Of a stretch of DNA of 64,000 nucleotides, positions 1-64,000 are shown one piece after another. The position numbers and the translations under genes are program-made. The stretch covers positions 1 through 64,000 of the forward strand of contig JABJHR010000010.1 in the NCBI GenBank assembly GCA_018661705.1. Reading direction: 5' to 3'. How positions within the stretch are numbered: position 1 is the stretch's first letter; every line of letters begins with the position of its first letter. A model generated the notes under the pieces. That model did no database searches, was not told where the DNA came from, and saw nothing but the letters and a program-made list of their open reading frames with translations. This DNA comes from Candidatus Woesearchaeota archaeon. GTDB taxonomy: Archaea; Nanobdellota; Nanobdellia; Woesearchaeales; DSVV01.

Positions 1-171
1 ACACCAGATCTTGTGCAGAAAATTGCAGATTATGATAAACAACATTTAGATGTTGGTATTGTTCCTATTATAAAAGATGGCCAATTCACTAGGGTTGGAA
101 CATATGATGCACAACCAGATGCATATGCTCAAAGACATCTTAAAACTATTGTTGAGTTCTTAGAGAAATAG
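1..171 (+). CDS. C-terminal end of an unrecognised protein (partial)
   Basis: Frame 1 is open from the window edge to a TAG at 169-171 and gives the last 56 residues of a protein that starts outside the window. The tail is hydrophilic, with an alternating strand-like stretch (DVGIVPIIKDGQF) followed by an amphipathic helix at the end. Codon use matches the neighbouring genes. No domain can be assigned from so short a piece. Confidence 0.7.
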   Translation, partial: TPDLVQKIADYDKQHLDVGIVPIIKDGQFTRVGTYDAQPDAYAQRHLKTIVEFLEK

Positions 172-229
172 ATTTATTTTCTTTCTTATTTACTTATTTT
201 GATTGTTTCTTAATTTTAATCTTAAAAAC

Positions 230-326
230 TCGTGAGTGACATGTCCTAACGGACCTAGTGTTGTAGAGTGACATGCAGTATAATACTCTTCAACAATTGC
301 GGATGCTCTTTTCTCACTAGGAATTT
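230..326 (+). repeat. Family C dispersed repeat, copy 1 (complete, uninterrupted)
   Basis: This is the reference copy of a roughly 95-nt intergenic repeat. It starts with GTGAGTGACATG, then has a small hairpin (GTCC-TAAC-GGAC), the motif CTAGTGTTGTAGAGT, a second stem (GTTGtaGAGT with ACTCttCAAC), then GCGGATGC and a tail CTTTTCTCACTAGGAAT. The two ends are partly inverted (GTGAG/CTCAC). Related copies lie near 4031, 39373, 40501, 52708 and 60062. The first hairpin changes in a compensatory way between copies, which suggests the structure matters. It lies between two plus-strand genes. Confidence 0.7.
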
Positions 327-392
327 CTTTTTTTTAGAATCTTTTCCCACCTATTCACAAACTTTTTATATTATCTTAATCAATTAAATCTT

Positions 393-1025
393 ATGGAACC
401 ACATATAAAAAAAACAATTGACTCTTACGATAAAACAGTTAAAGGTTATATTGAAAGAACTGATCCTTTATATCGGGAAGAAAGAGTTAAACTGTTTTTA
501 GATTTAATTGATCAAAACTCTGATGGAAAAGAAATTCTTGATATGGGCTGTGCCCAAGGCAGAGATGCTGAAAAACTAGTTGAAAAAGGTTATAACGTAA
601 CAGGAATTGATCTTTCTGAAAATTTTATAGAATTAGCTAGACAAAGAGTACCAAAAGCAGAGTTTAAATTAATGGACATGAGGAAATTAGAGTTTAATGA
701 CAAGAAATTTGATGGTGTTTGGGCAAGTGCTTCATTTGTTCATATTCCAAAACAAGATTTACTTAAAACTTTAAGTGAAGTTAAAAGAATCTTAAAAAAC
801 ACAGGCATTTTTTACATCTCAGTTAAATTAGGAGAAGGAGATGGAATTAAAGAAGATCCAAGGCATGAAAATGTAGAAAAGTATTGGGTATTTTTCATGG
901 AGGAGCAAATAAAAGAGTATCTAAATAAAGCAGGGTTTGAAATTGTTGATACTACATCTAATGACTCCAACAATAAACATGTGGACTATACTTGGCTAAA
1001 CTTATATTGTAAAAAGAAAAATTAA
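393..1025 (+). CDS. Class I SAM-dependent methyltransferase
   Basis: This 210-residue protein has a Rossmann-type methyltransferase fold. Motif I is ILDMGCAQG (residues 48-56), followed by an acidic end of strand 2 (GIDLSENF, D73) that would hold the ribose of S-adenosylmethionine. The later motifs are a post-II MDMRKLEF and motif IV FDGVWASASFVHI. The sequence resembles generic methyltransferases whose substrate cannot be read from sequence. There is no Shine-Dalgarno; an AT-rich box (CTTTTTATATTA) about 30 nt upstream suggests a leaderless transcript. It converges with the DJ-1-like gene, 5 nt away. The substrate is unknown. Confidence 0.85.
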   Translation: MEPHIKKTIDSYDKTVKGYIERTDPLYREERVKLFLDLIDQNSDGKEILDMGCAQGRDAEKLVEKGYNVTGIDLSENFIELARQRVPKAEFKLMDMRKLEFNDKKFDGVWASASFVHIPKQDLLKTLSEVKRILKNTGIFYISVKLGEGDGIKEDPRHENVEKYWVFFMEEQIKEYLNKAGFEIVDTTSNDSNNKHVDYTWLNLYCKKKN

Positions 1026-1030
1026 TAATT

Positions 1031-1543
1031 TTACTCTTTCAACATCTTAACAACTTCTTTTCCAAAGCTTTCAGCTGCTTCTGGTCCATTTCCTGTTATC
1101 ATGTTACCATCTCTGACAACTAATTCTTTTACATAATGTGCTTTGAATCTTTTAAATGCCTCAATTGCTTCAGGTGCTGGAAATACAGTTGCTTTTTTAT
1201 CTACAAGAAGTCCTGCTTGGGCTAATAACATTGGTGCAATACAAATTGCGCCTATCTTTTGTTGGTTTTCCCACGCAGTTTTTATTACATGATTAAATTC
1301 AGGTAAATTTCCAAGGCTTAATGCACTTGGACCACCAATTACAATAATAATGTCATAATTAAAAATAGTTACACTATCAATTGCATGTTCAGGCATAACT
1401 TTTCCACCAAATTTACCTATACATTCACTTTTTTCAGGAGCAGCTGTTTCTACTTCAATATGTGCTTTTTCTAGAACATCTTTTATTGGATTGTACTCTT
1501 GGTCTTGAAATCCTTTTTGTGAAATAATTAATAATGCTTTCAT
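1031..1543 (-). CDS. DJ-1/PfpI family protein
   Basis: The 170-residue protein has the DJ-1/PfpI fold throughout: an N-terminal strand MKALLIIS, the glycine turn IIVIGGPSAL and the nucleophile elbow GAICIAPMLLAQAGLL with C101. Family members act as deglycases, chaperone-like stress proteins or proteases. The usual His after the nucleophilic Cys is Ile here, so a PfpI-type triad is not obvious and the activity cannot be fixed. It lies upstream of nothing it obviously depends on and converges with the methyltransferase gene. Confidence 0.88.
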   Translation of the reverse strand: MKALLIISQKGFQDQEYNPIKDVLEKAHIEVETAAPEKSECIGKFGGKVMPEHAIDSVTIFNYDIIIVIGGPSALSLGNLPEFNHVIKTAWENQQKIGAICIAPMLLAQAGLLVDKKATVFPAPEAIEAFKRFKAHYVKELVVRDGNMITGNGPEAAESFGKEVVKMLKE

Positions 1544-1644
1544 TTTATGGCCTTATTTTTTAATTTGTAATTTAATTTTTTTATTTTTGAATTATTATTT
1601 TCACTTACAACTTCTTACTTCAAACTTACTACTTAAAACTTCCA

Positions 1645-2349
1645 TCAGTATCCTTCTACTTCTATTTTCTCCTTGTTTGCACCTTGTTTTAATAAAATGT
1701 CTTTTACACTTTTTATAAAACCTAAGGAACCACAGGAAAAATAATATGGTGTTTTGAAATCTTTTATCATTTTAGATAACTTTTTTTTATCTAATCTTCC
1801 AACAAAACCATATTCTGGATTTTTCTCGACTCTCGTATACGTTATAAAATAATTGAAATTTTTACTTTTTGTTTTAAGTTTTTCAAACTCTTCTCTAAAC
1901 ACCGTATCATTTGGATGTCTTTCACTAACTATTAACGTAATTTTTGTGTTTAATTTTTTGTCTCTAATATAGTTAACCATACATCTAAATGGCATTACTC
2001 CAAAACCACCTGCAATAAGAACAATTTCTTTCATTTTTTTTTCAAATATAAATCTTCCATAAGGCCCTTCAATATTCATTATGTCTCCTTTTTTTAACTC
2101 CATTACATAATTTGACATTAAACCTTTTGGGACTTTTCTGATCGTTAAATCCATGTATGTTTCTTGAGGTGAACTTGAAATAGAATAAGCTCTTTTAACA
2201 AGTTTATTGTCTTTTTCTACCTTTATTTCTGCAGTTAACATTACAAATTGTCCAGGTTTAAAGTTTATTATTTTACCCTCAAGGGGAACTAATCTAAAAG
2301 TTCTTGTTGTTTTTCCTTCTTGTATTAACTCTTTTATTTTGTACTCCAC
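1645..2349 (-). CDS. Ferredoxin-NAD(P)H reductase-like flavoprotein
   Basis: The 234-residue protein has the two-domain FNR layout. The N-terminal FAD barrel carries RAYSISSSP (R53, Y55, S56), which binds the flavin phosphate. The phosphate loop GPYGRF follows, then the NAD(P) domain starts with VLIAGGFGVMPFRCM and ends with a C-terminal segment (YFSCGSLGF) that packs on the nicotinamide. It should pass electrons between NAD(P)H and a ferredoxin or other iron-sulfur protein. The start is GTG, chosen because GAGGT sits 5-9 nt upstream. A small ferredoxin is encoded at 33232-33420 in this window, but a link is only a guess. Confidence 0.87.
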   Translation of the reverse strand: MEYKIKELIQEGKTTRTFRLVPLEGKIINFKPGQFVMLTAEIKVEKDNKLVKRAYSISSSPQETYMDLTIRKVPKGLMSNYVMELKKGDIMNIEGPYGRFIFEKKMKEIVLIAGGFGVMPFRCMVNYIRDKKLNTKITLIVSERHPNDTVFREEFEKLKTKSKNFNYFITYTRVEKNPEYGFVGRLDKKKLSKMIKDFKTPYYFSCGSLGFIKSVKDILLKQGANKEKIEVEGY

Positions 2350-2381
2350 TTTTACCTCTTTTAAGTTTTAGTGAACTTTTA

Positions 2382-3857
2382 TTATCCTTTTATTACACCT
2401 AATGGTTTAACTTTAACAACTAGATTACCGATACCTAAAGCATTGCTAACTCTTACAACTTCATCAATATCTTTGTAGACACCAGGTGATTCTTCTGCAA
2501 TTCCTCTCATTGATGCAGACTTAACCATTATATTCTTTTCAAGTAAATCTTTTTTAACTTTTTCACCATGGAATTGACGTAATGCTTCATGTCTGGACAT
2601 TACTCTTCCAGCACCGTGAGCAGTACTTGCAAAACTTACTTGTTCTGCTTTTTTTGTTCCAACTAAAACATAACTTGCAGTTCCCATACTTCCAGGAATT
2701 AAAACTGGTTGGCCGCTTGTTTTATAACAATCTGGAAGTTCTTCTCTGCCTGGTCCAAATGAACGTGTAGCACCTTTTCTGTGTACACAAAGTTTTTTAA
2801 TTTCTCCCTTTGCATCAGGATCATCAAGACTTCCTACAGTGTGTTTTTCCATTTTTGCAATATTATGACAAATATCATACACAACATTAAGGTCTGCATT
2901 TCCAAGAACTTTGTTAATACTCTCACGAACCCAATGAGTAATCATTTGTTTGTTTGCAAATGCATAATTAGCAGCTGCATTCATTGCTCCTAAATATTTC
3001 TGACCTAAATCAGAATTAATTGGTGCATTGATTAGTTCTCTGTCTGGTAAATTCTCAAAACCATATTTACCTTCCATCTCTTTAACATAATCACTTGCAA
3101 CTTGATGTCCTAGGCCTCTTGAACCACAATGAATCATGATTGTAACATTGCCTTTTTCGTCTACACCAAAGATTTTTGCAATTTTTGGATCAAATATTTC
3201 TTGAATTTCTTGTACTTCTAAGAAATGGTTTCCAGCTCCCAAACTTCCAAGCTGTGGCATTCCTCTTTTGAATGCTCTTTCTGAAACAGCATGTGGATCT
3301 CCTTTTAGGTTTCCAGAATCTTCTGTTTTTTCATAATCTTCTTTTTTACCATAACCTTCTTTAACAGCCCATTGTCCGCCGTTAGCAAGAACTTCTTGTA
3401 ACATATCTTTAGTAATTCTTCCCATCCTTCCTTTAGAACCAACTCCACTAGGAACATTCTTAAATATTTCTTCTACAATTGCTTCTCTGTTTTTAAGAAA
3501 CTCTGCAACAGGAATACTTGTGGATAATAATCTAACTGAACAATTAATATCATATCCAACTCCGCCTGGAGAAACGATTCCTTCATCTACATCAAACGCC
3601 GCAACTCCACCAATAGAAAAACCATTTGTGGTTTAGATAGCACATAGCTAAACTAAATATCCTTGATGAGCATCAGGCATAGCATATGATGCTCTCTGGA
3701 TTCCCTTAAGGCAAGCTACATTTGATATTTGTTGAATAGATTTATCTTTCTTAATTAATTCCATTAATTGATCAGACGCATAAACAATACCTGGAACATT
3801 CATGTTACCTGATTTAGGTATCTGCCAGGTGTTTTCAGCAATCTTTTTTATGTCCAT
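2382..3857 (-). CDS. rtcB: RtcB RNA ligase, frame interrupted by a 33-nt insertion
   Basis: RtcB joins 2',3'-cyclic phosphate and 5'-OH RNA ends and is the archaeal tRNA exon ligase. Residues 1-67 (3857-3657) match the N-terminus up to MPDAHQGY. The frame then meets TAG and TAA inside 33 nt (3656-3624) and resumes in the same frame at GFSIGGVAAFD through to VKPLGVIKG, including the metal-site segment GYDINC, GNHFLEV, CGSRGLGHQ and the guanylate-accepting His region. Deleting the 33 nt gives exactly 480 residues, the normal family length. An AGGAGG lies 9 nt before the ATG and a TATA-like box lies near 3898-3908. Nothing else is degraded, so this looks like a spliced or bypassed gene rather than a dead one. 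Archease, the RtcB cofactor, is two genes away. Confidence 0.9.
3624..3656 (-). other. 33-nt intron-like insertion in rtcB
   Basis: The insertion separates the conserved HQGY and GFSIGG of RtcB and contains two in-frame stops. Boundaries can slide by 2 nt because AT is repeated at both ends. Read on the minus strand, TTTAG (3657-3653) pairs with CTAAA (3636-3632). A 3-nt AUA bulge (3660-3658), a GG/CC helix and a 5-nt ACAAA bulge follow, and then AUCA pairs with UGGU in the flanking exons. Cutting after the second bulge base would restore the frame, as in a relaxed bulge-helix-bulge intron. This fold was done by eye. Confidence 0.55.
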
Positions 3858-3866
3858 TTTCTTAAA

Positions 3867-3909
3867 CCTCCTATTGAATCTATAGATATATAATTAATTT
3901 ATATAGTTT
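3867..3909 (-). promoter_or_regulatory. rtcB promoter and Shine-Dalgarno
   Basis: On the minus strand an AACTATATAAATT box (about 3896-3909) lies roughly 40-50 nt before the rtcB ATG, and AGGAGG (3867-3872) sits 9 nt before it. This is one of the clearest Shine-Dalgarno sites in the window. Confidence 0.55.
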
Positions 3910-3952
3910 GTGTTATAGTATATTCATAAAACAAGAATTAAACACTTAAGTA

Positions 3953-4008
3953 AAAGGGTGGCTGGGTGGGGGTTATTAGGGGAAGGTTAATCTTTTCTCA
4001 CGAATTTC
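3953..4008. repeat. Family G repeat, copy 1: G-quadruplex-type motif
   Basis: The plus strand carries four guanine runs (GGG, GGG, GGGGG, GGGG) with loops of 1-6 nt, then GGAAGGTTAATC and a tail TTTTCTCACGAATTTC. The same layout occurs at 63291-63340 and, less perfectly, at 33733-33790. It lies between the rtcB promoter and the end of the thymidylate synthase gene. Confidence 0.65.
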
Positions 4009-4030
4009 ATTTAAAATAAAATAAGAAAAA

Positions 4031-4060
4031 TAGTGAGTGACATGTCCTGACGGACCTAGT
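4031..4060 (+). repeat. Family C repeat, copy 2 (5' fragment)
   Basis: Only the first third of the family C repeat is present: TAGTGAGTGACATG, the hairpin GTCC-TGAC-GGAC and CTAGT. After this the sequence turns A-rich and runs into the 3' end of the thymidylate synthase gene. Confidence 0.65.
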
Positions 4061-4072
4061 AAAAAAAGAAAA

Positions 4073-5692
4073 TTAATCTCCATACTTTTCCTTAACCTTA
4101 TCCATCTTTTTTTGCGTCTCTATCTCTCCTCTTAACCTTCCTAAATATTCTTCATCCATATTTAGTGTGATGTATTTAGCAAGTAATGGGTATTTTTTAT
4201 CAATTTCTGCCCAGCAAAGTCTTGCAATTTTGATGTAAGAAATATGTCCCTGTACAGAACTTCTTAATCTAATAAAATGTTCTAGTTCTCTTAGGTTCCA
4301 TCTGAATAAAACCCTTACTCTAAATGCTAATGGGATAAAATATTGTGCTTCGTAAGGAAATTTTGTTTCTAACTTTTCATACAATGTTCTTGCTTTTTCC
4401 ATCACTGCAACATATTCTTCTTTTAGACCAAATTCAGTAATTTCATCTGGAATTTCATAACCAAGATGAGTGTTAAATATTTGGTTTGTTTGCGTGTTCA
4501 TTCTGTGTCTTTGGATGTCTCTAAATGCACCATAATCACAAACAATTTCAGTTGTAAAAAATGCATGTTCCCATGCTCGCATTGGTCTGTCAAATGCTCC
4601 TCTTCTTTTTACGTATTCATCAAATACTTTTTCTTTTTCTTCCCTTGGAAGTGCTTTAACTTCTGAATATACGTCGTTAAAACTTAATTGAGAATGTTCA
4701 TAAAGAATTGCAGCAATTATTTTATCTTCTGCATTTTCATCTACACAAATTGTTTTTACTGGTTTTATGTTTGGGTCTTCAGATGTTTTTGCTCCACTCA
4801 ATGTTGTTTGCACATCTTTTTTAAGAATAGATTGTGATAACTTTTTCATTTCTTTGTTTGTTTCAGAAATAAAATTATTATGTCCTGCAAACTGTAATAA
4901 TGTTGGACAAATTTTGCTTCCTTCTTCTAATAACTTTTGACCTACTTCTCTTGCTTCTGTTAATGGGTGTGATAATAATTTTCGAATTGCATGTTCTGCT
5001 GCTCTTGCGTTGAATGTAAAGCCCATTGCAGTTAAAGTTCCTGCAGGTAACAAATATCTAATAACATCGCAAACTTTTGCTTTGATTGAGTTTTCATAAG
5101 CTCTTTCATTAACTTCTACATCTCTTGGGTTTTTTGCTTTTACTTTTTCAGTTACAATTGGCAAAAACTTTTCATAAGTATCAAATAAAAGATGAACTAG
5201 TTCTCTAACTTCTCCTTGAAACTCAGAACTCATTAGTTTTGGATCCCAATAAAATACATTCTTATCAAAAACTTGGTATCTTGTTGATTTTTCTGTGTAA
5301 CTTCCTAGTCTGTTGTCTTCTAGGATTTTTGTAGCGACAATTGAAAGTTTGTCAATTGCAAATTTAATGGATGCATGTTCTGCAACACTTCCATGTCCAT
5401 AACCAACAACCCATTTTTCATGGAATTTCATTGCTTTTTGTTTTGCTTCTTGCATTGAAGCAGCATCCCCATACATATCACTTACTTTGTTAACATCTAG
5501 ATTTAAATCTCCACTTCCTAATAATTTTAATAAATTTCGTTTAAAAGAATTTGGACTTCTGCTAACATATGCAAATAAAACTGCAACAACTTCTTCTGGT
5601 AAGTTTTTGATGCAATAGATAGGATTTTCTATATCAGTAACATGTTTTTTTAGTAATACTTTTTCTTCTTCAGTAAACACTTCTTTTTCCAT
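4073..5692 (-). CDS. thyX: Two-domain ThyX-like FAD-dependent thymidylate synthase
   Basis: ThyX makes dTMP from dUMP using methylenetetrahydrofolate and flavin. The 539-residue protein is twice the usual 220-250. The first half has EHASIKFAIDKLS...EDNRLGSYTEKSTRY, the ThyX layout without the RHR signature. The second half has the full RHRMNTQTNQ motif and the later NLRELEHFIRLR helix. Both halves also carry an LLP/ARAAEH-type helix, so this is a tandem fusion in which one half may be catalytic and the other structural. The ATG at 5692 was chosen because AAGGGGGC lies just upstream and because the in-frame extension beyond it is a repetitive G/C-rich leader. Archease lies immediately upstream. 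Long archaeal relatives exist, but their exact activity is less certain. Confidence 0.8.
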   Translation of the reverse strand: MEKEVFTEEEKVLLKKHVTDIENPIYCIKNLPEEVVAVLFAYVSRSPNSFKRNLLKLLGSGDLNLDVNKVSDMYGDAASMQEAKQKAMKFHEKWVVGYGHGSVAEHASIKFAIDKLSIVATKILEDNRLGSYTEKSTRYQVFDKNVFYWDPKLMSSEFQGEVRELVHLLFDTYEKFLPIVTEKVKAKNPRDVEVNERAYENSIKAKVCDVIRYLLPAGTLTAMGFTFNARAAEHAIRKLLSHPLTEAREVGQKLLEEGSKICPTLLQFAGHNNFISETNKEMKKLSQSILKKDVQTTLSGAKTSEDPNIKPVKTICVDENAEDKIIAAILYEHSQLSFNDVYSEVKALPREEKEKVFDEYVKRRGAFDRPMRAWEHAFFTTEIVCDYGAFRDIQRHRMNTQTNQIFNTHLGYEIPDEITEFGLKEEYVAVMEKARTLYEKLETKFPYEAQYFIPLAFRVRVLFRWNLRELEHFIRLRSSVQGHISYIKIARLCWAEIDKKYPLLAKYITLNMDEEYLGRLRGEIETQKKMDKVKEKYGD

Positions 5693-5699
5693 TATTAAT

Positions 5700-5797
5700 G
5701 CCCCCTTTTGAAAGTTTGGAGGGTCCGGAAGGTGTGGAGGGGTTGGAAGTTTTACCTTCCAAACCTTCCCTGCCCTCCTAACCTTCCAAACCTTTCT
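5700..5797. repeat. Long imperfect hairpin, purine/pyrimidine arms, upstream of thyX
   Basis: The intergenic stretch between archease and thyX is unusually G+C-rich. One arm is made of repeats like GGAAGGTTTGGAAGG and the other of their complements (CTTCCAACCCCTCC), around a short GTAAAA loop when read on the minus strand. It forms the leader of the thyX transcript if both genes are co-transcribed. It could act as an RNA processing or translation-control hairpin. Confidence 0.6.
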
Positions 5798-5798
5798 A

Positions 5799-6206
5799 TC
5801 ATAAATCAACAACTACTTGCACAAAATCATCACAAATTTCCATTTCATTATATGTTACAGCTTTTACATCACCGCTAATTTCATATTTGTCAATTTCTGT
5901 GTCTCCGTAGATTTTAGCGTGTAACACTTTTCCTTCAATTTCCATTTTAATAACTTTGTGTAATAAAAATGATTCAGTATCAAGTAAAAATAACAATTCT
6001 TCTAGAAAGTTATATAATAATTGGCAATCATCATCGCCCGTTACATTAATTTCTTTGATAATCTGTGGACTAACTGATAAAGGATCTACCATAACATTAA
6101 ACATAGCAAGAGCTGCATTACTAAACTGCTCTTCCTTTGTCTTTCCAAAGGCTTTAAATTTACAATCTGCTGTATGATCTAGGTATTCAAATGGTTCTTC
6201 TGTCAT
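5799..6206 (-). CDS. Archease, RtcB activating protein
   Basis: Archease (135 residues, the usual size) speeds RtcB guanylylation and allows multiple turnover. The N-terminus FEYLDHTADCKFKAFGKTKEEQFSNAALAMFNVM is the family signature; the Asp/His/Asp cluster (DHTAD) forms part of the metal site. The middle LLYNFLEELLFLLDTESFLL and the C-terminal DVKAVTYNEMEI are also conserved. Its presence close to rtcB, with only thyX between, supports a shared RNA-ligation role. It probably shares a transcript with thyX, which follows 106 nt downstream across the hairpin leader. Confidence 0.93.
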   Translation of the reverse strand: MTEEPFEYLDHTADCKFKAFGKTKEEQFSNAALAMFNVMVDPLSVSPQIIKEINVTGDDDCQLLYNFLEELLFLLDTESFLLHKVIKMEIEGKVLHAKIYGDTEIDKYEISGDVKAVTYNEMEICDDFVQVVVDL

Positions 6207-6261
6207 AGAATATTGAATATATGAGGTATTTATATGTTTTATTAATGATTAGATGTTAATA

Positions 6262-6390
6262 TAGTAGTGGGTTTTGAGTAATGGGTTAGTTATGGGATTT
6301 GGTTATGGATTAATTAGTAATGAGAAAATACAGTTAGACTCATAACTACTTACTGATTACCCACTCAGAACTCATGACTCAAAATAATTT
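6262..6390. repeat. Imperfect inverted repeat upstream of archease
   Basis: Between the 227-aa gene and archease the left part (TTTTGAGTAATGGGTTAG, TTATGGG) is partly complementary to the right part (CATAACTA, ATTACCCACT, ATGACTCAAAA). The match is interrupted and may be a decayed hairpin. No coding potential is seen. Confidence 0.35.
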
Positions 6391-6402
6391 TAGAATTAAT
6401 AT

Positions 6403-7086
6403 CTACTTACTTGTTGCCGGAGGCAGATAAATTACCTTATTTTTAGGTCTGTTCCAATGGTTATATGCTTTAACAGCCATCATTATAACATATGGCATTG
6501 CTTCTACAACCTTTGATTCATCAATAATAGCATTAGGATTCTGTTTCCAAAGTGTTTGAGTAATATCTCTTGGCTCTGTAGGGAATGGATGTTTTGCAAA
6601 TCCAGATTTTTCAGATGGACACCAACTTGTCATTAATGTTTGATCAGTTTGTTGCATATTAGCATATAGGGCCGAGATTGCACCAGTTTCTAGCATTAGA
6701 ACAAGACCGAAGTCACTTGCTAATGTGGCTTTTGCTGGAGATGGTAATTCTATATAATCTCTTTCACTAGTTAACACCATGACAATTCCTCTTAGATTTT
6801 CATTACCAATATGTTCTCGAAGATGAGTTGTTGTAATACCTAATCTTATTTGAACACCTAAATATTCAGACTCAGATGGTTTTTCCAGTCTTCTAAATCC
6901 TTTTTCTTCAACCATATTACTTGGAAATCCTTCTGGAACAATTTTTCTGTATCTTTTTGAGCCATATAGTTCATCTTCAAGGAATTTAAACATAGGGAGA
7001 ACATGGCTGCTAGAACCGGTTGATCTATACATAGCTACTTCTCTGCTTATTACTTCTAAACTATCTTTAATTAAGTCTCGTGACAT
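6403..7086 (-). CDS. Uncharacterised protein, paralogue of the next upstream gene
   Basis: This 227-residue soluble protein has no family I recognise. It shares a pattern with the 233-aa protein at 7164-7865: YLGVQIRLGIT against DVQFHLGIIP, a LMLETGAISALY against LLFETGIIHLDY block, a WCPSE/WAPNS turn, and a C-terminal YVIMMAVKAYN / LVWLAALAYIT helix followed by a K-V-hydrophobic strand. It probably arose by duplication and divergence. A TATAAAGTTTATTA box (minus strand) lies about 30-40 nt before the ATG with no Shine-Dalgarno, so the transcript is probably leaderless or nearly so. Confidence 0.75.
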   Translation of the reverse strand: MSRDLIKDSLEVISREVAMYRSTGSSSHVLPMFKFLEDELYGSKRYRKIVPEGFPSNMVEEKGFRRLEKPSESEYLGVQIRLGITTTHLREHIGNENLRGIVMVLTSERDYIELPSPAKATLASDFGLVLMLETGAISALYANMQQTDQTLMTSWCPSEKSGFAKHPFPTEPRDITQTLWKQNPNAIIDESKVVEAMPYVIMMAVKAYNHWNRPKNKVIYLPPATSK

Positions 7087-7110
7087 GTATATAAGAATAA
7101 ATTCTCTATT

Positions 7111-7124
7111 TATAAAGTTTATTA
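7111..7124 (-). promoter_or_regulatory. TATA-type promoter AAACTTTATA
   Basis: On the minus strand the sequence reads TAATAAACTTTATA, 25-38 nt before the ATG of the 227-aa gene. The same block precedes the genes starting at 39256, 42741 and 49553, so it looks like the local consensus for TBP/TFB binding. Confidence 0.5.
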
Positions 7125-7163
7125 GTTTGGACTACTTGTAAGTAGTTATTGTCTGTTGTAAAT

Positions 7164-7865
7164 CTACTTTCCTTTGAAATTGACCCTGACAACTTTGCCT
7201 GTTGAATATCCCTCAGCAGTTATATAGGCAAGAGCTGCTAACCATACTAACTCATGAGTATTTCTAGTTCTTCCTGTTTCTAGGCCTTTATTGTTAGCTT
7301 TGAGTTGTCTAGGTAAGTAATTTAGGTTTGTTTTATTTTCTGGATATCTTGCACCCCATCTTTTGACATGTGAATTTGGGGCCCACACATAACCAGCTCT
7401 TGCATTAGTTTCAGAATTAATATAATCCAAATGAATAATGCCTGTTTCAAATAATAATATTTGTGATAAATCACGAAATGGTTTTTTTTGAGCAATTGTT
7501 TCTTCATCATCCGTCTCATCTATTTTAGTTGATATTGGTGAATGATAGTTTATTATGATCGCATTCATGTTTTTTTCTGCATCTTTCTGTTTTAGAGCCA
7601 AAGGTATTATTCCCAGATGGAACTGCACATCAGAATAACTTCCCATTGCATATTGTCTAATTTCTCTGTGGCTGTTTCCATTTATTATATGTTGCTTATC
7701 AACAGATAATGGGCTATTTTCAAACCATGAATTTGTTTGATATATTTGTTCAACAAACTTAATTAAAGCATCAGAAATTAATCTGTTTCTTTGAAATGAA
7801 ATAACATCATCACATCTACTATGGATTTCTCTTAAACACATTTCTAACATACTTGGCTTGTTCAT
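7164..7865 (-). CDS. Uncharacterised protein, paralogue of the 227-aa neighbour
   Basis: The protein has 233 residues, no signal peptide and no membrane segment. It is related over most of its length to the protein at 6403-7086 (see the aligned blocks there), with an N-terminal helical part, a central beta-rich part ending in SQILLFETGIIHLDY and a C-terminal helix-strand unit. Conserved Glu-Thr-Gly and the aromatic/Pro turn could line a site, but no known catalytic motif is visible. The gene is followed after 77 nt by its paralogue on the same strand. Function unknown. Confidence 0.72.
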   Translation of the reverse strand: MNKPSMLEMCLREIHSRCDDVISFQRNRLISDALIKFVEQIYQTNSWFENSPLSVDKQHIINGNSHREIRQYAMGSYSDVQFHLGIIPLALKQKDAEKNMNAIIINYHSPISTKIDETDDEETIAQKKPFRDLSQILLFETGIIHLDYINSETNARAGYVWAPNSHVKRWGARYPENKTNLNYLPRQLKANNKGLETGRTRNTHELVWLAALAYITAEGYSTGKVVRVNFKGK

Positions 7866-7950
7866 ATTTTAAAGATTGCTTTTATGTCTTTTAAATGTTT
7901 TGACCTATTTTTTGAGATAATCTTAACTTTTTTCCTATTTTTCTGATATA

Positions 7951-8058
7951 AACACCATCATCAATAATGGCGGCAGACGGTTGAAATCAAGATTTCAACC
8001 TATGGCCCACCCCGGATGGGGCAATCCCTGAGCCATCTGCGCCATTGATAATGGTGTT
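7951..8058 (+). ncRNA. Family A structured element, copy 1
   Basis: The element closes with AACACCAT/ATGGTGTT and then ATGGCGGCAGA/TCTGCGCCAT with one bulged G. Inside are a perfect hairpin GGTTGAAATC-AA-GATTTCAACC (7979-8000) and a second arm (ATGGC/GCCAT) capped by CCCC-GGAT-GGGG and CAATCCCTG. Copy 2 at 42882-42986 keeps the cap sequence while the stems change on both sides. This is the pattern of a structured RNA. It sits between divergent genes (233-aa orphan and deoC). The strand is uncertain because the fold is nearly symmetrical. Confidence 0.6.
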
Positions 8059-8066
8059 AACAACAA

Positions 8067-8081
8067 AATTTATATTAATCA
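8067..8081 (+). promoter_or_regulatory. deoC promoter
   Basis: AAATTTATATTAATC lies 20-35 nt before the deoC ATG at 8101 with no Shine-Dalgarno after it, which fits a leaderless transcript. Confidence 0.45.
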
Positions 8082-8100
8082 AAAAAATCATGTTAATAAA

Positions 8101-8964
8101 ATGAACAATAACCAAATAACACCAAATATATTTGGATCATTAATTGATCATACACAATTAATGCCATTTGCTACAAAAGAACAAATAAAACAACTTTGTG
8201 AAGAAGCAGTTGAGTTTGGAACAGCAACTGTTTGTGTGAACGAATCAAGAGTAGAAGATGCAAAGTTCTTTTTAGATGAACTAAATGCTGGGCATAATAG
8301 TGAAGATCATTCTGATAAAGATCATCACAAAGTTAAAGTATGTTGTGTAGTAGGATTTCCTTTGGGTAGTGTTACAACAAACATTAAAATAGCATCTGCA
8401 ATTGATGCAATCTATAAGGGAGCAGAAGAAATTGATATGGTTATTAATGTAGGATATTTGAAAGATAAAGATTTTGATAGGTTTGAGCAAGACATTGAAG
8501 CAGTAATTGAAGCAATTGATAATTACAATGCAGAACACTCTACTAACATCATCTTAAAAATAATTCAAGAAAATTGTTATTTAACGGATGAAGAGATTGC
8601 ATTTACAACAAAAACAATTGCAAAGTTAGCAATGAATTTTAAAAATGTAAAAGTATTTGCAAAAACATCAACAGGTTTTGGTTTACCAAAAAAAGGTCCA
8701 GTAGATAAAGAGGATGTTGGTGCAACTATTCATGATGTTGAAATAATGAGGTCTGCAATTTTAGATGTGACTGGTGAATATATTGTAGGTATTAAAGCAG
8801 CAGGCGGAATTAAAGATAAAGAAACAGCATTAAAGATGCTAAAAGCAGCAGGTTGTTTTACTGAAGATGACTCTGAAGAAGGGAATAACGACAGCAATTT
8901 AGTAAACAACTACAAAGAACTCTTTAGAATTGGAGCAAGTGCGACTAAGGAGATATGTAAATAA
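8101..8964 (+). CDS. deoC: Deoxyribose-phosphate aldolase
   Basis: DeoC splits 2-deoxyribose-5-phosphate into glyceraldehyde-3-phosphate and acetaldehyde in nucleoside salvage. The 287-residue TIM barrel shows LIDHTQLMP at the start, VCCVVGFPLGS, EIDMVINVGYL (D112), the Schiff-base lysine in FAKTSTGFG (K188), IKAAGGIKDKETAL and the phosphate-binding end RIGASATKEI. It is longer than the usual 220-260 because of a His/Asp-rich insert near residues 64-77 (NSEDHSDKDHH) and an acidic insert before the last helix. The insert could bind metal or be a disordered loop. The gene is monocistronic and converges with the minus-strand cluster. Confidence 0.93.
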   Translation: MNNNQITPNIFGSLIDHTQLMPFATKEQIKQLCEEAVEFGTATVCVNESRVEDAKFFLDELNAGHNSEDHSDKDHHKVKVCCVVGFPLGSVTTNIKIASAIDAIYKGAEEIDMVINVGYLKDKDFDRFEQDIEAVIEAIDNYNAEHSTNIILKIIQENCYLTDEEIAFTTKTIAKLAMNFKNVKVFAKTSTGFGLPKKGPVDKEDVGATIHDVEIMRSAILDVTGEYIVGIKAAGGIKDKETALKMLKAAGCFTEDDSEEGNNDSNLVNNYKELFRIGASATKEICK

Positions 8965-8989
8965 ATATTAATTTTTTTATTTAATTTTT

Positions 8990-10183
8990 TTAATTCCTAT
9001 ACTCCTCTGTGTTATATTCTTTTATTACCTCATCTGCAATTTTACCAAGTTTTCCAATATAATCCATTCCTATGTTTTTTACTCTTTCTTCAAACTTATC
9101 TGTTTTTTCAGGAGCTTCTGTCATAATTCTTGCTAAAGGCATCATTAATTGTTCAATTAATATTTGTGGTGTGCCATCTGTTGTTATGAATTTAGTAATT
9201 CTAGAATAAAATTCATCTAAGCTTGCTTCAGATTCTTCTATTTGATTTAATGCATTACCTAATGTTTCATAAACTTCATGTTCACATTTAAAATTATGAT
9301 AAGGAAGATCATTATAAACATTTATAAATAAATCACATATATCAAAAAAAGTGTCTGCAACTTCTGGAGATTCAAACCCATCTATTTCCCTACCAAGTAT
9401 TCTAAGGTTTTCTTCGTCATAACAATCACTAAAAAAGTAACATCCTCTTGGACTTAAAACTTGACATGTTTCACTTCTATCATCAGGTTTTGAATTTTCA
9501 TATTTTACTTCATGCCGTGTTCTTTTAATTTCTAAACCAATTGCTTTAGTAAAATAACCTGCTAAGGCTGGATTAAATGTATTTATTTCTTGTGTTATTT
9601 CTGCAATATCATAAAATAATCTAGGAACTAAACTTTTATCTGTTCCAAATAAAGAAGTGATTATTTCTGTAAAAAACTCAGCATCAGAACTATAAACAGA
9701 TAAATTCATTGAGTTTGCAAATTTTTTAATATTAGTCCAATTAGCTCCACCAGGGGATGTAACATAAGCAACAGCAATGTCTAAAAAACTTTCTTTTAAT
9801 TCTTCTCTTACATGTTTTAATGATTTAGCAATTGGTATTACATATATATTTGTTTTTCCAAGATCTTCACAATTATCTAATAATTCTATCACTGCATTTT
9901 GATATAATTCAAGATCTTCTTTATTGGTAGCAACTAATGTCTCTACCAATACATCACCAAAATCCATTAAATGTATGGGTGATAAATCTTTATTAATTGC
10001 ATAAGCTACAATCTCTCTAAATGTTTCATATTTTCCAGTTAACTTAAGTCTTGCTTTTCCTGTCCATTTAAGAGATCTTTCATGTGATGCAAGCCTTCTC
10101 ATTACATCAGGTTTAGTTAATATATCCTCCAGAAGTTCTATTTCTGTTGTGTTTTCTGTTCTTTCTTCTGCTATGTCTGTCAT
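8990..10183 (-). CDS. Uncharacterised helical protein, last gene of the minus-strand cluster
   Basis: This 397-residue protein is mostly alpha-helical, acidic and without membrane segments. A short Cys/aromatic stretch SPRGCYFFSDCYDEENL stands out and could be a metal or redox site. ATG at 10183 was chosen over a TTG 21 nt upstream because AGAGGT lies 11 nt before it and it avoids overlap with the stop of the preceding gene. It follows the 379-aa helical protein by 17 nt, so the two are probably translated together and may interact. No homologous family is recognised; the function is unknown. Confidence 0.7.
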   Translation of the reverse strand: MTDIAEERTENTTEIELLEDILTKPDVMRRLASHERSLKWTGKARLKLTGKYETFREIVAYAINKDLSPIHLMDFGDVLVETLVATNKEDLELYQNAVIELLDNCEDLGKTNIYVIPIAKSLKHVREELKESFLDIAVAYVTSPGGANWTNIKKFANSMNLSVYSSDAEFFTEIITSLFGTDKSLVPRLFYDIAEITQEINTFNPALAGYFTKAIGLEIKRTRHEVKYENSKPDDRSETCQVLSPRGCYFFSDCYDEENLRILGREIDGFESPEVADTFFDICDLFINVYNDLPYHNFKCEHEVYETLGNALNQIEESEASLDEFYSRITKFITTDGTPQILIEQLMMPLARIMTEAPEKTDKFEERVKNIGMDYIGKLGKIADEVIKEYNTEEYRN

Positions 10184-10200
10184 TTTAAGTATACCTCTGT

Positions 10201-11340
10201 TCAAACATACTTTCTTGCAATTTCAATTCCTTCTGCAATCTTATCTTTAAGTCCAGCAGTGAAATCTTTTAATTGTGTTAACTTATCAATTGTTGGTAAT
10301 TTTTCACCTAATTCCTTAATTAAATATCCTGCATTTGTAACTGGCATTATTCCTTGTCCTTCTACTGTTTCAACTCTAGCAATTATTTCAGTACATAAAT
10401 CTTTGTATGCAGCAAGGTATATTTGATCTCCTTTTAATTCTTTTATTCCTTCTGCTAATGGCATACCTAATACATTAAGAACATCTCTTACTTCATGGTT
10501 TCTTTCTTTTTCATGTGCTTTTTGAAGTAATTCATCATAAACAGTATGTGCTTCATTATTTTCTGAACTCATCTCAGCTGTTGATCTAACTAAATCCCTT
10601 ATGTTTCCAAATTGTTCAACATATTGGCACATTTTTACTCCATATCTTTCTGCATTATTTGTGTCGTCAGCTTTTTTAATTGCATTTACTAAAAACATTC
10701 CATGTGGGCCATGTCCCATTATAGTTGGATAAACATCATTTTTTAAAGAAGCTTTTGAAATATCACAATAAATATCTCTTAATTTATTTCTTTTTTCTTT
10801 TCCCCCTTTTGTATCCATAAAGAGATGTGTAAGTCCTATGCCTGAAACAAGAATTAAAGTATTAATAGCTTCTTCATAGTGTCGATGATGATCTCTTTCA
10901 TAATCAGCAGCTTTAATATGTGTTACAACAAGATCAGCAATTCTATCTGCATTGAAACGATTCATAGGATCATTATCTAATGTTTCAACTAATCTTTTGG
11001 GATATTTTTCGGATAAGTTATAACCTTTTTCAAATAAAGCAGTCATTATTTTTATGAATGGTTTCTCTGCTCTTCTACTTTGAATATCATTTAAAGCATC
11101 AATTGTTGCCCAAACTGCATCTATTGGTTTTGTAAGATCATTTGAATCAACTTCTGTTTGAGAGATGTTATCCATAACTAAACCAAGATGCACAAAATAG
11201 ATTTTTTTTAAATCATTATTTAATTTTTTGAATCGTTTTTTTCTTAAATATCCAGAATTCTCAGCTAACTCGGTAGCTTCTGCTCTGTGTCTAATAACTA
11301 ATTCTTCTAATCTTGATAGTTCTGTTGCTGTATCTGCCAT
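10201..11340 (-). CDS. Uncharacterised all-helical protein
   Basis: The 379-residue soluble protein is predicted all-alpha from its heptad-like spacing of hydrophobics. A His/Asp-rich stretch YERDHHRHYEEAINTL (near residue 145) and GHGPHGMFLVNAI could coordinate metal, but they do not match the HD or ferritin motifs I know. It is paired with the 397-aa protein downstream (17-nt gap). Repeated helical pairs suggest an alpha-solenoid or scaffold. It is preceded by GGGGGAG close to the ATG, which fixes the start. Unknown function. Confidence 0.7.
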   Translation of the reverse strand: MADTATELSRLEELVIRHRAEATELAENSGYLRKKRFKKLNNDLKKIYFVHLGLVMDNISQTEVDSNDLTKPIDAVWATIDALNDIQSRRAEKPFIKIMTALFEKGYNLSEKYPKRLVETLDNDPMNRFNADRIADLVVTHIKAADYERDHHRHYEEAINTLILVSGIGLTHLFMDTKGGKEKRNKLRDIYCDISKASLKNDVYPTIMGHGPHGMFLVNAIKKADDTNNAERYGVKMCQYVEQFGNIRDLVRSTAEMSSENNEAHTVYDELLQKAHEKERNHEVRDVLNVLGMPLAEGIKELKGDQIYLAAYKDLCTEIIARVETVEGQGIMPVTNAGYLIKELGEKLPTIDKLTQLKDFTAGLKDKIAEGIEIARKYV

Positions 11341-11431
11341 TCTTTCTCCCCCATATGTAAGATAAGTATATATCTATAGGGAAACATAACTAGATTTAAA
11401 AAGATTATTAATCTTTAACCCTTAGAAATCA

Positions 11432-12289
11432 CTATAATCTGCTAAAATCCCTCTGCATCAACCTTGCATCTACTTCAATATTAGGACTTTCAGAAATAAC
11501 AATACCTTTCAACTTAAAGTCTTTGAAGGCTTTCATTAATTCTTTATAGTTCATATCACTTTCTTTCAAAATTAGATGATTTCTTTCTCCTTTTGGTCCA
11601 TAATTAATTCCAGAAACATGGCAATGCATATTATTCAATGCATCTCTTCCAAGATGTTTTTCTACATAACTTAATATCTCACAGAACTCATCATAATTAT
11701 TATATCTGTTTTTGTTTTCTTCAGGTCCAGCAGATCTTGCATGCACATGACTAAAGTCAATGCAAGGTAAAACTTGTTCAACTTCTTCTGATAATTTAAC
11801 AATCTCTTGGAAAGTTCCCCATTGACTTCCTTTTCCAGTTGTTTCTGGTCTTATCCAAATTTTATTCCCTTCATTTTTTAAAGTTTTGACAATACCTTTC
11901 ATTTCTTTTTTAACTTTTGCATAAACTTTTTCAGCTTCAAGCTTCATATAATACGCAGCATGAAAAGTCATGCTATAACCACCACACAAATTAGCAATTT
12001 TTGCAGCATTCAATATTCTTCCAACACTTGCAGTTACTTTTTCCTTTTCCAAACTATTCAAGTTAATATAATATTGGCCATGACAAGTAAGAATAATTTT
12101 ATTTTTGCTAGCAATTTCTTTAATCAAAGGTGCTTTTTCCTCAGAAACATTTACTGATCTAACAAACTCTAACTCCATTCCATCTAATCCTAACTTCCTA
12201 ACATGCTTTACACCATTAGGAATATTTCTATTAGGTGTAGATAAAGGAATTCCTGCAGTTCCAAAGAAAAGTTTGTTTGGTTTTATCAT
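11432..12289 (-). CDS. nfo: Endonuclease IV-type AP endonuclease
   Basis: The enzyme cuts DNA 5' to abasic sites in base-excision repair. The 285-residue TIM barrel (AP2Ec family) shows the metal ligands in order: CHGQYYINL, the His in TFHAAYY, the Glu in RPETTGKGSQWG, Asp and His in CIDFSHVHAR, a His pair in HCHVSG, and the terminal Glu in ISESP. Length and motif order match endonuclease IV. It lies within the minus-strand series, 90 nt downstream of the HD-CysQ fusion. It may be a bystander, or may belong to the cluster if that cluster deals with nucleic acids. Confidence 0.9.
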   Translation of the reverse strand: MIKPNKLFFGTAGIPLSTPNRNIPNGVKHVRKLGLDGMELEFVRSVNVSEEKAPLIKEIASKNKIILTCHGQYYINLNSLEKEKVTASVGRILNAAKIANLCGGYSMTFHAAYYMKLEAEKVYAKVKKEMKGIVKTLKNEGNKIWIRPETTGKGSQWGTFQEIVKLSEEVEQVLPCIDFSHVHARSAGPEENKNRYNNYDEFCEILSYVEKHLGRDALNNMHCHVSGINYGPKGERNHLILKESDMNYKELMKAFKDFKLKGIVISESPNIEVDARLMQRDFSRL

Positions 12290-12379
12290 AAGTAATTATA
12301 GAACTATAAACATATATATGTTTTTTCTTTAATCAAGTATAAATTCCAAAACAAATTATAAAATTATTAAGAAAGGCAT

Positions 12380-14044
12380 TTACTCAATACCAGCTAAAAA
12401 CGCTCTTTCATACTGCTGTTTAACTGCTTTCCATTTTCTAAAGAATTCATCTTTAATTGCAGGGTGAACAATTAAGATTCCATTTTCTGTGTGTGGATTT
12501 CTTTTGTTATATTCTAAACTTTGTCCATCAACATCAGTAACACTTACCCCTAATGCATTTAAAATAACATGGCCTGCCACAGTATCCCATTCTTTTAATT
12601 GTCTTGTATAACCAATTATTGCATGTGTTTCTTGATTAATAACATGTAACATTCTTGTTCCCATACTTCCAGAAAGAACAACTTTATTCCTATCAATCCC
12701 TAATTGTTCATAAATTGTTCCATATCTTCTTCCACCATGATTTCTGGGATGACCAATTTTCATATCTTCCCATGTTAATGAAACATCTTTTAATGAAGGT
12801 AATGGGTTTATTTTAACAGCATCTGGACCAGTAGCAACATAGGCTTTACCTTTTTTCCTTGCAAAATAAATTTCACCTTTTATTGGATCGCAAATAACTC
12901 CTGCTTTTGGAACTCCTTTTTCAGTATAACCTAACATAAAACAAAAGTCTTTTCCCCCCCGAGAATAATTTCCACTTCCATCTAATTCATCTGCAATAAA
13001 TACTTGATCATAATCCAATCTCTGAAGTGTATCTTTACTTTCTTCTGTTAATAGTGCAACATTCGGATATCTTCTTGAAATTGTTTCTAATAAAAAATCC
13101 CTTACTCTTAAATCAGCTTGTGTTACAATAGAATAATCTCCCTTTCTTTTTGTATTTCCATTTTTTCCTCTATTTTCCATAATGATTTTTCCAGATTTAA
13201 CAGCAACATATCGCATAAAACTAAGCATGACCTCAAGTTCATCTTTACTTCTTATAGATGGATTTTTAGTTTTCTTTCTTTCTTTCTTCTTAGTTTCTTC
13301 TTCTTCTTTCTTTTGATCAGTTTCTCTTGTAGTATTAGTTTCTTTTTCTTTAATCCCATTATTTATAATTCCCATCATAACTGCTGCGTTAATCACTGCA
13401 TCATATCCATTCATTCCTTCTTCTGATTGAAGTTCATAACTTAATGCATATAACCCATAAGCAATTTCTACCATGCCTTGAGATTGTTTTGTCCTTAGAA
13501 AATCTTTATTTAACATTCCTACTCTTACTCTATCTAATGCATCACTATCTTTTAGTATTTTCAATTCAAGAGTCATTTCAGGTGCACGATGATCATCAGG
13601 TTCATGCCATCTATTCAAATATGCAACTGTTTCAACATTAACTGTAAGTGAACTTTCTTGTTCTGGAATAACATCTGCATATTTTTCTAAGATCCATTCT
13701 GCACTGTATTGGCCATGGTTCCAACCAAAACCTTCTCCAATTCTTCGAGTATCATGTGTTGAAGCAGCCCATCTAGTTTCTTCATCATATTTTACTTCGT
13801 TTCCTTGTTTTTGTATTAACCTACTTATTAGTTCTGAAAAAACTAAAACTCTTGTAGAATGATCAACACCATGATCTCCATGAGATTTTCTAGCAAACCA
13901 TTCTTCTTTTGTTCTATATTTTTCAAAGAAACTAGCATGCGGTAAATCATTTCCTAATAACTCTCTTAATAATTTAATTTCATATTGTAATTTATGATTC
14001 TCTGCAAAGTCTTCTAATATTGGTTGTGCTGTTTCATGAATCAT
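12380..14044 (-). CDS. HD-domain protein fused to CysQ/inositol-monophosphatase domain
   Basis: Residues 1-235 form an HD-type phosphohydrolase: HGDHGVDHS (55-63), STHDTRR with the HD pair at 97-98, and DSDALDR near 167-172. A charged linker (about 236-265, rich in Glu and Lys) leads to a phosphatase of the inositol monophosphatase/CysQ superfamily: LLTEESKD (331-338), ADELDGSGNY (351-360, the metal-binding DxxDG) and EWDTVAGHVIL. CysQ enzymes remove the 3'-phosphate from PAP(S); HD domains cleave nucleotides or phosphate esters. The fusion suggests successive phosphate removal from one nucleotide-like compound. It follows the radical SAM genes with a 20-nt gap, so it is likely part of that operon. 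Confidence 0.82.
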   Translation of the reverse strand: MIHETAQPILEDFAENHKLQYEIKLLRELLGNDLPHASFFEKYRTKEEWFARKSHGDHGVDHSTRVLVFSELISRLIQKQGNEVKYDEETRWAASTHDTRRIGEGFGWNHGQYSAEWILEKYADVIPEQESSLTVNVETVAYLNRWHEPDDHRAPEMTLELKILKDSDALDRVRVGMLNKDFLRTKQSQGMVEIAYGLYALSYELQSEEGMNGYDAVINAAVMMGIINNGIKEKETNTTRETDQKKEEEETKKKERKKTKNPSIRSKDELEVMLSFMRYVAVKSGKIIMENRGKNGNTKRKGDYSIVTQADLRVRDFLLETISRRYPNVALLTEESKDTLQRLDYDQVFIADELDGSGNYSRGGKDFCFMLGYTEKGVPKAGVICDPIKGEIYFARKKGKAYVATGPDAVKINPLPSLKDVSLTWEDMKIGHPRNHGGRRYGTIYEQLGIDRNKVVLSGSMGTRMLHVINQETHAIIGYTRQLKEWDTVAGHVILNALGVSVTDVDGQSLEYNKRNPHTENGILIVHPAIKDEFFRKWKAVKQQYERAFLAGIE

Positions 14045-14064
14045 TTTTATTTTTTTATTTTTGT

Positions 14065-16584
14065 TTACCTTACTAAATCTCTAATTCTACTGTTTCTGTT
14101 AAATTTTCCAGTAGGGAGATCCTGACTAGGAACAACATCATCTCTAAAATAATTTGTTAATATTCTTAATATTCCTGATTTGCCATCATTATACTGGAGT
14201 CTTCCAGTAAAGCTAATTGGGTTAAGACCAACTCTTTCTCTTGGTGGAAGATAGGCACCTACAAGACAATGATATCCTGTTTGTAAATTATGGACCATGT
14301 CATACATTTGTTCAACAACTTCTTGATCTGTTAGTGGTCTGTTTGTTCCTGCTTTAATTTCTTGATCCATTATTTCTGTATATTTTGAACCAGGCATTGG
14401 TGTTGTTGTTAAGAAAGTAATAAATCTTGGTTGAATTCTATTTAATAATTTTGCTGTCTCAACAACATGATCTTGATAATATTTAATCCCTCCTAATCCT
14501 GGCATTATCATAACAGAAGTCCAAATATCAGTTTGTCCTAATTTTAAACCAGCCTCTACCATTTGCTCATGAGTATTGCCTTTGTTTACATATGATAAAA
14601 TAGAATCTGCTCCTGTTTCAATACCCCAATAAACCATTCCAAGACCAGCATTATCTAATTGATTAAGTTCCCTTGCTGTTTTTCTATTTATTCCTTCTGT
14701 TCTTCCGAAAGCAGCAATTCTTCTTATATTAGTTCTTCCATTATATTTTCCCCCATGATAATGGTAGTTTTCTATAGTATATGGTTGGTTATCAAATGTT
14801 TTTTTTGCAATTTTTAGATAATCAAGTAGTTTTCTTGTTGGCAACATAAATATATTTCCACCAGCAAGAAATATTCTTTGAATGTAAGCAATATCCTTTC
14901 CTAATTTTTTCTTAATTTCTTTTACATGCGCCTTAAACTTTTCAGGGCTTCTAACAAAGAATTTTGTGTCACCATAGGCAGTACAATACGTACATTTTGC
15001 ATAATCACAACCATTACCAACTTCTACTTTTATTACTCTGTTCATTTCTTCTGATGGTGGTGAGAATGGTTCACTATTATATACGTCTTCGTCGTGATAC
15101 AAAAACATTCTTCTTAACTTTGGTATAAAATTACTGTCAAGTAAAGCTTTAAATGTTGCTCTTAATAATCCTGTATTATCCTTAGCATATCTTTCATCAA
15201 CTTGAGCTCTTCTCTTTACTATGTCATACTCTGTTCTAATTATGTTAGCTAAAACATCTGCTTGTTGTTTTGCAATAGCTATTCTTGCTGGTTTAAATTT
15301 AGTTAATGCTTCTGTGATTTGATTAATATATTGGACAAAACCTCTTTGTGAAGTAACTTTTTTCCCTTTTGGTTTCACTTTGGCTTTATATTGAAATGCA
15401 TGTTCAGCTAATGTTACTAACTGTTGGAATGGTAAATCTATCTTTCTGATATCACCAATGCCTCTTATTTCATAATCAAAGTCGTCTCCTCTTTCAATTG
15501 CAGCAATTTGGTCTACATTTAAATTATATTCTCTTCTTAATGCAGTAGTCGCTTCTTCAACCTTTTTATCAAATGTAATCCCAATAATTCGTCTTGCTTC
15601 TTTTTTATATTTTGGCATTAATGATTCTTCAGCTTTTGCAATTAATTCAATGGCTGCTTTTTTTGCATTTCCATCGTATTGGGCAAGCATGCTTTCAAAA
15701 ATGTTTTCTCCTGTTGCAGTGATTTCATCAGGATGCATCTGCCATGATTTGTATATTTTTTCTACAGTTTTTTCTTTTGCTGCCTTGGCTTCTCTTCTTC
15801 TTTTTCTTTTTCCTTTTTTTCTATTTTTCTTTTTTTGTCCACCATCTTCTGTTTCTTGATTTACATTTGGTATATTTTGTACATCATCAATTTCAAATAA
15901 AACTTCTAATCTATCACCTGTTCCTAAACCAATTACTTCACCTTTGCTTCTAAGTGGAATATCAGTTTCATTTCCACCATGATAATAAACAGGATCAAAT
16001 GTTCCTTCATCATAATCAATTTCCATTAATTGTGTTGCTTCTACTATATCTCCTAATCTAATCTCATTTGTTTTATCTTTCTTTAACCGTTTCTTCATAG
16101 TTTTTTCAATTTGTTTAACTAATTTTTGTTTATAACCTTGATATTCTTTTTCTGTGTTTATATTTCCAAAATTTAATTCAATTTTAAATCTTTCACTAAG
16201 GTCTTTTAATAACTCTGCACCATATTGTTGATAATTAATTATTGGATTCTCAAGGGCAGCTGCTCTTTCTGTTTGTATTTCATTAACAGTTTGATCCATT
16301 CCTTTAAATTTACCCACAATTTCTTGTTTTAATCTTTTTTCCAATTCTTCAAGAGAAGGAATCTCATCTAGAAATGCATCAAAATCTTCTCTATGATTTA
16401 TTCCTGGAATTAATTCAGAATAAGTTTCATATAACTCTGTTTCTCCTAACACACCTAAGACTTGTTTTAGTCTATCTTGAGCTGCAAGCTGATAAAAACT
16501 AGCAAAAAGATTTGTAAATATATCTTTCTCAGTAATTTGTATCTTTGCTTGTGCTTTTTTTACTTCTGTTCTTGCTACTGCCAT
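14065..16584 (-). CDS. Radical SAM protein with long N-terminal extension and SH3-like module (paralogue 2)
   Basis: The C-terminal part (about 505-800 of 839) is a radical SAM enzyme of the group with PPSEEMNRV before the cluster and VGNGCDYAKCTYC as the iron-sulfur motif (C526, C531, C534; CX4CX2C). RIFLAGGNIFMLPT, a GIETGADSILSYVNKG SAM-binding segment and MPGLGGIKYY follow. The first 500 residues are extra: a helical start, an SH3-like barrel (about 178-290, with HGGNETDIPLRSKGEV and QMHPDEIT split by a Lys/Arg-rich loop), and more helices. The same module occurs in the 882-aa paralogue and the 965-aa protein. It probably works in trans with the E1/E2/JAMM proteins; the substrate is unknown. 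Confidence 0.85.
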   Translation of the reverse strand: MAVARTEVKKAQAKIQITEKDIFTNLFASFYQLAAQDRLKQVLGVLGETELYETYSELIPGINHREDFDAFLDEIPSLEELEKRLKQEIVGKFKGMDQTVNEIQTERAAALENPIINYQQYGAELLKDLSERFKIELNFGNINTEKEYQGYKQKLVKQIEKTMKKRLKKDKTNEIRLGDIVEATQLMEIDYDEGTFDPVYYHGGNETDIPLRSKGEVIGLGTGDRLEVLFEIDDVQNIPNVNQETEDGGQKKKNRKKGKRKRRREAKAAKEKTVEKIYKSWQMHPDEITATGENIFESMLAQYDGNAKKAAIELIAKAEESLMPKYKKEARRIIGITFDKKVEEATTALRREYNLNVDQIAAIERGDDFDYEIRGIGDIRKIDLPFQQLVTLAEHAFQYKAKVKPKGKKVTSQRGFVQYINQITEALTKFKPARIAIAKQQADVLANIIRTEYDIVKRRAQVDERYAKDNTGLLRATFKALLDSNFIPKLRRMFLYHDEDVYNSEPFSPPSEEMNRVIKVEVGNGCDYAKCTYCTAYGDTKFFVRSPEKFKAHVKEIKKKLGKDIAYIQRIFLAGGNIFMLPTRKLLDYLKIAKKTFDNQPYTIENYHYHGGKYNGRTNIRRIAAFGRTEGINRKTARELNQLDNAGLGMVYWGIETGADSILSYVNKGNTHEQMVEAGLKLGQTDIWTSVMIMPGLGGIKYYQDHVVETAKLLNRIQPRFITFLTTTPMPGSKYTEIMDQEIKAGTNRPLTDQEVVEQMYDMVHNLQTGYHCLVGAYLPPRERVGLNPISFTGRLQYNDGKSGILRILTNYFRDDVVPSQDLPTGKFNRNSRIRDLVR

Positions 16585-16672
16585 TTTTTCTATATTTCTT
16601 TTTCTTACTATTATTACTTTTTACTATTTCTTTTTAATAATCTTTTTTCAAATGTATAACTTAATTTCAAAT

Positions 16673-19321
16673 TTATAATTGTAACTTCCTTTGGACCATC
16701 CACTCTTGAAGCATTTGTGCTTTTTGTGCTGCTTCTAGCCCTACTAAACTTTCTTGAGTAATCTGTTCTCTTTCCATTCTTTTATGTGCATGTTCACGTA
16801 AATAACTATCCGCATTATATTTTGCCTCTGGAATTAATAAGCTTGGGTTGTGTTCCTCCCCGCCAAAATAGTTATATTCAATAGTTGACATTATATCCCT
16901 TTTTTCTCCTCTATGAAGATGTCCTCTAAACATAATTGGATTAATTGCTATTTTTGCTGCAGGAGGATAATATGTTGCTACAAGTGATCTATATTCACCA
17001 GTTACTCCCCTAACAATATCATACATTTGTTCAACAACTTCTTCATCTGTTAAAGGTCTATTTGTTCCTGCTTCCATTTCTGCTTTCATATTAGCTACAT
17101 ATTTTGTACCATGTTTTGGTGTTACTGTGTGAAAAGTTGTCCATCTTGGTTTTAGATAATTTATCATTTCTACTGTTCTTTGAACATGTTCTTCATAATA
17201 TTTAATTCCACCTAAACCAGGCATTATCATTAATGAGAGCATCATACGTGTGTCAACAACCTTTTTTGCTGCTTTATCCATATCTTTTCTAGTAATTCCT
17301 TTATTAACATATTTTAAGACTTCATCAGAACCTGTTTCAACACCCCAATAAAGTAATCTTAGATTCATCCCAACCAATTCTCTAATCTCAGCAACTGATT
17401 TTTTTAATAAGCCTTCTGTTCTGCTGAATGCTTCTATTCTTCTAATCCCATTTATTCTTCTTCCTCTATTATTTCCTGTCCCATTCTGAATTGGTTGTCT
17501 ATCAAATAATCCATTAACAACATTAAGATATTGTTTTAATCTTTTTGTTGGCAAACTAAATATATTTCCACCAGCTAAGAAAACTCTTTCAATGTATCTA
17601 ATATCTTCTCCTAACTTTTCTCTAACTGCTTCTGCATGTTCTTTAAACTCAGTTGGGTTACGAACAAAATAATCTGCCCCTGCATATTCTTTACAAAAAG
17701 TACATTTTGCATAATTGCAGCCATTACCTGTTTCTAATTTAACTACTCTTGATAATTCTTCAGATGGTGGTGCAAATGGATCTCCTCCTTTAAACAAAGA
17801 TCTATCAGCATACATTATTAATCTTCTAGTCCATGCAGCATTTTCTGGGTGTAATAATTGTTTAATCATTTCCTGCATTACATTTGCATTAGGATTTCTT
17901 AATCGTAATTCTCTTTCTTTTAGATAATGTTGCTTTGCAACTAGTGCTCCAACTTCATCACAAATAGTTTTTGCAAGTTTTATAGCTCCTTTTTTCCCAG
18001 TAACAGTTTTTGCTTGTTCTGTCACATATTTTCTTAATGCCCTTTCTCCTCTTATTTTTGCTTTGTGAGGTCTTTTTATTTTGTCTTTCTGTTTGTTAGA
18101 AACTCTTATGCTTAATGCTTCATAAAACAGCAATCCTAACTCATAAAATGGTGCCCTTGCATTAGTAATTGCTTCTAGTCCAGCAACTTCATACTTGAAA
18201 TCTGCTAATGCTTCATCTCCTTCTGCCTTATGAATTGCTAAAATCTGTTCAATATTTATTCCATATTTTTTTCTTAATGCAGTTGTTGATGCTTCTATTT
18301 CTTGATTATAACCAAGATTAATAACGGTTTTCTTAGCTTCTATATGTATTGGCATTAAAACTGCTTCAATTCCATCAACTATTTCTTCAGCAAGTTTTAA
18401 TGTATCTCCTCCATGAGCATCTATATTTGCTTTTATATTATTAACACCTATTTTAGTTATTTCATCAGGGTGCATCTGCAATGTTTTGTATGTTTTTTCT
18501 CTTGTTTCTTCCCCTATATCTTTTCCAATTCTTGCTTGTTTCTTTTTCTTCACTCCTTTTCTTCCACTTTTTTGTCCACCATCTCTTGTTTCTTTTACTT
18601 CTCTTGTATTTTCAATTTCAAATAAAACTTCTAATCTATCATCAGCTCCTAAATCTACTACTTCACCTTTACTTCCAAGTGGAACATCAGTTTCATTTCC
18701 GCCGTGATAATAAACAGGATCAAACGTTCCTTCATCAAAATCAATTTCCATTAATTGGGTTGTTTCTACTATATCTCCAGCGTTAAATCCAGATGGATGT
18801 GCTTTAACAAATTTATCCTCTAGACTTTTAGCAATTTGTTTTGTTAATTTTACTTTATATCGGTTAAACCCTTTTTCAGATTGATTTACTCTTTCATAAT
18901 CTGCTCTACTTATATTAATTTCAAACCCAGGGACGCTATTAATTCTGATTGAGAGATCATTAAGATATAGTTGGTAATCAATCAATGGGTTTTCAAGAGC
19001 AGTTGCTCTTTTTTCTTCAATCTCTGTAATCTTATTTTGCATTAGTTTAACTTCTTCAATTGTTTCTTTTCTTAATATTGCTTCTAACTCTTCTTGTGCT
19101 GGCAAACTTTCTAAATACTCTTGAAAACCTTTTGCATCTTTAATTTCTGGTATTTGTCCAAAATAAACATCAAATAATCGTCTTTTTCCAAGTACTTCTA
19201 AAACTTTTCCTAAGGCTTCTTGTGCCATTAAATTATAAGTAGTAGAGTATAATTTAGCTGTAACATCTTCTTTAGTTTCTTGTGTTTGTATCTCTTGCAT
19301 TTTTTTTCTTGCTACTGCCAT
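16673..19321 (-). CDS. Radical SAM protein with long N-terminal extension and SH3-like module (paralogue 1)
   Basis: The 882-residue protein is colinear with the downstream 839-residue paralogue, both starting MAVAR. The SH3-like region is at about 180-290 (HGGNETDVPLGSKGEV, later QMHPDEIT). The radical SAM domain follows from about 515: PPSEELSRVV, NGCNYAKCTFC (C535, C540, C543), RVFLAGGNIFSLPT, WGVETGSDEVLKYVNKG and MPGLGGIKYY. The C-terminal domain matches a widespread, functionally unassigned free-standing radical SAM family; the 500-residue extension is what is new. The tandem copies could act as a heterodimer or on two sites. AAAGGAAA precedes the ATG. It is co-oriented with the E1/E2/JAMM genes, 72 nt after the 965-aa gene. 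Confidence 0.86.
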   Translation of the reverse strand: MAVARKKMQEIQTQETKEDVTAKLYSTTYNLMAQEALGKVLEVLGKRRLFDVYFGQIPEIKDAKGFQEYLESLPAQEELEAILRKETIEEVKLMQNKITEIEEKRATALENPLIDYQLYLNDLSIRINSVPGFEINISRADYERVNQSEKGFNRYKVKLTKQIAKSLEDKFVKAHPSGFNAGDIVETTQLMEIDFDEGTFDPVYYHGGNETDVPLGSKGEVVDLGADDRLEVLFEIENTREVKETRDGGQKSGRKGVKKKKQARIGKDIGEETREKTYKTLQMHPDEITKIGVNNIKANIDAHGGDTLKLAEEIVDGIEAVLMPIHIEAKKTVINLGYNQEIEASTTALRKKYGINIEQILAIHKAEGDEALADFKYEVAGLEAITNARAPFYELGLLFYEALSIRVSNKQKDKIKRPHKAKIRGERALRKYVTEQAKTVTGKKGAIKLAKTICDEVGALVAKQHYLKERELRLRNPNANVMQEMIKQLLHPENAAWTRRLIMYADRSLFKGGDPFAPPSEELSRVVKLETGNGCNYAKCTFCKEYAGADYFVRNPTEFKEHAEAVREKLGEDIRYIERVFLAGGNIFSLPTKRLKQYLNVVNGLFDRQPIQNGTGNNRGRRINGIRRIEAFSRTEGLLKKSVAEIRELVGMNLRLLYWGVETGSDEVLKYVNKGITRKDMDKAAKKVVDTRMMLSLMIMPGLGGIKYYEEHVQRTVEMINYLKPRWTTFHTVTPKHGTKYVANMKAEMEAGTNRPLTDEEVVEQMYDIVRGVTGEYRSLVATYYPPAAKIAINPIMFRGHLHRGEKRDIMSTIEYNYFGGEEHNPSLLIPEAKYNADSYLREHAHKRMEREQITQESLVGLEAAQKAQMLQEWMVQRKLQL

Positions 19322-19393
19322 TTTAATTTCCTTTAATTATAATTTTTTTTGGTTTATTGGTTTTTTAATAACTTTTTTTTAAAAACAAATATT

Positions 19394-22291
19394 TTACATT
19401 AATCCTCTTTGATGAATATAATTCGGATTACTTACTCTTTCTGCAAATAATTCTTCTATTCTTGCATCATCAATTCCCATAGACCTAAATGCATCAATTG
19501 TTCTAGATGTAAGATCATCTATTTTTTGATATACAGTTGCATGTGCTTCTTCAGCTTTTGCAATTAATGGAGCTAATTGTTGTTCAATCCTTGTTTGTAA
19601 TGCTTCATATTCTGCAAATTTTACTTTGTATACTTCTAATTTTTTCCCTTCTAATGTTTCTAAAGGATTAACTAATTCTAAATCCTTTCTTCTGTAATCA
19701 TTTTGATAACCATTATCAAACTTAACTTTAGTATATCTTTCTTCAGTATTATCTCTGTAATCAGCTAATATTGTTCCAATTACTCCTGGTTTAGTATCAG
19801 TTTCATATTCACTATTTCTTTTTATTGTAACTCTTGCATCTTTTTTTAATTCAATATGTGGCATTTCAGGAATTTCAAATGCAGGTTCAAGTGCCATAAA
19901 ATCAGGCATATTATCTCTAAAACACTTATCATTGTGATATCCTGGGAAATTTGCATGTATACTTGAACCGCAATCTTTTCCATAAGTCCCAATTGCTCCC
20001 TTTGGAACACTTTGTGCTGCTTGCATAAGCATTATTAATTGTCCTTTTTTAAATCCCTTTTTAGCAACTTTTGCTTTTTTCTTTCTTTTTTTATCAGGAG
20101 TTTTGTAACCATTTACTACTTTTTCTACCAAGTCTTCTTTAAGTCTTTGAAATTCAGAATTAGTTGTAATACTTCCTTGTTCATAACCACTTATGTAAAT
20201 CCCTAATTCTTCTTTAATAGATTCAACTAATTGATCTGCAACACCATTGTAAGAAAGTTGTGATTGCATAATTCTAATTTCTTCAAATGCATCTCTTTCT
20301 GATAAGATACCGCTTCTTATATATTTACCCATATGGTCTTGTTCATTTCCTAGGTAAAGATCAAAAAATGTTCTGATAACTCCTTCATCAACACCCATTG
20401 CTTTAAGTGTTTCAACACCTGTTGTAACTAATTCATTTATTTTTTCTTTTGCTTCTCTATATTCTTTTTCAGATTCTTCTACAATTTTTGTTAAGGTTGT
20501 AGTTAATTCAGCTTTTTCTTCCTCAATTTTTCTTTTTTCTTTTTTCTTCAAGGGCATTTCAAGTTCATCAGGATGACAATACCAACCATTGCCAGAAAAA
20601 TCAATATAAATTTTGGTCTTATCATCCTCAGTTTTTATTATTGTACCAACACTACCTAAGGGCACCCTACTTATATTACCGCTATAGTAATATTCATCTT
20701 GTCCATGCCCTCCTTTTCTTCCAAGGTTTTTTACAACCTTAACTTTTTCTCCTCTTTTTATTTTTCCACTTGCAAAATGAACATTTTCAAATATTTCCAA
20801 CTCATCCATTGTAAGTCCGAAATAACTACCAGAACCTTTAGGAACAAAATCACCATCACTATCTAATTTTCCCCAGGTTCCAATTGGAACTCTTGAAACA
20901 GGAGTGCCATTACTATATTTAGTCCCACGTTCTGCGTTTACTGTTCTTGCAAATTTATGTCTATATGCATAACGACTTTCTCCTTCTTTTGTTTCTATTT
21001 TTTTATACAGTCCTACTTCGAGTCTTAACAAAGACTCTTTAAACTCTTCATAACTAGATTCATCTCTAAATTCATTGCTAATAATGAATAAACCTTTTTC
21101 TGCCTCAAGCTTTGCACTCATTTCTGCAACAATTCCTTTTAAGCTAATATCCACATCTTTTACTCCAGCTAATTCTTCTATCAAATGTTGTGAATAACCA
21201 AATCTTGATCTTAATACTTTATTATATCTTTCAAGTGCTTCATCCACATTTAGTTTTGCTAATTCTTCATCGCTTTGTAATGCAAATGAAAATACTGTTC
21301 TTAACATTATATCGTCTAAGTCTGCTTTTGGATTCATTATTTGAGATTGAATTAAATCAGCTGTTTCAGTTAATGTTGTGGTTTTTGCTTTTTCTTCTGT
21401 TCCTGCTTCAATTCCATCTTTTGCTTTTGTTCCATTTCCATTTTGAGAAATATATCTTTGTGTTTCTGCTAAAAACACAATTTTAGCTAATTCATTTGCA
21501 TTTTTTACATTATTTAATCTATCTTCATATCCTTTTAATAATGGTAAGACTGCTTGTGCAGCAATTAATGCTTCTGCTTCAAAACCTTGGAAAAAGATAT
21601 CTTGGTAAGGGAATTTAACATTGTTAAAATCACCAACTACAACATTTTTTCCTTCTACAGCCTCTACTTCAAGAGCATCTCCTTTTGTGGCATCTCCATT
21701 ACCATTATTAACATCAACTAATTTGTCTTCATCAATTTCTATACTTAACATTCTTTTGAGTTGTTTTCCAAACTTCTCACCAACAAAATTCATATACTCT
21801 GAAAAAGTTCCGCTTCCAACGCTAGTTCCAAATCTCATTCCAGATAATGCTTCCCCAGATAATACCACGCTTGCAATATCTTGCATATTATTACTATGTC
21901 CATTAGAAATTAAAGATTGATAATTACTTGCAGACGTTTCTCTGACTAAATAATTACCTAATATTTTTAATAATGGGTTTGAATGTGAAAATTGTGATCT
22001 CGGATTAGGTCTTACTCCAAGTTCCAATAAATGTGCAAGTGTTTTCTGTGCATCATGTTCAATATAAGGAATTTCTACTACTTCTTCTCCACCATATAAT
22101 CTATCGTTAATTGCATTATCAACTAAACCTGCGAAAAAATCATCATCCTCATCCTCACCCCATTCAATTCCATCATCTGCTTCCTTAGTTAAAGCTTCTT
22201 CAGGTAAAACTTGCGGAACTACTACCTCTGTTGTTTCCCCTTCTTGGGTTGGAATTTGAATTCCTATTGTATCGTCTTTATCTTGTGTCAT
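19394..22291 (-). CDS. 965-aa multidomain protein: methyltransferase-like region plus SH3-like modules
   Basis: An acidic N-terminus leads to a Rossmann methyltransferase-like segment (about 148-240): GMRFGTSVGSGTFSEYM resembles motif I, LSIEIDEDKL the acidic strand 2, then GDALE and VVVGDFNNVKFPYQDIFFQG like motif IV. From about 440 onward come at least four SH3-like repeats with the pattern V-P-x-G-x-x-G-T/K and often HPDELE: VSRVPIGTWGKL, ISRVPLGSVGTII...CHPDELE, QSVPKGAIGTYG and a TKPGVIGTIL unit. They alternate with helical blocks that look like coiled coils. The same module is in both radical SAM proteins. Such modules resemble Mib/Herc2-type barrels of eukaryotic ubiquitin ligases in size and pattern, which is suggestive only. 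It could be a scaffold or substrate selector. Confidence 0.72.
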   Translation of the reverse strand: MTQDKDDTIGIQIPTQEGETTEVVVPQVLPEEALTKEADDGIEWGEDEDDDFFAGLVDNAINDRLYGGEEVVEIPYIEHDAQKTLAHLLELGVRPNPRSQFSHSNPLLKILGNYLVRETSASNYQSLISNGHSNNMQDIASVVLSGEALSGMRFGTSVGSGTFSEYMNFVGEKFGKQLKRMLSIEIDEDKLVDVNNGNGDATKGDALEVEAVEGKNVVVGDFNNVKFPYQDIFFQGFEAEALIAAQAVLPLLKGYEDRLNNVKNANELAKIVFLAETQRYISQNGNGTKAKDGIEAGTEEKAKTTTLTETADLIQSQIMNPKADLDDIMLRTVFSFALQSDEELAKLNVDEALERYNKVLRSRFGYSQHLIEELAGVKDVDISLKGIVAEMSAKLEAEKGLFIISNEFRDESSYEEFKESLLRLEVGLYKKIETKEGESRYAYRHKFARTVNAERGTKYSNGTPVSRVPIGTWGKLDSDGDFVPKGSGSYFGLTMDELEIFENVHFASGKIKRGEKVKVVKNLGRKGGHGQDEYYYSGNISRVPLGSVGTIIKTEDDKTKIYIDFSGNGWYCHPDELEMPLKKKEKRKIEEEKAELTTTLTKIVEESEKEYREAKEKINELVTTGVETLKAMGVDEGVIRTFFDLYLGNEQDHMGKYIRSGILSERDAFEEIRIMQSQLSYNGVADQLVESIKEELGIYISGYEQGSITTNSEFQRLKEDLVEKVVNGYKTPDKKRKKKAKVAKKGFKKGQLIMLMQAAQSVPKGAIGTYGKDCGSSIHANFPGYHNDKCFRDNMPDFMALEPAFEIPEMPHIELKKDARVTIKRNSEYETDTKPGVIGTILADYRDNTEERYTKVKFDNGYQNDYRRKDLELVNPLETLEGKKLEVYKVKFAEYEALQTRIEQQLAPLIAKAEEAHATVYQKIDDLTSRTIDAFRSMGIDDARIEELFAERVSNPNYIHQRGLM

Positions 22292-22364
22292 TTTGTTTTT
22301 TTATTAAATCATTGATGCTTTTTTGTTGATATTCTTTTCTTATTTATTTTCTAGTTTTCTTAAT

Positions 22365-23891
22365 TTATTCTGTTCCTGTTTGTTGTAATAATTGTGGATT
22401 TTTTGCAACAAATTTATCAATATCTTTTTGTGAAATTCTTAAATCAGGAACTGGTTTACTATAACAATCACATGCACCAACTAATTCTGATGTTCCAAAC
22501 CTTGTAGATAAATCTGCTCGATACATTAGTTGGCCATTAAATGGTTCACCAAATTTCTCTGGTTCAAAAACACTTAATGCTGCAATTACTGCTCCAACAC
22601 CACCAACAGCATTACTCATTACAACTGACGGATTTGGGTTTGCAGCACAACTTGCTCTTCTGATCATTTCTTCTTTCATACCTTCTTTATAGATATCCAT
22701 TAAATGGTTCATACATTGTGTTTTTCCTTCTTGATGTGTGTCCCATCTTGCACTATCTGGCAAAGCACCTGAACTAATTAATGGTGTTCCAGTTGAGATT
22801 GCATATGCACAGTTAAGTGCTCGTGTATATCTGTTATCAACAAAATCAAAGACTAAATCATATTTTTCTTTTGTCTCAAATCCAGGTAAAATTAATTCAT
22901 TATAACCCGTTGATCTCGTTCTTCCTAAAGTCATTGCAACTATTTTTGCTGCAATATGTTCTGATTTTAATTTATCAATCCCATCATATGCTAATAATTG
23001 TCTATTAACATTATGTGATTCAAATTTATCATAATCAAATGTATCAACTCTTCCAAAACCCATGTGAGAGGCGGCAATTGCACCCCAGTTACCTAATGCA
23101 CCTACTCCTAAGAATCCTAATTTAAGTCTTGCTAATAATGCTTTATCAGGCAAAGGAACATCTTCACCTTTTTCTAAAAATCCATATCTATAACCCGGTC
23201 CTAGTTTGTATCTTACTGGTTTCTCTAAAAATTTATCAAAATTTCCCATTGCAACTTTTTTAACTTCTTCTGCAATAACTCCGCACATCATTAATGCCAT
23301 TAGTGGATCTTGTTTATATCCTTCAAACATTGGCATTAACATTTCCGTATTTTGAGCTCCAAGATCTCTATTGTGATCAGTTGCCATTAATTTAGTATAT
23401 CCCCATTTTGATGATGTACTAATTACAGGAATGCCTTTTTCTCGTCCATAAGCAATTGCTAATGATTTTGATTTTATTGAGTTAGTTGCATCTACAATAA
23501 CAGTAGCGCCTTCTAATGCCATTAAATCCATTCTAGATTCAAGATTTGTAGTGTAACCTTCAAAATTAACTTGTTGATTTATTACTTTAAGTAATTCAGG
23601 ATATGATTTTGCTCTTGAACCGCTTTTTACAACCATGTCTAAAAATAATTCACTTTTTGCAGTAGTGCCTTTTCTAACATTACTTCCATCAGCATCACTG
23701 CCATCAATTAAAACAACATTACCAACTCCTAAAGCAGCTAAACACAAAGCAGTATACTTTCCTTGCCAATCTAAACCAACAATTGCTACTCTCGCATTAG
23801 CTAATTTATTCTGGCCTTCATCACCCCAGAGCATTTTCTGCCTAAGGTATCTTTCAGCTTCAATCATTTCTGTTGTTTTTTCTTCTGTCAT
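22365..23891 (-). CDS. E1-like enzyme with two ThiF domains
   Basis: E1/ThiF/MoeB enzymes adenylate the C-terminus of a ubiquitin-like protein. The N-terminal half starts like a ThiF domain (RYLRQKMLWGDEGQNKL, ARVAIVGLDWQG at 33-44, LIDGSDADGSNVRKG) but its GxGxxG and NxxRQ motifs are degraded. The second half is intact: FLGVGALGNWG (262-267 loop), FDYDKFESHNVNRQ with Arg finger (294-298), DFVDNRYTR (D352) and a C-terminal GGVGAVIAA helix. Candidate thiol or zinc cysteines are C393, C415, C474 and C476. An inactive plus active pair in one chain is the plan of eukaryotic Uba1 and of some bacterial E1s, unlike single-domain MoeB. The neighbours are a JAMM protease upstream and the SH3-module proteins downstream. 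Confidence 0.87.
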   Translation of the reverse strand: MTEEKTTEMIEAERYLRQKMLWGDEGQNKLANARVAIVGLDWQGKYTALCLAALGVGNVVLIDGSDADGSNVRKGTTAKSELFLDMVVKSGSRAKSYPELLKVINQQVNFEGYTTNLESRMDLMALEGATVIVDATNSIKSKSLAIAYGREKGIPVISTSSKWGYTKLMATDHNRDLGAQNTEMLMPMFEGYKQDPLMALMMCGVIAEEVKKVAMGNFDKFLEKPVRYKLGPGYRYGFLEKGEDVPLPDKALLARLKLGFLGVGALGNWGAIAASHMGFGRVDTFDYDKFESHNVNRQLLAYDGIDKLKSEHIAAKIVAMTLGRTRSTGYNELILPGFETKEKYDLVFDFVDNRYTRALNCAYAISTGTPLISSGALPDSARWDTHQEGKTQCMNHLMDIYKEGMKEEMIRRASCAANPNPSVVMSNAVGGVGAVIAALSVFEPEKFGEPFNGQLMYRADLSTRFGTSELVGACDCYSKPVPDLRISQKDIDKFVAKNPQLLQQTGTE

Positions 23892-23941
23892 TTTTGGTTT
23901 TTATGATCTTGTTAATTTTGATTTTTTAATTATATCTTTGT

Positions 23942-26155
23942 CTATTTCTTATCTGTTCCTTTTTTAGCAGGACTTTTATTAGCAGAGCCTTTTCCAGTTG
24001 TTGTGTTAGTAGTAGTTTGTGGTGTAATTGGAGTAACAGTTGCGCCTGGTCCAATATAAGTTGTAGACATTGGTTGTCCATGTGTATCAACTATCCCAGT
24101 ATATTCTTGGGCAGGTTTTTCTGCAGTTCCAATTGGTACATAGTTCTCTGGTCCTTGATCATATGATTCTAGAACGCTTTCAACATATGATTTCAATAAA
24201 ACATTTCTTCCAAAAGTTGTTCCTACAATAAATTGAGACATAAATTGAACTGTTTCGTCATCATATTCTACTCCCTTTGGTCTATGAGCAATTTCCCCAT
24301 AAATATTATCAGTCATGTTATTGAGTTTGAAAAAATCAATCTTATGTCTTTTTACAACTAATGGGTTGTCTTCTACTAATGGTCCTAATTCCTCAATACA
24401 ACTTCTTAATCCCAGAATTGGCCCCATATCAATATAATTCTGTTTTCCTGCATGACTTATTGATGTTCGTAAGTTTGCAGATTTATGTGGACCATGGTAA
24501 GCAGAAAGTAAACTTACTAAAACAGATACATAAGTTGAATATTTACTTTGTGGATGTCTACCTTCTCTTAAATAAGAAAACAATGCAAGACCAAATAAAT
24601 CTGTAATTTCAGATATTGAATAATATTTCCCATCTGATTTTTCTATTTGATCCTTTGGCATGTCTTTTTTCCCATTACCCATTCCAATTGCTTCACCAGT
24701 GTCAATTGCTTCTAATAATTCAGAACCAATATTATCTTCTACTTCAGGCTCTGGTAATACTAAATCTTCAATTCCTTCTTTTAAAATATGTCTTGCTGTT
24801 TTTCTTCCCCGTGCATAACTACTAGTTGCAGTGCTTGTTCCTTGTCCATGAAAACCTTGTGGTCCTCTTGCCCCACCTTGATAAGCTTTACCTTTTCCAC
24901 CTTTACTTCCTTTTTTACCTTTACCCTTACTTCCTACATCTCTCCATACACCAGCTACGTTATCAAAGAATCTTCCAGCTGCTGCCTTAGCAACATTTTT
25001 TGGTGCTACATAAGGAAATTTAACTCTTTGTTTTACAATTGCAGCAACTTCTTCTGCTGTTGGAATATCAATTCCTACATCAGTTATTTCATAAGGAATA
25101 TTTGCAATTGAATCATAATCTTCTGTTCCAGAAAATGCAAATCTTTCTCTAATCCCTAGCTTAACAAATGGATTATCTCCACCATTATTAAATACAAAAC
25201 TAATTCCATATGCAACAATTCTTGGTTCATATGTTTCTTTACCAACCATGTCTAATAATCTTGCTAAAAATTCCGCTTTCTTGAAATCTTTTGCATCAGG
25301 TTTTAGACCAAATTCTTGTAATGCTTTGAAAAATAATTCATCTTCTGGATAAACAAATCTTTGAATATAATCAGACAGTGCATCTCCTCTTAGATAAATT
25401 CCATCATCACCATATTCTGTTCTTATCTTTTCTTGGAACAATGCAAATGGTGCATCATATGGAACTTTTGTTGTTTTACTCATCTTGTTTACAAGATTAA
25501 CTAAAACTTCATTATCATCTTGAGAATGATAAAGGCCTTGTCCTTTTTCTGATGGATGTATATGAAACATTGCACCTATTCTTCTTCTTATTTTTAATAC
25601 TTGATTTTCAGCTCTAACTTCTCTTGCTGCTTGATCATAATGTTCAGCAATGTAAATACTTCCTGTTGTTACTGGTAAATCTTTTGGAACAATAAAATCC
25701 ATGAGTGTAACTTTATCTTCATCTATGTCTCTAAGAAAAAACCCGCCAACTTCTAATCTTTTTTTACCTTGTTTTCTTGTTTCAGGACCCACCATCTTCC
25801 CAAATTGGATGCATCTATCTCTAATGTAAATCTTTTCAGGAGCTAATTCTTTTAATGGAGTTACTTTCATCTGAACTTTTTCTTCAACTTCTTCTCCTAA
25901 TACAGAAGCTAATAAATCATCTCCTAAACCATCATCATCAAATGAACCATTATTTAATCCACAAGTCCCATCAGGACATTCATCTACTGTTGTTCCTGTC
26001 TTTTTTGTCTTTTTAGTATTTCCAGTATCTCCAGATTGTTCATCTGCATAAGCATCAATAATATCATCCATATCTTCTGGTTCTTTTCCAGATTTCTTTT
26101 TTGTAGTTCCTTTTTTCCCTGGTACTTTTCTGTCTGTTATTTTTATCCTTGGCAT
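23942..26155 (-). CDS. JAMM/MPN (Mov34/JAB) metalloprotease with C-terminal extension
   Basis: JAMM proteases cut isopeptide or linear bonds after ubiquitin-like C-termini. The zinc site is complete: E135 in RLEVGGFF, then FHIHPSEKGQGLYHSQDD giving H198, H200, S211 and D214 (H-x-H-x10-S-x2-D). The domain spans about 100-235. The N-terminus is basic and low-complexity with a CPDGTC pair; a 400-residue C-terminal part follows, including a GKGKKGSKGGKGKAYQGG linker (about 410-430) and a helical domain. The tail after 690 is Thr/Pro/Lys-rich. At 737 residues it is far longer than the 110-150-aa archaeal JAMM proteins. Position between E2-like and E1-like genes points to deconjugation or precursor processing in one pathway. 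Confidence 0.87.
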   Translation of the reverse strand: MPRIKITDRKVPGKKGTTKKKSGKEPEDMDDIIDAYADEQSGDTGNTKKTKKTGTTVDECPDGTCGLNNGSFDDDGLGDDLLASVLGEEVEEKVQMKVTPLKELAPEKIYIRDRCIQFGKMVGPETRKQGKKRLEVGGFFLRDIDEDKVTLMDFIVPKDLPVTTGSIYIAEHYDQAAREVRAENQVLKIRRRIGAMFHIHPSEKGQGLYHSQDDNEVLVNLVNKMSKTTKVPYDAPFALFQEKIRTEYGDDGIYLRGDALSDYIQRFVYPEDELFFKALQEFGLKPDAKDFKKAEFLARLLDMVGKETYEPRIVAYGISFVFNNGGDNPFVKLGIRERFAFSGTEDYDSIANIPYEITDVGIDIPTAEEVAAIVKQRVKFPYVAPKNVAKAAAGRFFDNVAGVWRDVGSKGKGKKGSKGGKGKAYQGGARGPQGFHGQGTSTATSSYARGRKTARHILKEGIEDLVLPEPEVEDNIGSELLEAIDTGEAIGMGNGKKDMPKDQIEKSDGKYYSISEITDLFGLALFSYLREGRHPQSKYSTYVSVLVSLLSAYHGPHKSANLRTSISHAGKQNYIDMGPILGLRSCIEELGPLVEDNPLVVKRHKIDFFKLNNMTDNIYGEIAHRPKGVEYDDETVQFMSQFIVGTTFGRNVLLKSYVESVLESYDQGPENYVPIGTAEKPAQEYTGIVDTHGQPMSTTYIGPGATVTPITPQTTTNTTTGKGSANKSPAKKGTDKK

Positions 26156-26220
26156 TTTTTCATCCCCATAATCATTTGATTTATTTTCATGATTTTCTTA
26201 ATTTTTGTTGAGTAACATAT

Positions 26221-27636
26221 TTACCTTACTTTTGTCTCTAATACCTCAATAATTTGATAACCTTGTTTTTCTGCTTCTTTTCTTGTTAATGATCCTTGTA
26301 ACAGGATTCTATCAATATGAGTTCCAAAAAAGGAGTGTCCTGTGTGTCTTTCTAAACTTGGCGTGTTTAATGGCTCAAAAAATGTCCTTACACCTTCATC
26401 TAATTTTTTTACAAAACCCATTGGAGTCCTAGCGTATTCTGCTGCATCTAATGTACACATATCACTAAATTCTTGATTTCTTTTATACATACAAGGATGG
26501 TCTTTTCTTTGTTCAACTGATTTTGCTTTTCCACTTGAATAAGGTTTTCCTCTATCCCATCCCATATGGATTGCAATTCTTGTTTCATCGTATGGCCAGA
26601 ATACTTTTCCATTTCTGCTATCTTGTGTTGCAATCTTTGGTGTTCTTGAATAAACATAATAACTTCCATCATTCATAACAAATCCACAAGTACCTAAATC
26701 TAATTCATTTAGTTTAGCTAATTCATGCATTTGTCTTTCTGTAATATCTTCTGTTTTTAATTTATCTTTTATTTCACCAAATGCATCTTGGCTTCTTTCT
26801 AGTGCAGAAATTCTCCATGTTCTTTTTCTTCTTTCTAAACTTTCATTAGAAATTTGTGATACATTGACTGGCATTTCACTTGGTTTGTAAGTTTTACCGT
26901 TTAAGTTAAATACTAAATCTGTTCCATTAACTTCTGATCTTTTTACTAATTCTAATTGATATGCAACCCCATCTAAAATATACATTGGTTGTAATGCAGT
27001 AACTTCTCCTAAATATGAATTAGAAATTGTTTTATCTTTAAGACCCATTTTTCTTAAAGATTGTTTTTCACCAAGTATTGTACGTGTTTCTATTCCTTTT
27101 TTTTCCTTTCTTAATACCTTTTCTCTCATTTCCTCTGCTGGATCTTTTTCATCATCTTTTTTATCCTCTAATCCAAATTTTTCAGTTAATATTTCATGGA
27201 TTTCTTTTTTAGCTTTTTCAACAGGTGATTCAACTTCATCTTCTTCAATTACACCAATTGCCGCTAGTAATAAATCATTAGAATCATATTTTCTACTGTA
27301 CACTAATGGTAAAAGTTCAGTCATAATAAACTTTAATGTTCTTAATCTTGTTTTTTCTTGTCTGACTTCTAATTCTTCTCTTAATTCTTGATCAATTGTT
27401 TCTTTAACATAATTTCCACAGTATATTTCTATTTCTTTTTGTTGAAGACTTTCATCTAAATTTTCAAAGTCAGAAAAAGACATAGAAGGAACTAAATCCA
27501 TGGCTTTTATTTGCCCAGCTTCTATAAAATCATGGCTCCCATTAGATTCCACAATATCATAAACTCTTCCGCCAAATAAAACAAACGAAGATTGCCTTTC
27601 AACAATCCTGTCTAAAAATGTATTTAGTTCCGTCAT
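26221..27636 (-). CDS. E2-like (UBC-fold) candidate conjugating protein
   Basis: E2 enzymes carry a ubiquitin-like protein on a cysteine. The C-terminal region (about 315-440 of 471) has a beta-meander (YYVYSRTP, ETRIAIHMGW), then HPCMYKRNQEFSDMCTLD (H380, P381, C394), a helix and EPLNTPS (421-427). In canonical E2s the order is HPN, 7-8 residues, C-x-D, a WSP helix and DPNxxSP, so the match in order is good; the HP-to-Cys loop is about four residues longer and the Asn is Cys. The first 310 residues are helical with an acidic coiled-coil part and a small beta domain. Alternative: an unrelated orphan with a chance HP...C match. The setting between a JAMM gene and the candidate modifier supports E2. 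A TATA-like GTTATAAATACC lies 40-55 nt upstream. Confidence 0.55.
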   Translation of the reverse strand: MTELNTFLDRIVERQSSFVLFGGRVYDIVESNGSHDFIEAGQIKAMDLVPSMSFSDFENLDESLQQKEIEIYCGNYVKETIDQELREELEVRQEKTRLRTLKFIMTELLPLVYSRKYDSNDLLLAAIGVIEEDEVESPVEKAKKEIHEILTEKFGLEDKKDDEKDPAEEMREKVLRKEKKGIETRTILGEKQSLRKMGLKDKTISNSYLGEVTALQPMYILDGVAYQLELVKRSEVNGTDLVFNLNGKTYKPSEMPVNVSQISNESLERRKRTWRISALERSQDAFGEIKDKLKTEDITERQMHELAKLNELDLGTCGFVMNDGSYYVYSRTPKIATQDSRNGKVFWPYDETRIAIHMGWDRGKPYSSGKAKSVEQRKDHPCMYKRNQEFSDMCTLDAAEYARTPMGFVKKLDEGVRTFFEPLNTPSLERHTGHSFFGTHIDRILLQGSLTRKEAEKQGYQIIEVLETKVR

Positions 27637-27744
27637 TGTTGTTCAACCAGTAATTTGTTCAACTCTTACAAATGGTATTTATAACAAATTATACCCTTGT
27701 TAAAGCCTTACTTTATTACTGATAATTACCTCAAATTTTAGTAA

Positions 27745-28419
27745 CTAAATTGCCTTGTCAAGTGTAGCATATCTAGTTGTGTCTTGTTGTTTAGCCATAT
27801 CTTGGTATTCATCACCAGGGATAATTATTGCTGTTACAACAAGTTCAACACCACCCATCATTTTTACAGGGTTTTTCCCTCTCATAAGTGGGGTGTCATT
27901 TTCAGTTACTTCTTTACTTGCTTTTGGAACTGGTTTATCACCGTCCATAACAAATGTCATTTCTTGGAAATAACTATTAGCGTATGAATCTTCAGTAACT
28001 CTTTGTCCATTAATTTGTACAGTGTAACCACCGTGTTTTCCACCTTTAGCTTTAATGATTTTTTCAATTCCTGCTCCTTCTCCTGTCATTTCAGCATTAA
28101 TGCTTAGAATAGCATCTTTGAATTTGTCTGATGGGTTTCTTTTGAATGGTCTGTTTTTATAATCTGCAGGAATTCCTTTAGCAGTTAATGTAACTTCCTG
28201 TCCAAGTGAATATTGGATAAGTTGGCTAACTGTTCCATATGCAATTACTGCTCTCTGATCTCCTCGAACAGAGTATGTCATTCTGTCTCCCTCAGTACAT
28301 CCACCATAAATGGTTAATGTAATTGGTAAGTCTGCAATTTCATCTAATTTAAACTTCTTTTTCTTAACCTTTTTTTCGCCTTTTCTGTCTGCAGGCCTTT
28401 CATTTCCACATTTTGTCAT
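27745..28419 (-). CDS. 224-aa protein, candidate modifier of the E1/E2/JAMM cluster
   Basis: The protein begins with a basic tail (about 1-24) and continues as a beta-rich soluble domain: LPITLTIYGG, RMTYSVRGDQRAVIAYG, EVTLTAKGIP, then YTVQINGQRV and EMTFVMDG. Near the end is KMMGG (G189-G190), followed by a hydrophobic strand VELVVTAIII and a 20-residue tail. A ubiquitin-like protein needs an exposed terminal GG; here it would have to be made by cutting after G190, a job for the nearby JAMM protease. The beta-grasp assignment is not certain, and the strand after GG argues against simple processing. AGGAGG 8 nt before the ATG is the strongest start signal in the cluster, consistent with an abundant product. 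Confidence 0.6.
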   Translation of the reverse strand: MTKCGNERPADRKGEKKVKKKKFKLDEIADLPITLTIYGGCTEGDRMTYSVRGDQRAVIAYGTVSQLIQYSLGQEVTLTAKGIPADYKNRPFKRNPSDKFKDAILSINAEMTGEGAGIEKIIKAKGGKHGGYTVQINGQRVTEDSYANSYFQEMTFVMDGDKPVPKASKEVTENDTPLMRGKNPVKMMGGVELVVTAIIIPGDEYQDMAKQQDTTRYATLDKAI

Positions 28420-28517
28420 TTTCTATTCCTCCTATGTCTTTCACTTTTTATCACTTCTTTGTTAGCATGATCTCACTCTTCTTTTTTTGTTAAACTTAAA
28501 ATAATAAAAATAAATAT

Positions 28518-30626
28518 TTAAAATGTTAAATCATCTGTAGTTGTTTTGGTTGTATCTGTCCCTGCAAGAGCAGTTTGTCCAAGATCTTTGAAATGTCTTT
28601 GATATGATCTTGTGCCAAAATACCATGGTTCTTTTATTTTTCCACCATGGTTTGCTTTTAGTTCTTCAGCAAATTTTGCATCTCCAACTTGTTGTCTATA
28701 TGCAATTGCAAAATCAATCATAACACCTGGAATATTTCCACCACCACAACATCCACCAGTATCTGGTGTGCCATGTTGGAAACATCCACCAGTTGGGCAT
28801 GTTTCCATTAATACACCATCTGTTAATTGTAATAATGTTGGTGTTGCTGCATATTGTTCTTGAAGATTATAATATTCTCTTGCTGTTCCATATTGGTCTC
28901 TAAGTGAAGTAGCAAACAATAATTCATCTCTTGATTTTTTGACTCTGTCTGAGATTCTTTTTCCAATCTCAACCATCTCATTTACGCCTTCTGCTCGACC
29001 TTCTCCGATTGCTTTGAATAAACTATTTACAATAGTCTTTCCTACAAATATATCTTTATTATCATCATGCCATCCATTATATTGTGCTTTTATTCCTTCT
29101 GCATTAAACACTAGGACATCTCCATCTGGATTTGCTTTGTGAATTGCAGCTTCTTTTTTAGCAGTACTTGCTAAGTAAAGAACTGTTGCAGATGGAAATT
29201 GTTCTTGTATCTGGCTTTTTGTAATTGCTTTATCAGTAATAATCACAAAAGGCATTCCAGTTTCTTCTACTGGTGGCAAATTAATATAACTTCTAACTTT
29301 TTTTCTTGTATGTCTTTCCATCCCATATTTTGTTAATCCATCTTTCTTTCCAGAAAACAACATTACTAATTCATGGTCAGTTCTTAATGGCATTTTATAT
29401 TCGCCTTTTTCAACCATTTCATCTACAAGTACTCTTCTACCAAGAGCTTCTAATTCTTCTCTAACATCATAAAAATGCTCATTGCCTTTTGAGATTAATT
29501 CCTTTGCTTCTTTTAATTCTGATACTATCATCTCTCCTAAATCTTCTTCTCCTTTTGCTCTTCTTGCATTGACGAAACTCAAATGATTACCTATAAGGTT
29601 TCTTTTTTCTTCGTCACCATTTACTTGAGATATATCAACAATTAATGCTTGAACTCTTTGATTTATTGCTACTTCATCAACAACACCATCAACTGCAATT
29701 ATTCCTGCTGTTAATTCTTCTGTTAATGTTTTTTCAATTGCTGCTTTTTCTTTCATAGTTGTTGCTAAGTATAATACCGTTGATCTGTCATATAATCTTG
29801 AAACATCTTTTAGAGGAATAGCATCATTAACAATAACCATTGCTGGATTTTGTCCATTATTATTTGGACGAGCCATGATTTCTTTTGTATATTCAAATGC
29901 TACTTCAGTTATTTCATCAATATGATTTCTATTATTCTTAGAGGAAACAAAAATAGCATGTTTTTCAGATGGTTGTTCAAATAAATATTCTAGTGAACCC
30001 ATTTTTTTCATTACTTTTTGGTATTGTGATGTAAACCCTATTCCTGGTTTGAATAAACCAATTTCTAAAAACTTACCTAACATTTCTGCTGCTCGTTTTC
30101 TATCAGCAGTCCCAATCTCAGCTGGAATTTCGTCAGTAGTTGAAAAAGAAAGTTTAGGATCTACATCTGCTAGTAAATAATCTAATCCAAAAAATTCATT
30201 GTCTAGGGTTGGTGCATCCATAACTGCACTTAAGAATTGTTCTCTTAATTCTGGTTTTAATAATGCAGTTGCATTAAAGACTTCATCTAAAAATCCTTGT
30301 TCGTCTTTGTTTTCTGCTCTTTTAAGAACAACATCAAGTGCTTTATCAAATATTTCTGCGCCAAGATATGCACGTGCAAATGGTGCAATTTTAACAATAT
30401 GTACTGGGTCTTCAAATGCTTTACATGCTTTTTCTAAAAATGCTGCTGTATTTTTATACCCTGCTGCTAAATCTACTTCTTGTGTAGGATCTTCCATATT
30501 CATTCCAAAAGAAGTTAATAAGTTCATGCCTAACATTGTTACATTATCTTTGCATATAGCATTTGTTCTTACAGTGTTTAAATTTAATAGTTTTTCTAAA
30601 TAAATAGTATGGTTTGTCTCAGTCAT
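28518..30626 (-). CDS. 702-aa protein with internal duplication and Cys/Gly-rich patch
   Basis: No known family is recognised. Two related domains are visible: PAMVIVNDAIPL...STVLYLATTMKEKAAIEK (about 265-330) and PFVIITDKAITK...ATVLYLASTAKKEAAIHK (about 455-515), each an alpha/beta unit with the signature TVLYLA-S/T-T. Long helices separate them. Near the C-terminus lies TCPTGGCFQHGTPDTGGCCGGG with C610, C615, H618, C626 and C627, a likely metal or iron-sulfur site or a persulfide acceptor. The start codon is 3 nt after the cysteine desulfurase stop, and its GAGAGG Shine-Dalgarno lies inside the last desulfurase codons, so the two are translationally coupled. That coupling suggests sulfur or cluster delivery between them. 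Confidence 0.75.
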   Translation of the reverse strand: MTETNHTIYLEKLLNLNTVRTNAICKDNVTMLGMNLLTSFGMNMEDPTQEVDLAAGYKNTAAFLEKACKAFEDPVHIVKIAPFARAYLGAEIFDKALDVVLKRAENKDEQGFLDEVFNATALLKPELREQFLSAVMDAPTLDNEFFGLDYLLADVDPKLSFSTTDEIPAEIGTADRKRAAEMLGKFLEIGLFKPGIGFTSQYQKVMKKMGSLEYLFEQPSEKHAIFVSSKNNRNHIDEITEVAFEYTKEIMARPNNNGQNPAMVIVNDAIPLKDVSRLYDRSTVLYLATTMKEKAAIEKTLTEELTAGIIAVDGVVDEVAINQRVQALIVDISQVNGDEEKRNLIGNHLSFVNARRAKGEEDLGEMIVSELKEAKELISKGNEHFYDVREELEALGRRVLVDEMVEKGEYKMPLRTDHELVMLFSGKKDGLTKYGMERHTRKKVRSYINLPPVEETGMPFVIITDKAITKSQIQEQFPSATVLYLASTAKKEAAIHKANPDGDVLVFNAEGIKAQYNGWHDDNKDIFVGKTIVNSLFKAIGEGRAEGVNEMVEIGKRISDRVKKSRDELLFATSLRDQYGTAREYYNLQEQYAATPTLLQLTDGVLMETCPTGGCFQHGTPDTGGCCGGGNIPGVMIDFAIAYRQQVGDAKFAEELKANHGGKIKEPWYFGTRSYQRHFKDLGQTALAGTDTTKTTTDDLTF

Positions 30627-30629
30627 TTT

Positions 30630-32165
30630 TTAACCTCTCACCGTTTTACTAATTTCTTCTACTGCAATTGCTGCTTTTGCAACATCTGCTTGATTGTTGT
30701 AAACATAAAAACTTAATCTAACGCTTCCTTCAATTCCAACATATTGATGGGCTAGTGATGCACAATGATTTCCATTTCTTGCTTCAATCCCATTTTGATT
30801 TAATTGAAAAGCAACTGATTGTGATTCAATTCCATCAATTTCAAACGCTGCTAATCCACTTCTTTTTGTTGCATCCATTGTTCCATATATTTTAACTCCA
30901 GGAATTTCTGCTAAAGCATATAACATTTTCTGAGTTAACTCTTCTTCATGTTGCATTATGTTTGTCATTGCTCTTTTTACAACATCTCTTGATAATGCTA
31001 ATCTTGCTTTTGGTTCTCTTAAGCTCGCAACCAATCCAGGATTCTGGCCTAGATAAGCTCTCCAAGTATCTGCTAAATGTGGTGCAACATTATAAGGAAT
31101 GTTTAATTCTCCTCGAGGAGTATTCATTAAAACTTCTGTTTTAATTTGCTCTCCAGTTAATCTTACTTCTTCATCTTTTGATACATCTAAAATATTAAAT
31201 ATATTTCCTAATCCAATATTCATCATGTGCATAATTCCATAACCTGTTCCAATTGTTCCTAATATGTTTGGAGTTCCTGCTGTGAATTTCCATGGTATTT
31301 CTTTATATTCAACAAGTCCTTCTTGAACATCTTCAATCATATCTCCTCCATAAAGGAATGGATCTAATGATTCAAGAATAGCTTTTTTTGCATATAGTCC
31401 TCCAACACCTAATGGTAACGCCATTTTGTGGAATGACCATGCTAAGAAATCACAATCTATTTCTTGTACATCTACTGGAGTTCCAGGAACTAGTTGTGCT
31501 GCATCTACTAAGAAATATGATCCACTAAATCCATCTGGTCTTGGTTGAGAATAACCGCTTGCATGAGCAATTTTTCCAATTGTTTTAATATCAGGTTTAA
31601 TTCCCATAAAGTTTGATGCACCAGTTGCAGTAACTAATTTTGTTTTATTATCAACTAATCTTTCTAGTTGTTGCATGTCTAGTTCTCCTGTTTCTTTATT
31701 AAAATCAACTAATTTTATTTCAATATCAATTCCTCTTCTAGCTAAAAGTTGTTGTAAACCATACCATGGAACATAGTTTGAATTATGTTCTAATCTAGTT
31801 GCAACTATATTATCTCCATCTCTAAAATCATCAGACATAGTTCTCATTGCAAGATTAATCATTTCAGTTGTATTTCTACCTAATACAATTTCTTGCCAAT
31901 GCTCAGCATTTACTAAATTAGCTGTAACATTATATGCTCTTTCAAATTCTTCAGTAGTAATTTGAGAAGCATCATATTCTCCTCTGTGAATATTAGCATA
32001 AGTGAACAAACTTTTTGCAATATGTTCAAGAACAGGTAATGGTAATTGTGTAGAGGCAGTATTATCTAAAAAAGCTCGTTCTTCTTTGATAGAACTTTCA
32101 GCCCTAATTTCAAGAACTTGTTGTAAGAATGGAAATTGTTTTCTAATTACTTCTGTGTTTAACAT
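30630..32165 (-). CDS. Group II cysteine desulfurase (SufS/CsdA type)
   Basis: The enzyme removes sulfur from cysteine as a persulfide using PLP. Key features are FLDNTASTQLP at the start, H127 in LEHNSN, D221 in FLVDAAQLVPG, the PLP lysine K247 in SFHKMALPLGVGGLYA, TAGTPN, and the active cysteine C468 in ARNGNHCASL, so it should be active. At 511 residues it is about 100 longer than SufS; an insert of some 80 residues lies near 315-395, after the TGYGIMHMMN helix. It is the first gene of the minus-strand cluster, with GAGGGGGTGATGG before the ATG and a structured leader. It could supply sulfur for a thiocarboxylated modifier, for the radical SAM clusters, or for tRNA thiolation. Confidence 0.92.
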   Translation of the reverse strand: MLNTEVIRKQFPFLQQVLEIRAESSIKEERAFLDNTASTQLPLPVLEHIAKSLFTYANIHRGEYDASQITTEEFERAYNVTANLVNAEHWQEIVLGRNTTEMINLAMRTMSDDFRDGDNIVATRLEHNSNYVPWYGLQQLLARRGIDIEIKLVDFNKETGELDMQQLERLVDNKTKLVTATGASNFMGIKPDIKTIGKIAHASGYSQPRPDGFSGSYFLVDAAQLVPGTPVDVQEIDCDFLAWSFHKMALPLGVGGLYAKKAILESLDPFLYGGDMIEDVQEGLVEYKEIPWKFTAGTPNILGTIGTGYGIMHMMNIGLGNIFNILDVSKDEEVRLTGEQIKTEVLMNTPRGELNIPYNVAPHLADTWRAYLGQNPGLVASLREPKARLALSRDVVKRAMTNIMQHEEELTQKMLYALAEIPGVKIYGTMDATKRSGLAAFEIDGIESQSVAFQLNQNGIEARNGNHCASLAHQYVGIEGSVRLSFYVYNNQADVAKAAIAVEEISKTVRG

Positions 32166-32208
32166 TTAATTTACCCTGCCATCACCCCCTCTTTTAATGA
32201 TTTTAGGT

Positions 32209-32286
32209 ATTAATAATGTTATAAAATCTTGATTTTTTCAAGATTTTCTTTGGAATTATTAATATTTCACTTCCCCATAAAGTGAA
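32209..32286 (-). promoter_or_regulatory. Two perfect hairpins in the leader of the desulfurase/E1/E2/JAMM operon
   Basis: Hairpin one has an outer stem ATTAATAAT/ATTATTAAT (32209-32217 with 32255-32263) and an inner 10-bp stem AAAATCTTGA/TCAAGATTTT (32223-32232 with 32238-32247). Hairpin two is TTCACTT/AAGTGAA (32266-32272 with 32280-32286) with a CCCCATA loop. They lie between the promoter box and the first start codon and could be an operator, attenuator or RNA-stability element. Confidence 0.6.
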
Positions 32287-32307
32287 TTTTTAACTTTATC
32301 CTTCATT

Positions 32308-32326
32308 CTTATATATTTTATATAAG
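32308..32326 (-). promoter_or_regulatory. Probable promoter of the desulfurase operon
   Basis: CTTATATATTTTATATAAG is a perfect AT palindrome 140-160 nt before the desulfurase ATG. Initiation about 25 nt downstream would give a leader of roughly 115 nt holding both hairpins. The rest of the 32340-32577 gap is AT-rich and holds nothing else I can name. Confidence 0.45.
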
Positions 32327-32577
32327 GATATTACAATTAGGATGGCTATCCCCTTTATAAATCTTTTGTTTAAAAACCACTGCATAATAGTAAAAACAGC
32401 ATTCTTTTTCGTAGTATGTCCTAATTCATGTGTAATTATGGAATTAATTAGCAGATTATAGAATTAATTAGTATATTTACGCCAAAAAGAGGGAAGATTA
32501 ACATTTTAAGCAAAATTCATAGAAATTAATGAAAAATCAAGAAAAAAGAAAATAAAAAGTAAAAGAAAAAAATAAAT

Positions 32578-32838
32578 TTACTCTTCTTCTGGTTTTTTCT
32601 CTTCTGCTGGTTCTTCAGCAGGAGTTTCTGCTTCAGGTTCTTCTGTTTTCTCTTCTTCAGCTGGAGCGCATCCACAGCATCCTTCTTCTTTTTCTTCTTC
32701 TGTACATTCTTTTTTCTCTTCACTACATTCTTCTTTGTTTTCTTCTGTACAGCACTCTTCTGTTTTCTCTTCTTTAGGTTCACATGTTGAACATGTTTCT
32801 TCTGTTTTTTGTTCTTCTTCCATTTTAATTTCCTCCAA
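32578..32838 (-). CDS. Small acidic Cys-rich protein, metallothionein-like
   Basis: The 86-residue protein is mostly Glu, Lys and Thr with nine cysteines in the first two thirds (C16, C19, C29, C30, C38, C45, C54, C55, C57), in CxxC, CC and CCxC patterns, then a Glu/Pro/Ala tail. There is no signal peptide. The composition suggests a metal-buffering peptide or a disordered metal carrier; it does not match a classical metallothionein. TTGGAGGAAATT just before the ATG supports translation. An overlapping frame on the same strand is a Lys-rich shadow and was not called. It is followed upstream by the DUF1858 and ferredoxin genes, giving a run of three small thiol or metal proteins. Confidence 0.72.
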   Translation of the reverse strand: MEEIKMEEEQKTEETCSTCEPKEEKTEECCTEENKEECSEEKKECTEEEKEEGCCGCAPAEEEKTEEPEAETPAEEPAEEKKPEEE

Positions 32839-32871
32839 TACTTTTTACCTGATATTCAGGTTTTAGTGTGA

Positions 32872-33105
32872 TTATGACTTTTCTTTTTTATCATCAGTTT
32901 TTTCTAATTTTTTGTTCATATCTTTAACTAATTTTTCAATTTTCGCGTCGTCAAAACCATGCATTTTACAGCCTTGTTCTACTGATTCAAACGCAGCTCC
33001 ACTACATCCTAGGCAATGCAAACCTGCTGCCATAATTACTTCACCAACTTGCGGATATTTTTCTAGGATTTCAGCAAATGTCATGTCCTTTGTTATTTTT
33101 GTCAT
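32872..33105 (-). CDS. DUF1858-type small protein with Cys motif
   Basis: This 77-residue protein matches the DUF1858 pattern: ITKDMTFAEILEKYPQVGEVIMAAGLHCLGCSGAAFESVEQGCKMHG. The conserved LHCLGC (C31, C34) and GC (C46) are the family hallmark, often next to hybrid-cluster or redox proteins. The tail after residue 60 is Lys/Asp-rich. Family function is not settled; redox or metal binding is the usual suggestion. It lies between the ferredoxin and the Cys-rich peptide on the same strand, so a shared role is plausible. Confidence 0.85.
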   Translation of the reverse strand: MTKITKDMTFAEILEKYPQVGEVIMAAGLHCLGCSGAAFESVEQGCKMHGFDDAKIEKLVKDMNKKLEKTDDKKEKS

Positions 33106-33231
33106 GATATCAACTCCATTAATTTTTTAATTTTAAACTTGTAATGTTTTATAGATTTTTCATCAACAAATCTTTAAACATATTAATGAACATTTTATTT
33201 TTCAGAGAATAAGTAATAAAAAACCCCTGAC

Positions 33232-33420
33232 TTATTCTAATTTGATTGCATTTACAGGGCAGCTATCACAGCCTTCTTTTGCTTTGCTTTCTTCGTCTCC
33301 AGAAACTTCTGATTTTTTAGCTTCTGCTTTTGTATCGTCTGTCATTTCATAGACATCTGGTGCAATTGCTGCGCATGCTCCACAACCAATGCATGTATTT
33401 TTGTCAACTGTTACTTTCAT
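33232..33420 (-). CDS. Small ferredoxin, single 4Fe-4S type
   Basis: The 62-residue protein has DKNTCIGCGACAAIAP (C10, C13, C16), an acidic middle and GCDSCPVNAI (C54, with C51 as a possible partner of a disulfide), the layout of a monocluster 4Fe-4S ferredoxin. It carries electrons in the cytoplasm, possibly to radical SAM enzymes, which need low-potential donors. The ATG at 33420 was chosen because the product then starts with the family MKVTVDKNTC; a longer in-frame reading would run into the tRNA region. AGGGTGAAAAC precedes it. Confidence 0.92.
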   Translation of the reverse strand: MKVTVDKNTCIGCGACAAIAPDVYEMTDDTKAEAKKSEVSGDEESKAKEGCDSCPVNAIKLE

Positions 33421-33527
33421 GTTTTCACCCTTATAATTCCTTAACAATATTAACTTGAGGCGGAATAATAAAATTCCAACCAAAAGTACAATCCCCGCGG
33501 ACAGATTTGAACCGCCAACCTTTCGGT

Positions 33528-33579
33528 TTTGGCTGAGTACTTATCATTTTAGTGGAAATTCCACAATTCAAAGCACCAT
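33528..33579 (-). other. Anticodon-loop intron of tRNA-Tyr (position 37/38)
   Basis: About 52 nt lie between CTGTAG and ACCGAA at the canonical archaeal intron site; the ends can move by 1-2 nt. Inside is a GTGGA/TCCAC hairpin. GGCUG of the exon can pair with CAGCC near the intron end, but by eye this does not give a strict bulge-helix-bulge. Confidence 0.7.
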
Positions 33580-33596
33580 CTACAGCCGAACGCTCT

Positions 33597-33645
33597 CTAA
33601 CGCCTGCATATATCAATATTATTGCTAATTTTGATCCACACTGGA
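33597..33645 (-). other. D-loop intron of tRNA-Tyr, canonical bulge-helix-bulge
   Basis: The exon helix GCTC/GAGC is the D stem. The central 4-bp helix is AACG (33651-33648) with CGTT (33602-33599). The 3-nt bulges are GTT on the 5' side and AGA on the 3' side, and CC/GG opens the intron helix. Cutting after the second base of each bulge removes 49 nt and leaves a normal D loop (position 20/21). Confidence 0.8.
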
Positions 33646-33732
33646 ACCGTTGAGCTACGCGGGGGCATTATATGATGATGTTTAAGCTGGCTTTTTAAAT
33701 CTTTTGGTCGATTTCTGTTTTTATTCTAAATT

Positions 33733-33790
33733 CTGGGGTTATAAGGGGCTTTTATGGGAAGGTTAATCTTTTTTCATTAGGAATAATTCT
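33733..33790. repeat. Family G repeat, copy 3 (degenerate)
   Basis: Three G runs (GGGG, GGGG, GGG) with 6-7-nt loops are followed by AAGGTTAATCTTTTTTCATTAGGAAT. It keeps the GGTTAATC tail of family G and the CATTAGGAAT end of family C. It lies between tRNA-Tyr and the 483-aa gene. Confidence 0.5.
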
Positions 33791-33833
33791 TATAAAAACT
33801 ATCATAATTTAAAACAAAAAGAAAATAAAAAAT

Positions 33834-35285
33834 CTATTTTGCAGTTATGGTATTTGAGAAACATTTCTTTAATTTCTTCCCTGTACCTTTGAACTTTATT
33901 ATTGCTGCTGGTAATCCTAATCCACCAATAATATTTAATTTAGATTTTATAGCATATGAAATAATTCTTTCTTCATAAGGCTCTAATGTTTTTATCTCCC
34001 ATTTCAGAATTGTACCCTTATGTTCATGCCTAATTACCTTGTCTGGATGTAAAGTTCCCACATCAAACCCGTGATCTAAATTTGCTATTTGTGGTACTCT
34101 ATCAATTAATTTAACTTCATCAATTGCTTTGTTAGCTCTATTCTTAACATGGACTAATACTTTTAAGTGTGAAATTCCTTCGTCTTCAACTTTTAAAACC
34201 TTTGCTTCTTTTCTTAATACAATTGGACTTCTAAATAAAAAGTAAGCGATAGTTCCAATAATAATTAGAATAATTGCATAAACTAATGGTCTATAATTTC
34301 TAGTTACTTGAACTGTTTTTTCTTCTCCAGGCATTAATTCAAATTCCCAAAAATAAAATCTGCCTTCATTATCTTTAATAATTGAAGCTTTTGGAGTTGT
34401 TTTTGTAAATAATCCCAATAATAAACTAGATTTTACTTTAACTTTTTGTGTATCTGCAACATTTCCATCATTTGTGTACTTATAGTTTCTTGTTTTTTTA
34501 AGGAAAGATTTTTCAATAACTTTATCCTCTATTAGTTCTTTGTATGGAACAATTGAAACATATTTGCTAGATGGTGTAAACTCAACATCTCCAGTTTTTA
34601 TTTTTACAGTGATTATGTCATCTGTTGGTTCAAGATCATCTGCATAATCAATTTTAAATGTTTCAATTTTATTTCCAAGAGGTTCAAGTGCTACAATTCT
34701 GTCCATATTATATAATTCACTTCTTACAGAGATTACTAATTCCTTTATGTTTAATGGATTTTTGTTGATAAGATGAATCTTTAATTCAACATCTTGTCGT
34801 GGATCAATTTTATCAGGAACATCCACATTAAAACTAACACTTGGCATGTATGTTTTTGTTGGTGGTGTTGGGTTTCTTAATAATAATTGTAATGTTTCTT
34901 CTTTAGAAATATCACTTATTTTTGATTTAATTATCAATGGAAAACTTTGCATTCCATAGCTTAAACCATCTCCACTTGCTTTTATTGTAACATAAAATGT
35001 AACTTCTTCTCCTGCGTCAAGAGTGATTCCAGAAAGATATGATACTGGATCTGCTGAAAAACTCCATTTTGCAGCTGGTCCTAAATTAATTTTAAACTCA
35101 TCTTCAGTATCTAATGGATTCAATAAGGTTATTTCAAATTTTGCAGTTTGTGTTGGATAAATATCATTTACCAATGTCTTAGTGATCATCTCAAATTCTA
35201 CATCTGCTCCAATAACAGAAATCACACTAATGCTCATTATAAAAATCATGGAAATTACCACAAATAATAGAATCTTATTTTTCAT
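33834..35285 (-). CDS. Secreted or membrane-anchored beta-domain protein
   Basis: The 483-residue protein starts with a signal sequence (KILLFVVISMIFIMSISVISV). Beta-sandwich repeats follow, with patterns such as YPTQTAKFEITLLNPLDTEDEF and IDPRQDVELKIHLINKNPL, typical of archaeal NEW3/CARD-like surface domains. A single membrane segment (VYAIILIIIGTIAYFLF, about 333-350) is followed by a further beta domain (LKVLVHVKNRANKAIDEVKL...) on the other side. It probably sits in the cell envelope with the first part outside. Start site: GAGGGG lies upstream of the ATG. A TATATATATAAG-like box lies near 35337-35352. Role unknown. Confidence 0.78.
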   Translation of the reverse strand: MKNKILLFVVISMIFIMSISVISVIGADVEFEMITKTLVNDIYPTQTAKFEITLLNPLDTEDEFKINLGPAAKWSFSADPVSYLSGITLDAGEEVTFYVTIKASGDGLSYGMQSFPLIIKSKISDISKEETLQLLLRNPTPPTKTYMPSVSFNVDVPDKIDPRQDVELKIHLINKNPLNIKELVISVRSELYNMDRIVALEPLGNKIETFKIDYADDLEPTDDIITVKIKTGDVEFTPSSKYVSIVPYKELIEDKVIEKSFLKKTRNYKYTNDGNVADTQKVKVKSSLLLGLFTKTTPKASIIKDNEGRFYFWEFELMPGEEKTVQVTRNYRPLVYAIILIIIGTIAYFLFRSPIVLRKEAKVLKVEDEGISHLKVLVHVKNRANKAIDEVKLIDRVPQIANLDHGFDVGTLHPDKVIRHEHKGTILKWEIKTLEPYEERIISYAIKSKLNIIGGLGLPAAIIKFKGTGKKLKKCFSNTITAK

Positions 35286-35492
35286 AAACTCAAACCCCTC
35301 TCTATTTTTATTAATTTATATTAATTTAGGGTTGTTACTTATATATATAATTTTCGTTAGATACTATTGAAGAATGGGAACCTGATTCCCAACAAATCAC
35401 TTTAATTGTAACTAATTTAGAATTCTAACTGTTTGTAGTAGCAAAGGGTATAGGTCCCCAGTAAGTAGCTACTTATAAGTGGATAATGTAGT

Positions 35493-35508
35493 AACATTTA
35501 TATATCTA
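35493..35508 (+). promoter_or_regulatory. Promoter of the 719-aa J-domain gene
   Basis: AACATTTATATATCTA lies 22-37 nt before the ATG at 35530 and no Shine-Dalgarno follows, suggesting a leaderless mRNA. The upstream part of this 244-nt divergent gap holds only a small GGGAACCTGATTCCC hairpin near 35378. Confidence 0.45.
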
Positions 35509-35529
35509 TCTGGATTATTCTATTATAAC

Positions 35530-37689
35530 ATGGGGGAATTTAGTATTGATGATTTTTTAGATATAGATTTAGTTACAGATCGTGCTCTTGCTTATAGAAT
35601 TCTTGGTGTTGAGTCTGGAACAGATAAAGATGCATTGAAAAAAGCTTACAGGGGTCTTGCTTCTAAATATCATCCTGATAAAGTTCAACAAGAAGAACCT
35701 GAATTACTAGAAAAACATGAAAAATTCTTTAAGTTGCTTAGTGAAGCTTATAGTTTTTTAACAGATCCAAAACATAAAAATGGTGTGACAACAGCAGCCC
35801 CTACACCGCCACCTGCTAATTTTAGAGATAGGTTTGCTGCAAAAGCTAAGGAAAGGGCAGCAGAGGTAAAAGCAGAACAAGGTGAGGAACGAAAAAGATG
35901 GGCAAAAGATCCTTACGGCAGAGGAAAAGTAACTCCTGCTGATTCAACTACTTCTGAGGCTTCTAAAATAATTATGGATGCAGATTCTGAGGGAAGATCT
36001 TTAACTTTAGATGATTTGCTTCAAATAGTTAAATCAAAAACAAAGAAATCAAAAAGTTACAATACATTTTATGATAAAATCACTGGTGATTATGTTGATG
36101 CCCAAGGTTTAATAGAGTTAAACTGGGGAGATCCACTTTTTGGTGCAGAATATGAAAAAGCAATTCAATTAATTATTGGTACTGATCAAAGTAAGTCTAG
36201 TAAAAGAATAGAAAATAAAATTGCAAAAATATCACAAATGGATTTTAAGAAGGAAAGATTTATACAAGCTTTATTATATGCAGAAAATATACTTTTTGAT
36301 CATCCAACTCTTGCTTTTCCATTTCATTCTTTAGAAGTAGCAGAAGAAATGGCTGTTGCAAAATCACTTGAACAAATGTTGTTAGCTGGGACAGTAGCTG
36401 CAACTGTTTTAAGAGATCATGCTCTTAAATGGCCAGGTCTTTTTTCAATGGAAGAAGCATCTAATTATTCTGATTCTTTTCTAGAATTATATTCTGCTTT
36501 ATTACCACATTGTTTAAGGCAACCATTAAGTTCTTTTTTATCTAAAGATGTTATAGATCGTTTTTATAATGATGCAGGGAGACTTTCAGATGATCTCAAA
36601 ACATCAGATCCAAAAAATGCTGCTTATAATCCTGCCTTTATTGGTAATAGGGTAAGAGATCTTGTTGACATTGAAATCAGAAGAAGATATTCATCCATTG
36701 ATTTTAAATCAGATGACGTCTGGTGGGAATTAACTGTTAATTTATTATCAAAAGTAATTAGGTCAGTTGAAAAGTTTACTAAAGATCCAAAAGCTGCATT
36801 TGTAACTGCCCCCCTTACAGCAGGCATTATGGCAAATGTTATTTCTGGAGAAGAAGATTTACATTATGTTGGAGAGGTATTGGATAGAGTTTATGGTACT
36901 ATTCGTTTTAAACCAGAAAAAACACCTAACATAAATTCGTTGTCCTCTAAAATAAATAAAGTATTTTCAACTCTTGATCGAATTAAAGAAACACAGGGTT
37001 ACTCAAATGAAAATATTAGTCAAATATTATATTTTGGGCGTTTAATTCAAAGCTATAAGTCAACTAGATTTTATATAAAAACACCTCAAAGATTTGCAGA
37101 GTTTACAAATATAATTGCAGATACAATTCCTATTGAAAACATGAATGAGGCAAGAGGTTTTCTTGAAGCATTATCAGTTGGTGCAAGCGAATACCAAATG
37201 TCAAATATAACTGGAATCTTTACAGAGTGGAAAGATGTTCTTCAAAACGCATTTCCCTTCTATTGTGGTATAAAACAAGATCAAGATAAATTAGAATTGT
37301 TCAATAAAGCTATGACTGCTTTTTCTGCATTTAAAGATTTTGTAGATGATAACTCTTCTTCGAGGAAATGGTATGAATGGATCGAGGTTCCCATTTCAGT
37401 TGCCGCTTATGGTGGACAAAAAGTTGTTGAAGAAGCATTAAAATGTGAAGACCCTTTAGAAGCTGTCAGTGAATTTCAGACATTTATATCAAGCTATGCT
37501 AGGTCTAAATATTTCCCTGCCAGAAAAAAGAAAGATATAATCTTCTTAGGATCAACACCTAAACAAGAAGAGGCATATAACTATCTACTCTCAATACAAA
37601 ATAAAAAAAGAACTTATGGTGTTAAATTTAAAAGAGAAGAATTAGATAAATTTATTGATATTTATTTTAGTAAGGATCATTCTAAGTAA
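35530..37689 (+). CDS. J-domain protein with large uncharacterised C-terminus
   Basis: Residues 17-85 form a J domain (AYRILGVESGTDKDALKKAYR, then KYHPDK with HPD at 48-50), which stimulates an Hsp70 ATPase. No Gly/Phe or zinc-finger region follows, so it is not a true DnaJ. About 600 residues of mostly helical sequence come next, with an arginine/lysine-rich linker at 95-135. The ATG at 35530 (MGEFSIDDFL) was chosen over an upstream in-frame ATG because the promoter box lies just before it. The product is 719 residues. No DnaK is in the window. The helical body may be a client-binding or scaffold domain. Confidence 0.8.
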   Translation: MGEFSIDDFLDIDLVTDRALAYRILGVESGTDKDALKKAYRGLASKYHPDKVQQEEPELLEKHEKFFKLLSEAYSFLTDPKHKNGVTTAAPTPPPANFRDRFAAKAKERAAEVKAEQGEERKRWAKDPYGRGKVTPADSTTSEASKIIMDADSEGRSLTLDDLLQIVKSKTKKSKSYNTFYDKITGDYVDAQGLIELNWGDPLFGAEYEKAIQLIIGTDQSKSSKRIENKIAKISQMDFKKERFIQALLYAENILFDHPTLAFPFHSLEVAEEMAVAKSLEQMLLAGTVAATVLRDHALKWPGLFSMEEASNYSDSFLELYSALLPHCLRQPLSSFLSKDVIDRFYNDAGRLSDDLKTSDPKNAAYNPAFIGNRVRDLVDIEIRRRYSSIDFKSDDVWWELTVNLLSKVIRSVEKFTKDPKAAFVTAPLTAGIMANVISGEEDLHYVGEVLDRVYGTIRFKPEKTPNINSLSSKINKVFSTLDRIKETQGYSNENISQILYFGRLIQSYKSTRFYIKTPQRFAEFTNIIADTIPIENMNEARGFLEALSVGASEYQMSNITGIFTEWKDVLQNAFPFYCGIKQDQDKLELFNKAMTAFSAFKDFVDDNSSSRKWYEWIEVPISVAAYGGQKVVEEALKCEDPLEAVSEFQTFISSYARSKYFPARKKKDIIFLGSTPKQEEAYNYLLSIQNKKRTYGVKFKREELDKFIDIYFSKDHSK

Positions 37690-37741
37690 ATTGAAATTTA
37701 ATTAGATTGTAATCTCCTTCTAATCTTAATCTAATTTTGAT

Positions 37742-37782
37742 TATTTTAAAATTCTCCTCTGAAAACTAAATTTTAAAATAAC
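37742..37782. terminator. Bidirectional terminator-like hairpin
   Basis: TTATTTTAAAATT (37742-37754) is perfectly complementary to AATTTTAAAATAA (37770-37782) with a 15-nt loop. It sits between the convergent 3' ends of the J-domain gene and the 480-aa gene. Confidence 0.5.
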
Positions 37783-37813
37783 AACTTAAGAAAATAATAA
37801 TTAAATTTTGTTT

Positions 37814-39256
37814 TTATTCAGGTCCAATTTTAGGGGCAGTTCCTTTTTTTAAACTTGCACTTCTTTCTGCTAGTAAATCATCAATTTTTGCTTCAACTTC
37901 TTCTGGATTTAATCCAAGTCTTTGAAGGAGTTCTTTTGCTCTAACTGCATCTCTAAGATCCATTCTATCTCTTGGAGCTCCTAATAATGCATAACCTAAA
38001 CTTCTTTCGTGTTGAACTAATTGACCAACTAAATCTCCAACCGCTTCTTCTGCTTCTGTTTCTCCTGTATAAGGAATTAATGCTTGTCTTGCAATTTCTT
38101 CTACTTCTGCTTTTTCAGCAGCTGCTTCTGCTTCTGCTAGTTCTTTTCTTCCAGTTGATTTTTCCTGACTTTCAAGAAAGTATGCTGCCATTTCTTTGTC
38201 ACCAGCTGCAATTTGTGCTGCAATTTTTCTAGCGCCTTCTAATTGTTTAACAGTAACTTTATGTTCATCAAGAACTTTACCTTTTAGCCGCATTACTACT
38301 GATTCTAAAAATCTGTTTGTTTGGCCTGTGATTATCATATAATTTTCTTGTCCATCAACATTAGGATTACCATCTTCCCATTTAAATGGTTCCCTATGCC
38401 TATAATGAATTGAAGCTTCATAACATTCAAACATTAATCTGCTTTCTGCTATACCCAATTTAATTTTTGTTCCTTTCTCATGTTCTTGAAGTCCACTAAG
38501 AAACATAATTACTTCTGGAAGATATTCATTAAATTCCGGATTAGAAATTATTCTGCTATAAGCAGGTTCAGAACTTGAAACAAATGCTCTTAATATTCCT
38601 CCAAGACCTGGGATCTCACCCATAATTCCATGGAGTGATCTTGATGATTTTACAAACTGGCTCTTTTGATGTGCTCCAACTTTTGCTGAAATTCCTTCTA
38701 AATAATGATCTAATCTTGTATCTTCTGCTCTAATCATTGCACCAGCATCTTTGCTTTCTTTATCATACATGTCAACAATTTCTCTAAATGTGTTTTCATT
38801 TCTATTATTATATTCAGGATCTGATCTAAATCTATGAACAAGATCTTTCATTTGTTGCGGATACAAATAATCTTTTGCTAATCCTAAAACAGATTCAAGA
38901 ACAAGATTTCTGATCTCATTTCCATTTAATCCTTCAATTGTAGTTTTTCCAAATCTATCTTCAAGATCTAGCCTCCCCATACTGTTAAATGTTAAGTATA
39001 ATGCAGCAATTGGTTGAATTGCAGTATGCATGTTTTTTGGAACAAATATTGCATCTCCACTATCAAAACCTATACCAGATTCATTTCCATGAGCATCTAA
39101 GAATGTATTTGGAGCAAGTTTATACTTTAATTGTTCTCCTGCAAAATCTATTTCTTTGTAAGGAAATCTATTTGCAGCAATTTGCACTGGATCATCTCCT
39201 ACTTTTTGATCCAAATATAAACCTAATGTCCGAGTTTGTCTTAGTTCTAATCTCAT
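37814..39256 (-). CDS. Uncharacterised 480-aa protein
   Basis: No family is recognised. The N-terminal 120 residues look like a mixed alpha/beta domain (LGLYLDQKVG, FDSGDAIFVPKNMHT); the middle is helical with charged segments; residues about 355-460 are rich in Glu and Ala (AEAEAAAEKAEVEEIARQ) and likely form a coiled coil. There is no signal peptide or membrane segment. An AAACTTTATAAAT promoter block lies 26-40 nt before the ATG with no Shine-Dalgarno. It converges with the J-domain gene; whether they work together is open. Confidence 0.7.
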   Translation of the reverse strand: MRLELRQTRTLGLYLDQKVGDDPVQIAANRFPYKEIDFAGEQLKYKLAPNTFLDAHGNESGIGFDSGDAIFVPKNMHTAIQPIAALYLTFNSMGRLDLEDRFGKTTIEGLNGNEIRNLVLESVLGLAKDYLYPQQMKDLVHRFRSDPEYNNRNENTFREIVDMYDKESKDAGAMIRAEDTRLDHYLEGISAKVGAHQKSQFVKSSRSLHGIMGEIPGLGGILRAFVSSSEPAYSRIISNPEFNEYLPEVIMFLSGLQEHEKGTKIKLGIAESRLMFECYEASIHYRHREPFKWEDGNPNVDGQENYMIITGQTNRFLESVVMRLKGKVLDEHKVTVKQLEGARKIAAQIAAGDKEMAAYFLESQEKSTGRKELAEAEAAAEKAEVEEIARQALIPYTGETEAEEAVGDLVGQLVQHERSLGYALLGAPRDRMDLRDAVRAKELLQRLGLNPEEVEAKIDDLLAERSASLKKGTAPKIGPE

Positions 39257-39281
39257 GGTATTATTTGGAAATTTATTCTGA

Positions 39282-39296
39282 TTTATAAAGTTTATT
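39282..39296 (-). promoter_or_regulatory. TATA-type promoter of the 480-aa gene
   Basis: The minus strand reads CAATAAACTTTATAAAT, the same block found before the genes starting at 7086, 42741 and 49553. Confidence 0.5.
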
Positions 39297-39372
39297 GTGT
39301 GTACTACTATTTAGTGGGGATTTGGATATGGTTTTATTTTTTATTAAGAACTTTTTTGATTTTAATTAAAAA

Positions 39373-39575
39373 ATTCGTGAGAAACATGTCCTACGGACCT
39401 AGTGTTGTAGTGTTTTATTATTCTTTTTTTGATACAAAAAATAACAAGGCCAGGCGAGTCGAAGACGAGTAGGACTTTCTACGAAAGTCCGTCTGTGCCA
39501 TTGTTGTTATTTTTTGCTAATATATTGTTTACTAAAGAAAATTACAATTGCGGATGCTTCTTTTTTCACTAGGGT
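39373..39575 (+). repeat. Family C repeat, copy 3, split by a family B element
   Basis: The left part CGTGAGAAACATGTCCTACGGACCTAGTGTTGTAG and the right part CAATTGCGGATGC...TTTTTTCACTAGGG match family C, but about 110 nt lie between them, including family B copy 1. A partial second right end (TTATTTTTTGCTAATAC...TATGGATGC...TTTTTCACTAAG, 39601-39670) follows, so the 3' part seems duplicated. This explains most of the 502-nt gap before the 209-aa gene. Confidence 0.6.
39436..39517 (-). ncRNA. Family B structured element, copy 1
   Basis: The outer stem AAAAAATAACAA pairs with TTGTT(GTT)ATTTTTT, then GGC-CAG pairs with CTG-T-GCC. Two arms lie inside: GTC-GAA-GAC and GGACTTTC/GAAAGTCC (39472-39490). 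Copy 2 at 60123-60209 has the same plan in the opposite orientation with compensatory changes in both arms. Confidence 0.55.
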
Positions 39576-39758
39576 TTCCCCCCAATTTATATTACAACAT
39601 AGTTATTTTTTGCTAATACCTTGTTTACTAAAAAACATTATAATTATGGATGCTCTCTTTTTCACTAAGATTTATTTTTATTATTGGTATTAAATTTTAA
39701 ATAATCAAAAACTATCCCTACAATTAATATAAATAATAAAAAGTAAAGAAAAAAAGAA

Positions 39759-40388
39759 TTATTGTATTAATGGTTCACATGCACTTCCATCTGCGTAACA
39801 TCCAGCACCTAAACCAGCAGAACTGCATTTGTCAAACTTGGATTTAATTTCTCCATTTTCACAATAATATTCCATATAAACTGCTGCATGGCTTTCTGTA
39901 CTTCCTGAACAACTGTCTTTTTTACTTTCAATCATTATTCCATCTTCGCCTACAGTGTATGTTTCTCCTGCTACTCCTGGGAAAATTCCACCATCACTAT
40001 CAAAACATGATGCTGTTTTCTCTTCTGGTATCCTTATTTTTGGTCTTCTTGCTTTGTCTTCGCAAATGCAATCTTGAAGAAGATTAGATAAGCTATTTTC
40101 TGATATACTATTACTTAGATATCTTATTGCATCAGTATTTTTTTTCATTTGTTCAAGTAAATCCATTTCATTTGCTGATGTTAATCTTGTTCCTTCATTA
40201 TTTGCTTCTCTGTTAGAATTAAGATTTCTTGTTGCTTCTCCTACGAGATTTGATTTAGTTCCCCAATTATAAGAAAAAAATGAAACCAAAACAATTAAAA
40301 GTAGAATTATAAAAACTGTTGAAGTGTAGAAATATTTTTTATAATCTATTTTTTTAGTATTACTCTTTTTTATAGATTTTTTTGCCAT
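39759..40388 (-). CDS. Membrane-anchored protein with Cys-rich DSDGG domain
   Basis: A basic cytoplasmic start (residues 1-20) is followed by one membrane helix (TSTVFIILLLIVLVSFFSY, about 23-42), a helical stalk and an extracellular Cys-rich domain: SCFDSDGGIFPG, KKDSCSGS, EYYCENGEI and GCYADGSACE. This CxDSDGG...DSC...EYYC...C pattern recurs in archaeal surface proteins; the 1380-aa protein at 55882 has a related part. The cysteines probably form disulfides. The 209-residue protein likely displays the domain at the cell surface. No partner is suggested by the flanking repeat-filled gaps. Confidence 0.75.
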   Translation of the reverse strand: MAKKSIKKSNTKKIDYKKYFYTSTVFIILLLIVLVSFFSYNWGTKSNLVGEATRNLNSNREANNEGTRLTSANEMDLLEQMKKNTDAIRYLSNSISENSLSNLLQDCICEDKARRPKIRIPEEKTASCFDSDGGIFPGVAGETYTVGEDGIMIESKKDSCSGSTESHAAVYMEYYCENGEIKSKFDKCSSAGLGAGCYADGSACEPLIQ

Positions 40389-40500
40389 TATATCACCTTT
40401 TTTATTGTAATTTTTAATATATTTGTTTTCTGAACAGAAGAGTATATATATTTTACTAAAATCTTAATCAGTTTTATGAATTAAATCTACTCCATCTTTT

Positions 40501-40592
40501 TTAGTGAGTGACATTGCCTTCGGCCTAGTGTTGTAGGGTAAAACGCGGTGTAATACTCTTTTACTCCGGCCGTCAGGCTTTTTTCATTAGGA
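40501..40592 (+). repeat. Family C repeat, copy 4 (uninterrupted)
   Basis: TTAGTGAGTGACATTG, the hairpin GCC-TTC-GGC, CTAGTGTTGTAGGGT, TAATACTC, then GGCCGTCAGGC and TTTTTTCATTAGGAT. The first hairpin replaces GTCC/GGAC of copies 1-3 by GCC/GGC, a paired change. It lies downstream of aIF2-gamma and upstream of the 209-aa gene. Confidence 0.65.
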
Positions 40593-40663
40593 TTTTCCTT
40601 TTTTAAATTTCAATATTTTTCATTAAGAATTATTTTTATTTATTAGTTAATTAAAAAGAAAAA

Positions 40664-42046
40664 TTATTCTATCAAAACGCCATATCCAATTAATCTAAAT
40701 CTATTACCAATTCTTCTGGATATAGTAATTCTAGAACCGACTTCACAACATACTGGAAGTTTTAGTTTACATTTGATTTTATTCTTTGATAATTCAGTTA
40801 CAAAACCAACAGTTGCTGCACTATTAACATTCAACATTAATGGTTCCATTTTTTTGATTGGTTCAACGATTGAATCTTCTTTTGTTCCAACAACTCTTTC
40901 AAGAAGATTAGTTTCAAGTGTGAATTCATAATATACCTTTGGTAATTTTCCAGGTAGTCCAACAATTGAACCTGTAAGTTTGTCTGATTTAACAATTGCA
41001 GGGTCTAATGTTGTCATCAAAGCCATTGATCCTCCTGGTAAAACTTGTTTTATAGAAACACCACCACTTACAATTGAAGTGATTTTAGTTTTTATTGGTT
41101 TGTAAACTTTTTGATTTCTTTCTTCCACAGCATAACCAGGTTTTATTTCTATCTCATCTCCAACGTTAAATACACCTTGTGCTACACTTCCTCCTATAAC
41201 TCCACCTGTCAATGTATCTATCTTTGTTCCTGGTTTGTTGATATCAAAACTTCTTGCAACAAACATCATTGGATCTTTTTTAGGATCTCTTTCTTTTGTT
41301 GGAATTTGTTCTTCAATTGTTTGAATTATTTTATCAATATTAACATTAAATTTTGCTGAGATTGGAATAATTGTTGCGTTTTCATAAGGTGAGCCTTTAA
41401 TGAAATCTTTTATTTGTTTATAATTTTTCATTGCCCCTTCTTTATCTATTGCATCTATTTTATTTTGAAGAATTATTACATTTTTGATTCCCACAATTTG
41501 TAATGCCATTAAATGTTCTCTTGTTTGTGGTTGCGGACAAGTTTCATTTGCTGCTACTAATAATAGTGCACCATCCATAATTGTTGTGCCTGCAAGCATT
41601 GTTGCCATTAAACTTTCATGGCCTGGAGCATCAACAAAACTAATTTTTCTAATTGCATTAGATTTTCCACCACAGTCGCATTTTTTCTTTACTGTGAATT
41701 TATCACATTTCTCACATTTTCTAAAAACAGCGTCTGCATATCCTAATCTTATTGTAATTCCTCTTTTAAGTTCTTCAGAATGAGTGTCTGTCCACTTTCC
41801 TGTAAAACGTTCTGTTAAGGTGGTTTTACCGTGGTCAACGTGCCCAATTAAACCAATGTTTAAAGTTGGTTGAGATTTTTCAATGTTTGATGAATCTACT
41901 TTAGATTCTTTTTTTTTAGTTGGAGTTTTTTTAACTTTTGTTTCTTTTTTAGTTTTTGTCTCTGTTTTTTTTGGTTTTTTTGTAGTCTTACTTTTACCTG
42001 CTTTAATTTTTTTTGCTTTTGTTTCTGTTGTTTTGGCTTTAGCCAT
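40664..42046 (-). CDS. eif2g: Translation initiation factor aIF2 gamma with Lys-rich N-terminal tail
   Basis: aIF2-gamma is the GTPase that carries Met-tRNAi to the small ribosomal subunit. GHVDHGKT (68-75), the switch region RGITIRLGYAD, zinc knuckle CEKC...CDC (C111-C125), DAPGH and LQNKIDAI are all present, followed by the two beta-barrel domains ending with RIGNRFRLIGYGVLI. The first 55 residues are an extra tail of Lys and Thr (KAKTTETKAKK and so on) that other archaeal homologues usually lack. It follows rps6e by 2 nt on the same strand, so it is co-transcribed and likely translationally coupled. Confidence 0.96.
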   Translation of the reverse strand: MAKAKTTETKAKKIKAGKSKTTKKPKKTETKTKKETKVKKTPTKKKESKVDSSNIEKSQPTLNIGLIGHVDHGKTTLTERFTGKWTDTHSEELKRGITIRLGYADAVFRKCEKCDKFTVKKKCDCGGKSNAIRKISFVDAPGHESLMATMLAGTTIMDGALLLVAANETCPQPQTREHLMALQIVGIKNVIILQNKIDAIDKEGAMKNYKQIKDFIKGSPYENATIIPISAKFNVNIDKIIQTIEEQIPTKERDPKKDPMMFVARSFDINKPGTKIDTLTGGVIGGSVAQGVFNVGDEIEIKPGYAVEERNQKVYKPIKTKITSIVSGGVSIKQVLPGGSMALMTTLDPAIVKSDKLTGSIVGLPGKLPKVYYEFTLETNLLERVVGTKEDSIVEPIKKMEPLMLNVNSAATVGFVTELSKNKIKCKLKLPVCCEVGSRITISRRIGNRFRLIGYGVLIE

Positions 42047-42048
42047 TG

Positions 42049-42741
42049 TTATTCTGTTTTCTCCTCTACTTTTTCTTCTTTTTTAGCAGGTTCTTCCTTT
42101 TTTTCCTCAACAGGTGCAGGTTTCTCCTCAGCCTTAGATTTTTCTTCAGCTTTTGGCTCTTCCTTTTTTTCTTCTACTTTTTTTTCCTCAGCTGGCTTTG
42201 CTTCTTCTTCTTTTTTAGGAGCCTCTGCTTTAGGTTCTTCTTTCTTTTCTTCCTGTTTTGGAGTTTCTACTGGTTTTTCCTTAGTTGGCTTTGCTTCTTC
42301 TTTAGGAGCTTCACCTTCACTTGGTTTTTCTTCCCCTCCAAGAGGTTTTGAACCATGTTTTATAACCATAAGATTAATTTGTGAGACTTCTTCATGAATT
42401 GTGTTTCCACATACTGTTTTCTTTTGTTTTACACCATGTCTTTTTCTTCTGATTTTTCTATCTCCTTTTTTAGTGAATGTAACTTTTTTTTCCATACCTA
42501 CTCCACTAACAGCAAAGATTTCTTTTCTACCAGTTCCTTTGACATCTTTTCTCATTGGAAAGCCGCATTTATCACTGCCACCTTTGATTTCAAATTCATA
42601 TCCTGTCATATCTAGGAGTTCTCCTTTAACTTTTTCTCCTATTCTCTTGTTCAAGAAATGTTTTGCATTATCGTCTTTTACTTCTTGCTGATAACTTTTA
42701 CCAGACTTAGGGTCAGAAATTACAATTTTAAATTCAACCAT
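42049..42741 (-). CDS. rps6e: Ribosomal protein S6e with acidic C-terminal extension
   Basis: Residues 1-130 are S6e of the small subunit: FKIVISDPKSGKSYQQEV, GYEFEIKGGSDKCGFPMRKDV and KGDRKIRRKRHGV. Archaeal S6e is usually about 125 residues. Here a further 100 residues consist of Glu/Lys/Pro/Ala repeats (EEKKEEPKAE-type) with a net negative charge. The downstream gene, aIF2-gamma, has the opposite: a Lys-rich tail. The extension is probably disordered. Its GAGATG-type start signal lies upstream, and an AAACTTTATAAA promoter precedes it. Confidence 0.94.
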   Translation of the reverse strand: MVEFKIVISDPKSGKSYQQEVKDDNAKHFLNKRIGEKVKGELLDMTGYEFEIKGGSDKCGFPMRKDVKGTGRKEIFAVSGVGMEKKVTFTKKGDRKIRRKRHGVKQKKTVCGNTIHEEVSQINLMVIKHGSKPLGGEEKPSEGEAPKEEAKPTKEKPVETPKQEEKKEEPKAEAPKKEEEAKPAEEKKVEEKKEEPKAEEKSKAEEKPAPVEEKKEEPAKKEEKVEEKTE

Positions 42742-42808
42742 TTATATCATCTCCCCGAGCATTAGTTTCTACTTACTAACCTCAGCATACACATGGAAAT
42801 GAAGGCTC

Positions 42809-42824
42809 TTTATAAAGTTTATTG
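42809..42824 (-). promoter_or_regulatory. TATA-type promoter of the S6e/aIF2-gamma operon
   Basis: The minus strand reads CAATAAACTTTATAAAG, matching the block before the genes starting at 7086, 39256 and 49553. It lies 68-83 nt before the S6e ATG. Confidence 0.5.
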
Positions 42825-42881
42825 TTGATTTCTTGGGTTTTCTTTGTTTAGTGTAAAGATATTTTTGTTGTTTATTGTAAT

Positions 42882-42986
42882 AGTGGTGATAATGGCGGCA
42901 GACGGCTAAATCTTCACTGTGTTCAGATTTGTCCTACAGACCACCCCGGATGGGACAACCCCTGGTCTGTCTGCGCCATCACCACT
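42882..42986 (+). ncRNA. Family A structured element, copy 2
   Basis: The outer stem is AGTGGTGAT/ATCACCACT and then ATGGCGGCAG/CTGCGCCAT. Arm 1 is GGCTAAATCT/AGATTTGTCC. Arm 2 is CAGACCA/TGGTCTG capped by CCACCCCGGATGGG and CAACCCCTG, nearly identical to the cap in copy 1 while the supporting stem differs on both sides. It sits between the divergent S6e and FKBP genes, within a 427-nt gap that otherwise holds only AT-rich promoter sequence. Confidence 0.6.
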
Positions 42987-43168
42987 TTTTCAACCTTAAT
43001 TATTTTAAAGAAATACAATTTTTCACCGCAAAATATATAAACTAAACCATAATTCATTTATATATCTAGTTCTTCTGAAATTTGCAGAGCTAGATTTTAA
43101 TACGATATAAATTCACCAATCAAGTTCATAATTAAAGATTAAAAAAGATTAGTAAGGAGGCGAACATT

Positions 43169-44017
43169 ATGGTTATTAAAGAAGGAGATTTTATTGAAGT
43201 TGAGTACACAGCTAAAACAAAGGAAGAAGGTTTGATTTTTGATACAACTTCTGAAAAAACTGCTAAAGAAAATAATATTGCTCAAGAAGGCCAAAGATTT
43301 GGTGCAGTTATTATATGTGTTGGAGAAGGTCATGTTTTAGAAGGCTTAGATGATAATCTAGTTGGTAAAGAAGCAGGCAAAGATTATGTTGCATTAATTC
43401 CTCCTGAAAAAGCATTTGGGAAGAAATCAGCAAAAATGATTCAGCTTGTTGCTGCTTCTAAGTTTACAAAAGAAGGAATTACTCCCCAACCTGGTTTGCA
43501 AGTAAATATTGATGATATGTTCGGAATTGTAAAAACAGTTACAGGTGGAAGGGTTTTAGTTGATATGAACCATCCTTTATCTGGTCAAGATATTGAATAT
43601 TCATTCAAAGTTCTTAGAATGGTTGAAGATGCAGGTGAAAAAGCACAAGGACTTATTATTTTACAGCTTGGAACAGATAATGCATCAACAGAATATAAAG
43701 ATGGAAATCTTACAATTAAGACAATTGCAGATTTTCCTCAAGATCTTAAAGAAAAATTTGGAGAACAGATTCAAAAATTGATTCCGGAGATAAAAAAAGT
43801 AGATTTTACAAAAATGGCTGCTAAAAAAGATCAAGTTGTAGATGCAGTACAAGCTGCAAAACCAACTACTCCAGCTGAGCCAACAAAACCTGTGGAACCA
43901 ACAGACTCTGTAGAAAAAGCAGAATCAGTAGAACCTGCAAAACCAGCAGAACCAGAAGATCCAGAAGAATTAATTGAGAAATCAGCAGAATCTATTGAGC
44001 AACCAAAAATTGAATAA
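43169..44017 (+). CDS. FKBP-type peptidyl-prolyl isomerase with Pro/Glu-rich tail
   Basis: The enzyme isomerises Xaa-Pro bonds and acts as a folding helper. Residues 1-155 show the SlyD-like archaeal FKBP: GDFIEVEYTAKTKEEGLIFDTT, GEGHVLEGLDDNLVGKEAG, IPPEKAFGKK, then an insert-in-flap domain and DMNHPLSGQDIEYSFKV. A second small domain (about 170-225) is followed by a Pro/Ala/Glu repeat tail (PAEPTKPVEPTDS-type) of 60 residues. AGGAGG lies upstream of the ATG. The gene stands alone between the family A element and ftsZ. Confidence 0.92.
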   Translation: MVIKEGDFIEVEYTAKTKEEGLIFDTTSEKTAKENNIAQEGQRFGAVIICVGEGHVLEGLDDNLVGKEAGKDYVALIPPEKAFGKKSAKMIQLVAASKFTKEGITPQPGLQVNIDDMFGIVKTVTGGRVLVDMNHPLSGQDIEYSFKVLRMVEDAGEKAQGLIILQLGTDNASTEYKDGNLTIKTIADFPQDLKEKFGEQIQKLIPEIKKVDFTKMAAKKDQVVDAVQAAKPTTPAEPTKPVEPTDSVEKAESVEPAKPAEPEDPEELIEKSAESIEQPKIE

Positions 44018-44221
44018 AAGTTTAGGATTATTTCCTTTCATTCATATTTCATTTACTTATAGATGACAAATGCCTAAGTCTTTTAAGATTTAGATGTTAT
44101 GAAATAATTAAATATATAAACAAAAACACACTGTAATATAGAAAAGAGGTAAAATCCTAACGGAACCCTTGTAGAAATCAAAAAAAGAAGTGATAAGAAA
44201 AAAAAAGTGGGTGAATAGAAG

Positions 44222-45484
44222 ATGGAAAATTATGAAAGCGATTCTAACACAAAAGCCAATGAGAATGTTGAAGCAAACGTTAATACAAATGCTGAAGATT
44301 CAAATAACAGTATCAGTGTAAATGAAGTAAATACTAACAACATGGGCTCAGGGAGCGCAAATACTAATGAGCCTAGCAAACCAGCTATGGAAGTAAGAGA
44401 AAAACCTCACAGTGAAACTAGCTATAAAAAATCAACAGCTGATATTGATGCAGAGCTAGAAAAACTATTAGCAAAACAACGTGCAACCATTAAAGTTGTT
44501 GGAAGTGGTGGTGGTGGAAATAACACTATCAACAGAATTTCAGAAGTTGGAATCATAGGTGTTGAAACAGTTGCATGTAACACAGATGCTCAAGATTTAT
44601 TATATACTACATCAAACAAGAAAATTTTGTTAGGAAGAGAGCTTACACATGGTTTAGGTGCTGGCTCAGTTCCAAAAATAGGTGAAGATGCTGCAAAAGA
44701 AAGCGAGCATGAAATCAAAGATGCGTTACAAGGAGCAGATATGGTATTTGTTACTTGTGGTCTTGGTGGTGGTACAGGAACTGGATCAGCCCCAATTATT
44801 GCTGAAGTTTCAAAGAAACTAGGATGTTTAACAGTAGCAATTGTTACCATTCCATTTCAAATGGAAGGTCAGCGAAGATATGAAAATGCATTAATGGGAT
44901 TAGAAAAACTAGAATCACAAGTTGATACGTTAATAGTTATCCCAAATGATAAATTGCTAGAGCTTGCACCTGACTTACCATTGCAAACAGCATTTAAAGT
45001 TGCAGATGAGATTTTGACAAATGCAGTTAAAGGAATTGCAGAGCTTGTCACAAGAGCTGGTCTTGTAAATTTAGATTTTGCTGATATCAGAGCAGTAATG
45101 GGAAATGGTGGAGTTGCTTTGATCGGTGTTGGTGAAAGCGATTCTGAGAATAGAGCAACAGAAGCTGTTGAAAAAGCAATTAACAATCCTTTACTGGATG
45201 CAGATATTAGTGGGGCAAATGGCGCTCTGATTAATATTGTTGGTGGTCCAGACATGACTTTAGAGGAAGCAAAGAAAATTGTTGAGACTATTTCAGGAAG
45301 ATTAGATGAAGATGCAAGGATTATCTGGGGTGCACAACTTTCAGAGGATCTAAGCAATATGATTAGAACAATGTTGATTGTTACAGGAGTTAAGTCTTCC
45401 CAAATTTTTGGGCCAAAGACAAAAGTATCACAAAAAGAGAAGAAAGAAATTGAAAGTGAATTAGGAATAGAATTTGTGGACTAA
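44222..45484 (+). CDS. ftsZ: Cell division GTPase FtsZ with N-terminal extension
   Basis: FtsZ forms the division ring. The tubulin-type core starts near residue 88 ([13 protein letters not shown]) and includes ACNTDAQDL, the signature [12 protein letters not shown] (180-191), [11 protein letters not shown], the [11 protein letters not shown] synergy loop and RIIWGAQL. The first 85 residues are an added Asn/Ser/Glu-rich, low-complexity stretch, longer than the usual short FtsZ N-terminus. The C-terminus ends LGIEFVD. It is followed by secE and spt5 on the same strand, a common archaeal order. GGGTGAATAGAAG precedes the ATG and TAATTAAATATATAAAC is a likely promoter. Confidence 0.95.
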
Positions 45485-45514
45485 TAATAACCAGAATCAA
45501 ATGAGGTTAATAAC

Positions 45515-45715
45515 ATGGAAGAACAAGTAAAACCATCGCTAAAAAGTAAATTTAAAAACTTCATAGTTGAATGTAAAAGAGTGTTAGCTGTTACTAAAAA
45601 ACCAACTAACATGGAGTTTAAAGCTATTGTTAAAGTTAGTGGCTTAGGTATTTTAGTGATTGGTGCAATTGGATTTTTAATTCAATTAATTCATATATTC
45701 CTGATCCAACCATAA
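45515..45715 (+). CDS. secE: Protein translocase subunit SecE (Sec61 gamma)
   Basis: The 66-residue protein has the SecE plan: an amphipathic helix with CKRVLAVTKKPTNMEF and a single membrane helix (AIVKVSGLGILVIGAIGFLIQLIHIFLI). It clamps SecY in the translocon. It lies 30 nt after ftsZ with GAGGT before its ATG and precedes spt5, as in many archaea. Confidence 0.95.
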   Translation: MEEQVKPSLKSKFKNFIVECKRVLAVTKKPTNMEFKAIVKVSGLGILVIGAIGFLIQLIHIFLIQP

Positions 45716-45829
45716 TCAAATTGATTAGATTGTGGGGAAAACAAAGAGAGACAGAGTTAAAGAGACACATAAGAAAAAACACAAATGGATTTGAGATAAA
45801 TATAACTCAAACAAATTAATGGTGAAAAA

Positions 45830-46705
45830 ATGTCAGACGAAAATCTTAATCAAGAAAAACAAGAACAACCAGAGGAAACAAAAGAACCTACAAAGGAAGA
45901 AACTCCTGATGAAAGTTCAGAGGAATCTGAAACAAAAGAATCAGAAGAAACAATAGAAACAACAGAAACAGAAGAAACTACAGAAGAAGTAGCTGAACCT
46001 GTTAAGGAAGAAGCTTCAGTAGAAGAAAAAGAAGAAGAAGAACCAGTAGAAGAATCAAATGATGGTCCATTAGGAAAAAGTAAAGCAAAGGGTCCACTTG
46101 AAACAGTTAAGAATGAAGAACCTAAATATGATGGTCCACTAAAAAAAGAGTTATTGCCAGATGAACCTGAAGAAGAACTAGAACCTGAAAAGCCTAAAGA
46201 AGAATCAGATTCTGATGGTAAAGATGTTCCTGTTCAAACAACTCATATTTTTGCATTAAGAACAACTGCAAACAGGGAAGATCAAGTTATGGATTTTCTT
46301 AGTAGCAATATTACAAAGAAAAAACTCGGTGTTTATTCTGTAGTAAGACCTCATGGTATGAGAGGTTACATCTTTTTAGAAGCAGATAAAAGAATTGAAG
46401 CAGAACAAGCAGCATTTAACATTCCTTATGCACGAGGTGTTCTTAAACATGAAATAGTATACAGTGAAATTGAACACATGTTAGAACAAGTTAAAAAAGA
46501 AGTTAACATTAAGAAAAATGATATTGCAGAGATTATCTCTGGTCCATTTAAGAGAGAAAAATGTAAGATTACAAGAATTGATAAAACTAAGGAAGAAGTT
46601 GTTGTTGAATTACTTGAGGCAGCAGTTCCAATTCCAATTACTCTTAAGATGGATGCATTGAAAGTTATCAGAAGAGAATCTGATGAAAACGATGATGATG
46701 ATTAA
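45830..46705 (+). CDS. spt5: Transcription elongation factor Spt5 (NusG family) with acidic N-terminus
   Basis: Spt5 binds the RNA polymerase clamp and increases processivity. The NGN domain (about 138-225) reads IFALRTTANREDQVMDFL and RPHGMRGYIFLEAD; the KOW domain follows with EIISGPFKREKCKITRIDK. The first 135 residues are an acidic Glu/Thr-rich stretch, similar to eukaryotic Spt5 but absent from most archaeal homologues of about 150 residues. The tail ends in Asp repeats. It is in line with ftsZ and secE. Confidence 0.94.
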   Translation: MSDENLNQEKQEQPEETKEPTKEETPDESSEESETKESEETIETTETEETTEEVAEPVKEEASVEEKEEEEPVEESNDGPLGKSKAKGPLETVKNEEPKYDGPLKKELLPDEPEEELEPEKPKEESDSDGKDVPVQTTHIFALRTTANREDQVMDFLSSNITKKKLGVYSVVRPHGMRGYIFLEADKRIEAEQAAFNIPYARGVLKHEIVYSEIEHMLEQVKKEVNIKKNDIAEIISGPFKREKCKITRIDKTKEEVVVELLEAAVPIPITLKMDALKVIRRESDENDDDD

Positions 46706-46814
46706 TCTTAATTGTTATTTTTTATTTTTTCATTAACAAAAACAGGTTTTAATTTAGATTCAAATTAAAATTTCAATCAGGAACTTAAAAAAGAAATTAA
46801 AAGCGAGGTGCAAG

Positions 46815-48551
46815 ATGATAATAAAAAGAGCGTGTCTTTCATTTAGAAATATATTTTTTGTTATGCTTTTAATTTCATTATTATCTGTTTTTTCTTTTTC
46901 AGTTTTTGCTTATGAGTGTACAGAACCTTCAAGTGATTTAATTACAGAAGATACTACTTTATGTGAAGGATCTTATTATCTTCCTGATGGTGTTTCAGTT
47001 GATGATGGGATTAATTTAAATTGTGATAATACTGAACTTATTGGCAGTGGGTCTGGCCAAGGTTTAATTCTTGAAAATAAAGTTAATATAACTGTTCAAA
47101 ATTGTAATTTTATGCATTTTTATGAAGGGATTTTTGTAGTGGACTCAGAAAGTATTAATTTAGATCATAACATTATTCAAAATAATACAAGAGGTATTGC
47201 AATTTACTCTTCTAAGGACATAGTTCTTACTAAGAATACTATGAAAGATAATTTAGATGCAGGTCTTTATTTAATTGATTGTTTTGAATGTCAAAAAAAT
47301 AATCAGATTTTTGATGGAAACGGACAAGCAATGGTAATTGAACATAGTTGTACTGGCGGAGATAATCTTTGTCCAAGTAATTGTAATGGTTCAATTGATT
47401 ATGATTGTCAAGCTATTTGTGGAGACCTTATTTGTACAACAGAAGGTGATTGTGATTGTAGTGAAGGAGAAATTCCTTTGGATGAAATGATCTCTACCAC
47501 AGATGATGAAGATGATGAAGATTATGAAGATGATGAAGAAGATGAATCTACAGAAGATGATGAAAGTACAGTAAATGATGAATCTACAGATCTTGATGAT
47601 GTAGATGAAAATGAGATTGAGGAATCTGAAACAGATGAAGATGCAGACTCTTCAGATAAAGATGTTACATTAGTAGAATTGTCCGAAGGTTTACTTGGAG
47701 AAGGTATCGATCATAATGGTAATGTTGATACAATAGATTTTGAAATTCTTGGTGTAATGGATGAAGAAACACCAGATGATGGACTAACCGTTTATCCAAT
47801 TGTTGCAGACTTTAAAAATAATGTGCCATTAGTTGCTTTTGAACAATTAAAAGTTGATTCTGTGAAACATTCAGAGTTTTCAGATGAATTAGTTTTTTCA
47901 AAAGTCAAACGTTTGTATAAAGATAGTACAGAGATTGTTTTAAAAATAACACCAAAGAAAAATATGGTGTCATTAACTGTTTTTGAATATTTTCCCAAAG
48001 AAATTTTAAAAGATGCATCTTTGTTAAGTTCTGATATTCCTTTTAAGCCATTAAAAAAACAGCAAGCAGTAAAGATGACTTTAAAGAGATTAAAAAAAGG
48101 TGAAGAAAAAATAATTACTTTTACAATTAATAAACAAATTAAAGATGATGAAAGTTATACTTTGTTTGTTAAATCATTACCAAAACGAGATTGGTTTGTT
48201 GCATTATCATTTGTTTTAGTGATTCTGATGTATCTTTATTATGCATTACATGCAAAACCAATTATAAAAAAACATGCTATGTATTTGCATGATCACATGA
48301 AGGACAGATATTTCTTAATTGCAAAAGATGAACTTCTTATGTTATTTTTGATTGGTCCTATTTTAGTTGTTGGTTTATTTCTTTTAGAGCCAACTTTAAA
48401 GTTATGGTTTGGGCTATGGATATTTAGGATAGTTGTGTTTGCATTATTTGTGGTGTATTTGTTATTATCTTTAGCATTATTTGCAGATATCACTTATTTT
48501 AAAAAGAGATATAAAATTGGTGGCAAAAAACAAAAAGTGCATTTTCCTTAA
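46815..48551 (+). CDS. Membrane protein with secreted parallel beta-helix (NosD-like)
   Basis: A signal peptide (FFVMLLISLLSVFSFSVFA) is followed by a right-handed beta-helix region with repeated N-x-I/V pattern (VNITVQNCNFMHFYEGIFVVDSES, HNIIQNNTRGIAIYSSKD), then a Cys-rich block and a long Asp/Glu-rich linker (about 225-290). A beta-sandwich-like domain follows, and the C-terminus has three membrane helices (WFVALSFVLVILMYLYYAL, LLMLFLIGPILVVGLFLL, FRIVVFALFVVYLLLSLAL). The topology suggests a surface-exposed beta-helix anchored by the C-terminus. GAGGTG precedes the ATG. Confidence 0.8.
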   Translation: MIIKRACLSFRNIFFVMLLISLLSVFSFSVFAYECTEPSSDLITEDTTLCEGSYYLPDGVSVDDGINLNCDNTELIGSGSGQGLILENKVNITVQNCNFMHFYEGIFVVDSESINLDHNIIQNNTRGIAIYSSKDIVLTKNTMKDNLDAGLYLIDCFECQKNNQIFDGNGQAMVIEHSCTGGDNLCPSNCNGSIDYDCQAICGDLICTTEGDCDCSEGEIPLDEMISTTDDEDDEDYEDDEEDESTEDDESTVNDESTDLDDVDENEIEESETDEDADSSDKDVTLVELSEGLLGEGIDHNGNVDTIDFEILGVMDEETPDDGLTVYPIVADFKNNVPLVAFEQLKVDSVKHSEFSDELVFSKVKRLYKDSTEIVLKITPKKNMVSLTVFEYFPKEILKDASLLSSDIPFKPLKKQQAVKMTLKRLKKGEEKIITFTINKQIKDDESYTLFVKSLPKRDWFVALSFVLVILMYLYYALHAKPIIKKHAMYLHDHMKDRYFLIAKDELLMLFLIGPILVVGLFLLEPTLKLWFGLWIFRIVVFALFVVYLLLSLALFADITYFKKRYKIGGKKQKVHFP

Positions 48552-48624
48552 TGTTTAAAGTGTTACAACTATTTTCATTAAATTTTTATAGTCTTGATGT
48601 TTTTTAACTTTTTGAGGGATTAAC

Positions 48625-49518
48625 TTGTTTGAAGCGAACGATAATAATGGAAATAAAGTAAGGGCAGCAATAACTTCTAAAGATCAAGGACCTTTTTTAT
48701 GTACTGTTTGTAATGAAGATCTTTCTTATGTTAGTGTAGGAAAAAGAAGAGTTCAGTTAGGTACTAGGGAAATCTCTGTTAGGCCCCATTTTAGGCATAA
48801 GGAAAAAGCATCTCATGTTGTTTTAAGGCATACTGCTGAAACAGATGACATTACATCTCATTTAATTGATAATTTTGATTGGTTTGAAGATGGTTGTTTT
48901 GATGTTGAGACCGACAAAGTTTTTAACGCAGGAAGATTAGAGTTTGCAGTTAATTTATATGTTCAAGATCTTGTTGAAAGTAAAAACACTGCAATTTTTG
49001 TTGAGTCCACTAGTTTTAATGGAACAGAATTAGGGGATAAAGTAAGGTATCTTTCTGCAAATGGTATTCGTTCAATGTTAATTTTATCTTCTAAAAATTA
49101 TTTTAAAGATGTTTCAATGGGCAAATATGCAAGGGATGATCTTAAAAGTATCAAAGGTAATGAAAAAGATGTTTATGATTTTTTTGGGAGAAACTTTTAT
49201 TTTGATCATGAAAGTGAATTATTTTTAACAGTGGGTTTTAATGATTATGCTGATCCTTTAAGTAATAGAGATGATCCAAGGAATTATTGTAGAAGATGTC
49301 CAGGAAAAGCATCTGAACCAGAATATTTAATGGGTAGTTATGATGATTTTTGTACCTCACATTGGCATAGCTTTGGTAAATGGATTAAGAAAGGTGCAAT
49401 TCCATATGGAACAGTTAAAGATCCAATTATAGAACTTGAAATCAAAAGGTTTGATTTAGCTTATTTTAAAAGAATGGGAACAACATTAATAAGCAGAATG
49501 AAGCCAGTGGAACAATAA
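48625..49518 (+). CDS. CoiA-like nuclease-family protein
   Basis: The 297-residue protein begins with a zinc-knuckle layout, FLCTVCNEDLSYV...RPHFRHKEKASH, as in CoiA and related families with an N-terminal C-x2-C and HFxH motif. It continues with a restriction-like core (GRLEFAVNLYVQDLVESKNTAIFVEST). A later block has CRRCPGK and a Cys-Trp-His stretch near the C-terminus that may hold a second metal. CoiA proteins take part in DNA uptake and recombination in bacteria; here the role is unknown. The start is TTG, chosen because TTGAGGGA lies just before it. Confidence 0.65.
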   Translation: MFEANDNNGNKVRAAITSKDQGPFLCTVCNEDLSYVSVGKRRVQLGTREISVRPHFRHKEKASHVVLRHTAETDDITSHLIDNFDWFEDGCFDVETDKVFNAGRLEFAVNLYVQDLVESKNTAIFVESTSFNGTELGDKVRYLSANGIRSMLILSSKNYFKDVSMGKYARDDLKSIKGNEKDVYDFFGRNFYFDHESELFLTVGFNDYADPLSNRDDPRNYCRRCPGKASEPEYLMGSYDDFCTSHWHSFGKWIKKGAIPYGTVKDPIIELEIKRFDLAYFKRMGTTLISRMKPVEQ

Positions 49519-49532
49519 ACTTTATAAATACC
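49513..49532 (+). promoter_or_regulatory. Promoter of the L10e gene
   Basis: CAATAAACTTTATAAATACC overlaps the stop codon of the CoiA-like gene and lies 21-40 nt before the L10e ATG, which has no Shine-Dalgarno. It is the same block as the promoters before 7086, 39256 and 42741. Confidence 0.55.
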
Positions 49533-49552
49533 CTATATTTCTTCAATCTAAA

Positions 49553-50071
49553 ATGGCACGATTAAAGAAAGGAGTTGCATATAGAAGATTAGACAGACCT
49601 TACACAAGGAAGTCTAAATATAGAGAAAAGAATTTTGTTAGGGCAACCCCTACTTCAAAAGTTGTTAAATATGATATGGGTAACACCCAAAAGGAATTTC
49701 CTATTCATCTTGATTGTATTTCTCTTGAGTCATTTCAATTTAGACATAATGCAATTGAAGCAGCAAGATTAACTTGTAACAGAGCATTAGAAAGAGATTT
49801 AGGAAAGTCTGGATATCATCTTAAAATTAGAGTTTATCCGCATCAAATTCTTAGAGAAAATCCATTGGCAACTGGTGCAGGAGCAGATAGAATGAGTACT
49901 GGTATGAAGAAAGCATTTGGAAAACCAATTGGTTTAGCGGCAAGAATTAAAGAAGGTCAGGTTCTTTTTAGTGTTAGTGTTGAGAAACAAAATAAAACAG
50001 CTGCAAAATCAGCTCTTCAAAGAATTAAAAACAAGATTCCTTGTAAATGCAGAGTTCTTGAAAGAGTATAA
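49553..50071 (+). CDS. rpl10e: Large-subunit ribosomal protein L10e (uL16)
   Basis: The 172-residue protein is L10e/uL16, located near the peptidyl-transferase centre and the A-site tRNA. YRRLDRPYTRKSKYREKNFV, HNAIEAARLTCNRALER, HLKIRVYPHQILRENPLATGAGADRMSTGM and GKPIGLAARI are family landmarks. Length and ends are normal. Transcription is probably leaderless from the box at 49513. Confidence 0.96.
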   Translation: MARLKKGVAYRRLDRPYTRKSKYREKNFVRATPTSKVVKYDMGNTQKEFPIHLDCISLESFQFRHNAIEAARLTCNRALERDLGKSGYHLKIRVYPHQILRENPLATGAGADRMSTGMKKAFGKPIGLAARIKEGQVLFSVSVEKQNKTAAKSALQRIKNKIPCKCRVLERV

Positions 50072-50137
50072 TCACATTCTCATTATTTTAATCTTAATAA
50101 AATAGAAGTAATAAAACATTTGAAGGGGGAGAGAGAC

Positions 50138-50938
50138 ATGGCAAATGATAAAAATGATTTCTTAAGTTTAGATGAGTTAACAACTAGAAGTGAAGTTTTT
50201 ACAGTTGATAAATTAGTTACTGGTATTCTTACTGGTGGAGTAACATTAAAAGATTGGGTTGAGGTGCATGCTGTTCCAGCTGATGTAATTGCATTACCTG
50301 GTGTTAAAGCTGCAGCAGTAGAAGGAAATGATCACTTAAGATTAACAAATTATAGTTGTATGATATATTCTCCTGGTGGAGAAACAATCTTGTTTCCTGC
50401 AAGAGGAGATGATCATGTGTCTTCATTAGATGTTTCATATTTAACAGCATTATCTGAATTAAATTCTGATTTACATTCTGCAGTTATGGATGGGGATTTT
50501 CGTCTTTTTGGTCAAATTGTTAAAGTAAAAGATAGAAACAATGAAGTTGTTCCTTATCTTAAACTTGAAAGAATTGATTCAAGAGAATATCAGGTTGAAA
50601 CTGGTGTTTCAGAACCTTCTTTGGATCCAGTTAGTATTGAAGGGTTTCCAATGGGTTTAGTTTCAAAGAAAGTTTGGGCTCAAAAAGATGGTGTTTTTGT
50701 ATGTGACCGAGTTTACACAGGACATTTAGATAATGGTGCTGGTTTAACTCCATTTATTGGTTATGACCATGCAGAATGTCCAGCAGATTATCAAACTTTA
50801 AGAGCATTTTCAAAGCTAAATGCAAACGGTACTGAAGGACGTGTAACTCTTCATGGTAAATATGCATCTAGAGAAGCAGCACATCTAGCTGGTAAAGAAG
50901 TAGCAGTATTACATGTTCAGAAAGTTGAGTTAAGATAA
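50138..50938 (+). CDS. Uncharacterised 266-aa protein
   Basis: No family is recognised. The protein is soluble and acidic with mixed alpha/beta character (LTNYSCMIYSPGGETILFPARGDD, FRLFGQIVKVKDRNNEVVPYLKLERID, GRVTLHGKYASREAAHLAGKEVAVLHVQKVEL). The repeated R/K-L-x-G-x-I/V-V turns may mark OB- or double-psi-like strands, but this is weak. The ATG at 50138 is used because GGGGGAGAG lies just upstream; an earlier in-frame ATG overlaps that signal. It stands alone between L10e and the MscS gene. Confidence 0.7.
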   Translation: MANDKNDFLSLDELTTRSEVFTVDKLVTGILTGGVTLKDWVEVHAVPADVIALPGVKAAAVEGNDHLRLTNYSCMIYSPGGETILFPARGDDHVSSLDVSYLTALSELNSDLHSAVMDGDFRLFGQIVKVKDRNNEVVPYLKLERIDSREYQVETGVSEPSLDPVSIEGFPMGLVSKKVWAQKDGVFVCDRVYTGHLDNGAGLTPFIGYDHAECPADYQTLRAFSKLNANGTEGRVTLHGKYASREAAHLAGKEVAVLHVQKVELR

Positions 50939-51101
50939 TTTTTCCTTTATTTTTCTAGTTTTTTCAATTTTTTCTTTTTCTTTTTTTACCTTATTTCTAC
51001 AATACTACTCTCTAATGATCCCAAATCTTAATATAGTATAATCTATATATGAGATAAAATCAATTAAATTAATTAGATTAATAGATCATGAGTGATAATA
51101 A

Positions 51102-52667
51102 ATGGGTGGGTTAAGAGCAATTATTATAGTTGCAGTTGCATTTGTATTAGCTTATGCTATCAAGGTTTTCTTTGAAAAAAAGTTGAAAAAGTCAATAAAA
51201 GAGCAATTAAATAGATTTAGAATGATAATCTATGCATTAATGGCCTTAGTTATTTCAACAGGTATTTATTTTGCATCTGAAGCATTATCTGTTCCAGTAG
51301 AAACAATCTTAGTTATTAAAGTTTTAGTTATGTTTGTTGCTCTTTATTTGTTATTTTTGTTAACTGATTACTTTACTGATCATTTAGTTCATGTTTGGTA
51401 TCAAGGACAAATAAGGTCTAAACTAAAATTAATTACTTTTTTTAATTTGTTGATTAAACTTTTAACAACTGTGTTTGTTGTATTTGTTTTGTTCAGATTT
51501 TGGAGTATTGATCTTGTAGAAGTTTCAACATATGTTTTTTATCTAATACAGGGAAACTCTGCAACATTAGCATTATCAGTTTTCTTGATTTATTTAATTA
51601 TTGCAAAAATTGTTTTATTTATTTTTAAAACATATTTTACAGAAGTTGTTAAAAAAACTAAAACAAAAATTGATGACATCTTAGTATCACGGCTTGAGTA
51701 TCCAATATCATGGTTTATTGTTTTGTTAGGTATAATTATTTCTTTGAAAACAGTTGAAACTGGTGTGACGTATGTTATTCCTATTGTTAAATCAATTATC
51801 GTTGCTTTAGTTGCTCATACACTTCTTAAATTAGCAGACGATCTTTTAGAAGAATGGTGGATTGAAAGCCCTCAACAAGGATTAGATGAAGACATTATCC
51901 AAATCACGAGTAACTTTTTGAAAATTATTATTATTGTTATTAGTTTGATTGTCATGTTAATTGTTTGGGGCGCAGATATTAAGTCTTTATTATTAAGCGT
52001 AGGTATTATTTCCGTAGTTTTAGGTTTTGCACTTAAAGGTTCACTTGATAATATTTTTAGTGGAATATCTTTAATGCTCGACCACACATTTAGGGTTGGC
52101 GATGTTATTAAATTGGAATCAAGTGAGATCGGGGAGGTAATTCATATAGGTCTTAGAAGTACAAAAGTTAAAACTTATGATAATGAATTATTAGTTATTC
52201 CAAATTCAATTCTTGCAAATATGAGGGTTATTAATTATGCACGTCCAGATAACAATTTAAGAATTATAATCCCAGTTGGTGTTGCTTATGGATCTGATGT
52301 TGAAAAAGTTAAAAAAGTTTTAAGAAATGCATTAAAAAATAGAAAAGAAATTTCTCTACCTCATTTAAGTGATGTTTGGTTTGTTAAGATGAATGATTTT
52401 AGTTTAGACTTTAAAGTAATTTTTTATATTGACGATTATAGAAAGAAGTATAAAACAGAAAGTATTATTACAACAATGATTTATGATATCTTAAAAAAGA
52501 ATAAACTCAATATTCCGTTCCCAACTAGGACTTTGTATATGAATAAAGGAAAGAATGGAAGGGAAACAAGTGAACCTCAAAGGAGAGTTAAGAAAACAAG
52601 TAGTTCTAAAAAGAAAGTAAGTAAGGGTTCAAAGAAGAAAGTTAGTAAGAAAGTAAAGAAAAAGTAA
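51102..52667 (+). CDS. MscS-family mechanosensitive channel
   Basis: The 521-residue protein has several N-terminal membrane helices, the MscS pore-lining segment (LLLSVGIISVVLGFALKGSLDNIFSGI) and the beta domain FRVGDVIKLESSEIGEVIHIGLRSTKVKTYDNELLVIPNS, followed by the alpha/beta cytoplasmic part. It releases solutes when the membrane is stretched. The tail after about 480 is a Lys/Ser-rich stretch. It has more membrane helices than E. coli MscS (three), as in the larger relatives. Confidence 0.92.
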   Translation: MGGLRAIIIVAVAFVLAYAIKVFFEKKLKKSIKEQLNRFRMIIYALMALVISTGIYFASEALSVPVETILVIKVLVMFVALYLLFLLTDYFTDHLVHVWYQGQIRSKLKLITFFNLLIKLLTTVFVVFVLFRFWSIDLVEVSTYVFYLIQGNSATLALSVFLIYLIIAKIVLFIFKTYFTEVVKKTKTKIDDILVSRLEYPISWFIVLLGIIISLKTVETGVTYVIPIVKSIIVALVAHTLLKLADDLLEEWWIESPQQGLDEDIIQITSNFLKIIIIVISLIVMLIVWGADIKSLLLSVGIISVVLGFALKGSLDNIFSGISLMLDHTFRVGDVIKLESSEIGEVIHIGLRSTKVKTYDNELLVIPNSILANMRVINYARPDNNLRIIIPVGVAYGSDVEKVKKVLRNALKNRKEISLPHLSDVWFVKMNDFSLDFKVIFYIDDYRKKYKTESIITTMIYDILKKNKLNIPFPTRTLYMNKGKNGRETSEPQRRVKKTSSSKKKVSKGSKKKVSKKVKKK

Positions 52668-52707
52668 GTGAGAATTCTATTAATAAGTAATTAAGAATGA
52701 AAAAAAG

Positions 52708-52815
52708 AAACTCTTAGTGAAAAATAGCATCCGCAATTGTTAAAGAGTATTATGCTGTAATTTACTCTGGAACACTAGGGCAGAGCCAATACAGCTCAAG
52801 AGTTTTTATTTTCAT
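52708..52815 (-). repeat. Family C repeat, copy 6 (reverse orientation)
   Basis: Read on the minus strand it contains CCTAGTGTTCCAGAGTAAATTACAGCATAATACTC, AACAATTGCGGATGC and TTTTTCACTAAG, very close to copy 1. The 5' third is replaced by unrelated sequence ending in TTTTCATTAG. It fills the convergent gap between the MscS and Zn-ribbon genes. Confidence 0.6.
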
Positions 52816-52844
52816 TAGAAATAATAAGAAAAAATTAAAGAGAA

Positions 52845-53192
52845 TTATTTCATTATTTTTTCGCCACAATAACTACAATGACTAGGGTGACCTTTTTCTT
52901 TAGTAAATGAGAATGTAAATCCGCAACTCTTGCATTTCATTTTTTCTCTGGTAGTTTCTTGTTTTGGTTTTTCTTTTACTTCATTATTTGTTTCTTCTTT
53001 TTCTTGATTATCTTCTTCATCAGAATTTTCACCAGTTCCTGCTAATTTATTTGTTTCATAGCCTAAATTATGGCAATCTTTGCAAACAAATGATCCTGTT
53101 TTTGTGTCTAAAACAGCGTTTCCTTCAATAATTGCTGTTCCGCAACCTCTGCAGATAATATCTTCCTTAATTTCTTCTTTTTTCCAAAACAT
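52845..53192 (-). CDS. Double zinc-ribbon protein
   Basis: The 115-residue protein has two ribbons joined by an acidic linker: IICRGCG...FVCKDCH at the N-terminus and MKCKSCG...SHCSYCGE at the C-terminus, eight cysteines in four CxxC pairs. The linker (about 52-85) is rich in Glu, Asn and Lys. Such proteins often bind nucleic acid or a protein partner. Promoter and partner cannot be named. It diverges from the MnmC-like gene. Confidence 0.8.
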   Translation of the reverse strand: MFWKKEEIKEDIICRGCGTAIIEGNAVLDTKTGSFVCKDCHNLGYETNKLAGTGENSDEEDNQEKEETNNEVKEKPKQETTREKMKCKSCGFTFSFTKEKGHPSHCSYCGEKIMK

Positions 53193-53330
53193 AGTGTTAG
53201 TTGTGATTTTGTTGAAATTTATAAAATTAATTGTTCTTGAGGCAATATGTTTCTTAGTTTTGTCGCAAATAAATTGATTTTCTTAGTTAAAACCAAAACA
53301 TTAAAGTATTACTCAATTTACTTTCAAATT

Positions 53331-54053
53331 ATGAAACAAATAACCACAAATGACAACTCTATTACCTATCATAATGAAGAATACGATGAAACATATCATT
53401 CTACTAGTGGTGCAATTGAAGAGGCGCAAAAGAAATTTGTAGAGGCCTGTGAAATTAGAGAATTTGTTGGAAAAAAAGACAATAATGGTAAATTTGTTCA
53501 TAATTCTATTTCAATATTAGATGTGTGCTTTGGTCTTGGATATAATACTGCGGTTGCAATTGATAATATTCTAGGCATTAATCCAGATTGTAAGATTATT
53601 GTGGTGGCATTAGAGAATGATCCTACTATTTTGAATGAAATCAATAAATTAAATCCCAAAATCAATTCTTTTCCAATAATCAAGCAACTAATCTCAAAAT
53701 TAGCTTCAAATAACGAATATGAAGTTAATCTAAATAATATCAAAATCCTATTATTATTAGATGATGCAAGAGAAACAATAAAAACACTCCAAAATCAAGA
53801 AATTAAGTTTAATTTTTGTTTTTTGGATCCATTTTCACCTAAAAAATGTCCTGAATTATGGACAGAAGAGTTTTTCAAGGATATTTTCGCTGTAATGGCT
53901 GATAACAGCTCTAGCCCGGAGAATAACAGCAAACTTGCAACTTATTCCTGCGCTAGAATCGTGCGTGAGAACCTTGCAAAAGCAGGTTTCACAGTAAAAG
54001 ACGGACCAATTGTAGGTAGAAGATCTCCTGGCACGATTGGTGTAAAGGAGTAG
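53331..54053 (+). CDS. MnmC-like methyltransferase-domain protein
   Basis: The protein (240 residues from the ATG at 53331) has the layout of the MnmC methyltransferase domain (DUF752): YHSTSGAIEEAQKKFVEA, motif I ILDVCFGLGYNTAVAI, VVALENDPT, then FNFCFLDPFSPKKCPELWTEEFFKDI and the C-terminal TYSCARIVRENLAKAGFTVKDGP...RRSPGTI. Bacterial MnmC methylates nm5s2U34 of tRNA; archaeal relatives are thought to act on tRNA too, without proof here. An in-frame start 84 nt upstream would add a hydrophobic stretch not seen in the family, so the later ATG is preferred. Confidence 0.82.
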   Translation: MKQITTNDNSITYHNEEYDETYHSTSGAIEEAQKKFVEACEIREFVGKKDNNGKFVHNSISILDVCFGLGYNTAVAIDNILGINPDCKIIVVALENDPTILNEINKLNPKINSFPIIKQLISKLASNNEYEVNLNNIKILLLLDDARETIKTLQNQEIKFNFCFLDPFSPKKCPELWTEEFFKDIFAVMADNSSSPENNSKLATYSCARIVRENLAKAGFTVKDGPIVGRRSPGTIGVKE

Positions 54054-54153
54054 ACAATTGTTTAGTTTTCTTCTATCCCAATAAGATTCTTACTGGCAGG
54101 TAGTAAATTAACCAAAACCTTTATATATTACCTATTTTTGCTATATATATATA

Positions 54154-55785
54154 ATGGCAAGTTGGAAAGATAGGAAAAAAGTTAATTCTGATAAAGATTA
54201 TTATGCTGTTCTAGAATTAACAAGTATAGCTGCAACTAAAGATGAAGTTAGGATAGCTTATAGGAGAATTGTCCAAACATGTCATCCAGATAGATTTCCT
54301 GGAGATGCAGCTGCAGAAGAAATGTTTAAAGAAGTTAATGAAGCACATGAAGTTCTTTCTGATCAAGATGCTAGACAGAGATATGATCTAGAAAGAAGAT
54401 TAGGTGCTGGTGGTCCAAGTCCTCATTTTGGACATTCACATAGGCCATCTAGTGCTGGAGATCCTTTTTCAAGAGGTAGAAATCCTTTTGCACCTGGGGG
54501 ATCTATGGATTATGTGGATATGGGTAATTTAGATCCGCGTATGGTTGAGATATTGAGTCAATTGTTTGGTTTTGATGTTACTTCTAGATCCGGTTCTAAA
54601 ACAGGAAGAGGTTCTGGATTTACAGAACGAAGAGGTCCTGGATTTAAAGCAACTGGTGGTGGCATGAAATCTGGTTTTTCTAATGGTTCTAGTTTTGAAG
54701 ATATGGTTAATGGCATGGCACAAAGCATGGGAATTAATCCTGATGATCTTGATGAAGATTTCCTTTCAAGGACTAAGAATAAGTATGAACAGAATAATGG
54801 TTCTATGCTTGATAATTATGAAAAAATGTTTGCTCAAAATAAACAACCAAAATCAGATGATCCCAAAGGTTTTAGAGAAGCATGGACTAATTTGGGAATG
54901 ATTATTTCTAATATAAATCGTACAAAAAAGAAATATGAACAGATTGGACTTAATGCGATATTTGCATTTGGTTCAGATATTGGTATCTCATATGATCAAT
55001 TAAATGAAGAATTAAGTAAATATGATGTGGAATTTAGACCTGATGTGGAATTATTTTTTGATAATGTTAATCTTAATCTTTTTGGTTTGGCGTCATTAGA
55101 ACAAAAAATGTTAGCTTATCACAAACAAAAATCTACACATCAAAAAAACATTTTCACAATGGATGAATGGTTAGCTGGAGAACCTCAACAACATGGTCCA
55201 TATCAAAAAGGAAGTTCTAAAGACTTTAGTGTTGAAGTAGAGCTTACAGTGAATTCAGGATCTTTTGCACAAGAACTAAGTATTGATCTTTTCATGGGAG
55301 ATGCATTTATTGATACTCATTCAAAAATGGCACAACAAAAGTATAAACTAGGCAGAGCAGTAACAATCCGTCAAAAAGGAGCAACTGGACCTGTTGAAAG
55401 ATTTTATGACTTTTATCTAGGAGCACCAGATACACCTCAAAATAAATCATTAGCAATCAAGTTACTTGATGCTGAATTATACGGGTATATTTCTTATCAA
55501 GGAGAAATTAGGTTAGATGGTGCATCAGTAAATATTCAATGTTCAAGTGATTTAAGAGTTTGTTTATCTGGTGGTACATTTGGGGAGTTATTTGGGGGTC
55601 AAGTTAATGTTACTGGTTCAATAGATTCTAGGGAACAGGGAATAATCGCTTCTGATTCAGCTGTGCCTTATGACATACCAGTTGAATATTTCACACCAAA
55701 AAACTATGATCCTGATCATGGTAGAACTTTAACTATACTTGGGAATAAAGAGTCTAACGTTAGTATTCGTTTTAATGGAGATTAA
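54154..55785 (+). CDS. J-domain protein with repeat-like C-terminus
   Basis: Residues 15-80 form a J domain (DYYAVLELTSIAATKDEVRIAYRRI, QTCHPDRFPG with HPD at 44-46, ARQRYDLER). A Gly/Ser/Phe-rich region (about 85-190) follows as in DnaJ. The rest is unlike DnaJ: a helical middle and a beta-rich C-terminus from about 350 (DFSVEVELTVNSGSFAQELSIDLFMGD, SLAIKLLDAELYGYISYQGEIRLDGASVNIQ), with no zinc CxxCxGxG repeats. A CTTTATATATTACC box 25-38 nt upstream suggests a leaderless mRNA. The C-terminus might be a client-binding domain or a polymer-forming region. Confidence 0.8.
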   Translation: MASWKDRKKVNSDKDYYAVLELTSIAATKDEVRIAYRRIVQTCHPDRFPGDAAAEEMFKEVNEAHEVLSDQDARQRYDLERRLGAGGPSPHFGHSHRPSSAGDPFSRGRNPFAPGGSMDYVDMGNLDPRMVEILSQLFGFDVTSRSGSKTGRGSGFTERRGPGFKATGGGMKSGFSNGSSFEDMVNGMAQSMGINPDDLDEDFLSRTKNKYEQNNGSMLDNYEKMFAQNKQPKSDDPKGFREAWTNLGMIISNINRTKKKYEQIGLNAIFAFGSDIGISYDQLNEELSKYDVEFRPDVELFFDNVNLNLFGLASLEQKMLAYHKQKSTHQKNIFTMDEWLAGEPQQHGPYQKGSSKDFSVEVELTVNSGSFAQELSIDLFMGDAFIDTHSKMAQQKYKLGRAVTIRQKGATGPVERFYDFYLGAPDTPQNKSLAIKLLDAELYGYISYQGEIRLDGASVNIQCSSDLRVCLSGGTFGELFGGQVNVTGSIDSREQGIIASDSAVPYDIPVEYFTPKNYDPDHGRTLTILGNKESNVSIRFNGD

Positions 55786-55881
55786 CTTGTATCTTTGTGT
55801 CTATTTACGTCACAACCTTTAAAAAAGAATATCAATTACTTTACTTACATAATTAATAATCATCATATAGGGGGTTTTATC

Positions 55882-58800
55882 ATGAAAATAAGAAAGCTAT
55901 TTGTATTTGCACTCGTTTTACTATTAATTGTTAGTTTGTTTGGTTCTGCTGTAATGGCAAGAGAATCAGCTAAGGACTCAAATTCTAGAAAAATTCAATC
56001 TTTAGAAGATAATAGAATAACAAAAGATCTAAAGAAAGCAGATAAAACTCACTCAAAAGAATTACCTAAAGCATATGATGAAAGAAAATTTCAAGAATAT
56101 CAAGAATATAGAGAAATAAAAAAACAACATGAAGAAAGAAAAGAAAACTATAGAGATAACTCAGATAATACTCCAAAAACAAGAGGAGAAGATGACGCAG
56201 ATGATAACAATGATGCAGATGATGAAGAAGATTATGGGGAATTAAGTTGTATAGAAGGAGATAATGGTTTTGATATATTTAACTTTGCCTATGCTTTATA
56301 TGATAATATTCCTGGTTCAATACAAAATCCTGCTTATGACTTTTGTAAAACACCTGAAATGTTAGTTGAGAACCAATGTAATGCAGATAACCACATTCAA
56401 GTTTCAGGAGTTAATTGTGAATTTGGTTGTTTTATGGGTCAATGTTTAGAAGAAGTAACAGATTTAAGTTGTGAAGATACAGATGGTGGTGCAAATGAGT
56501 TTGTTTATGGAGAAGCAACCGGTGTTTTTCCTTCTGATCCAGAATATGGTGTTTATACTGGTACAAGGGAAGATACTTGTGTTATAGTTGAAGAAAATGT
56601 TTATGTCTGTGATGTTGAAGATGAGAACTGTTCTTATGAAACTCTTATAGAAGAATTAGAAGAAAACCAATGTTTTGGTGAAGGTTGTGCGGTAGAAGAA
56701 ATTGTTTGTAAAAGTGTGGATAGCTACAAACTAAATCATTATCCTTATGAGTTTGTCTCACACGAATATATTCCCTGTGAATATGGATGTCAAGATGGAA
56801 AATGTTTAACAGAAAATGAACTTTTTTTTGATTTAGCAATTAATGATTTTAAAATAAATTCTGAAGTTAACCCAGCATCTATTGAATATGGAACAGAATT
56901 TCAAGTTAGCTTTGATATTATAAATTTAGGCAATAAAGTTTCTGAAGACTTAGCAGGAGTACAAATTGTAATCTGCAATCCTGATGAAACAAATTGTCAC
57001 ATTCCTAATTGGTCCCCAATGCCATATAATATTCCTGCTAATGATGGGATCCCTGTAGAAGTTACATTACCAATGGTGTATCATGATAACATTGTAAACA
57101 GCCAAATTAAAATAATGGGTGCATTGGTTGGTCTTTATAATAATAATTTTCAAGTTTATCAAGATTTTAACAATGACAATAATGTTGTTGGAGAAGTAGT
57201 AGATGTAACAGATGTTTCAACAGTTCAGATTACAGACATTGAACTAAATGCTAAATCTGTAAAGGATGAGTTTGGTGATGTGATTCCTAATTTGTATTCT
57301 TTTGAAAAGTATGATGACGAATTAGAAATGGAAATAACTGTGGAGAATTATGGGGATGAAGATTATGAAAACCTTTATCTAGAACTTAATTTTATTGTTG
57401 ACGAAGAAAACTATATTGTTGGTGTTGAAAGTAATAACTTTATTCTTAATGCTGGGGAAGATGACGAAATTGATTTAGAAGTTAATGAAAATATAATTGG
57501 GGATTTGCCTCTTGGAGAATATATGTTAGAAATTTCTTTAATGGAAGGTGTAAAGGTTTATGATGTTGATACAATTTTTTTACAACTTGAAGCAGGTTTA
57601 CCTTATCATTTAGATCTTGATCACTTTCCAAATATTTTAAATAATAACTCCTGTAACTATGATGATTTATGGTTTATTGTTGGAGAAAATGGCTTGGCAG
57701 AAGATATTATTGCAATGAATTATGTAATGGGTGCAATAACAGCATATGTTGAAAACAGCGCTTGGTGCAATCCAAATATATTTAATTTAGGTTATGAACT
57801 AGGAAATAATCAATTCTTAGATAATTATTTTACATTAGGTAAATCTGCAAATGACGTTGATTCAATGTTAACAGAGGCAGAATTAAAAATGTTAAAAGAT
57901 GAAGAATTTGAATATGAACTTGTAAATGATTTTGGTGAAAAAATAGAATATGAAATTGAATATAAACAACGAATTAGATTTGAAAATGAAGAAAACTTTA
58001 TTTTTACATACGAAGATAATCCTGGTTTTCCTCCAGAATATTCTTATTATATTGCAATAGACGATTCTCCTTCAAAACCAATGTATAGTTATGAAGTTAT
58101 GTTTGATAATTCTGTTGTTTTTGACATCAATAACTTTGATGAATTTGAGGATCAGTTAGTTCCATTACGTTTTGAAATGCAAGGCGGGATTGATGCTTAT
58201 ATTACTGATTTAATTAATGATGGCAGTGAAATAACAGGCATGACATTCTTTGCAGGAGATTACACCTGGTTAACATTTAATGAACAAAAACAAGTAGAGA
58301 ATAAATTTGGAGACTTACTTGATATTGAATTTGTTGACTATGTCATTAATCCAGAAACCAATGAAATGGTTTCAGCTGGTTTTACAATTAATGGATTAAA
58401 TGTTTGGATTGATGTTGGAACAATGGAATCTGCTTTTGGTTTAGATTTTGCATTTGTTTATGGTTCTTCTGAAGAAGAAGATCTTGAAGAAGATAAAAAA
58501 GTATGCAAGATGATTCTCAATGCAAGAGAAATTAAATTAGAAGAAGGAAAGGAAGTAAGGATCAACGACGAGAAGATTTCCGACATTAGTGGCTTTTATG
58601 CAACTTCTCATTTTATAGGCAATCCTGGACAGTGGTATGGTTTTTCTTATCAAGTTAATCCAGACAATGATATGATTTATTTTCAAATGAACGATCAAAT
58701 AATTGATCCTGTCTTAGAGCAATTTAAGTTTGTGTTTTATGATATTGCTGGAAGTCCTGAAGAAAGTGAAAATTTTGAACTTACTGCTTCAGATAACTCT

Positions 58801-60024
58801 GGGCAACTTATTTTTCATAATACAGATGATATGCAAGTTAAATTAAAGGTTGAATTAGATGTTGATGGTAATGTTTATTGGGGAAAGTTACACACTTCTG
58901 ATGAAGTTGATGAGATGTATTATTTTAATGGTGATGTTTGTGCTGGTCAAACTGAGATTACGGAATGTAAAGGCGCAATGTTTTTAGTTTCTTCAGGTGA
59001 AGAACATGAAGCACACTTTGTTAAACTTGATAAGATTGATACTGTTGATCACAAAATTAGTTTTGAAGACAAAACTTATGGGACAGAAACAAATGAATTA
59101 AGTTTTATTTCTTGTGTTGACCAATACGTCCATCTATCTGGAATTTCAGATGATTTATTAATTAATATTTGTGAAGCAAACAATACAGTGTCTTTCAAAA
59201 GTCTTGGTCAAGGTTATTCGGACGACAATTCCTTTGTTCAGTTTAAAACAAAAAACCAAGGGATAGTTAAATTAAGTTTATTTGATAATGACAATACTCA
59301 TCCAAAAGTTGGAGATATAAGTTTTACAGAATCTACTGATGTTGATTCAGTAGATCATTTTATTGATGGGAGTTCTTTAGAGAATTCATTAATCTTTAAT
59401 TTTTATTATGATCTTGTTAATAATGCTTTGGAAATTAATCATAATACAGAATGGGAAAATGGTGCAGATTGGATAAATGATTTTGATAATTTAAATGACG
59501 ACAAATTATTTGTGTCATCATTAAAGGGCACATTTATTTCTCTTGATAATGATGATTCTCCACAAAGTGTTTATATTCAGCATCCACAATTTGATGAGCT
59601 TTATTATGCAAGAGTTTTTGTTGCAGAAGCAGACGCAACCACAGATGTTTATTCTCCAAATTTTGGTGTTGATCAGATTAAACTAGACACAGAGGTTACG
59701 CAAGAAGAAATTACAAATAAAAATATTGTTTTAGTAGGAAGACCAACTATTTATGCAGGAAATAATGCAAACCCATTAATTGATAACTATGAATTACCAG
59801 AACTAAATCCAGGAGATGGTTTTATTGGTCTTAGAGATAATGGTAATATTGACGATAATGGTTGGTTTAAGCCTTTAACAGCATTAATTGTTTCAGGAAA
59901 TACTCCTCAGGATGTATTAAACGCAGGCCACATATTCAATGATTACAAATATTATGATCTAGATGAAGTTGGTCAAGAAGCAATAGTCAATGATATTAAT
60001 GGGGAATTAGTTTTAATTTACTAA
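55882..60024 (+). CDS. Very large secreted Cys-containing surface protein
   Basis: A signal peptide (KLFVFALVLLLIVSLFGSAVMA) starts a 1380-residue protein. A basic/acidic stalk (25-125) leads to a Cys-rich region (about 135-320) with CEDTDGGANEF, EYIPCEYGCQDGKCL and related DTDGG...C...C patterns like those in the 209-aa protein. A CARDB-like beta domain (FDLAINDFKINSEVNPASIEYGTEFQVSFDIINLG) and further beta domains with high Asp/Asn content follow to the end. No C-terminal anchor is visible. ATG at 55882 fits TAGGGGG upstream and puts the signal peptide at the N-terminus. It may be an S-layer-associated or adhesion protein. Confidence 0.8.
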   Translation: MKIRKLFVFALVLLLIVSLFGSAVMARESAKDSNSRKIQSLEDNRITKDLKKADKTHSKELPKAYDERKFQEYQEYREIKKQHEERKENYRDNSDNTPKTRGEDDADDNNDADDEEDYGELSCIEGDNGFDIFNFAYALYDNIPGSIQNPAYDFCKTPEMLVENQCNADNHIQVSGVNCEFGCFMGQCLEEVTDLSCEDTDGGANEFVYGEATGVFPSDPEYGVYTGTREDTCVIVEENVYVCDVEDENCSYETLIEELEENQCFGEGCAVEEIVCKSVDSYKLNHYPYEFVSHEYIPCEYGCQDGKCLTENELFFDLAINDFKINSEVNPASIEYGTEFQVSFDIINLGNKVSEDLAGVQIVICNPDETNCHIPNWSPMPYNIPANDGIPVEVTLPMVYHDNIVNSQIKIMGALVGLYNNNFQVYQDFNNDNNVVGEVVDVTDVSTVQITDIELNAKSVKDEFGDVIPNLYSFEKYDDELEMEITVENYGDEDYENLYLELNFIVDEENYIVGVESNNFILNAGEDDEIDLEVNENIIGDLPLGEYMLEISLMEGVKVYDVDTIFLQLEAGLPYHLDLDHFPNILNNNSCNYDDLWFIVGENGLAEDIIAMNYVMGAITAYVENSAWCNPNIFNLGYELGNNQFLDNYFTLGKSANDVDSMLTEAELKMLKDEEFEYELVNDFGEKIEYEIEYKQRIRFENEENFIFTYEDNPGFPPEYSYYIAIDDSPSKPMYSYEVMFDNSVVFDINNFDEFEDQLVPLRFEMQGGIDAYITDLINDGSEITGMTFFAGDYTWLTFNEQKQVENKFGDLLDIEFVDYVINPETNEMVSAGFTINGLNVWIDVGTMESAFGLDFAFVYGSSEEEDLEEDKKVCKMILNAREIKLEEGKEVRINDEKISDISGFYATSHFIGNPGQWYGFSYQVNPDNDMIYFQMNDQIIDPVLEQFKFVFYDIAGSPEESENFELTASDNSGQLIFHNTDDMQVKLKVELDVDGNVYWGKLHTSDEVDEMYYFNGDVCAGQTEITECKGAMFLVSSGEEHEAHFVKLDKIDTVDHKISFEDKTYGTETNELSFISCVDQYVHLSGISDDLLINICEANNTVSFKSLGQGYSDDNSFVQFKTKNQGIVKLSLFDNDNTHPKVGDISFTESTDVDSVDHFIDGSSLENSLIFNFYYDLVNNALEINHNTEWENGADWINDFDNLNDDKLFVSSLKGTFISLDNDDSPQSVYIQHPQFDELYYARVFVAEADATTDVYSPNFGVDQIKLDTEVTQEEITNKNIVLVGRPTIYAGNNANPLIDNYELPELNPGDGFIGLRDNGNIDDNGWFKPLTALIVSGNTPQDVLNAGHIFNDYKYYDLDEVGQEAIVNDINGELVLIY

Positions 60025-60061
60025 TTCGCTATACTTTTTTTCTTAGATTATTATTAAAAAT

Positions 60062-60272
60062 GTTAGTGAGTGATATTGCCTTCGGCCTGGTGTTTATTTT
60101 TTTAAGATAATTATGTGTTAATAAAAAACAACAACCTTGGCACAGACGGATATTTTACTTTGTAAAATATCCTACTCGGCTGCGCCTCGCCTGGCCATTG
60201 TTGTTTTTTGTATAGGAATCTGAGTTATAATACTCTTCAACACCCGCCGACAGGCTTTTTTCACTATGAATT
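60062..60272 (+). repeat. Family C repeat, copy 5, split by a family B element
   Basis: The left part TTAGTGAGTGATATTGCCTTCGGCCTGGTGTT and right part GTTATAATACTCTTCAACACCCGCCGACAGGC...TTTTTTCACTATGAATT match family C. Between them lies family B copy 2. This fills most of the 364-nt convergent gap between the 1380-aa gene and aCPSF1; the remainder is T-rich. Confidence 0.6.
60123..60209 (+). ncRNA. Family B structured element, copy 2
   Basis: The outer stem AAAAAACAACAA/TTGTTGTTTTTT is perfect. GGCACAGACGG opens the inner part, a GGATATTTTAC-TTT-GTAAAATATCC hairpin follows, then GGC-TGC-GCC and CTGGCC. Copy 1 shows compensatory differences in each arm. Confidence 0.6.
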
Positions 60273-60388
60273 ATTTTTTTATGATGTGATTTTTTATATT
60301 TGTTGTCATGCTATTTTTTCAATAAGATTTTTTTTCTAATCCTAATTATATTCAAGAAATACTAATTAAAACAAAAAGAAAAAATAAA

Positions 60389-62287
60389 TTATTTAACTCT
60401 AACTGCATCTAGATTCTTAGGACAGACTGTTTCCATTCTGCAACTTTTATGAAGAGAGCTTGCTAAGTCCATACATCTGGAAACTTCTCCGTGGTTGATC
60501 ATAACCTTTCTAGGTTTTGGATCACACTTATGTACAAAGCCCATTAATTCTCTTCTACCACAGTGTCCTGTAAATCCTTCTAATGTAAGAACTTCCATTT
60601 CTACTTTGGTTACTTCAGTTTTATTGCTGCCTCTTGCAAATACAATCTCTTTTTCTCCTCTCTGTAGTCTTCTTCCTAAAGTTCCTTCTGCTTGATAACA
60701 TACAAAAATAATTGAATTTCTTTTACTTTGTGCAAATTCTTTGAAATATTCAACACTTGGACCACCAGTCATCATTCCTGATGTTGCTAATACAACGCAA
60801 GGTCCTTTGTCATCAATAATTTCTTTTCTTTCTTTTGCAGATCCAACATGTTTGAAGATATCACTTAAGAAAGGATTTTCATTTTTATGGAAAATTAGTT
60901 TTCTTACTTGACTGTTTAAGAATTCAGGATATGCAGAGTGAATTGCTGTTACATCCCATACCATCCCATCAACGTATACTGGCATTTTACTTAGTTTTCC
61001 AGTCCTCATTAGATTTTCAAGTATCATCATAACTTCTTGTGCTCTACCAACACCTAAAACAGGAATTAAAATTCTTCCTCTTCTTTCTAGTGTTTCTGTT
61101 ATTTTGTTTGCAAATTGTTCTTCTGTTTGTTTTCTTGGCGGTAACACATTATCTTTTCCACCATAAGTTCCTTCAATCATTAAAGTTTCTAATCTTGGGA
61201 ATGAAGTTGCAGCAGGATCTAGTAATTGTGTTCTTCCAAACTTTAAATCTCCTGTATACAACATATTATGTAATCCATTTCCAACATGTAAATGAACCAT
61301 TGCACTTCCTAAAATATGACCTGCATTATATAATGTAATTCTAATGTCTGGAGTTATGTCTGTAACTTCTTCATAACCTAAAGGAATTGTGTGCATAACT
61401 AATTGTTTAACATGTTCAGAAGTAAAGATTGGATCTTTTCCTTCTGACTTCATGATTTTAATAAAATCTAATAAAAGTAATGCAGCAACATCTCTTGTTG
61501 GTGAAGTACAGTAAACAGGTCCTTTGTATCCAAACTTAAACAAGTAAGGAATTAAACCACAATGATCTAGATGTGAGTGACTAAGAACAACTGCATCTAA
61601 TTGTGAAATATCAAATTCTGGGGCATCAAGGTAAGGATAAGCTTCTTGTCCTACGCCTGCAACGTCTACTCCACAATCTAACAATACTCTGGATTCGGGA
61701 GTTTGTAACAAAAGACAACTTCTACCAACATGTCGTCCAGATCCTAAGTAGGATACTCTGACCCATTCATGTTGTTTTTCTCTGATCCATCCGTCATAAA
61801 TTCTGTGCCCAACATTATCTAAGAATTTTCTTCTTTCGTTAGAATGTTTGTATAATGCGCCTCTGATGTTTTCAATTAATTTTGATCTTAATGGGGGAGT
61901 TCTTCTAATGTGTGGCACCCATAGTGTTTTATTTTTGATCTCTCTTAATAATGATCCTTGTTTTCCAATTGCTAATCCTGGTTTTTCTACTTCAACAATT
62001 ACTCTACTTCTTTCTTGTTCAAAGAAAATTTGAGCAACACCAGCTTCTTCTGGAATTATTTTTCTTATTTTCTTCTCTGCTTCTTCAGGTGGGACAGTTA
62101 TACTTGGATCTGATCTTAGTTCAACTCTTTTCTTGAACATTTTGACAACGTCTTTTATTGTTCCCCCATTATCAAAGAAATATTCTTTGTCTTTAGTATA
62201 AAGAACTATGTTGGCGCCTTCAAAGGCTACATCTGATATTTTTCCTTCTGGTAAATTCTTTAGAATTTCTTTTATTATTTTTGTCAT
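60389..62287 (-). CDS. acpsf1: aCPSF1 (FttA) KH-beta-CASP ribonuclease
   Basis: aCPSF1 is the archaeal homologue of CPSF73 and drives 3'-end cleavage and transcription termination. The 632-residue protein has two N-terminal KH regions (GLAIGKQGS at 104-112), the metallo-beta-lactamase signature LSHSHLDHCG (236-244), IEGTYGGKD, and the beta-CASP part with VDGMVWDVT, ATSGMMTGG, EGFTGHCGRRELMGFV and a final His. All metal ligands I can check are present. The gene is preceded by an unusual structured leader at 62356-62453. Confidence 0.96.
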   Translation of the reverse strand: MTKIIKEILKNLPEGKISDVAFEGANIVLYTKDKEYFFDNGGTIKDVVKMFKKRVELRSDPSITVPPEEAEKKIRKIIPEEAGVAQIFFEQERSRVIVEVEKPGLAIGKQGSLLREIKNKTLWVPHIRRTPPLRSKLIENIRGALYKHSNERRKFLDNVGHRIYDGWIREKQHEWVRVSYLGSGRHVGRSCLLLQTPESRVLLDCGVDVAGVGQEAYPYLDAPEFDISQLDAVVLSHSHLDHCGLIPYLFKFGYKGPVYCTSPTRDVAALLLLDFIKIMKSEGKDPIFTSEHVKQLVMHTIPLGYEEVTDITPDIRITLYNAGHILGSAMVHLHVGNGLHNMLYTGDLKFGRTQLLDPAATSFPRLETLMIEGTYGGKDNVLPPRKQTEEQFANKITETLERRGRILIPVLGVGRAQEVMMILENLMRTGKLSKMPVYVDGMVWDVTAIHSAYPEFLNSQVRKLIFHKNENPFLSDIFKHVGSAKERKEIIDDKGPCVVLATSGMMTGGPSVEYFKEFAQSKRNSIIFVCYQAEGTLGRRLQRGEKEIVFARGSNKTEVTKVEMEVLTLEGFTGHCGRRELMGFVHKCDPKPRKVMINHGEVSRCMDLASSLHKSCRMETVCPKNLDAVRVK

Positions 62288-62355
62288 TTTATTTAATACT
62301 CGTATTTTTAGATTTCAGTTTTAATTTAGTTTCTCCTAATTTTTAATTTGTGCAC

Positions 62356-62453
62356 AAAAATTTCATCAAGAATTTTTGTATGGGGTTTAACACCCCACCA
62401 TTAATGGTGAAATTTTTGGCATCCTAAAAATCCGTCAATAATGACAGATTTTT
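62356..62453. other. Multi-hairpin structured region between psmB and aCPSF1
   Basis: An outer stem AAAAATTTCA/TGAAATTTTT (62356-62365 with 62408-62417) encloses GGGGT-TTAAC-ACCCC and the palindrome ACCATTAATGGT. A second hairpin AAAAATC-C-GTCA / TGAC-A-GATTTTT (62426-62437 with 62442-62453) follows. It lies downstream of psmB and upstream of aCPSF1 on the minus strand, so it could be a terminator, processing site or leader element. Confidence 0.55.
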
Positions 62454-62505
62454 ATGATTTTTTAAGATCGTAGTTGTTTTTTATTAAAAAGAAAATAAAA
62501 AAAAG

Positions 62506-63150
62506 TTATGATTTTATTCCAGTGTTAATGAATTTCTGAATTTCTCTTTTCACTCCATTTTTTGTTATTGTTATAACATTAATTCCATTTCCTGTGTATG
62601 TGTCTCTTTGAAGTGCTGCGTTTAATGCTTTTACTGCAAGATCAACACCTTCATTAATACTTAGACCGTCTTTAAACATTGTTTCTAAAACACCAATTGC
62701 AAATACGCTTCCAGATCCGCTTGTAACATACTTTTTTTCTTCTGTTAAGCTTCCATCTGCGAAAATATCATAAAGATAAAATCCTGTTCTGTCTTTTCCA
62801 CCCATTATAAAATGAGCTACACCAGGAATCATTGACATTTTTCTAATGTTTCCATAAACAAATCCTGCTAATAAATTTGCAGCTTCTTTAACTGTTGCTT
62901 CATGTTGATTTCTGATTCTCATTAATGATAATTCAGCTCTAATATGTTTTGTTAATAATTGAGCATCACTAACAGTTCCAGCCATTGTTATAACTATGTT
63001 ATCAGTTATACTATGAACCTTATCTGTTTCTTTATTCACAATCAGATTTCCAGCTGTTGCTCTCATATCAGCTGCCATTACAATACCATCTTTACATACT
63101 AAACCAATGGTTGTAGTACCCTTTAAAATTTTCTTATCGCTTTCTTCCAT
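62506..63150 (-). CDS. psmB: Proteasome subunit beta
   Basis: The 214-residue protein is the catalytic beta subunit of the 20S proteasome. An 11-residue propeptide ends in Gly before the nucleophile Thr12 (LKG-TTTIGLV). D28-equivalent ADMRATAG, the active lysine region VNKETDKVHSI, GTVSDAQLL and SGSGSVFAIGVLE are conserved. GAAGGTG lies just before the ATG. With no alpha subunit nearby, it must pair with one encoded elsewhere. Confidence 0.96.
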   Translation of the reverse strand: MEESDKKILKGTTTIGLVCKDGIVMAADMRATAGNLIVNKETDKVHSITDNIVITMAGTVSDAQLLTKHIRAELSLMRIRNQHEATVKEAANLLAGFVYGNIRKMSMIPGVAHFIMGGKDRTGFYLYDIFADGSLTEEKKYVTSGSGSVFAIGVLETMFKDGLSINEGVDLAVKALNAALQRDTYTGNGINVITITKNGVKREIQKFINTGIKS

Positions 63151-63290
63151 TTAATGCACCTTCTTTATTGTTTTATAAACCCCAATTTGTTCAGATTAGA
63201 TACTTCAGAATTCATCTGTTTATGGCAAAGAGGGTTGTTTTTATATTTAAACTTTTCGATTTTTGTTAGATTAAGTTGAAAATCTAAGTC

Positions 63291-63340
63291 AAAGGGTGGT
63301 GGGTGGGGGCTATTAGGGGATGGTTAATCTTTTCTCACTA
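63291..63340. repeat. Family G repeat, copy 2: G-quadruplex-type motif
   Basis: AAAGGGTGGTGGGTGGGGG is followed by CTATTAGGGGATGGTTAATC and TTTTCTCACTA. Forty-odd of the positions match copy 1 at 3953-4008, including loop sizes. It lies in the divergent gap between psmB and the 97-aa gene. Confidence 0.65.
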
Positions 63341-63435
63341 TTTTTTATATTTTCAGTAAGTTTCCTTGGTGATATTCTTCTCATTCCATTAACTTTATAT
63401 ATCTCACCGTTATTATACTTTACAGAGGAGTTAAA

Positions 63436-63729
63436 ATGGAAAAATACGAAGCAAAAAGCATTATAATTGGTAGGAAAAAACGAGTAGATCCTGATGATAC
63501 TAAACATCCGTTTTTCATTAGTTTGTTTGATATTTCAGAACCACACAAATCAGGGGATGTTCCAAAGCAAATAGTTGATTTTCCTTTACTTGATAGGGTA
63601 GATATTACTGGATTAAATGTTTCTTATCTTTTGGGTGGGAATGATATTGTAATTGATAATCTTGAGTATATTGAAGTAGAATCAGATGATAATTTTAGAG
63701 TTTATATCACTGGAAAACAAACAAAATAG
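63436..63729 (+). CDS. Uncharacterised small protein
   Basis: The 97-residue protein is soluble and beta-rich (KSIIIGRKKR, HPFFISLFDIS, NDIVIDNLEYIEVESDDNFRVYITG). It has no cysteine and no known motif. GAGGAG lies 6 nt before the ATG, which supports it as a real gene. The next gene follows after 35 nt on the same strand and may be co-transcribed. Function unknown. Confidence 0.7.
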   Translation: MEKYEAKSIIIGRKKRVDPDDTKHPFFISLFDISEPHKSGDVPKQIVDFPLLDRVDITGLNVSYLLGGNDIVIDNLEYIEVESDDNFRVYITGKQTK

Positions 63730-63764
63730 TAGATTTTTTATATTTTCTATCTTTTCTTTTTATT

Positions 63765-64000
63765 ATGGCTCAAAAAATTGATGTTTTAGGAGATTCAAGT
63801 TTAGAGGGTATTATTCTACCAGAGGATATTGCACATGTCTCTTCTTTAATTGAAGATGCTCGTGATAGTCAAGATGCAAGTAGATATACTTTTTTGTGTG
63901 ACAAATATGATGTATTTCCAGAAGACAATACATTGTATGAATCAGGTCTTGCAGCCATTGCTCATGAAAACGCAAAATGGGGATCTTATGAGGTTCAAGA
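63765..64000 (+). CDS. N-terminal part of an unrecognised protein (partial)
   Basis: An ATG at 63765 opens a frame that runs to the window edge (78 full codons): MAQKIDVLGDSSLEGIILPED, then SSLIEDARDSQDASRYTFLCD and later helices. Codon use fits neighbouring genes. No domain can be named from this part. Confidence 0.6.
   Translation, partial: MAQKIDVLGDSSLEGIILPEDIAHVSSLIEDARDSQDASRYTFLCDKYDVFPEDNTLYESGLAAIAHENAKWGSYEVQ

Follow-up and report, generated by a model that had tools for sequence, protein, structure and literature searches.

The run of genes at positions 12380-32165 of the window (the whole stretch of archaeal DNA that was analysed, 64,000 nucleotides) raises the question of what a ubiquitin-like E1, a JAMM protease, a cysteine desulfurase and radical SAM enzymes would do together in one putative operon. 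The preliminary description had proposed a ubiquitin-like system in which a modifier is either conjugated or thiocarboxylated. We consider the best explanation to be a Bil/Bub-like archaeal cassette for conjugation that carries a dedicated sulfur/radical branch, with a probability of roughly 0.55 judging from the sequences. The catalytic residues of E1, JAMM and the E2-like protein, a recurrent gene order, a modifier assigned by homology and an extension present in five genomes argue for such a system, and conjugation appears likelier than thiocarboxylation. The region is filled by ten minus-strand ORFs (nine large genes had been counted at first; the shared strand and the short gaps were as described), given here in order of transcription and separated by 3, 98, 108, 65, 50, 73, 72, 88 and 20 nt (from the ORF coordinates):

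30630..32165, minus strand: SufS-like cysteine desulfurase, 511 aa (Cys468 codon 30762-30764)
28518..30626, minus strand: orphan protein, 702 aa (C-terminal CPTGGC...GGCC, codons 28746-28799)
27745..28419, minus strand: probable ubiquitin-like pro-modifier, 224 aa (by homology to GG-tail proteins)
26221..27636, minus strand: E2-like protein, 471 aa (Cys394 codon 26455-26457)
23942..26155, minus strand: JAMM protease, 737 aa (HxH...SxxD codons 25514-25564; CPDGTC at residues 60-65)
22365..23891, minus strand: double-ThiF E1, 508 aa (Cys415 codon 22647-22649)
19394..22291, minus strand: proposed adaptor with an HPDE module, 965 aa (weak SH3_15 and DUF2098 matches)
16673..19321, minus strand: radical SAM protein 1 with an HPDE module, 882 aa (Radical_SAM over cut-off)
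14065..16584, minus strand: radical SAM protein 2, 839 aa (Radical_SAM over cut-off)
12380..14044, minus strand: fusion of HD-like and CysQ/inositol-phosphatase parts, 554 aa, a peripheral member (domain profile matches)

The assignment of E1 and JAMM is the clearest. Pfam ThiF matches the 508-aa protein in two stretches and the GxG, DxD, N, R, K and D residues and Cys415 of the second domain are kept in 29/29 aligned relatives, in line with the double-ThiF enzyme with an intact second domain described initially. The best PDB match of the E1 profile was UBA1 (2.8e-35). Comparison of the E1 with plasmids and phages gave matches below 60% identity, and those listed were ordinary ThiF-type or unannotated proteins. 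In the JAMM family E135, D153, H198, H200, S211 and D214 are invariant (18/18), so that the full set of zinc residues claimed before is indeed there, and HxH...SxxD is present in 37/38 family ORFs, the exception being a fragmentary ORF at the edge of a contig. Prok-JAB matches 8/18 members, the window JAMM itself being without a Pfam match; the best PDB match of the JAMM profile was an N11-like/Rpn11-like protein (6fjv), which we take to be from Caldiarchaeum.

The E2-like call had been based on the order HP...C, and this arrangement is kept across the family (H380 in 33/36, P381 in 36/36 and C394 in 34/36 sequences); H431, located after Cys394, is found in 25/36. The 471-aa protein matched no E2 family in the profile libraries used, and its structure model, made from a two-row alignment, had a mean pLDDT of 35.2. 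UQ_con was found in 2/279 genomes, too few for a profile test. PDB matches of the E2-like core were unrelated proteins and were taken as chance.

The 224-aa protein is probably the ubiquitin-like modifier, to go by its homologues. Its profile aligned with that of the proteins encoded upstream of E2 that end in GG plus a short tail (hhalign, E 3.4e-9, probability 96.1, over an alignment that excludes the tail), and GG lies within the last 20 residues of 17/35 E2-upstream ORFs versus 15/214 other ORFs. In the window protein the C-terminal glycine motif is PG, not GG; Gly202 (codon 27814-27816) is followed by a 22-residue tail and is kept in all six sequences of the modifier alignment (A9). No Ubl family was matched in the profile libraries used, and the structure model (also from a two-row alignment) had a mean pLDDT of 37.7. 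Among 29 modifier members Pfam gave scattered weak matches (E up to 0.1) to 23 families, including ThiS-like, TGS and ThiS in one member each, which we did not use as evidence. PDB matches of the modifier profiles were designed repeat proteins (A3; A10 at 1.5e-10) and were likewise regarded as chance.

The core order modifier, E2-like protein, JAMM and double-ThiF E1 recurs in archaea as an operon type with a patchy distribution. Of the 371 genomes sampled from the phylum, 41 match the E2 profile, and JAMM and then E1 lie downstream of 25 of the 40 mapped E2 genes. One locus (L025) has the first nine window genes in identical order at 32-60% identity, which excludes a chance neighbourhood. Conserved co-occurrence in related genomes, suggested earlier as a check, was thus observed for the order in archaeal genomes and for the sulfur/radical extension (desulfurase, 702-aa protein and radical SAM) in five. 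Two of these five lie outside the order to which the window belongs; in all of them the sulfur/radical genes flank the core on both sides, and they fall in one E1 clade. The radical SAM genes form a pair in L025, as in the window, and are single in L056, L059 and L124; the desulfurase is intact in L025, L056 and L059 and split across two frames in L124. Elsewhere (L013, L014, L060 and others) the core locus lacks sulfur genes, and L057 retains the core, a fragment of a radical SAM gene and the cysteines of JAMM, with the desulfurase and 702-aa genes seemingly missing from its locus, so the sulfur/radical branch is not tightly coupled to the core. Relatives of the 965-aa protein come after E1 in many loci, and the related operons L014 and L060 encode an AAA ATPase that contains a proteasomal OB domain. 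One search of viral contigs found no relative of the E2. If our reading is correct, operons of the Ubl/E2/JAMM/E1 type whose E1 has two domains on a single chain are widespread across this phylum of small archaea and form a divergent branch, unrecognised by the profile libraries used.

In the sulfur/radical branch, the 511-aa protein matches Aminotran_5 (6.4e-92) and contains the RNGNHC (with Cys468) and SFHK motifs, consistent with the active-looking cysteine desulfurase noted before; against the NCBIfam SufS model it scored 347.5 bits, below the cut-off of 475.1. The window genome has a second Aminotran_5 gene elsewhere, and the desulfurase of the run therefore looks dedicated. The 702-aa protein stayed below cut-off for every Pfam, NCBIfam and PADLOC family; its CPTGGC...GGCC motif is invariant in 4/4 aligned sequences and is also present in the L124 fragment. 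Both radical SAM enzymes were recovered (37.5 and 46.2 bits for the 882- and 839-aa proteins, cut-off 29.5), and of the SH3-like modules ascribed to them only weak matches were seen (SH3_15 0.086, SH3_12 0.11).

Combining these observations, we infer that JAMM would trim the 224-aa pro-modifier after Gly202, and that the double-ThiF E1, its degenerate first domain completing a pseudo-dimer, would adenylate the modifier and, as its invariant residues suggest, take it on Cys415. The modifier could then pass to Cys394 of the E2-like protein and on to targets, perhaps picked by the 965-aa protein, and JAMM may also undo the modifier-target link. In this lineage the SufS-like desulfurase and the Cys-rich 702-aa protein would serve as a sulfur or Fe-S relay dedicated to the radical SAM proteins. 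These in turn may change the target, the modifier or the JAMM protease; that they act on the target, as first proposed, is possible.

Among the nearest known systems are the BilABCD/type 6d operons. As far as the available portions of the sources describe them, these have Ubl, E2, JAB and E1 together, with one inactive and one active adenylation domain in E1 and an E2 without His before Cys and with a conserved His after it (PMC1779556, PMC11354881). The window has the same kinds of gene in one operon, with a two-domain E1 and with Ubl and E2 assigned by inference, but its E2 family keeps His before Cys in 33/36 sequences, unlike the type 6d E2 in those portions, and on this histidine we rejected membership. 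The window also adds the desulfurase, 702-aa and radical SAM genes, and neither its modifier nor its E2 had a sequence match to BilABCD/type 6d.

An antiviral defence role, with the locus as a system of the Bil/CBASS kind, seems doubtful; it concerns function and is compatible with the cassette reading. The components of the locus are the same four as in BilABCD and its spread is patchy: when ten genomes from the genus and family of the window were searched, none had the E2. However, the 702-, 224-, 471-, 737-, 965- and 882-aa proteins gave no defence family at E up to 0.1, the other proteins matched shared superfamilies (DndA/SspA in the case of the desulfurase, E1-E2 in 25 of the 28 matches listed for the E1, pVip at 0.008 for the 839-aa protein), and the genes around the run in the window include housekeeping genes. 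CBASS type II itself was rejected, as the window E1 and E2 are separate genes and no cyclase model was among the matches listed for nine window proteins. The E1 second domain is homologous to those of Bub (Citrobacter BubCD, PDB 9ea4; 5.9e-17) and CBASS Cap2 (7.4e-18), but these matches score below UBA1. The ranking does not amount to a phylogeny, because targets with two domains are favoured by a query with two. The window E1 is not fused to JAB or E2.

The ubiquitin operon of Caldiarchaeum offers another comparison. In the part of the source available, its pro-ubiquitin has a C-terminal extension that is cut by an Rpn11/JAMM protease (PMC5654768), which resembles the tailed modifier and the N11-like best match of JAMM in the window. 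In contrast, no RING gene was identified in the window run, its E2 and modifier profiles are unlike any library entry, and UQ_con is absent from the window genome.

Somewhat harder to credit than a defence role is that the desulfurase and the 702-aa protein deliver sulfur while the radical SAM proteins alter cysteine motifs of the system's own proteins, as a second mark on the modifier. They would use the delivered sulfur or Fe-S clusters built from it, and candidate motifs are CPTGGC of the 702-aa protein, the N-terminal CPxGxC of JAMM and the N-terminal CGxxRP of the modifier (Cys4 codon 28408-28410).

The linked desulfurase and radical SAM genes would, if the cassette reading holds, allow the long-standing question of how sulfur transfer and protein conjugation parted ways, or combine, to be tested in this one operon. 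Systems of the Urm1/SAMP/MoaD/ThiS type share E1-like activation and a link to desulfurases; to our knowledge they have no E2, whereas the window has an E2-like gene. A sulfur-carrier pathway, in which E1 adenylates the modifier, the desulfurase and the 702-aa protein make its thiocarboxylate, the radical SAM proteins put sulfur on a substrate and the E2-like protein is non-catalytic, is improbable. The desulfurase and 702-aa genes adjoin the modifier gene, and the window genome has no ThiF gene found other than the 508-aa E1 and no ThiS/MoaD match, but Cys415 and Cys394 are conserved, the core occurs without sulfur genes, and JAMM and the C-terminal tail suit processing and removal. The ThiS alignment comprised 28 rows taken from 30 loci, each a short ORF with a terminal GG. 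It resembles the modifiers of the window clade weakly (probability 30.6, or 17 with eight clade rows) and the GG-tail profile not at all (0.6); for the 29-row set the probability was 2.8. The score with eight clade rows was 25.5, whereas 40 column shuffles reached 16.8 at most, reversal gave 11.3 and four unrelated profiles scored up to 19.9. Least plausible of all, the core and the sulfur/radical genes would be two non-interacting pathways travelling together under a common promoter, as the core without these genes and the partial loss in L057 might suggest, but against this stand the placement of these genes to either side of the core in five genomes, the CGxxRP motif in 5/5 clade members with the set versus 0/2 testable ones without (small numbers), and the HPDE pattern, which recurs in the 965-aa protein, one of the radical SAM proteins and a single E2 from another clade.

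The last gene of the run stands more apart. The CysQ fusion reported earlier is present in the window, as an Inositol_P/CysQ-type phosphatase that also has a weak HD match below cut-off. It is a peripheral member: of the three relatives with a contig that extends further, one (G218/L125) has homologues after the radical SAM gene, with HD and phosphatase as separate genes.

The genes under study form one compact run in the window, which also holds genes for eIF2-gamma, FtsZ, FttA and a proteasome subunit and is therefore archaeal and chromosomal (genome of 1.65 Mb, completeness 92.8%, presumably from a DPANN archaeon resembling Woesearchaeales).

12380-32165, minus strand: ten ORFs, with intergenic gaps of 3-108 nt
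Order of transcription: SufS-like cysteine desulfurase, 702-aa orphan, 224-aa presumed modifier, 471-aa E2-like protein, JAMM protease, double-ThiF E1, 965-aa protein, two radical SAM proteins, HD-like plus CysQ-type phosphatase

The core proteins (modifier, E2-like protein, JAMM and E1) would process the modifier, activate it, transfer it and take it off again. A four-row profile detected relatives of the E2-like protein in 27 of the 352 genomes searched within the order, and in none of the ten others from the genus and family of the window. A 36-row profile matched in 41 of 371 genomes sampled from the phylum. In 41 mapped loci of related genomes (L-numbers; 40 E2 genes, window and L124 excluded), JAMM and then E1 lay downstream on the same strand for 25/40 E2 genes, a pairing count that is not unbiased because 13 loci were recruited through E1 (twelve via an E1 search and one more through its own E1). 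JAMM was directly next in 24 of these 25 (L017 has intervening genes), the order was reversed (E1, then JAMM) after 4/40, and JAMM, E1 or both were missing at 11/40, some near contig ends. L024 and L019 each carry two E2-family genes, flanking E1 on both sides, and in L067 two very large JAMM proteins in tandem (583-4794 and 4840-7920; 1403 and 1026 aa) precede E1.

Key residues of the core enzymes are well conserved. E1 residues G262, G264, D286, D288, N294, R297, K309, D352 and C415 were each present in 29/29 aligned relatives, and two arginines near the N-terminus, R14 and R17, in 26/29 each. Of the two domains, only the second shows the DxD...NxxR pattern in the alignment. Against the PDB, the E1 profile matched UBA1 best (2.8e-35), with BubCD and Cap2 scoring lower among the best 60 of 81 matches. 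JAMM residues E135, D153, H198, H200, S211 and D214 were found in 18/18 rows, and the top PDB match was an N11-like protein (6fjv, 3e-10). The 471-aa protein likely works like an E2, judging from its position in the operon and from the conserved HP...C order (H380 33/36, P381 36/36, C394 34/36). Neither Pfam and PADLOC scans of the 36 members nor searches of the PDB, run with the full 36-row profile and with a 32-row core of it, recovered an E2, and the structure model (pLDDT 35.2) was too poor to support a UBC fold. The sole UQ_con match over the cut-off in 279 phylum genomes (L091, G438:C1:947036-947326) has three internal stop codons.

In most loci the ORF directly 5' of E2 encodes 109-267 aa, its final strand closing on glycine and a short tail (the L062 counterpart is a 90-aa piece cut by the contig end). 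GG occurs within the last 20 residues of 17/35 such modifier candidates, the one of the window included, vs 15/214 other ORFs of 85-290 aa from the same loci (Fisher p 9e-9, which is optimistic because candidates were chosen by position from output that also showed their C-termini). Judged by eye, a tail follows PG or SG in the seven candidates of the window clade; of the rest, three have GA, four have one G only, and L019, L024, L076 and L079 give no clear match. Gly202 is kept in 6/6 window-clade rows, and the L124 modifier ends in IIIPGG plus a tail. The six-row window-clade profile matched a tail-bearing profile (13/23 other rows of the larger modifier alignment) with probability 96.1 and E 3.4e-9, over residues 31-153, so outside the C-terminal strand and tail. 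The structure model of the 224-aa protein, from an alignment of two rows only, had a mean pLDDT of 37.7, too low to support a beta-grasp fold. ThiS showed weak similarity to the modifier and, in profile comparison, none to the GG-tail set; ThiS/MoaD had no match at E 0.001 in the window genome and matches in 71/119 sampled phylum genomes. The window genome has only one ThiF gene.

The core carries a sulfur and radical extension in five genomes (window, L025, L056, L059 and L124), each with a desulfurase, the 702-aa protein, a 965-aa-like protein and one or more radical SAM genes. These genomes span four family labels (f1, f76, f60, f91), both f91 genomes (L025, L124) being of the 'same class', not the 'same order'. 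The 702-aa protein was found in 4/371 phylum genomes and 3/378 class genomes, the three included in the four (G254, with L056, is absent from both lists, presumably not drawn). In a 31-row E1 tree the five fall inside an eight-row group (SH-aLRT 100), together with L013 (sulfur and radical genes absent at the locus), L057 (a desulfurase remnant of 77 aa, the 702-aa gene absent, and part of a radical SAM gene where the contig ends) and L058 (contig stops within the modifier). Window-type radical SAM genes number two in the window and L025 and one in L056, L059 and L124; in L025 the gene of an additional B12-type radical SAM protein (13983-15335, B12-binding match under the cut-off) is flanked by those for the 965-aa-like protein and the radical SAM proteins. 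In L124 (15484-18968), both the desulfurase gene and that of the 702-aa protein are broken over two frames, by either decay or assembly error. A second Aminotran_5 gene elsewhere in the window genome fits a desulfurase dedicated to its own system.

Cysteine motifs were compared across the same loci, in small numbers of mutually related rows. The N-terminal CGxxRP(E/A)DRK of the modifier is present in 5/5 full-set members and in 0/2 without the set (L013, L057; L058 outside the count). Another cysteine of the modifier, Cys41, occurs in the same five and also in L057, and so does not track the full set. The N-terminal region of JAMM has CPxGxC in the window, L025, L059 and L124, a single cysteine in L056 and L058, CLDETC in L057 and none in L013, and thus follows the full set only loosely. 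The CPTGGC...GGCC of the 702-aa protein is present in 4/4 aligned rows and also in L124. A strict HPDE pattern is found in the 965-aa protein and the first radical SAM protein of the window, not in the second, in 4/573 ORFs of other loci (three of them from L025, the fourth being the L071 E2) and in 0/420 unassigned ORFs there; as a sequence pattern, this hints at common docking of the proteins that carry it.

Bacterial operon types 6a-6e are described in PMC1779556, where type 6d has the same components as this core but an E2 without a His upstream of the Cys. The E1 of BilABCD consists of one inactive and one active part (PMC11354881), and the C-terminal extension of Caldiarchaeum ubiquitin is removed by JAMM (PMC5654768). 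Among the top-listed papers on ubiquitin-like systems together with radical SAM enzymes, desulfurases and related subjects, and on ubiquitin in DPANN archaea, Nanoarchaeota, Woesearchaeota or Woesearchaeales, none describes the present gene combination in its title or the opening of its abstract; this search covered few subscription papers and preprints and does not establish absence from print.

Adjacent 404- and 379-aa proteins (window 8990-11340) have no Pfam match and no relatives in the 41 mapped loci. In one branch, an AAA ATPase gene lies directly upstream of the modifier gene (L014:10156-11649, L060:10606-12090); the encoded protein has an OB domain of the proteasomal ATPase type that scores above the cut-off, which suggests a link to the proteasome there. 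The L066 operon contains a ClpB-D2-like AAA protein, and in one branch Ser/Thr protein kinase genes lie shortly downstream of the core (L078:14840-16339, L082:12191-13756). The AAA and kinase neighbours fit a role in targeted proteolysis or signalling.
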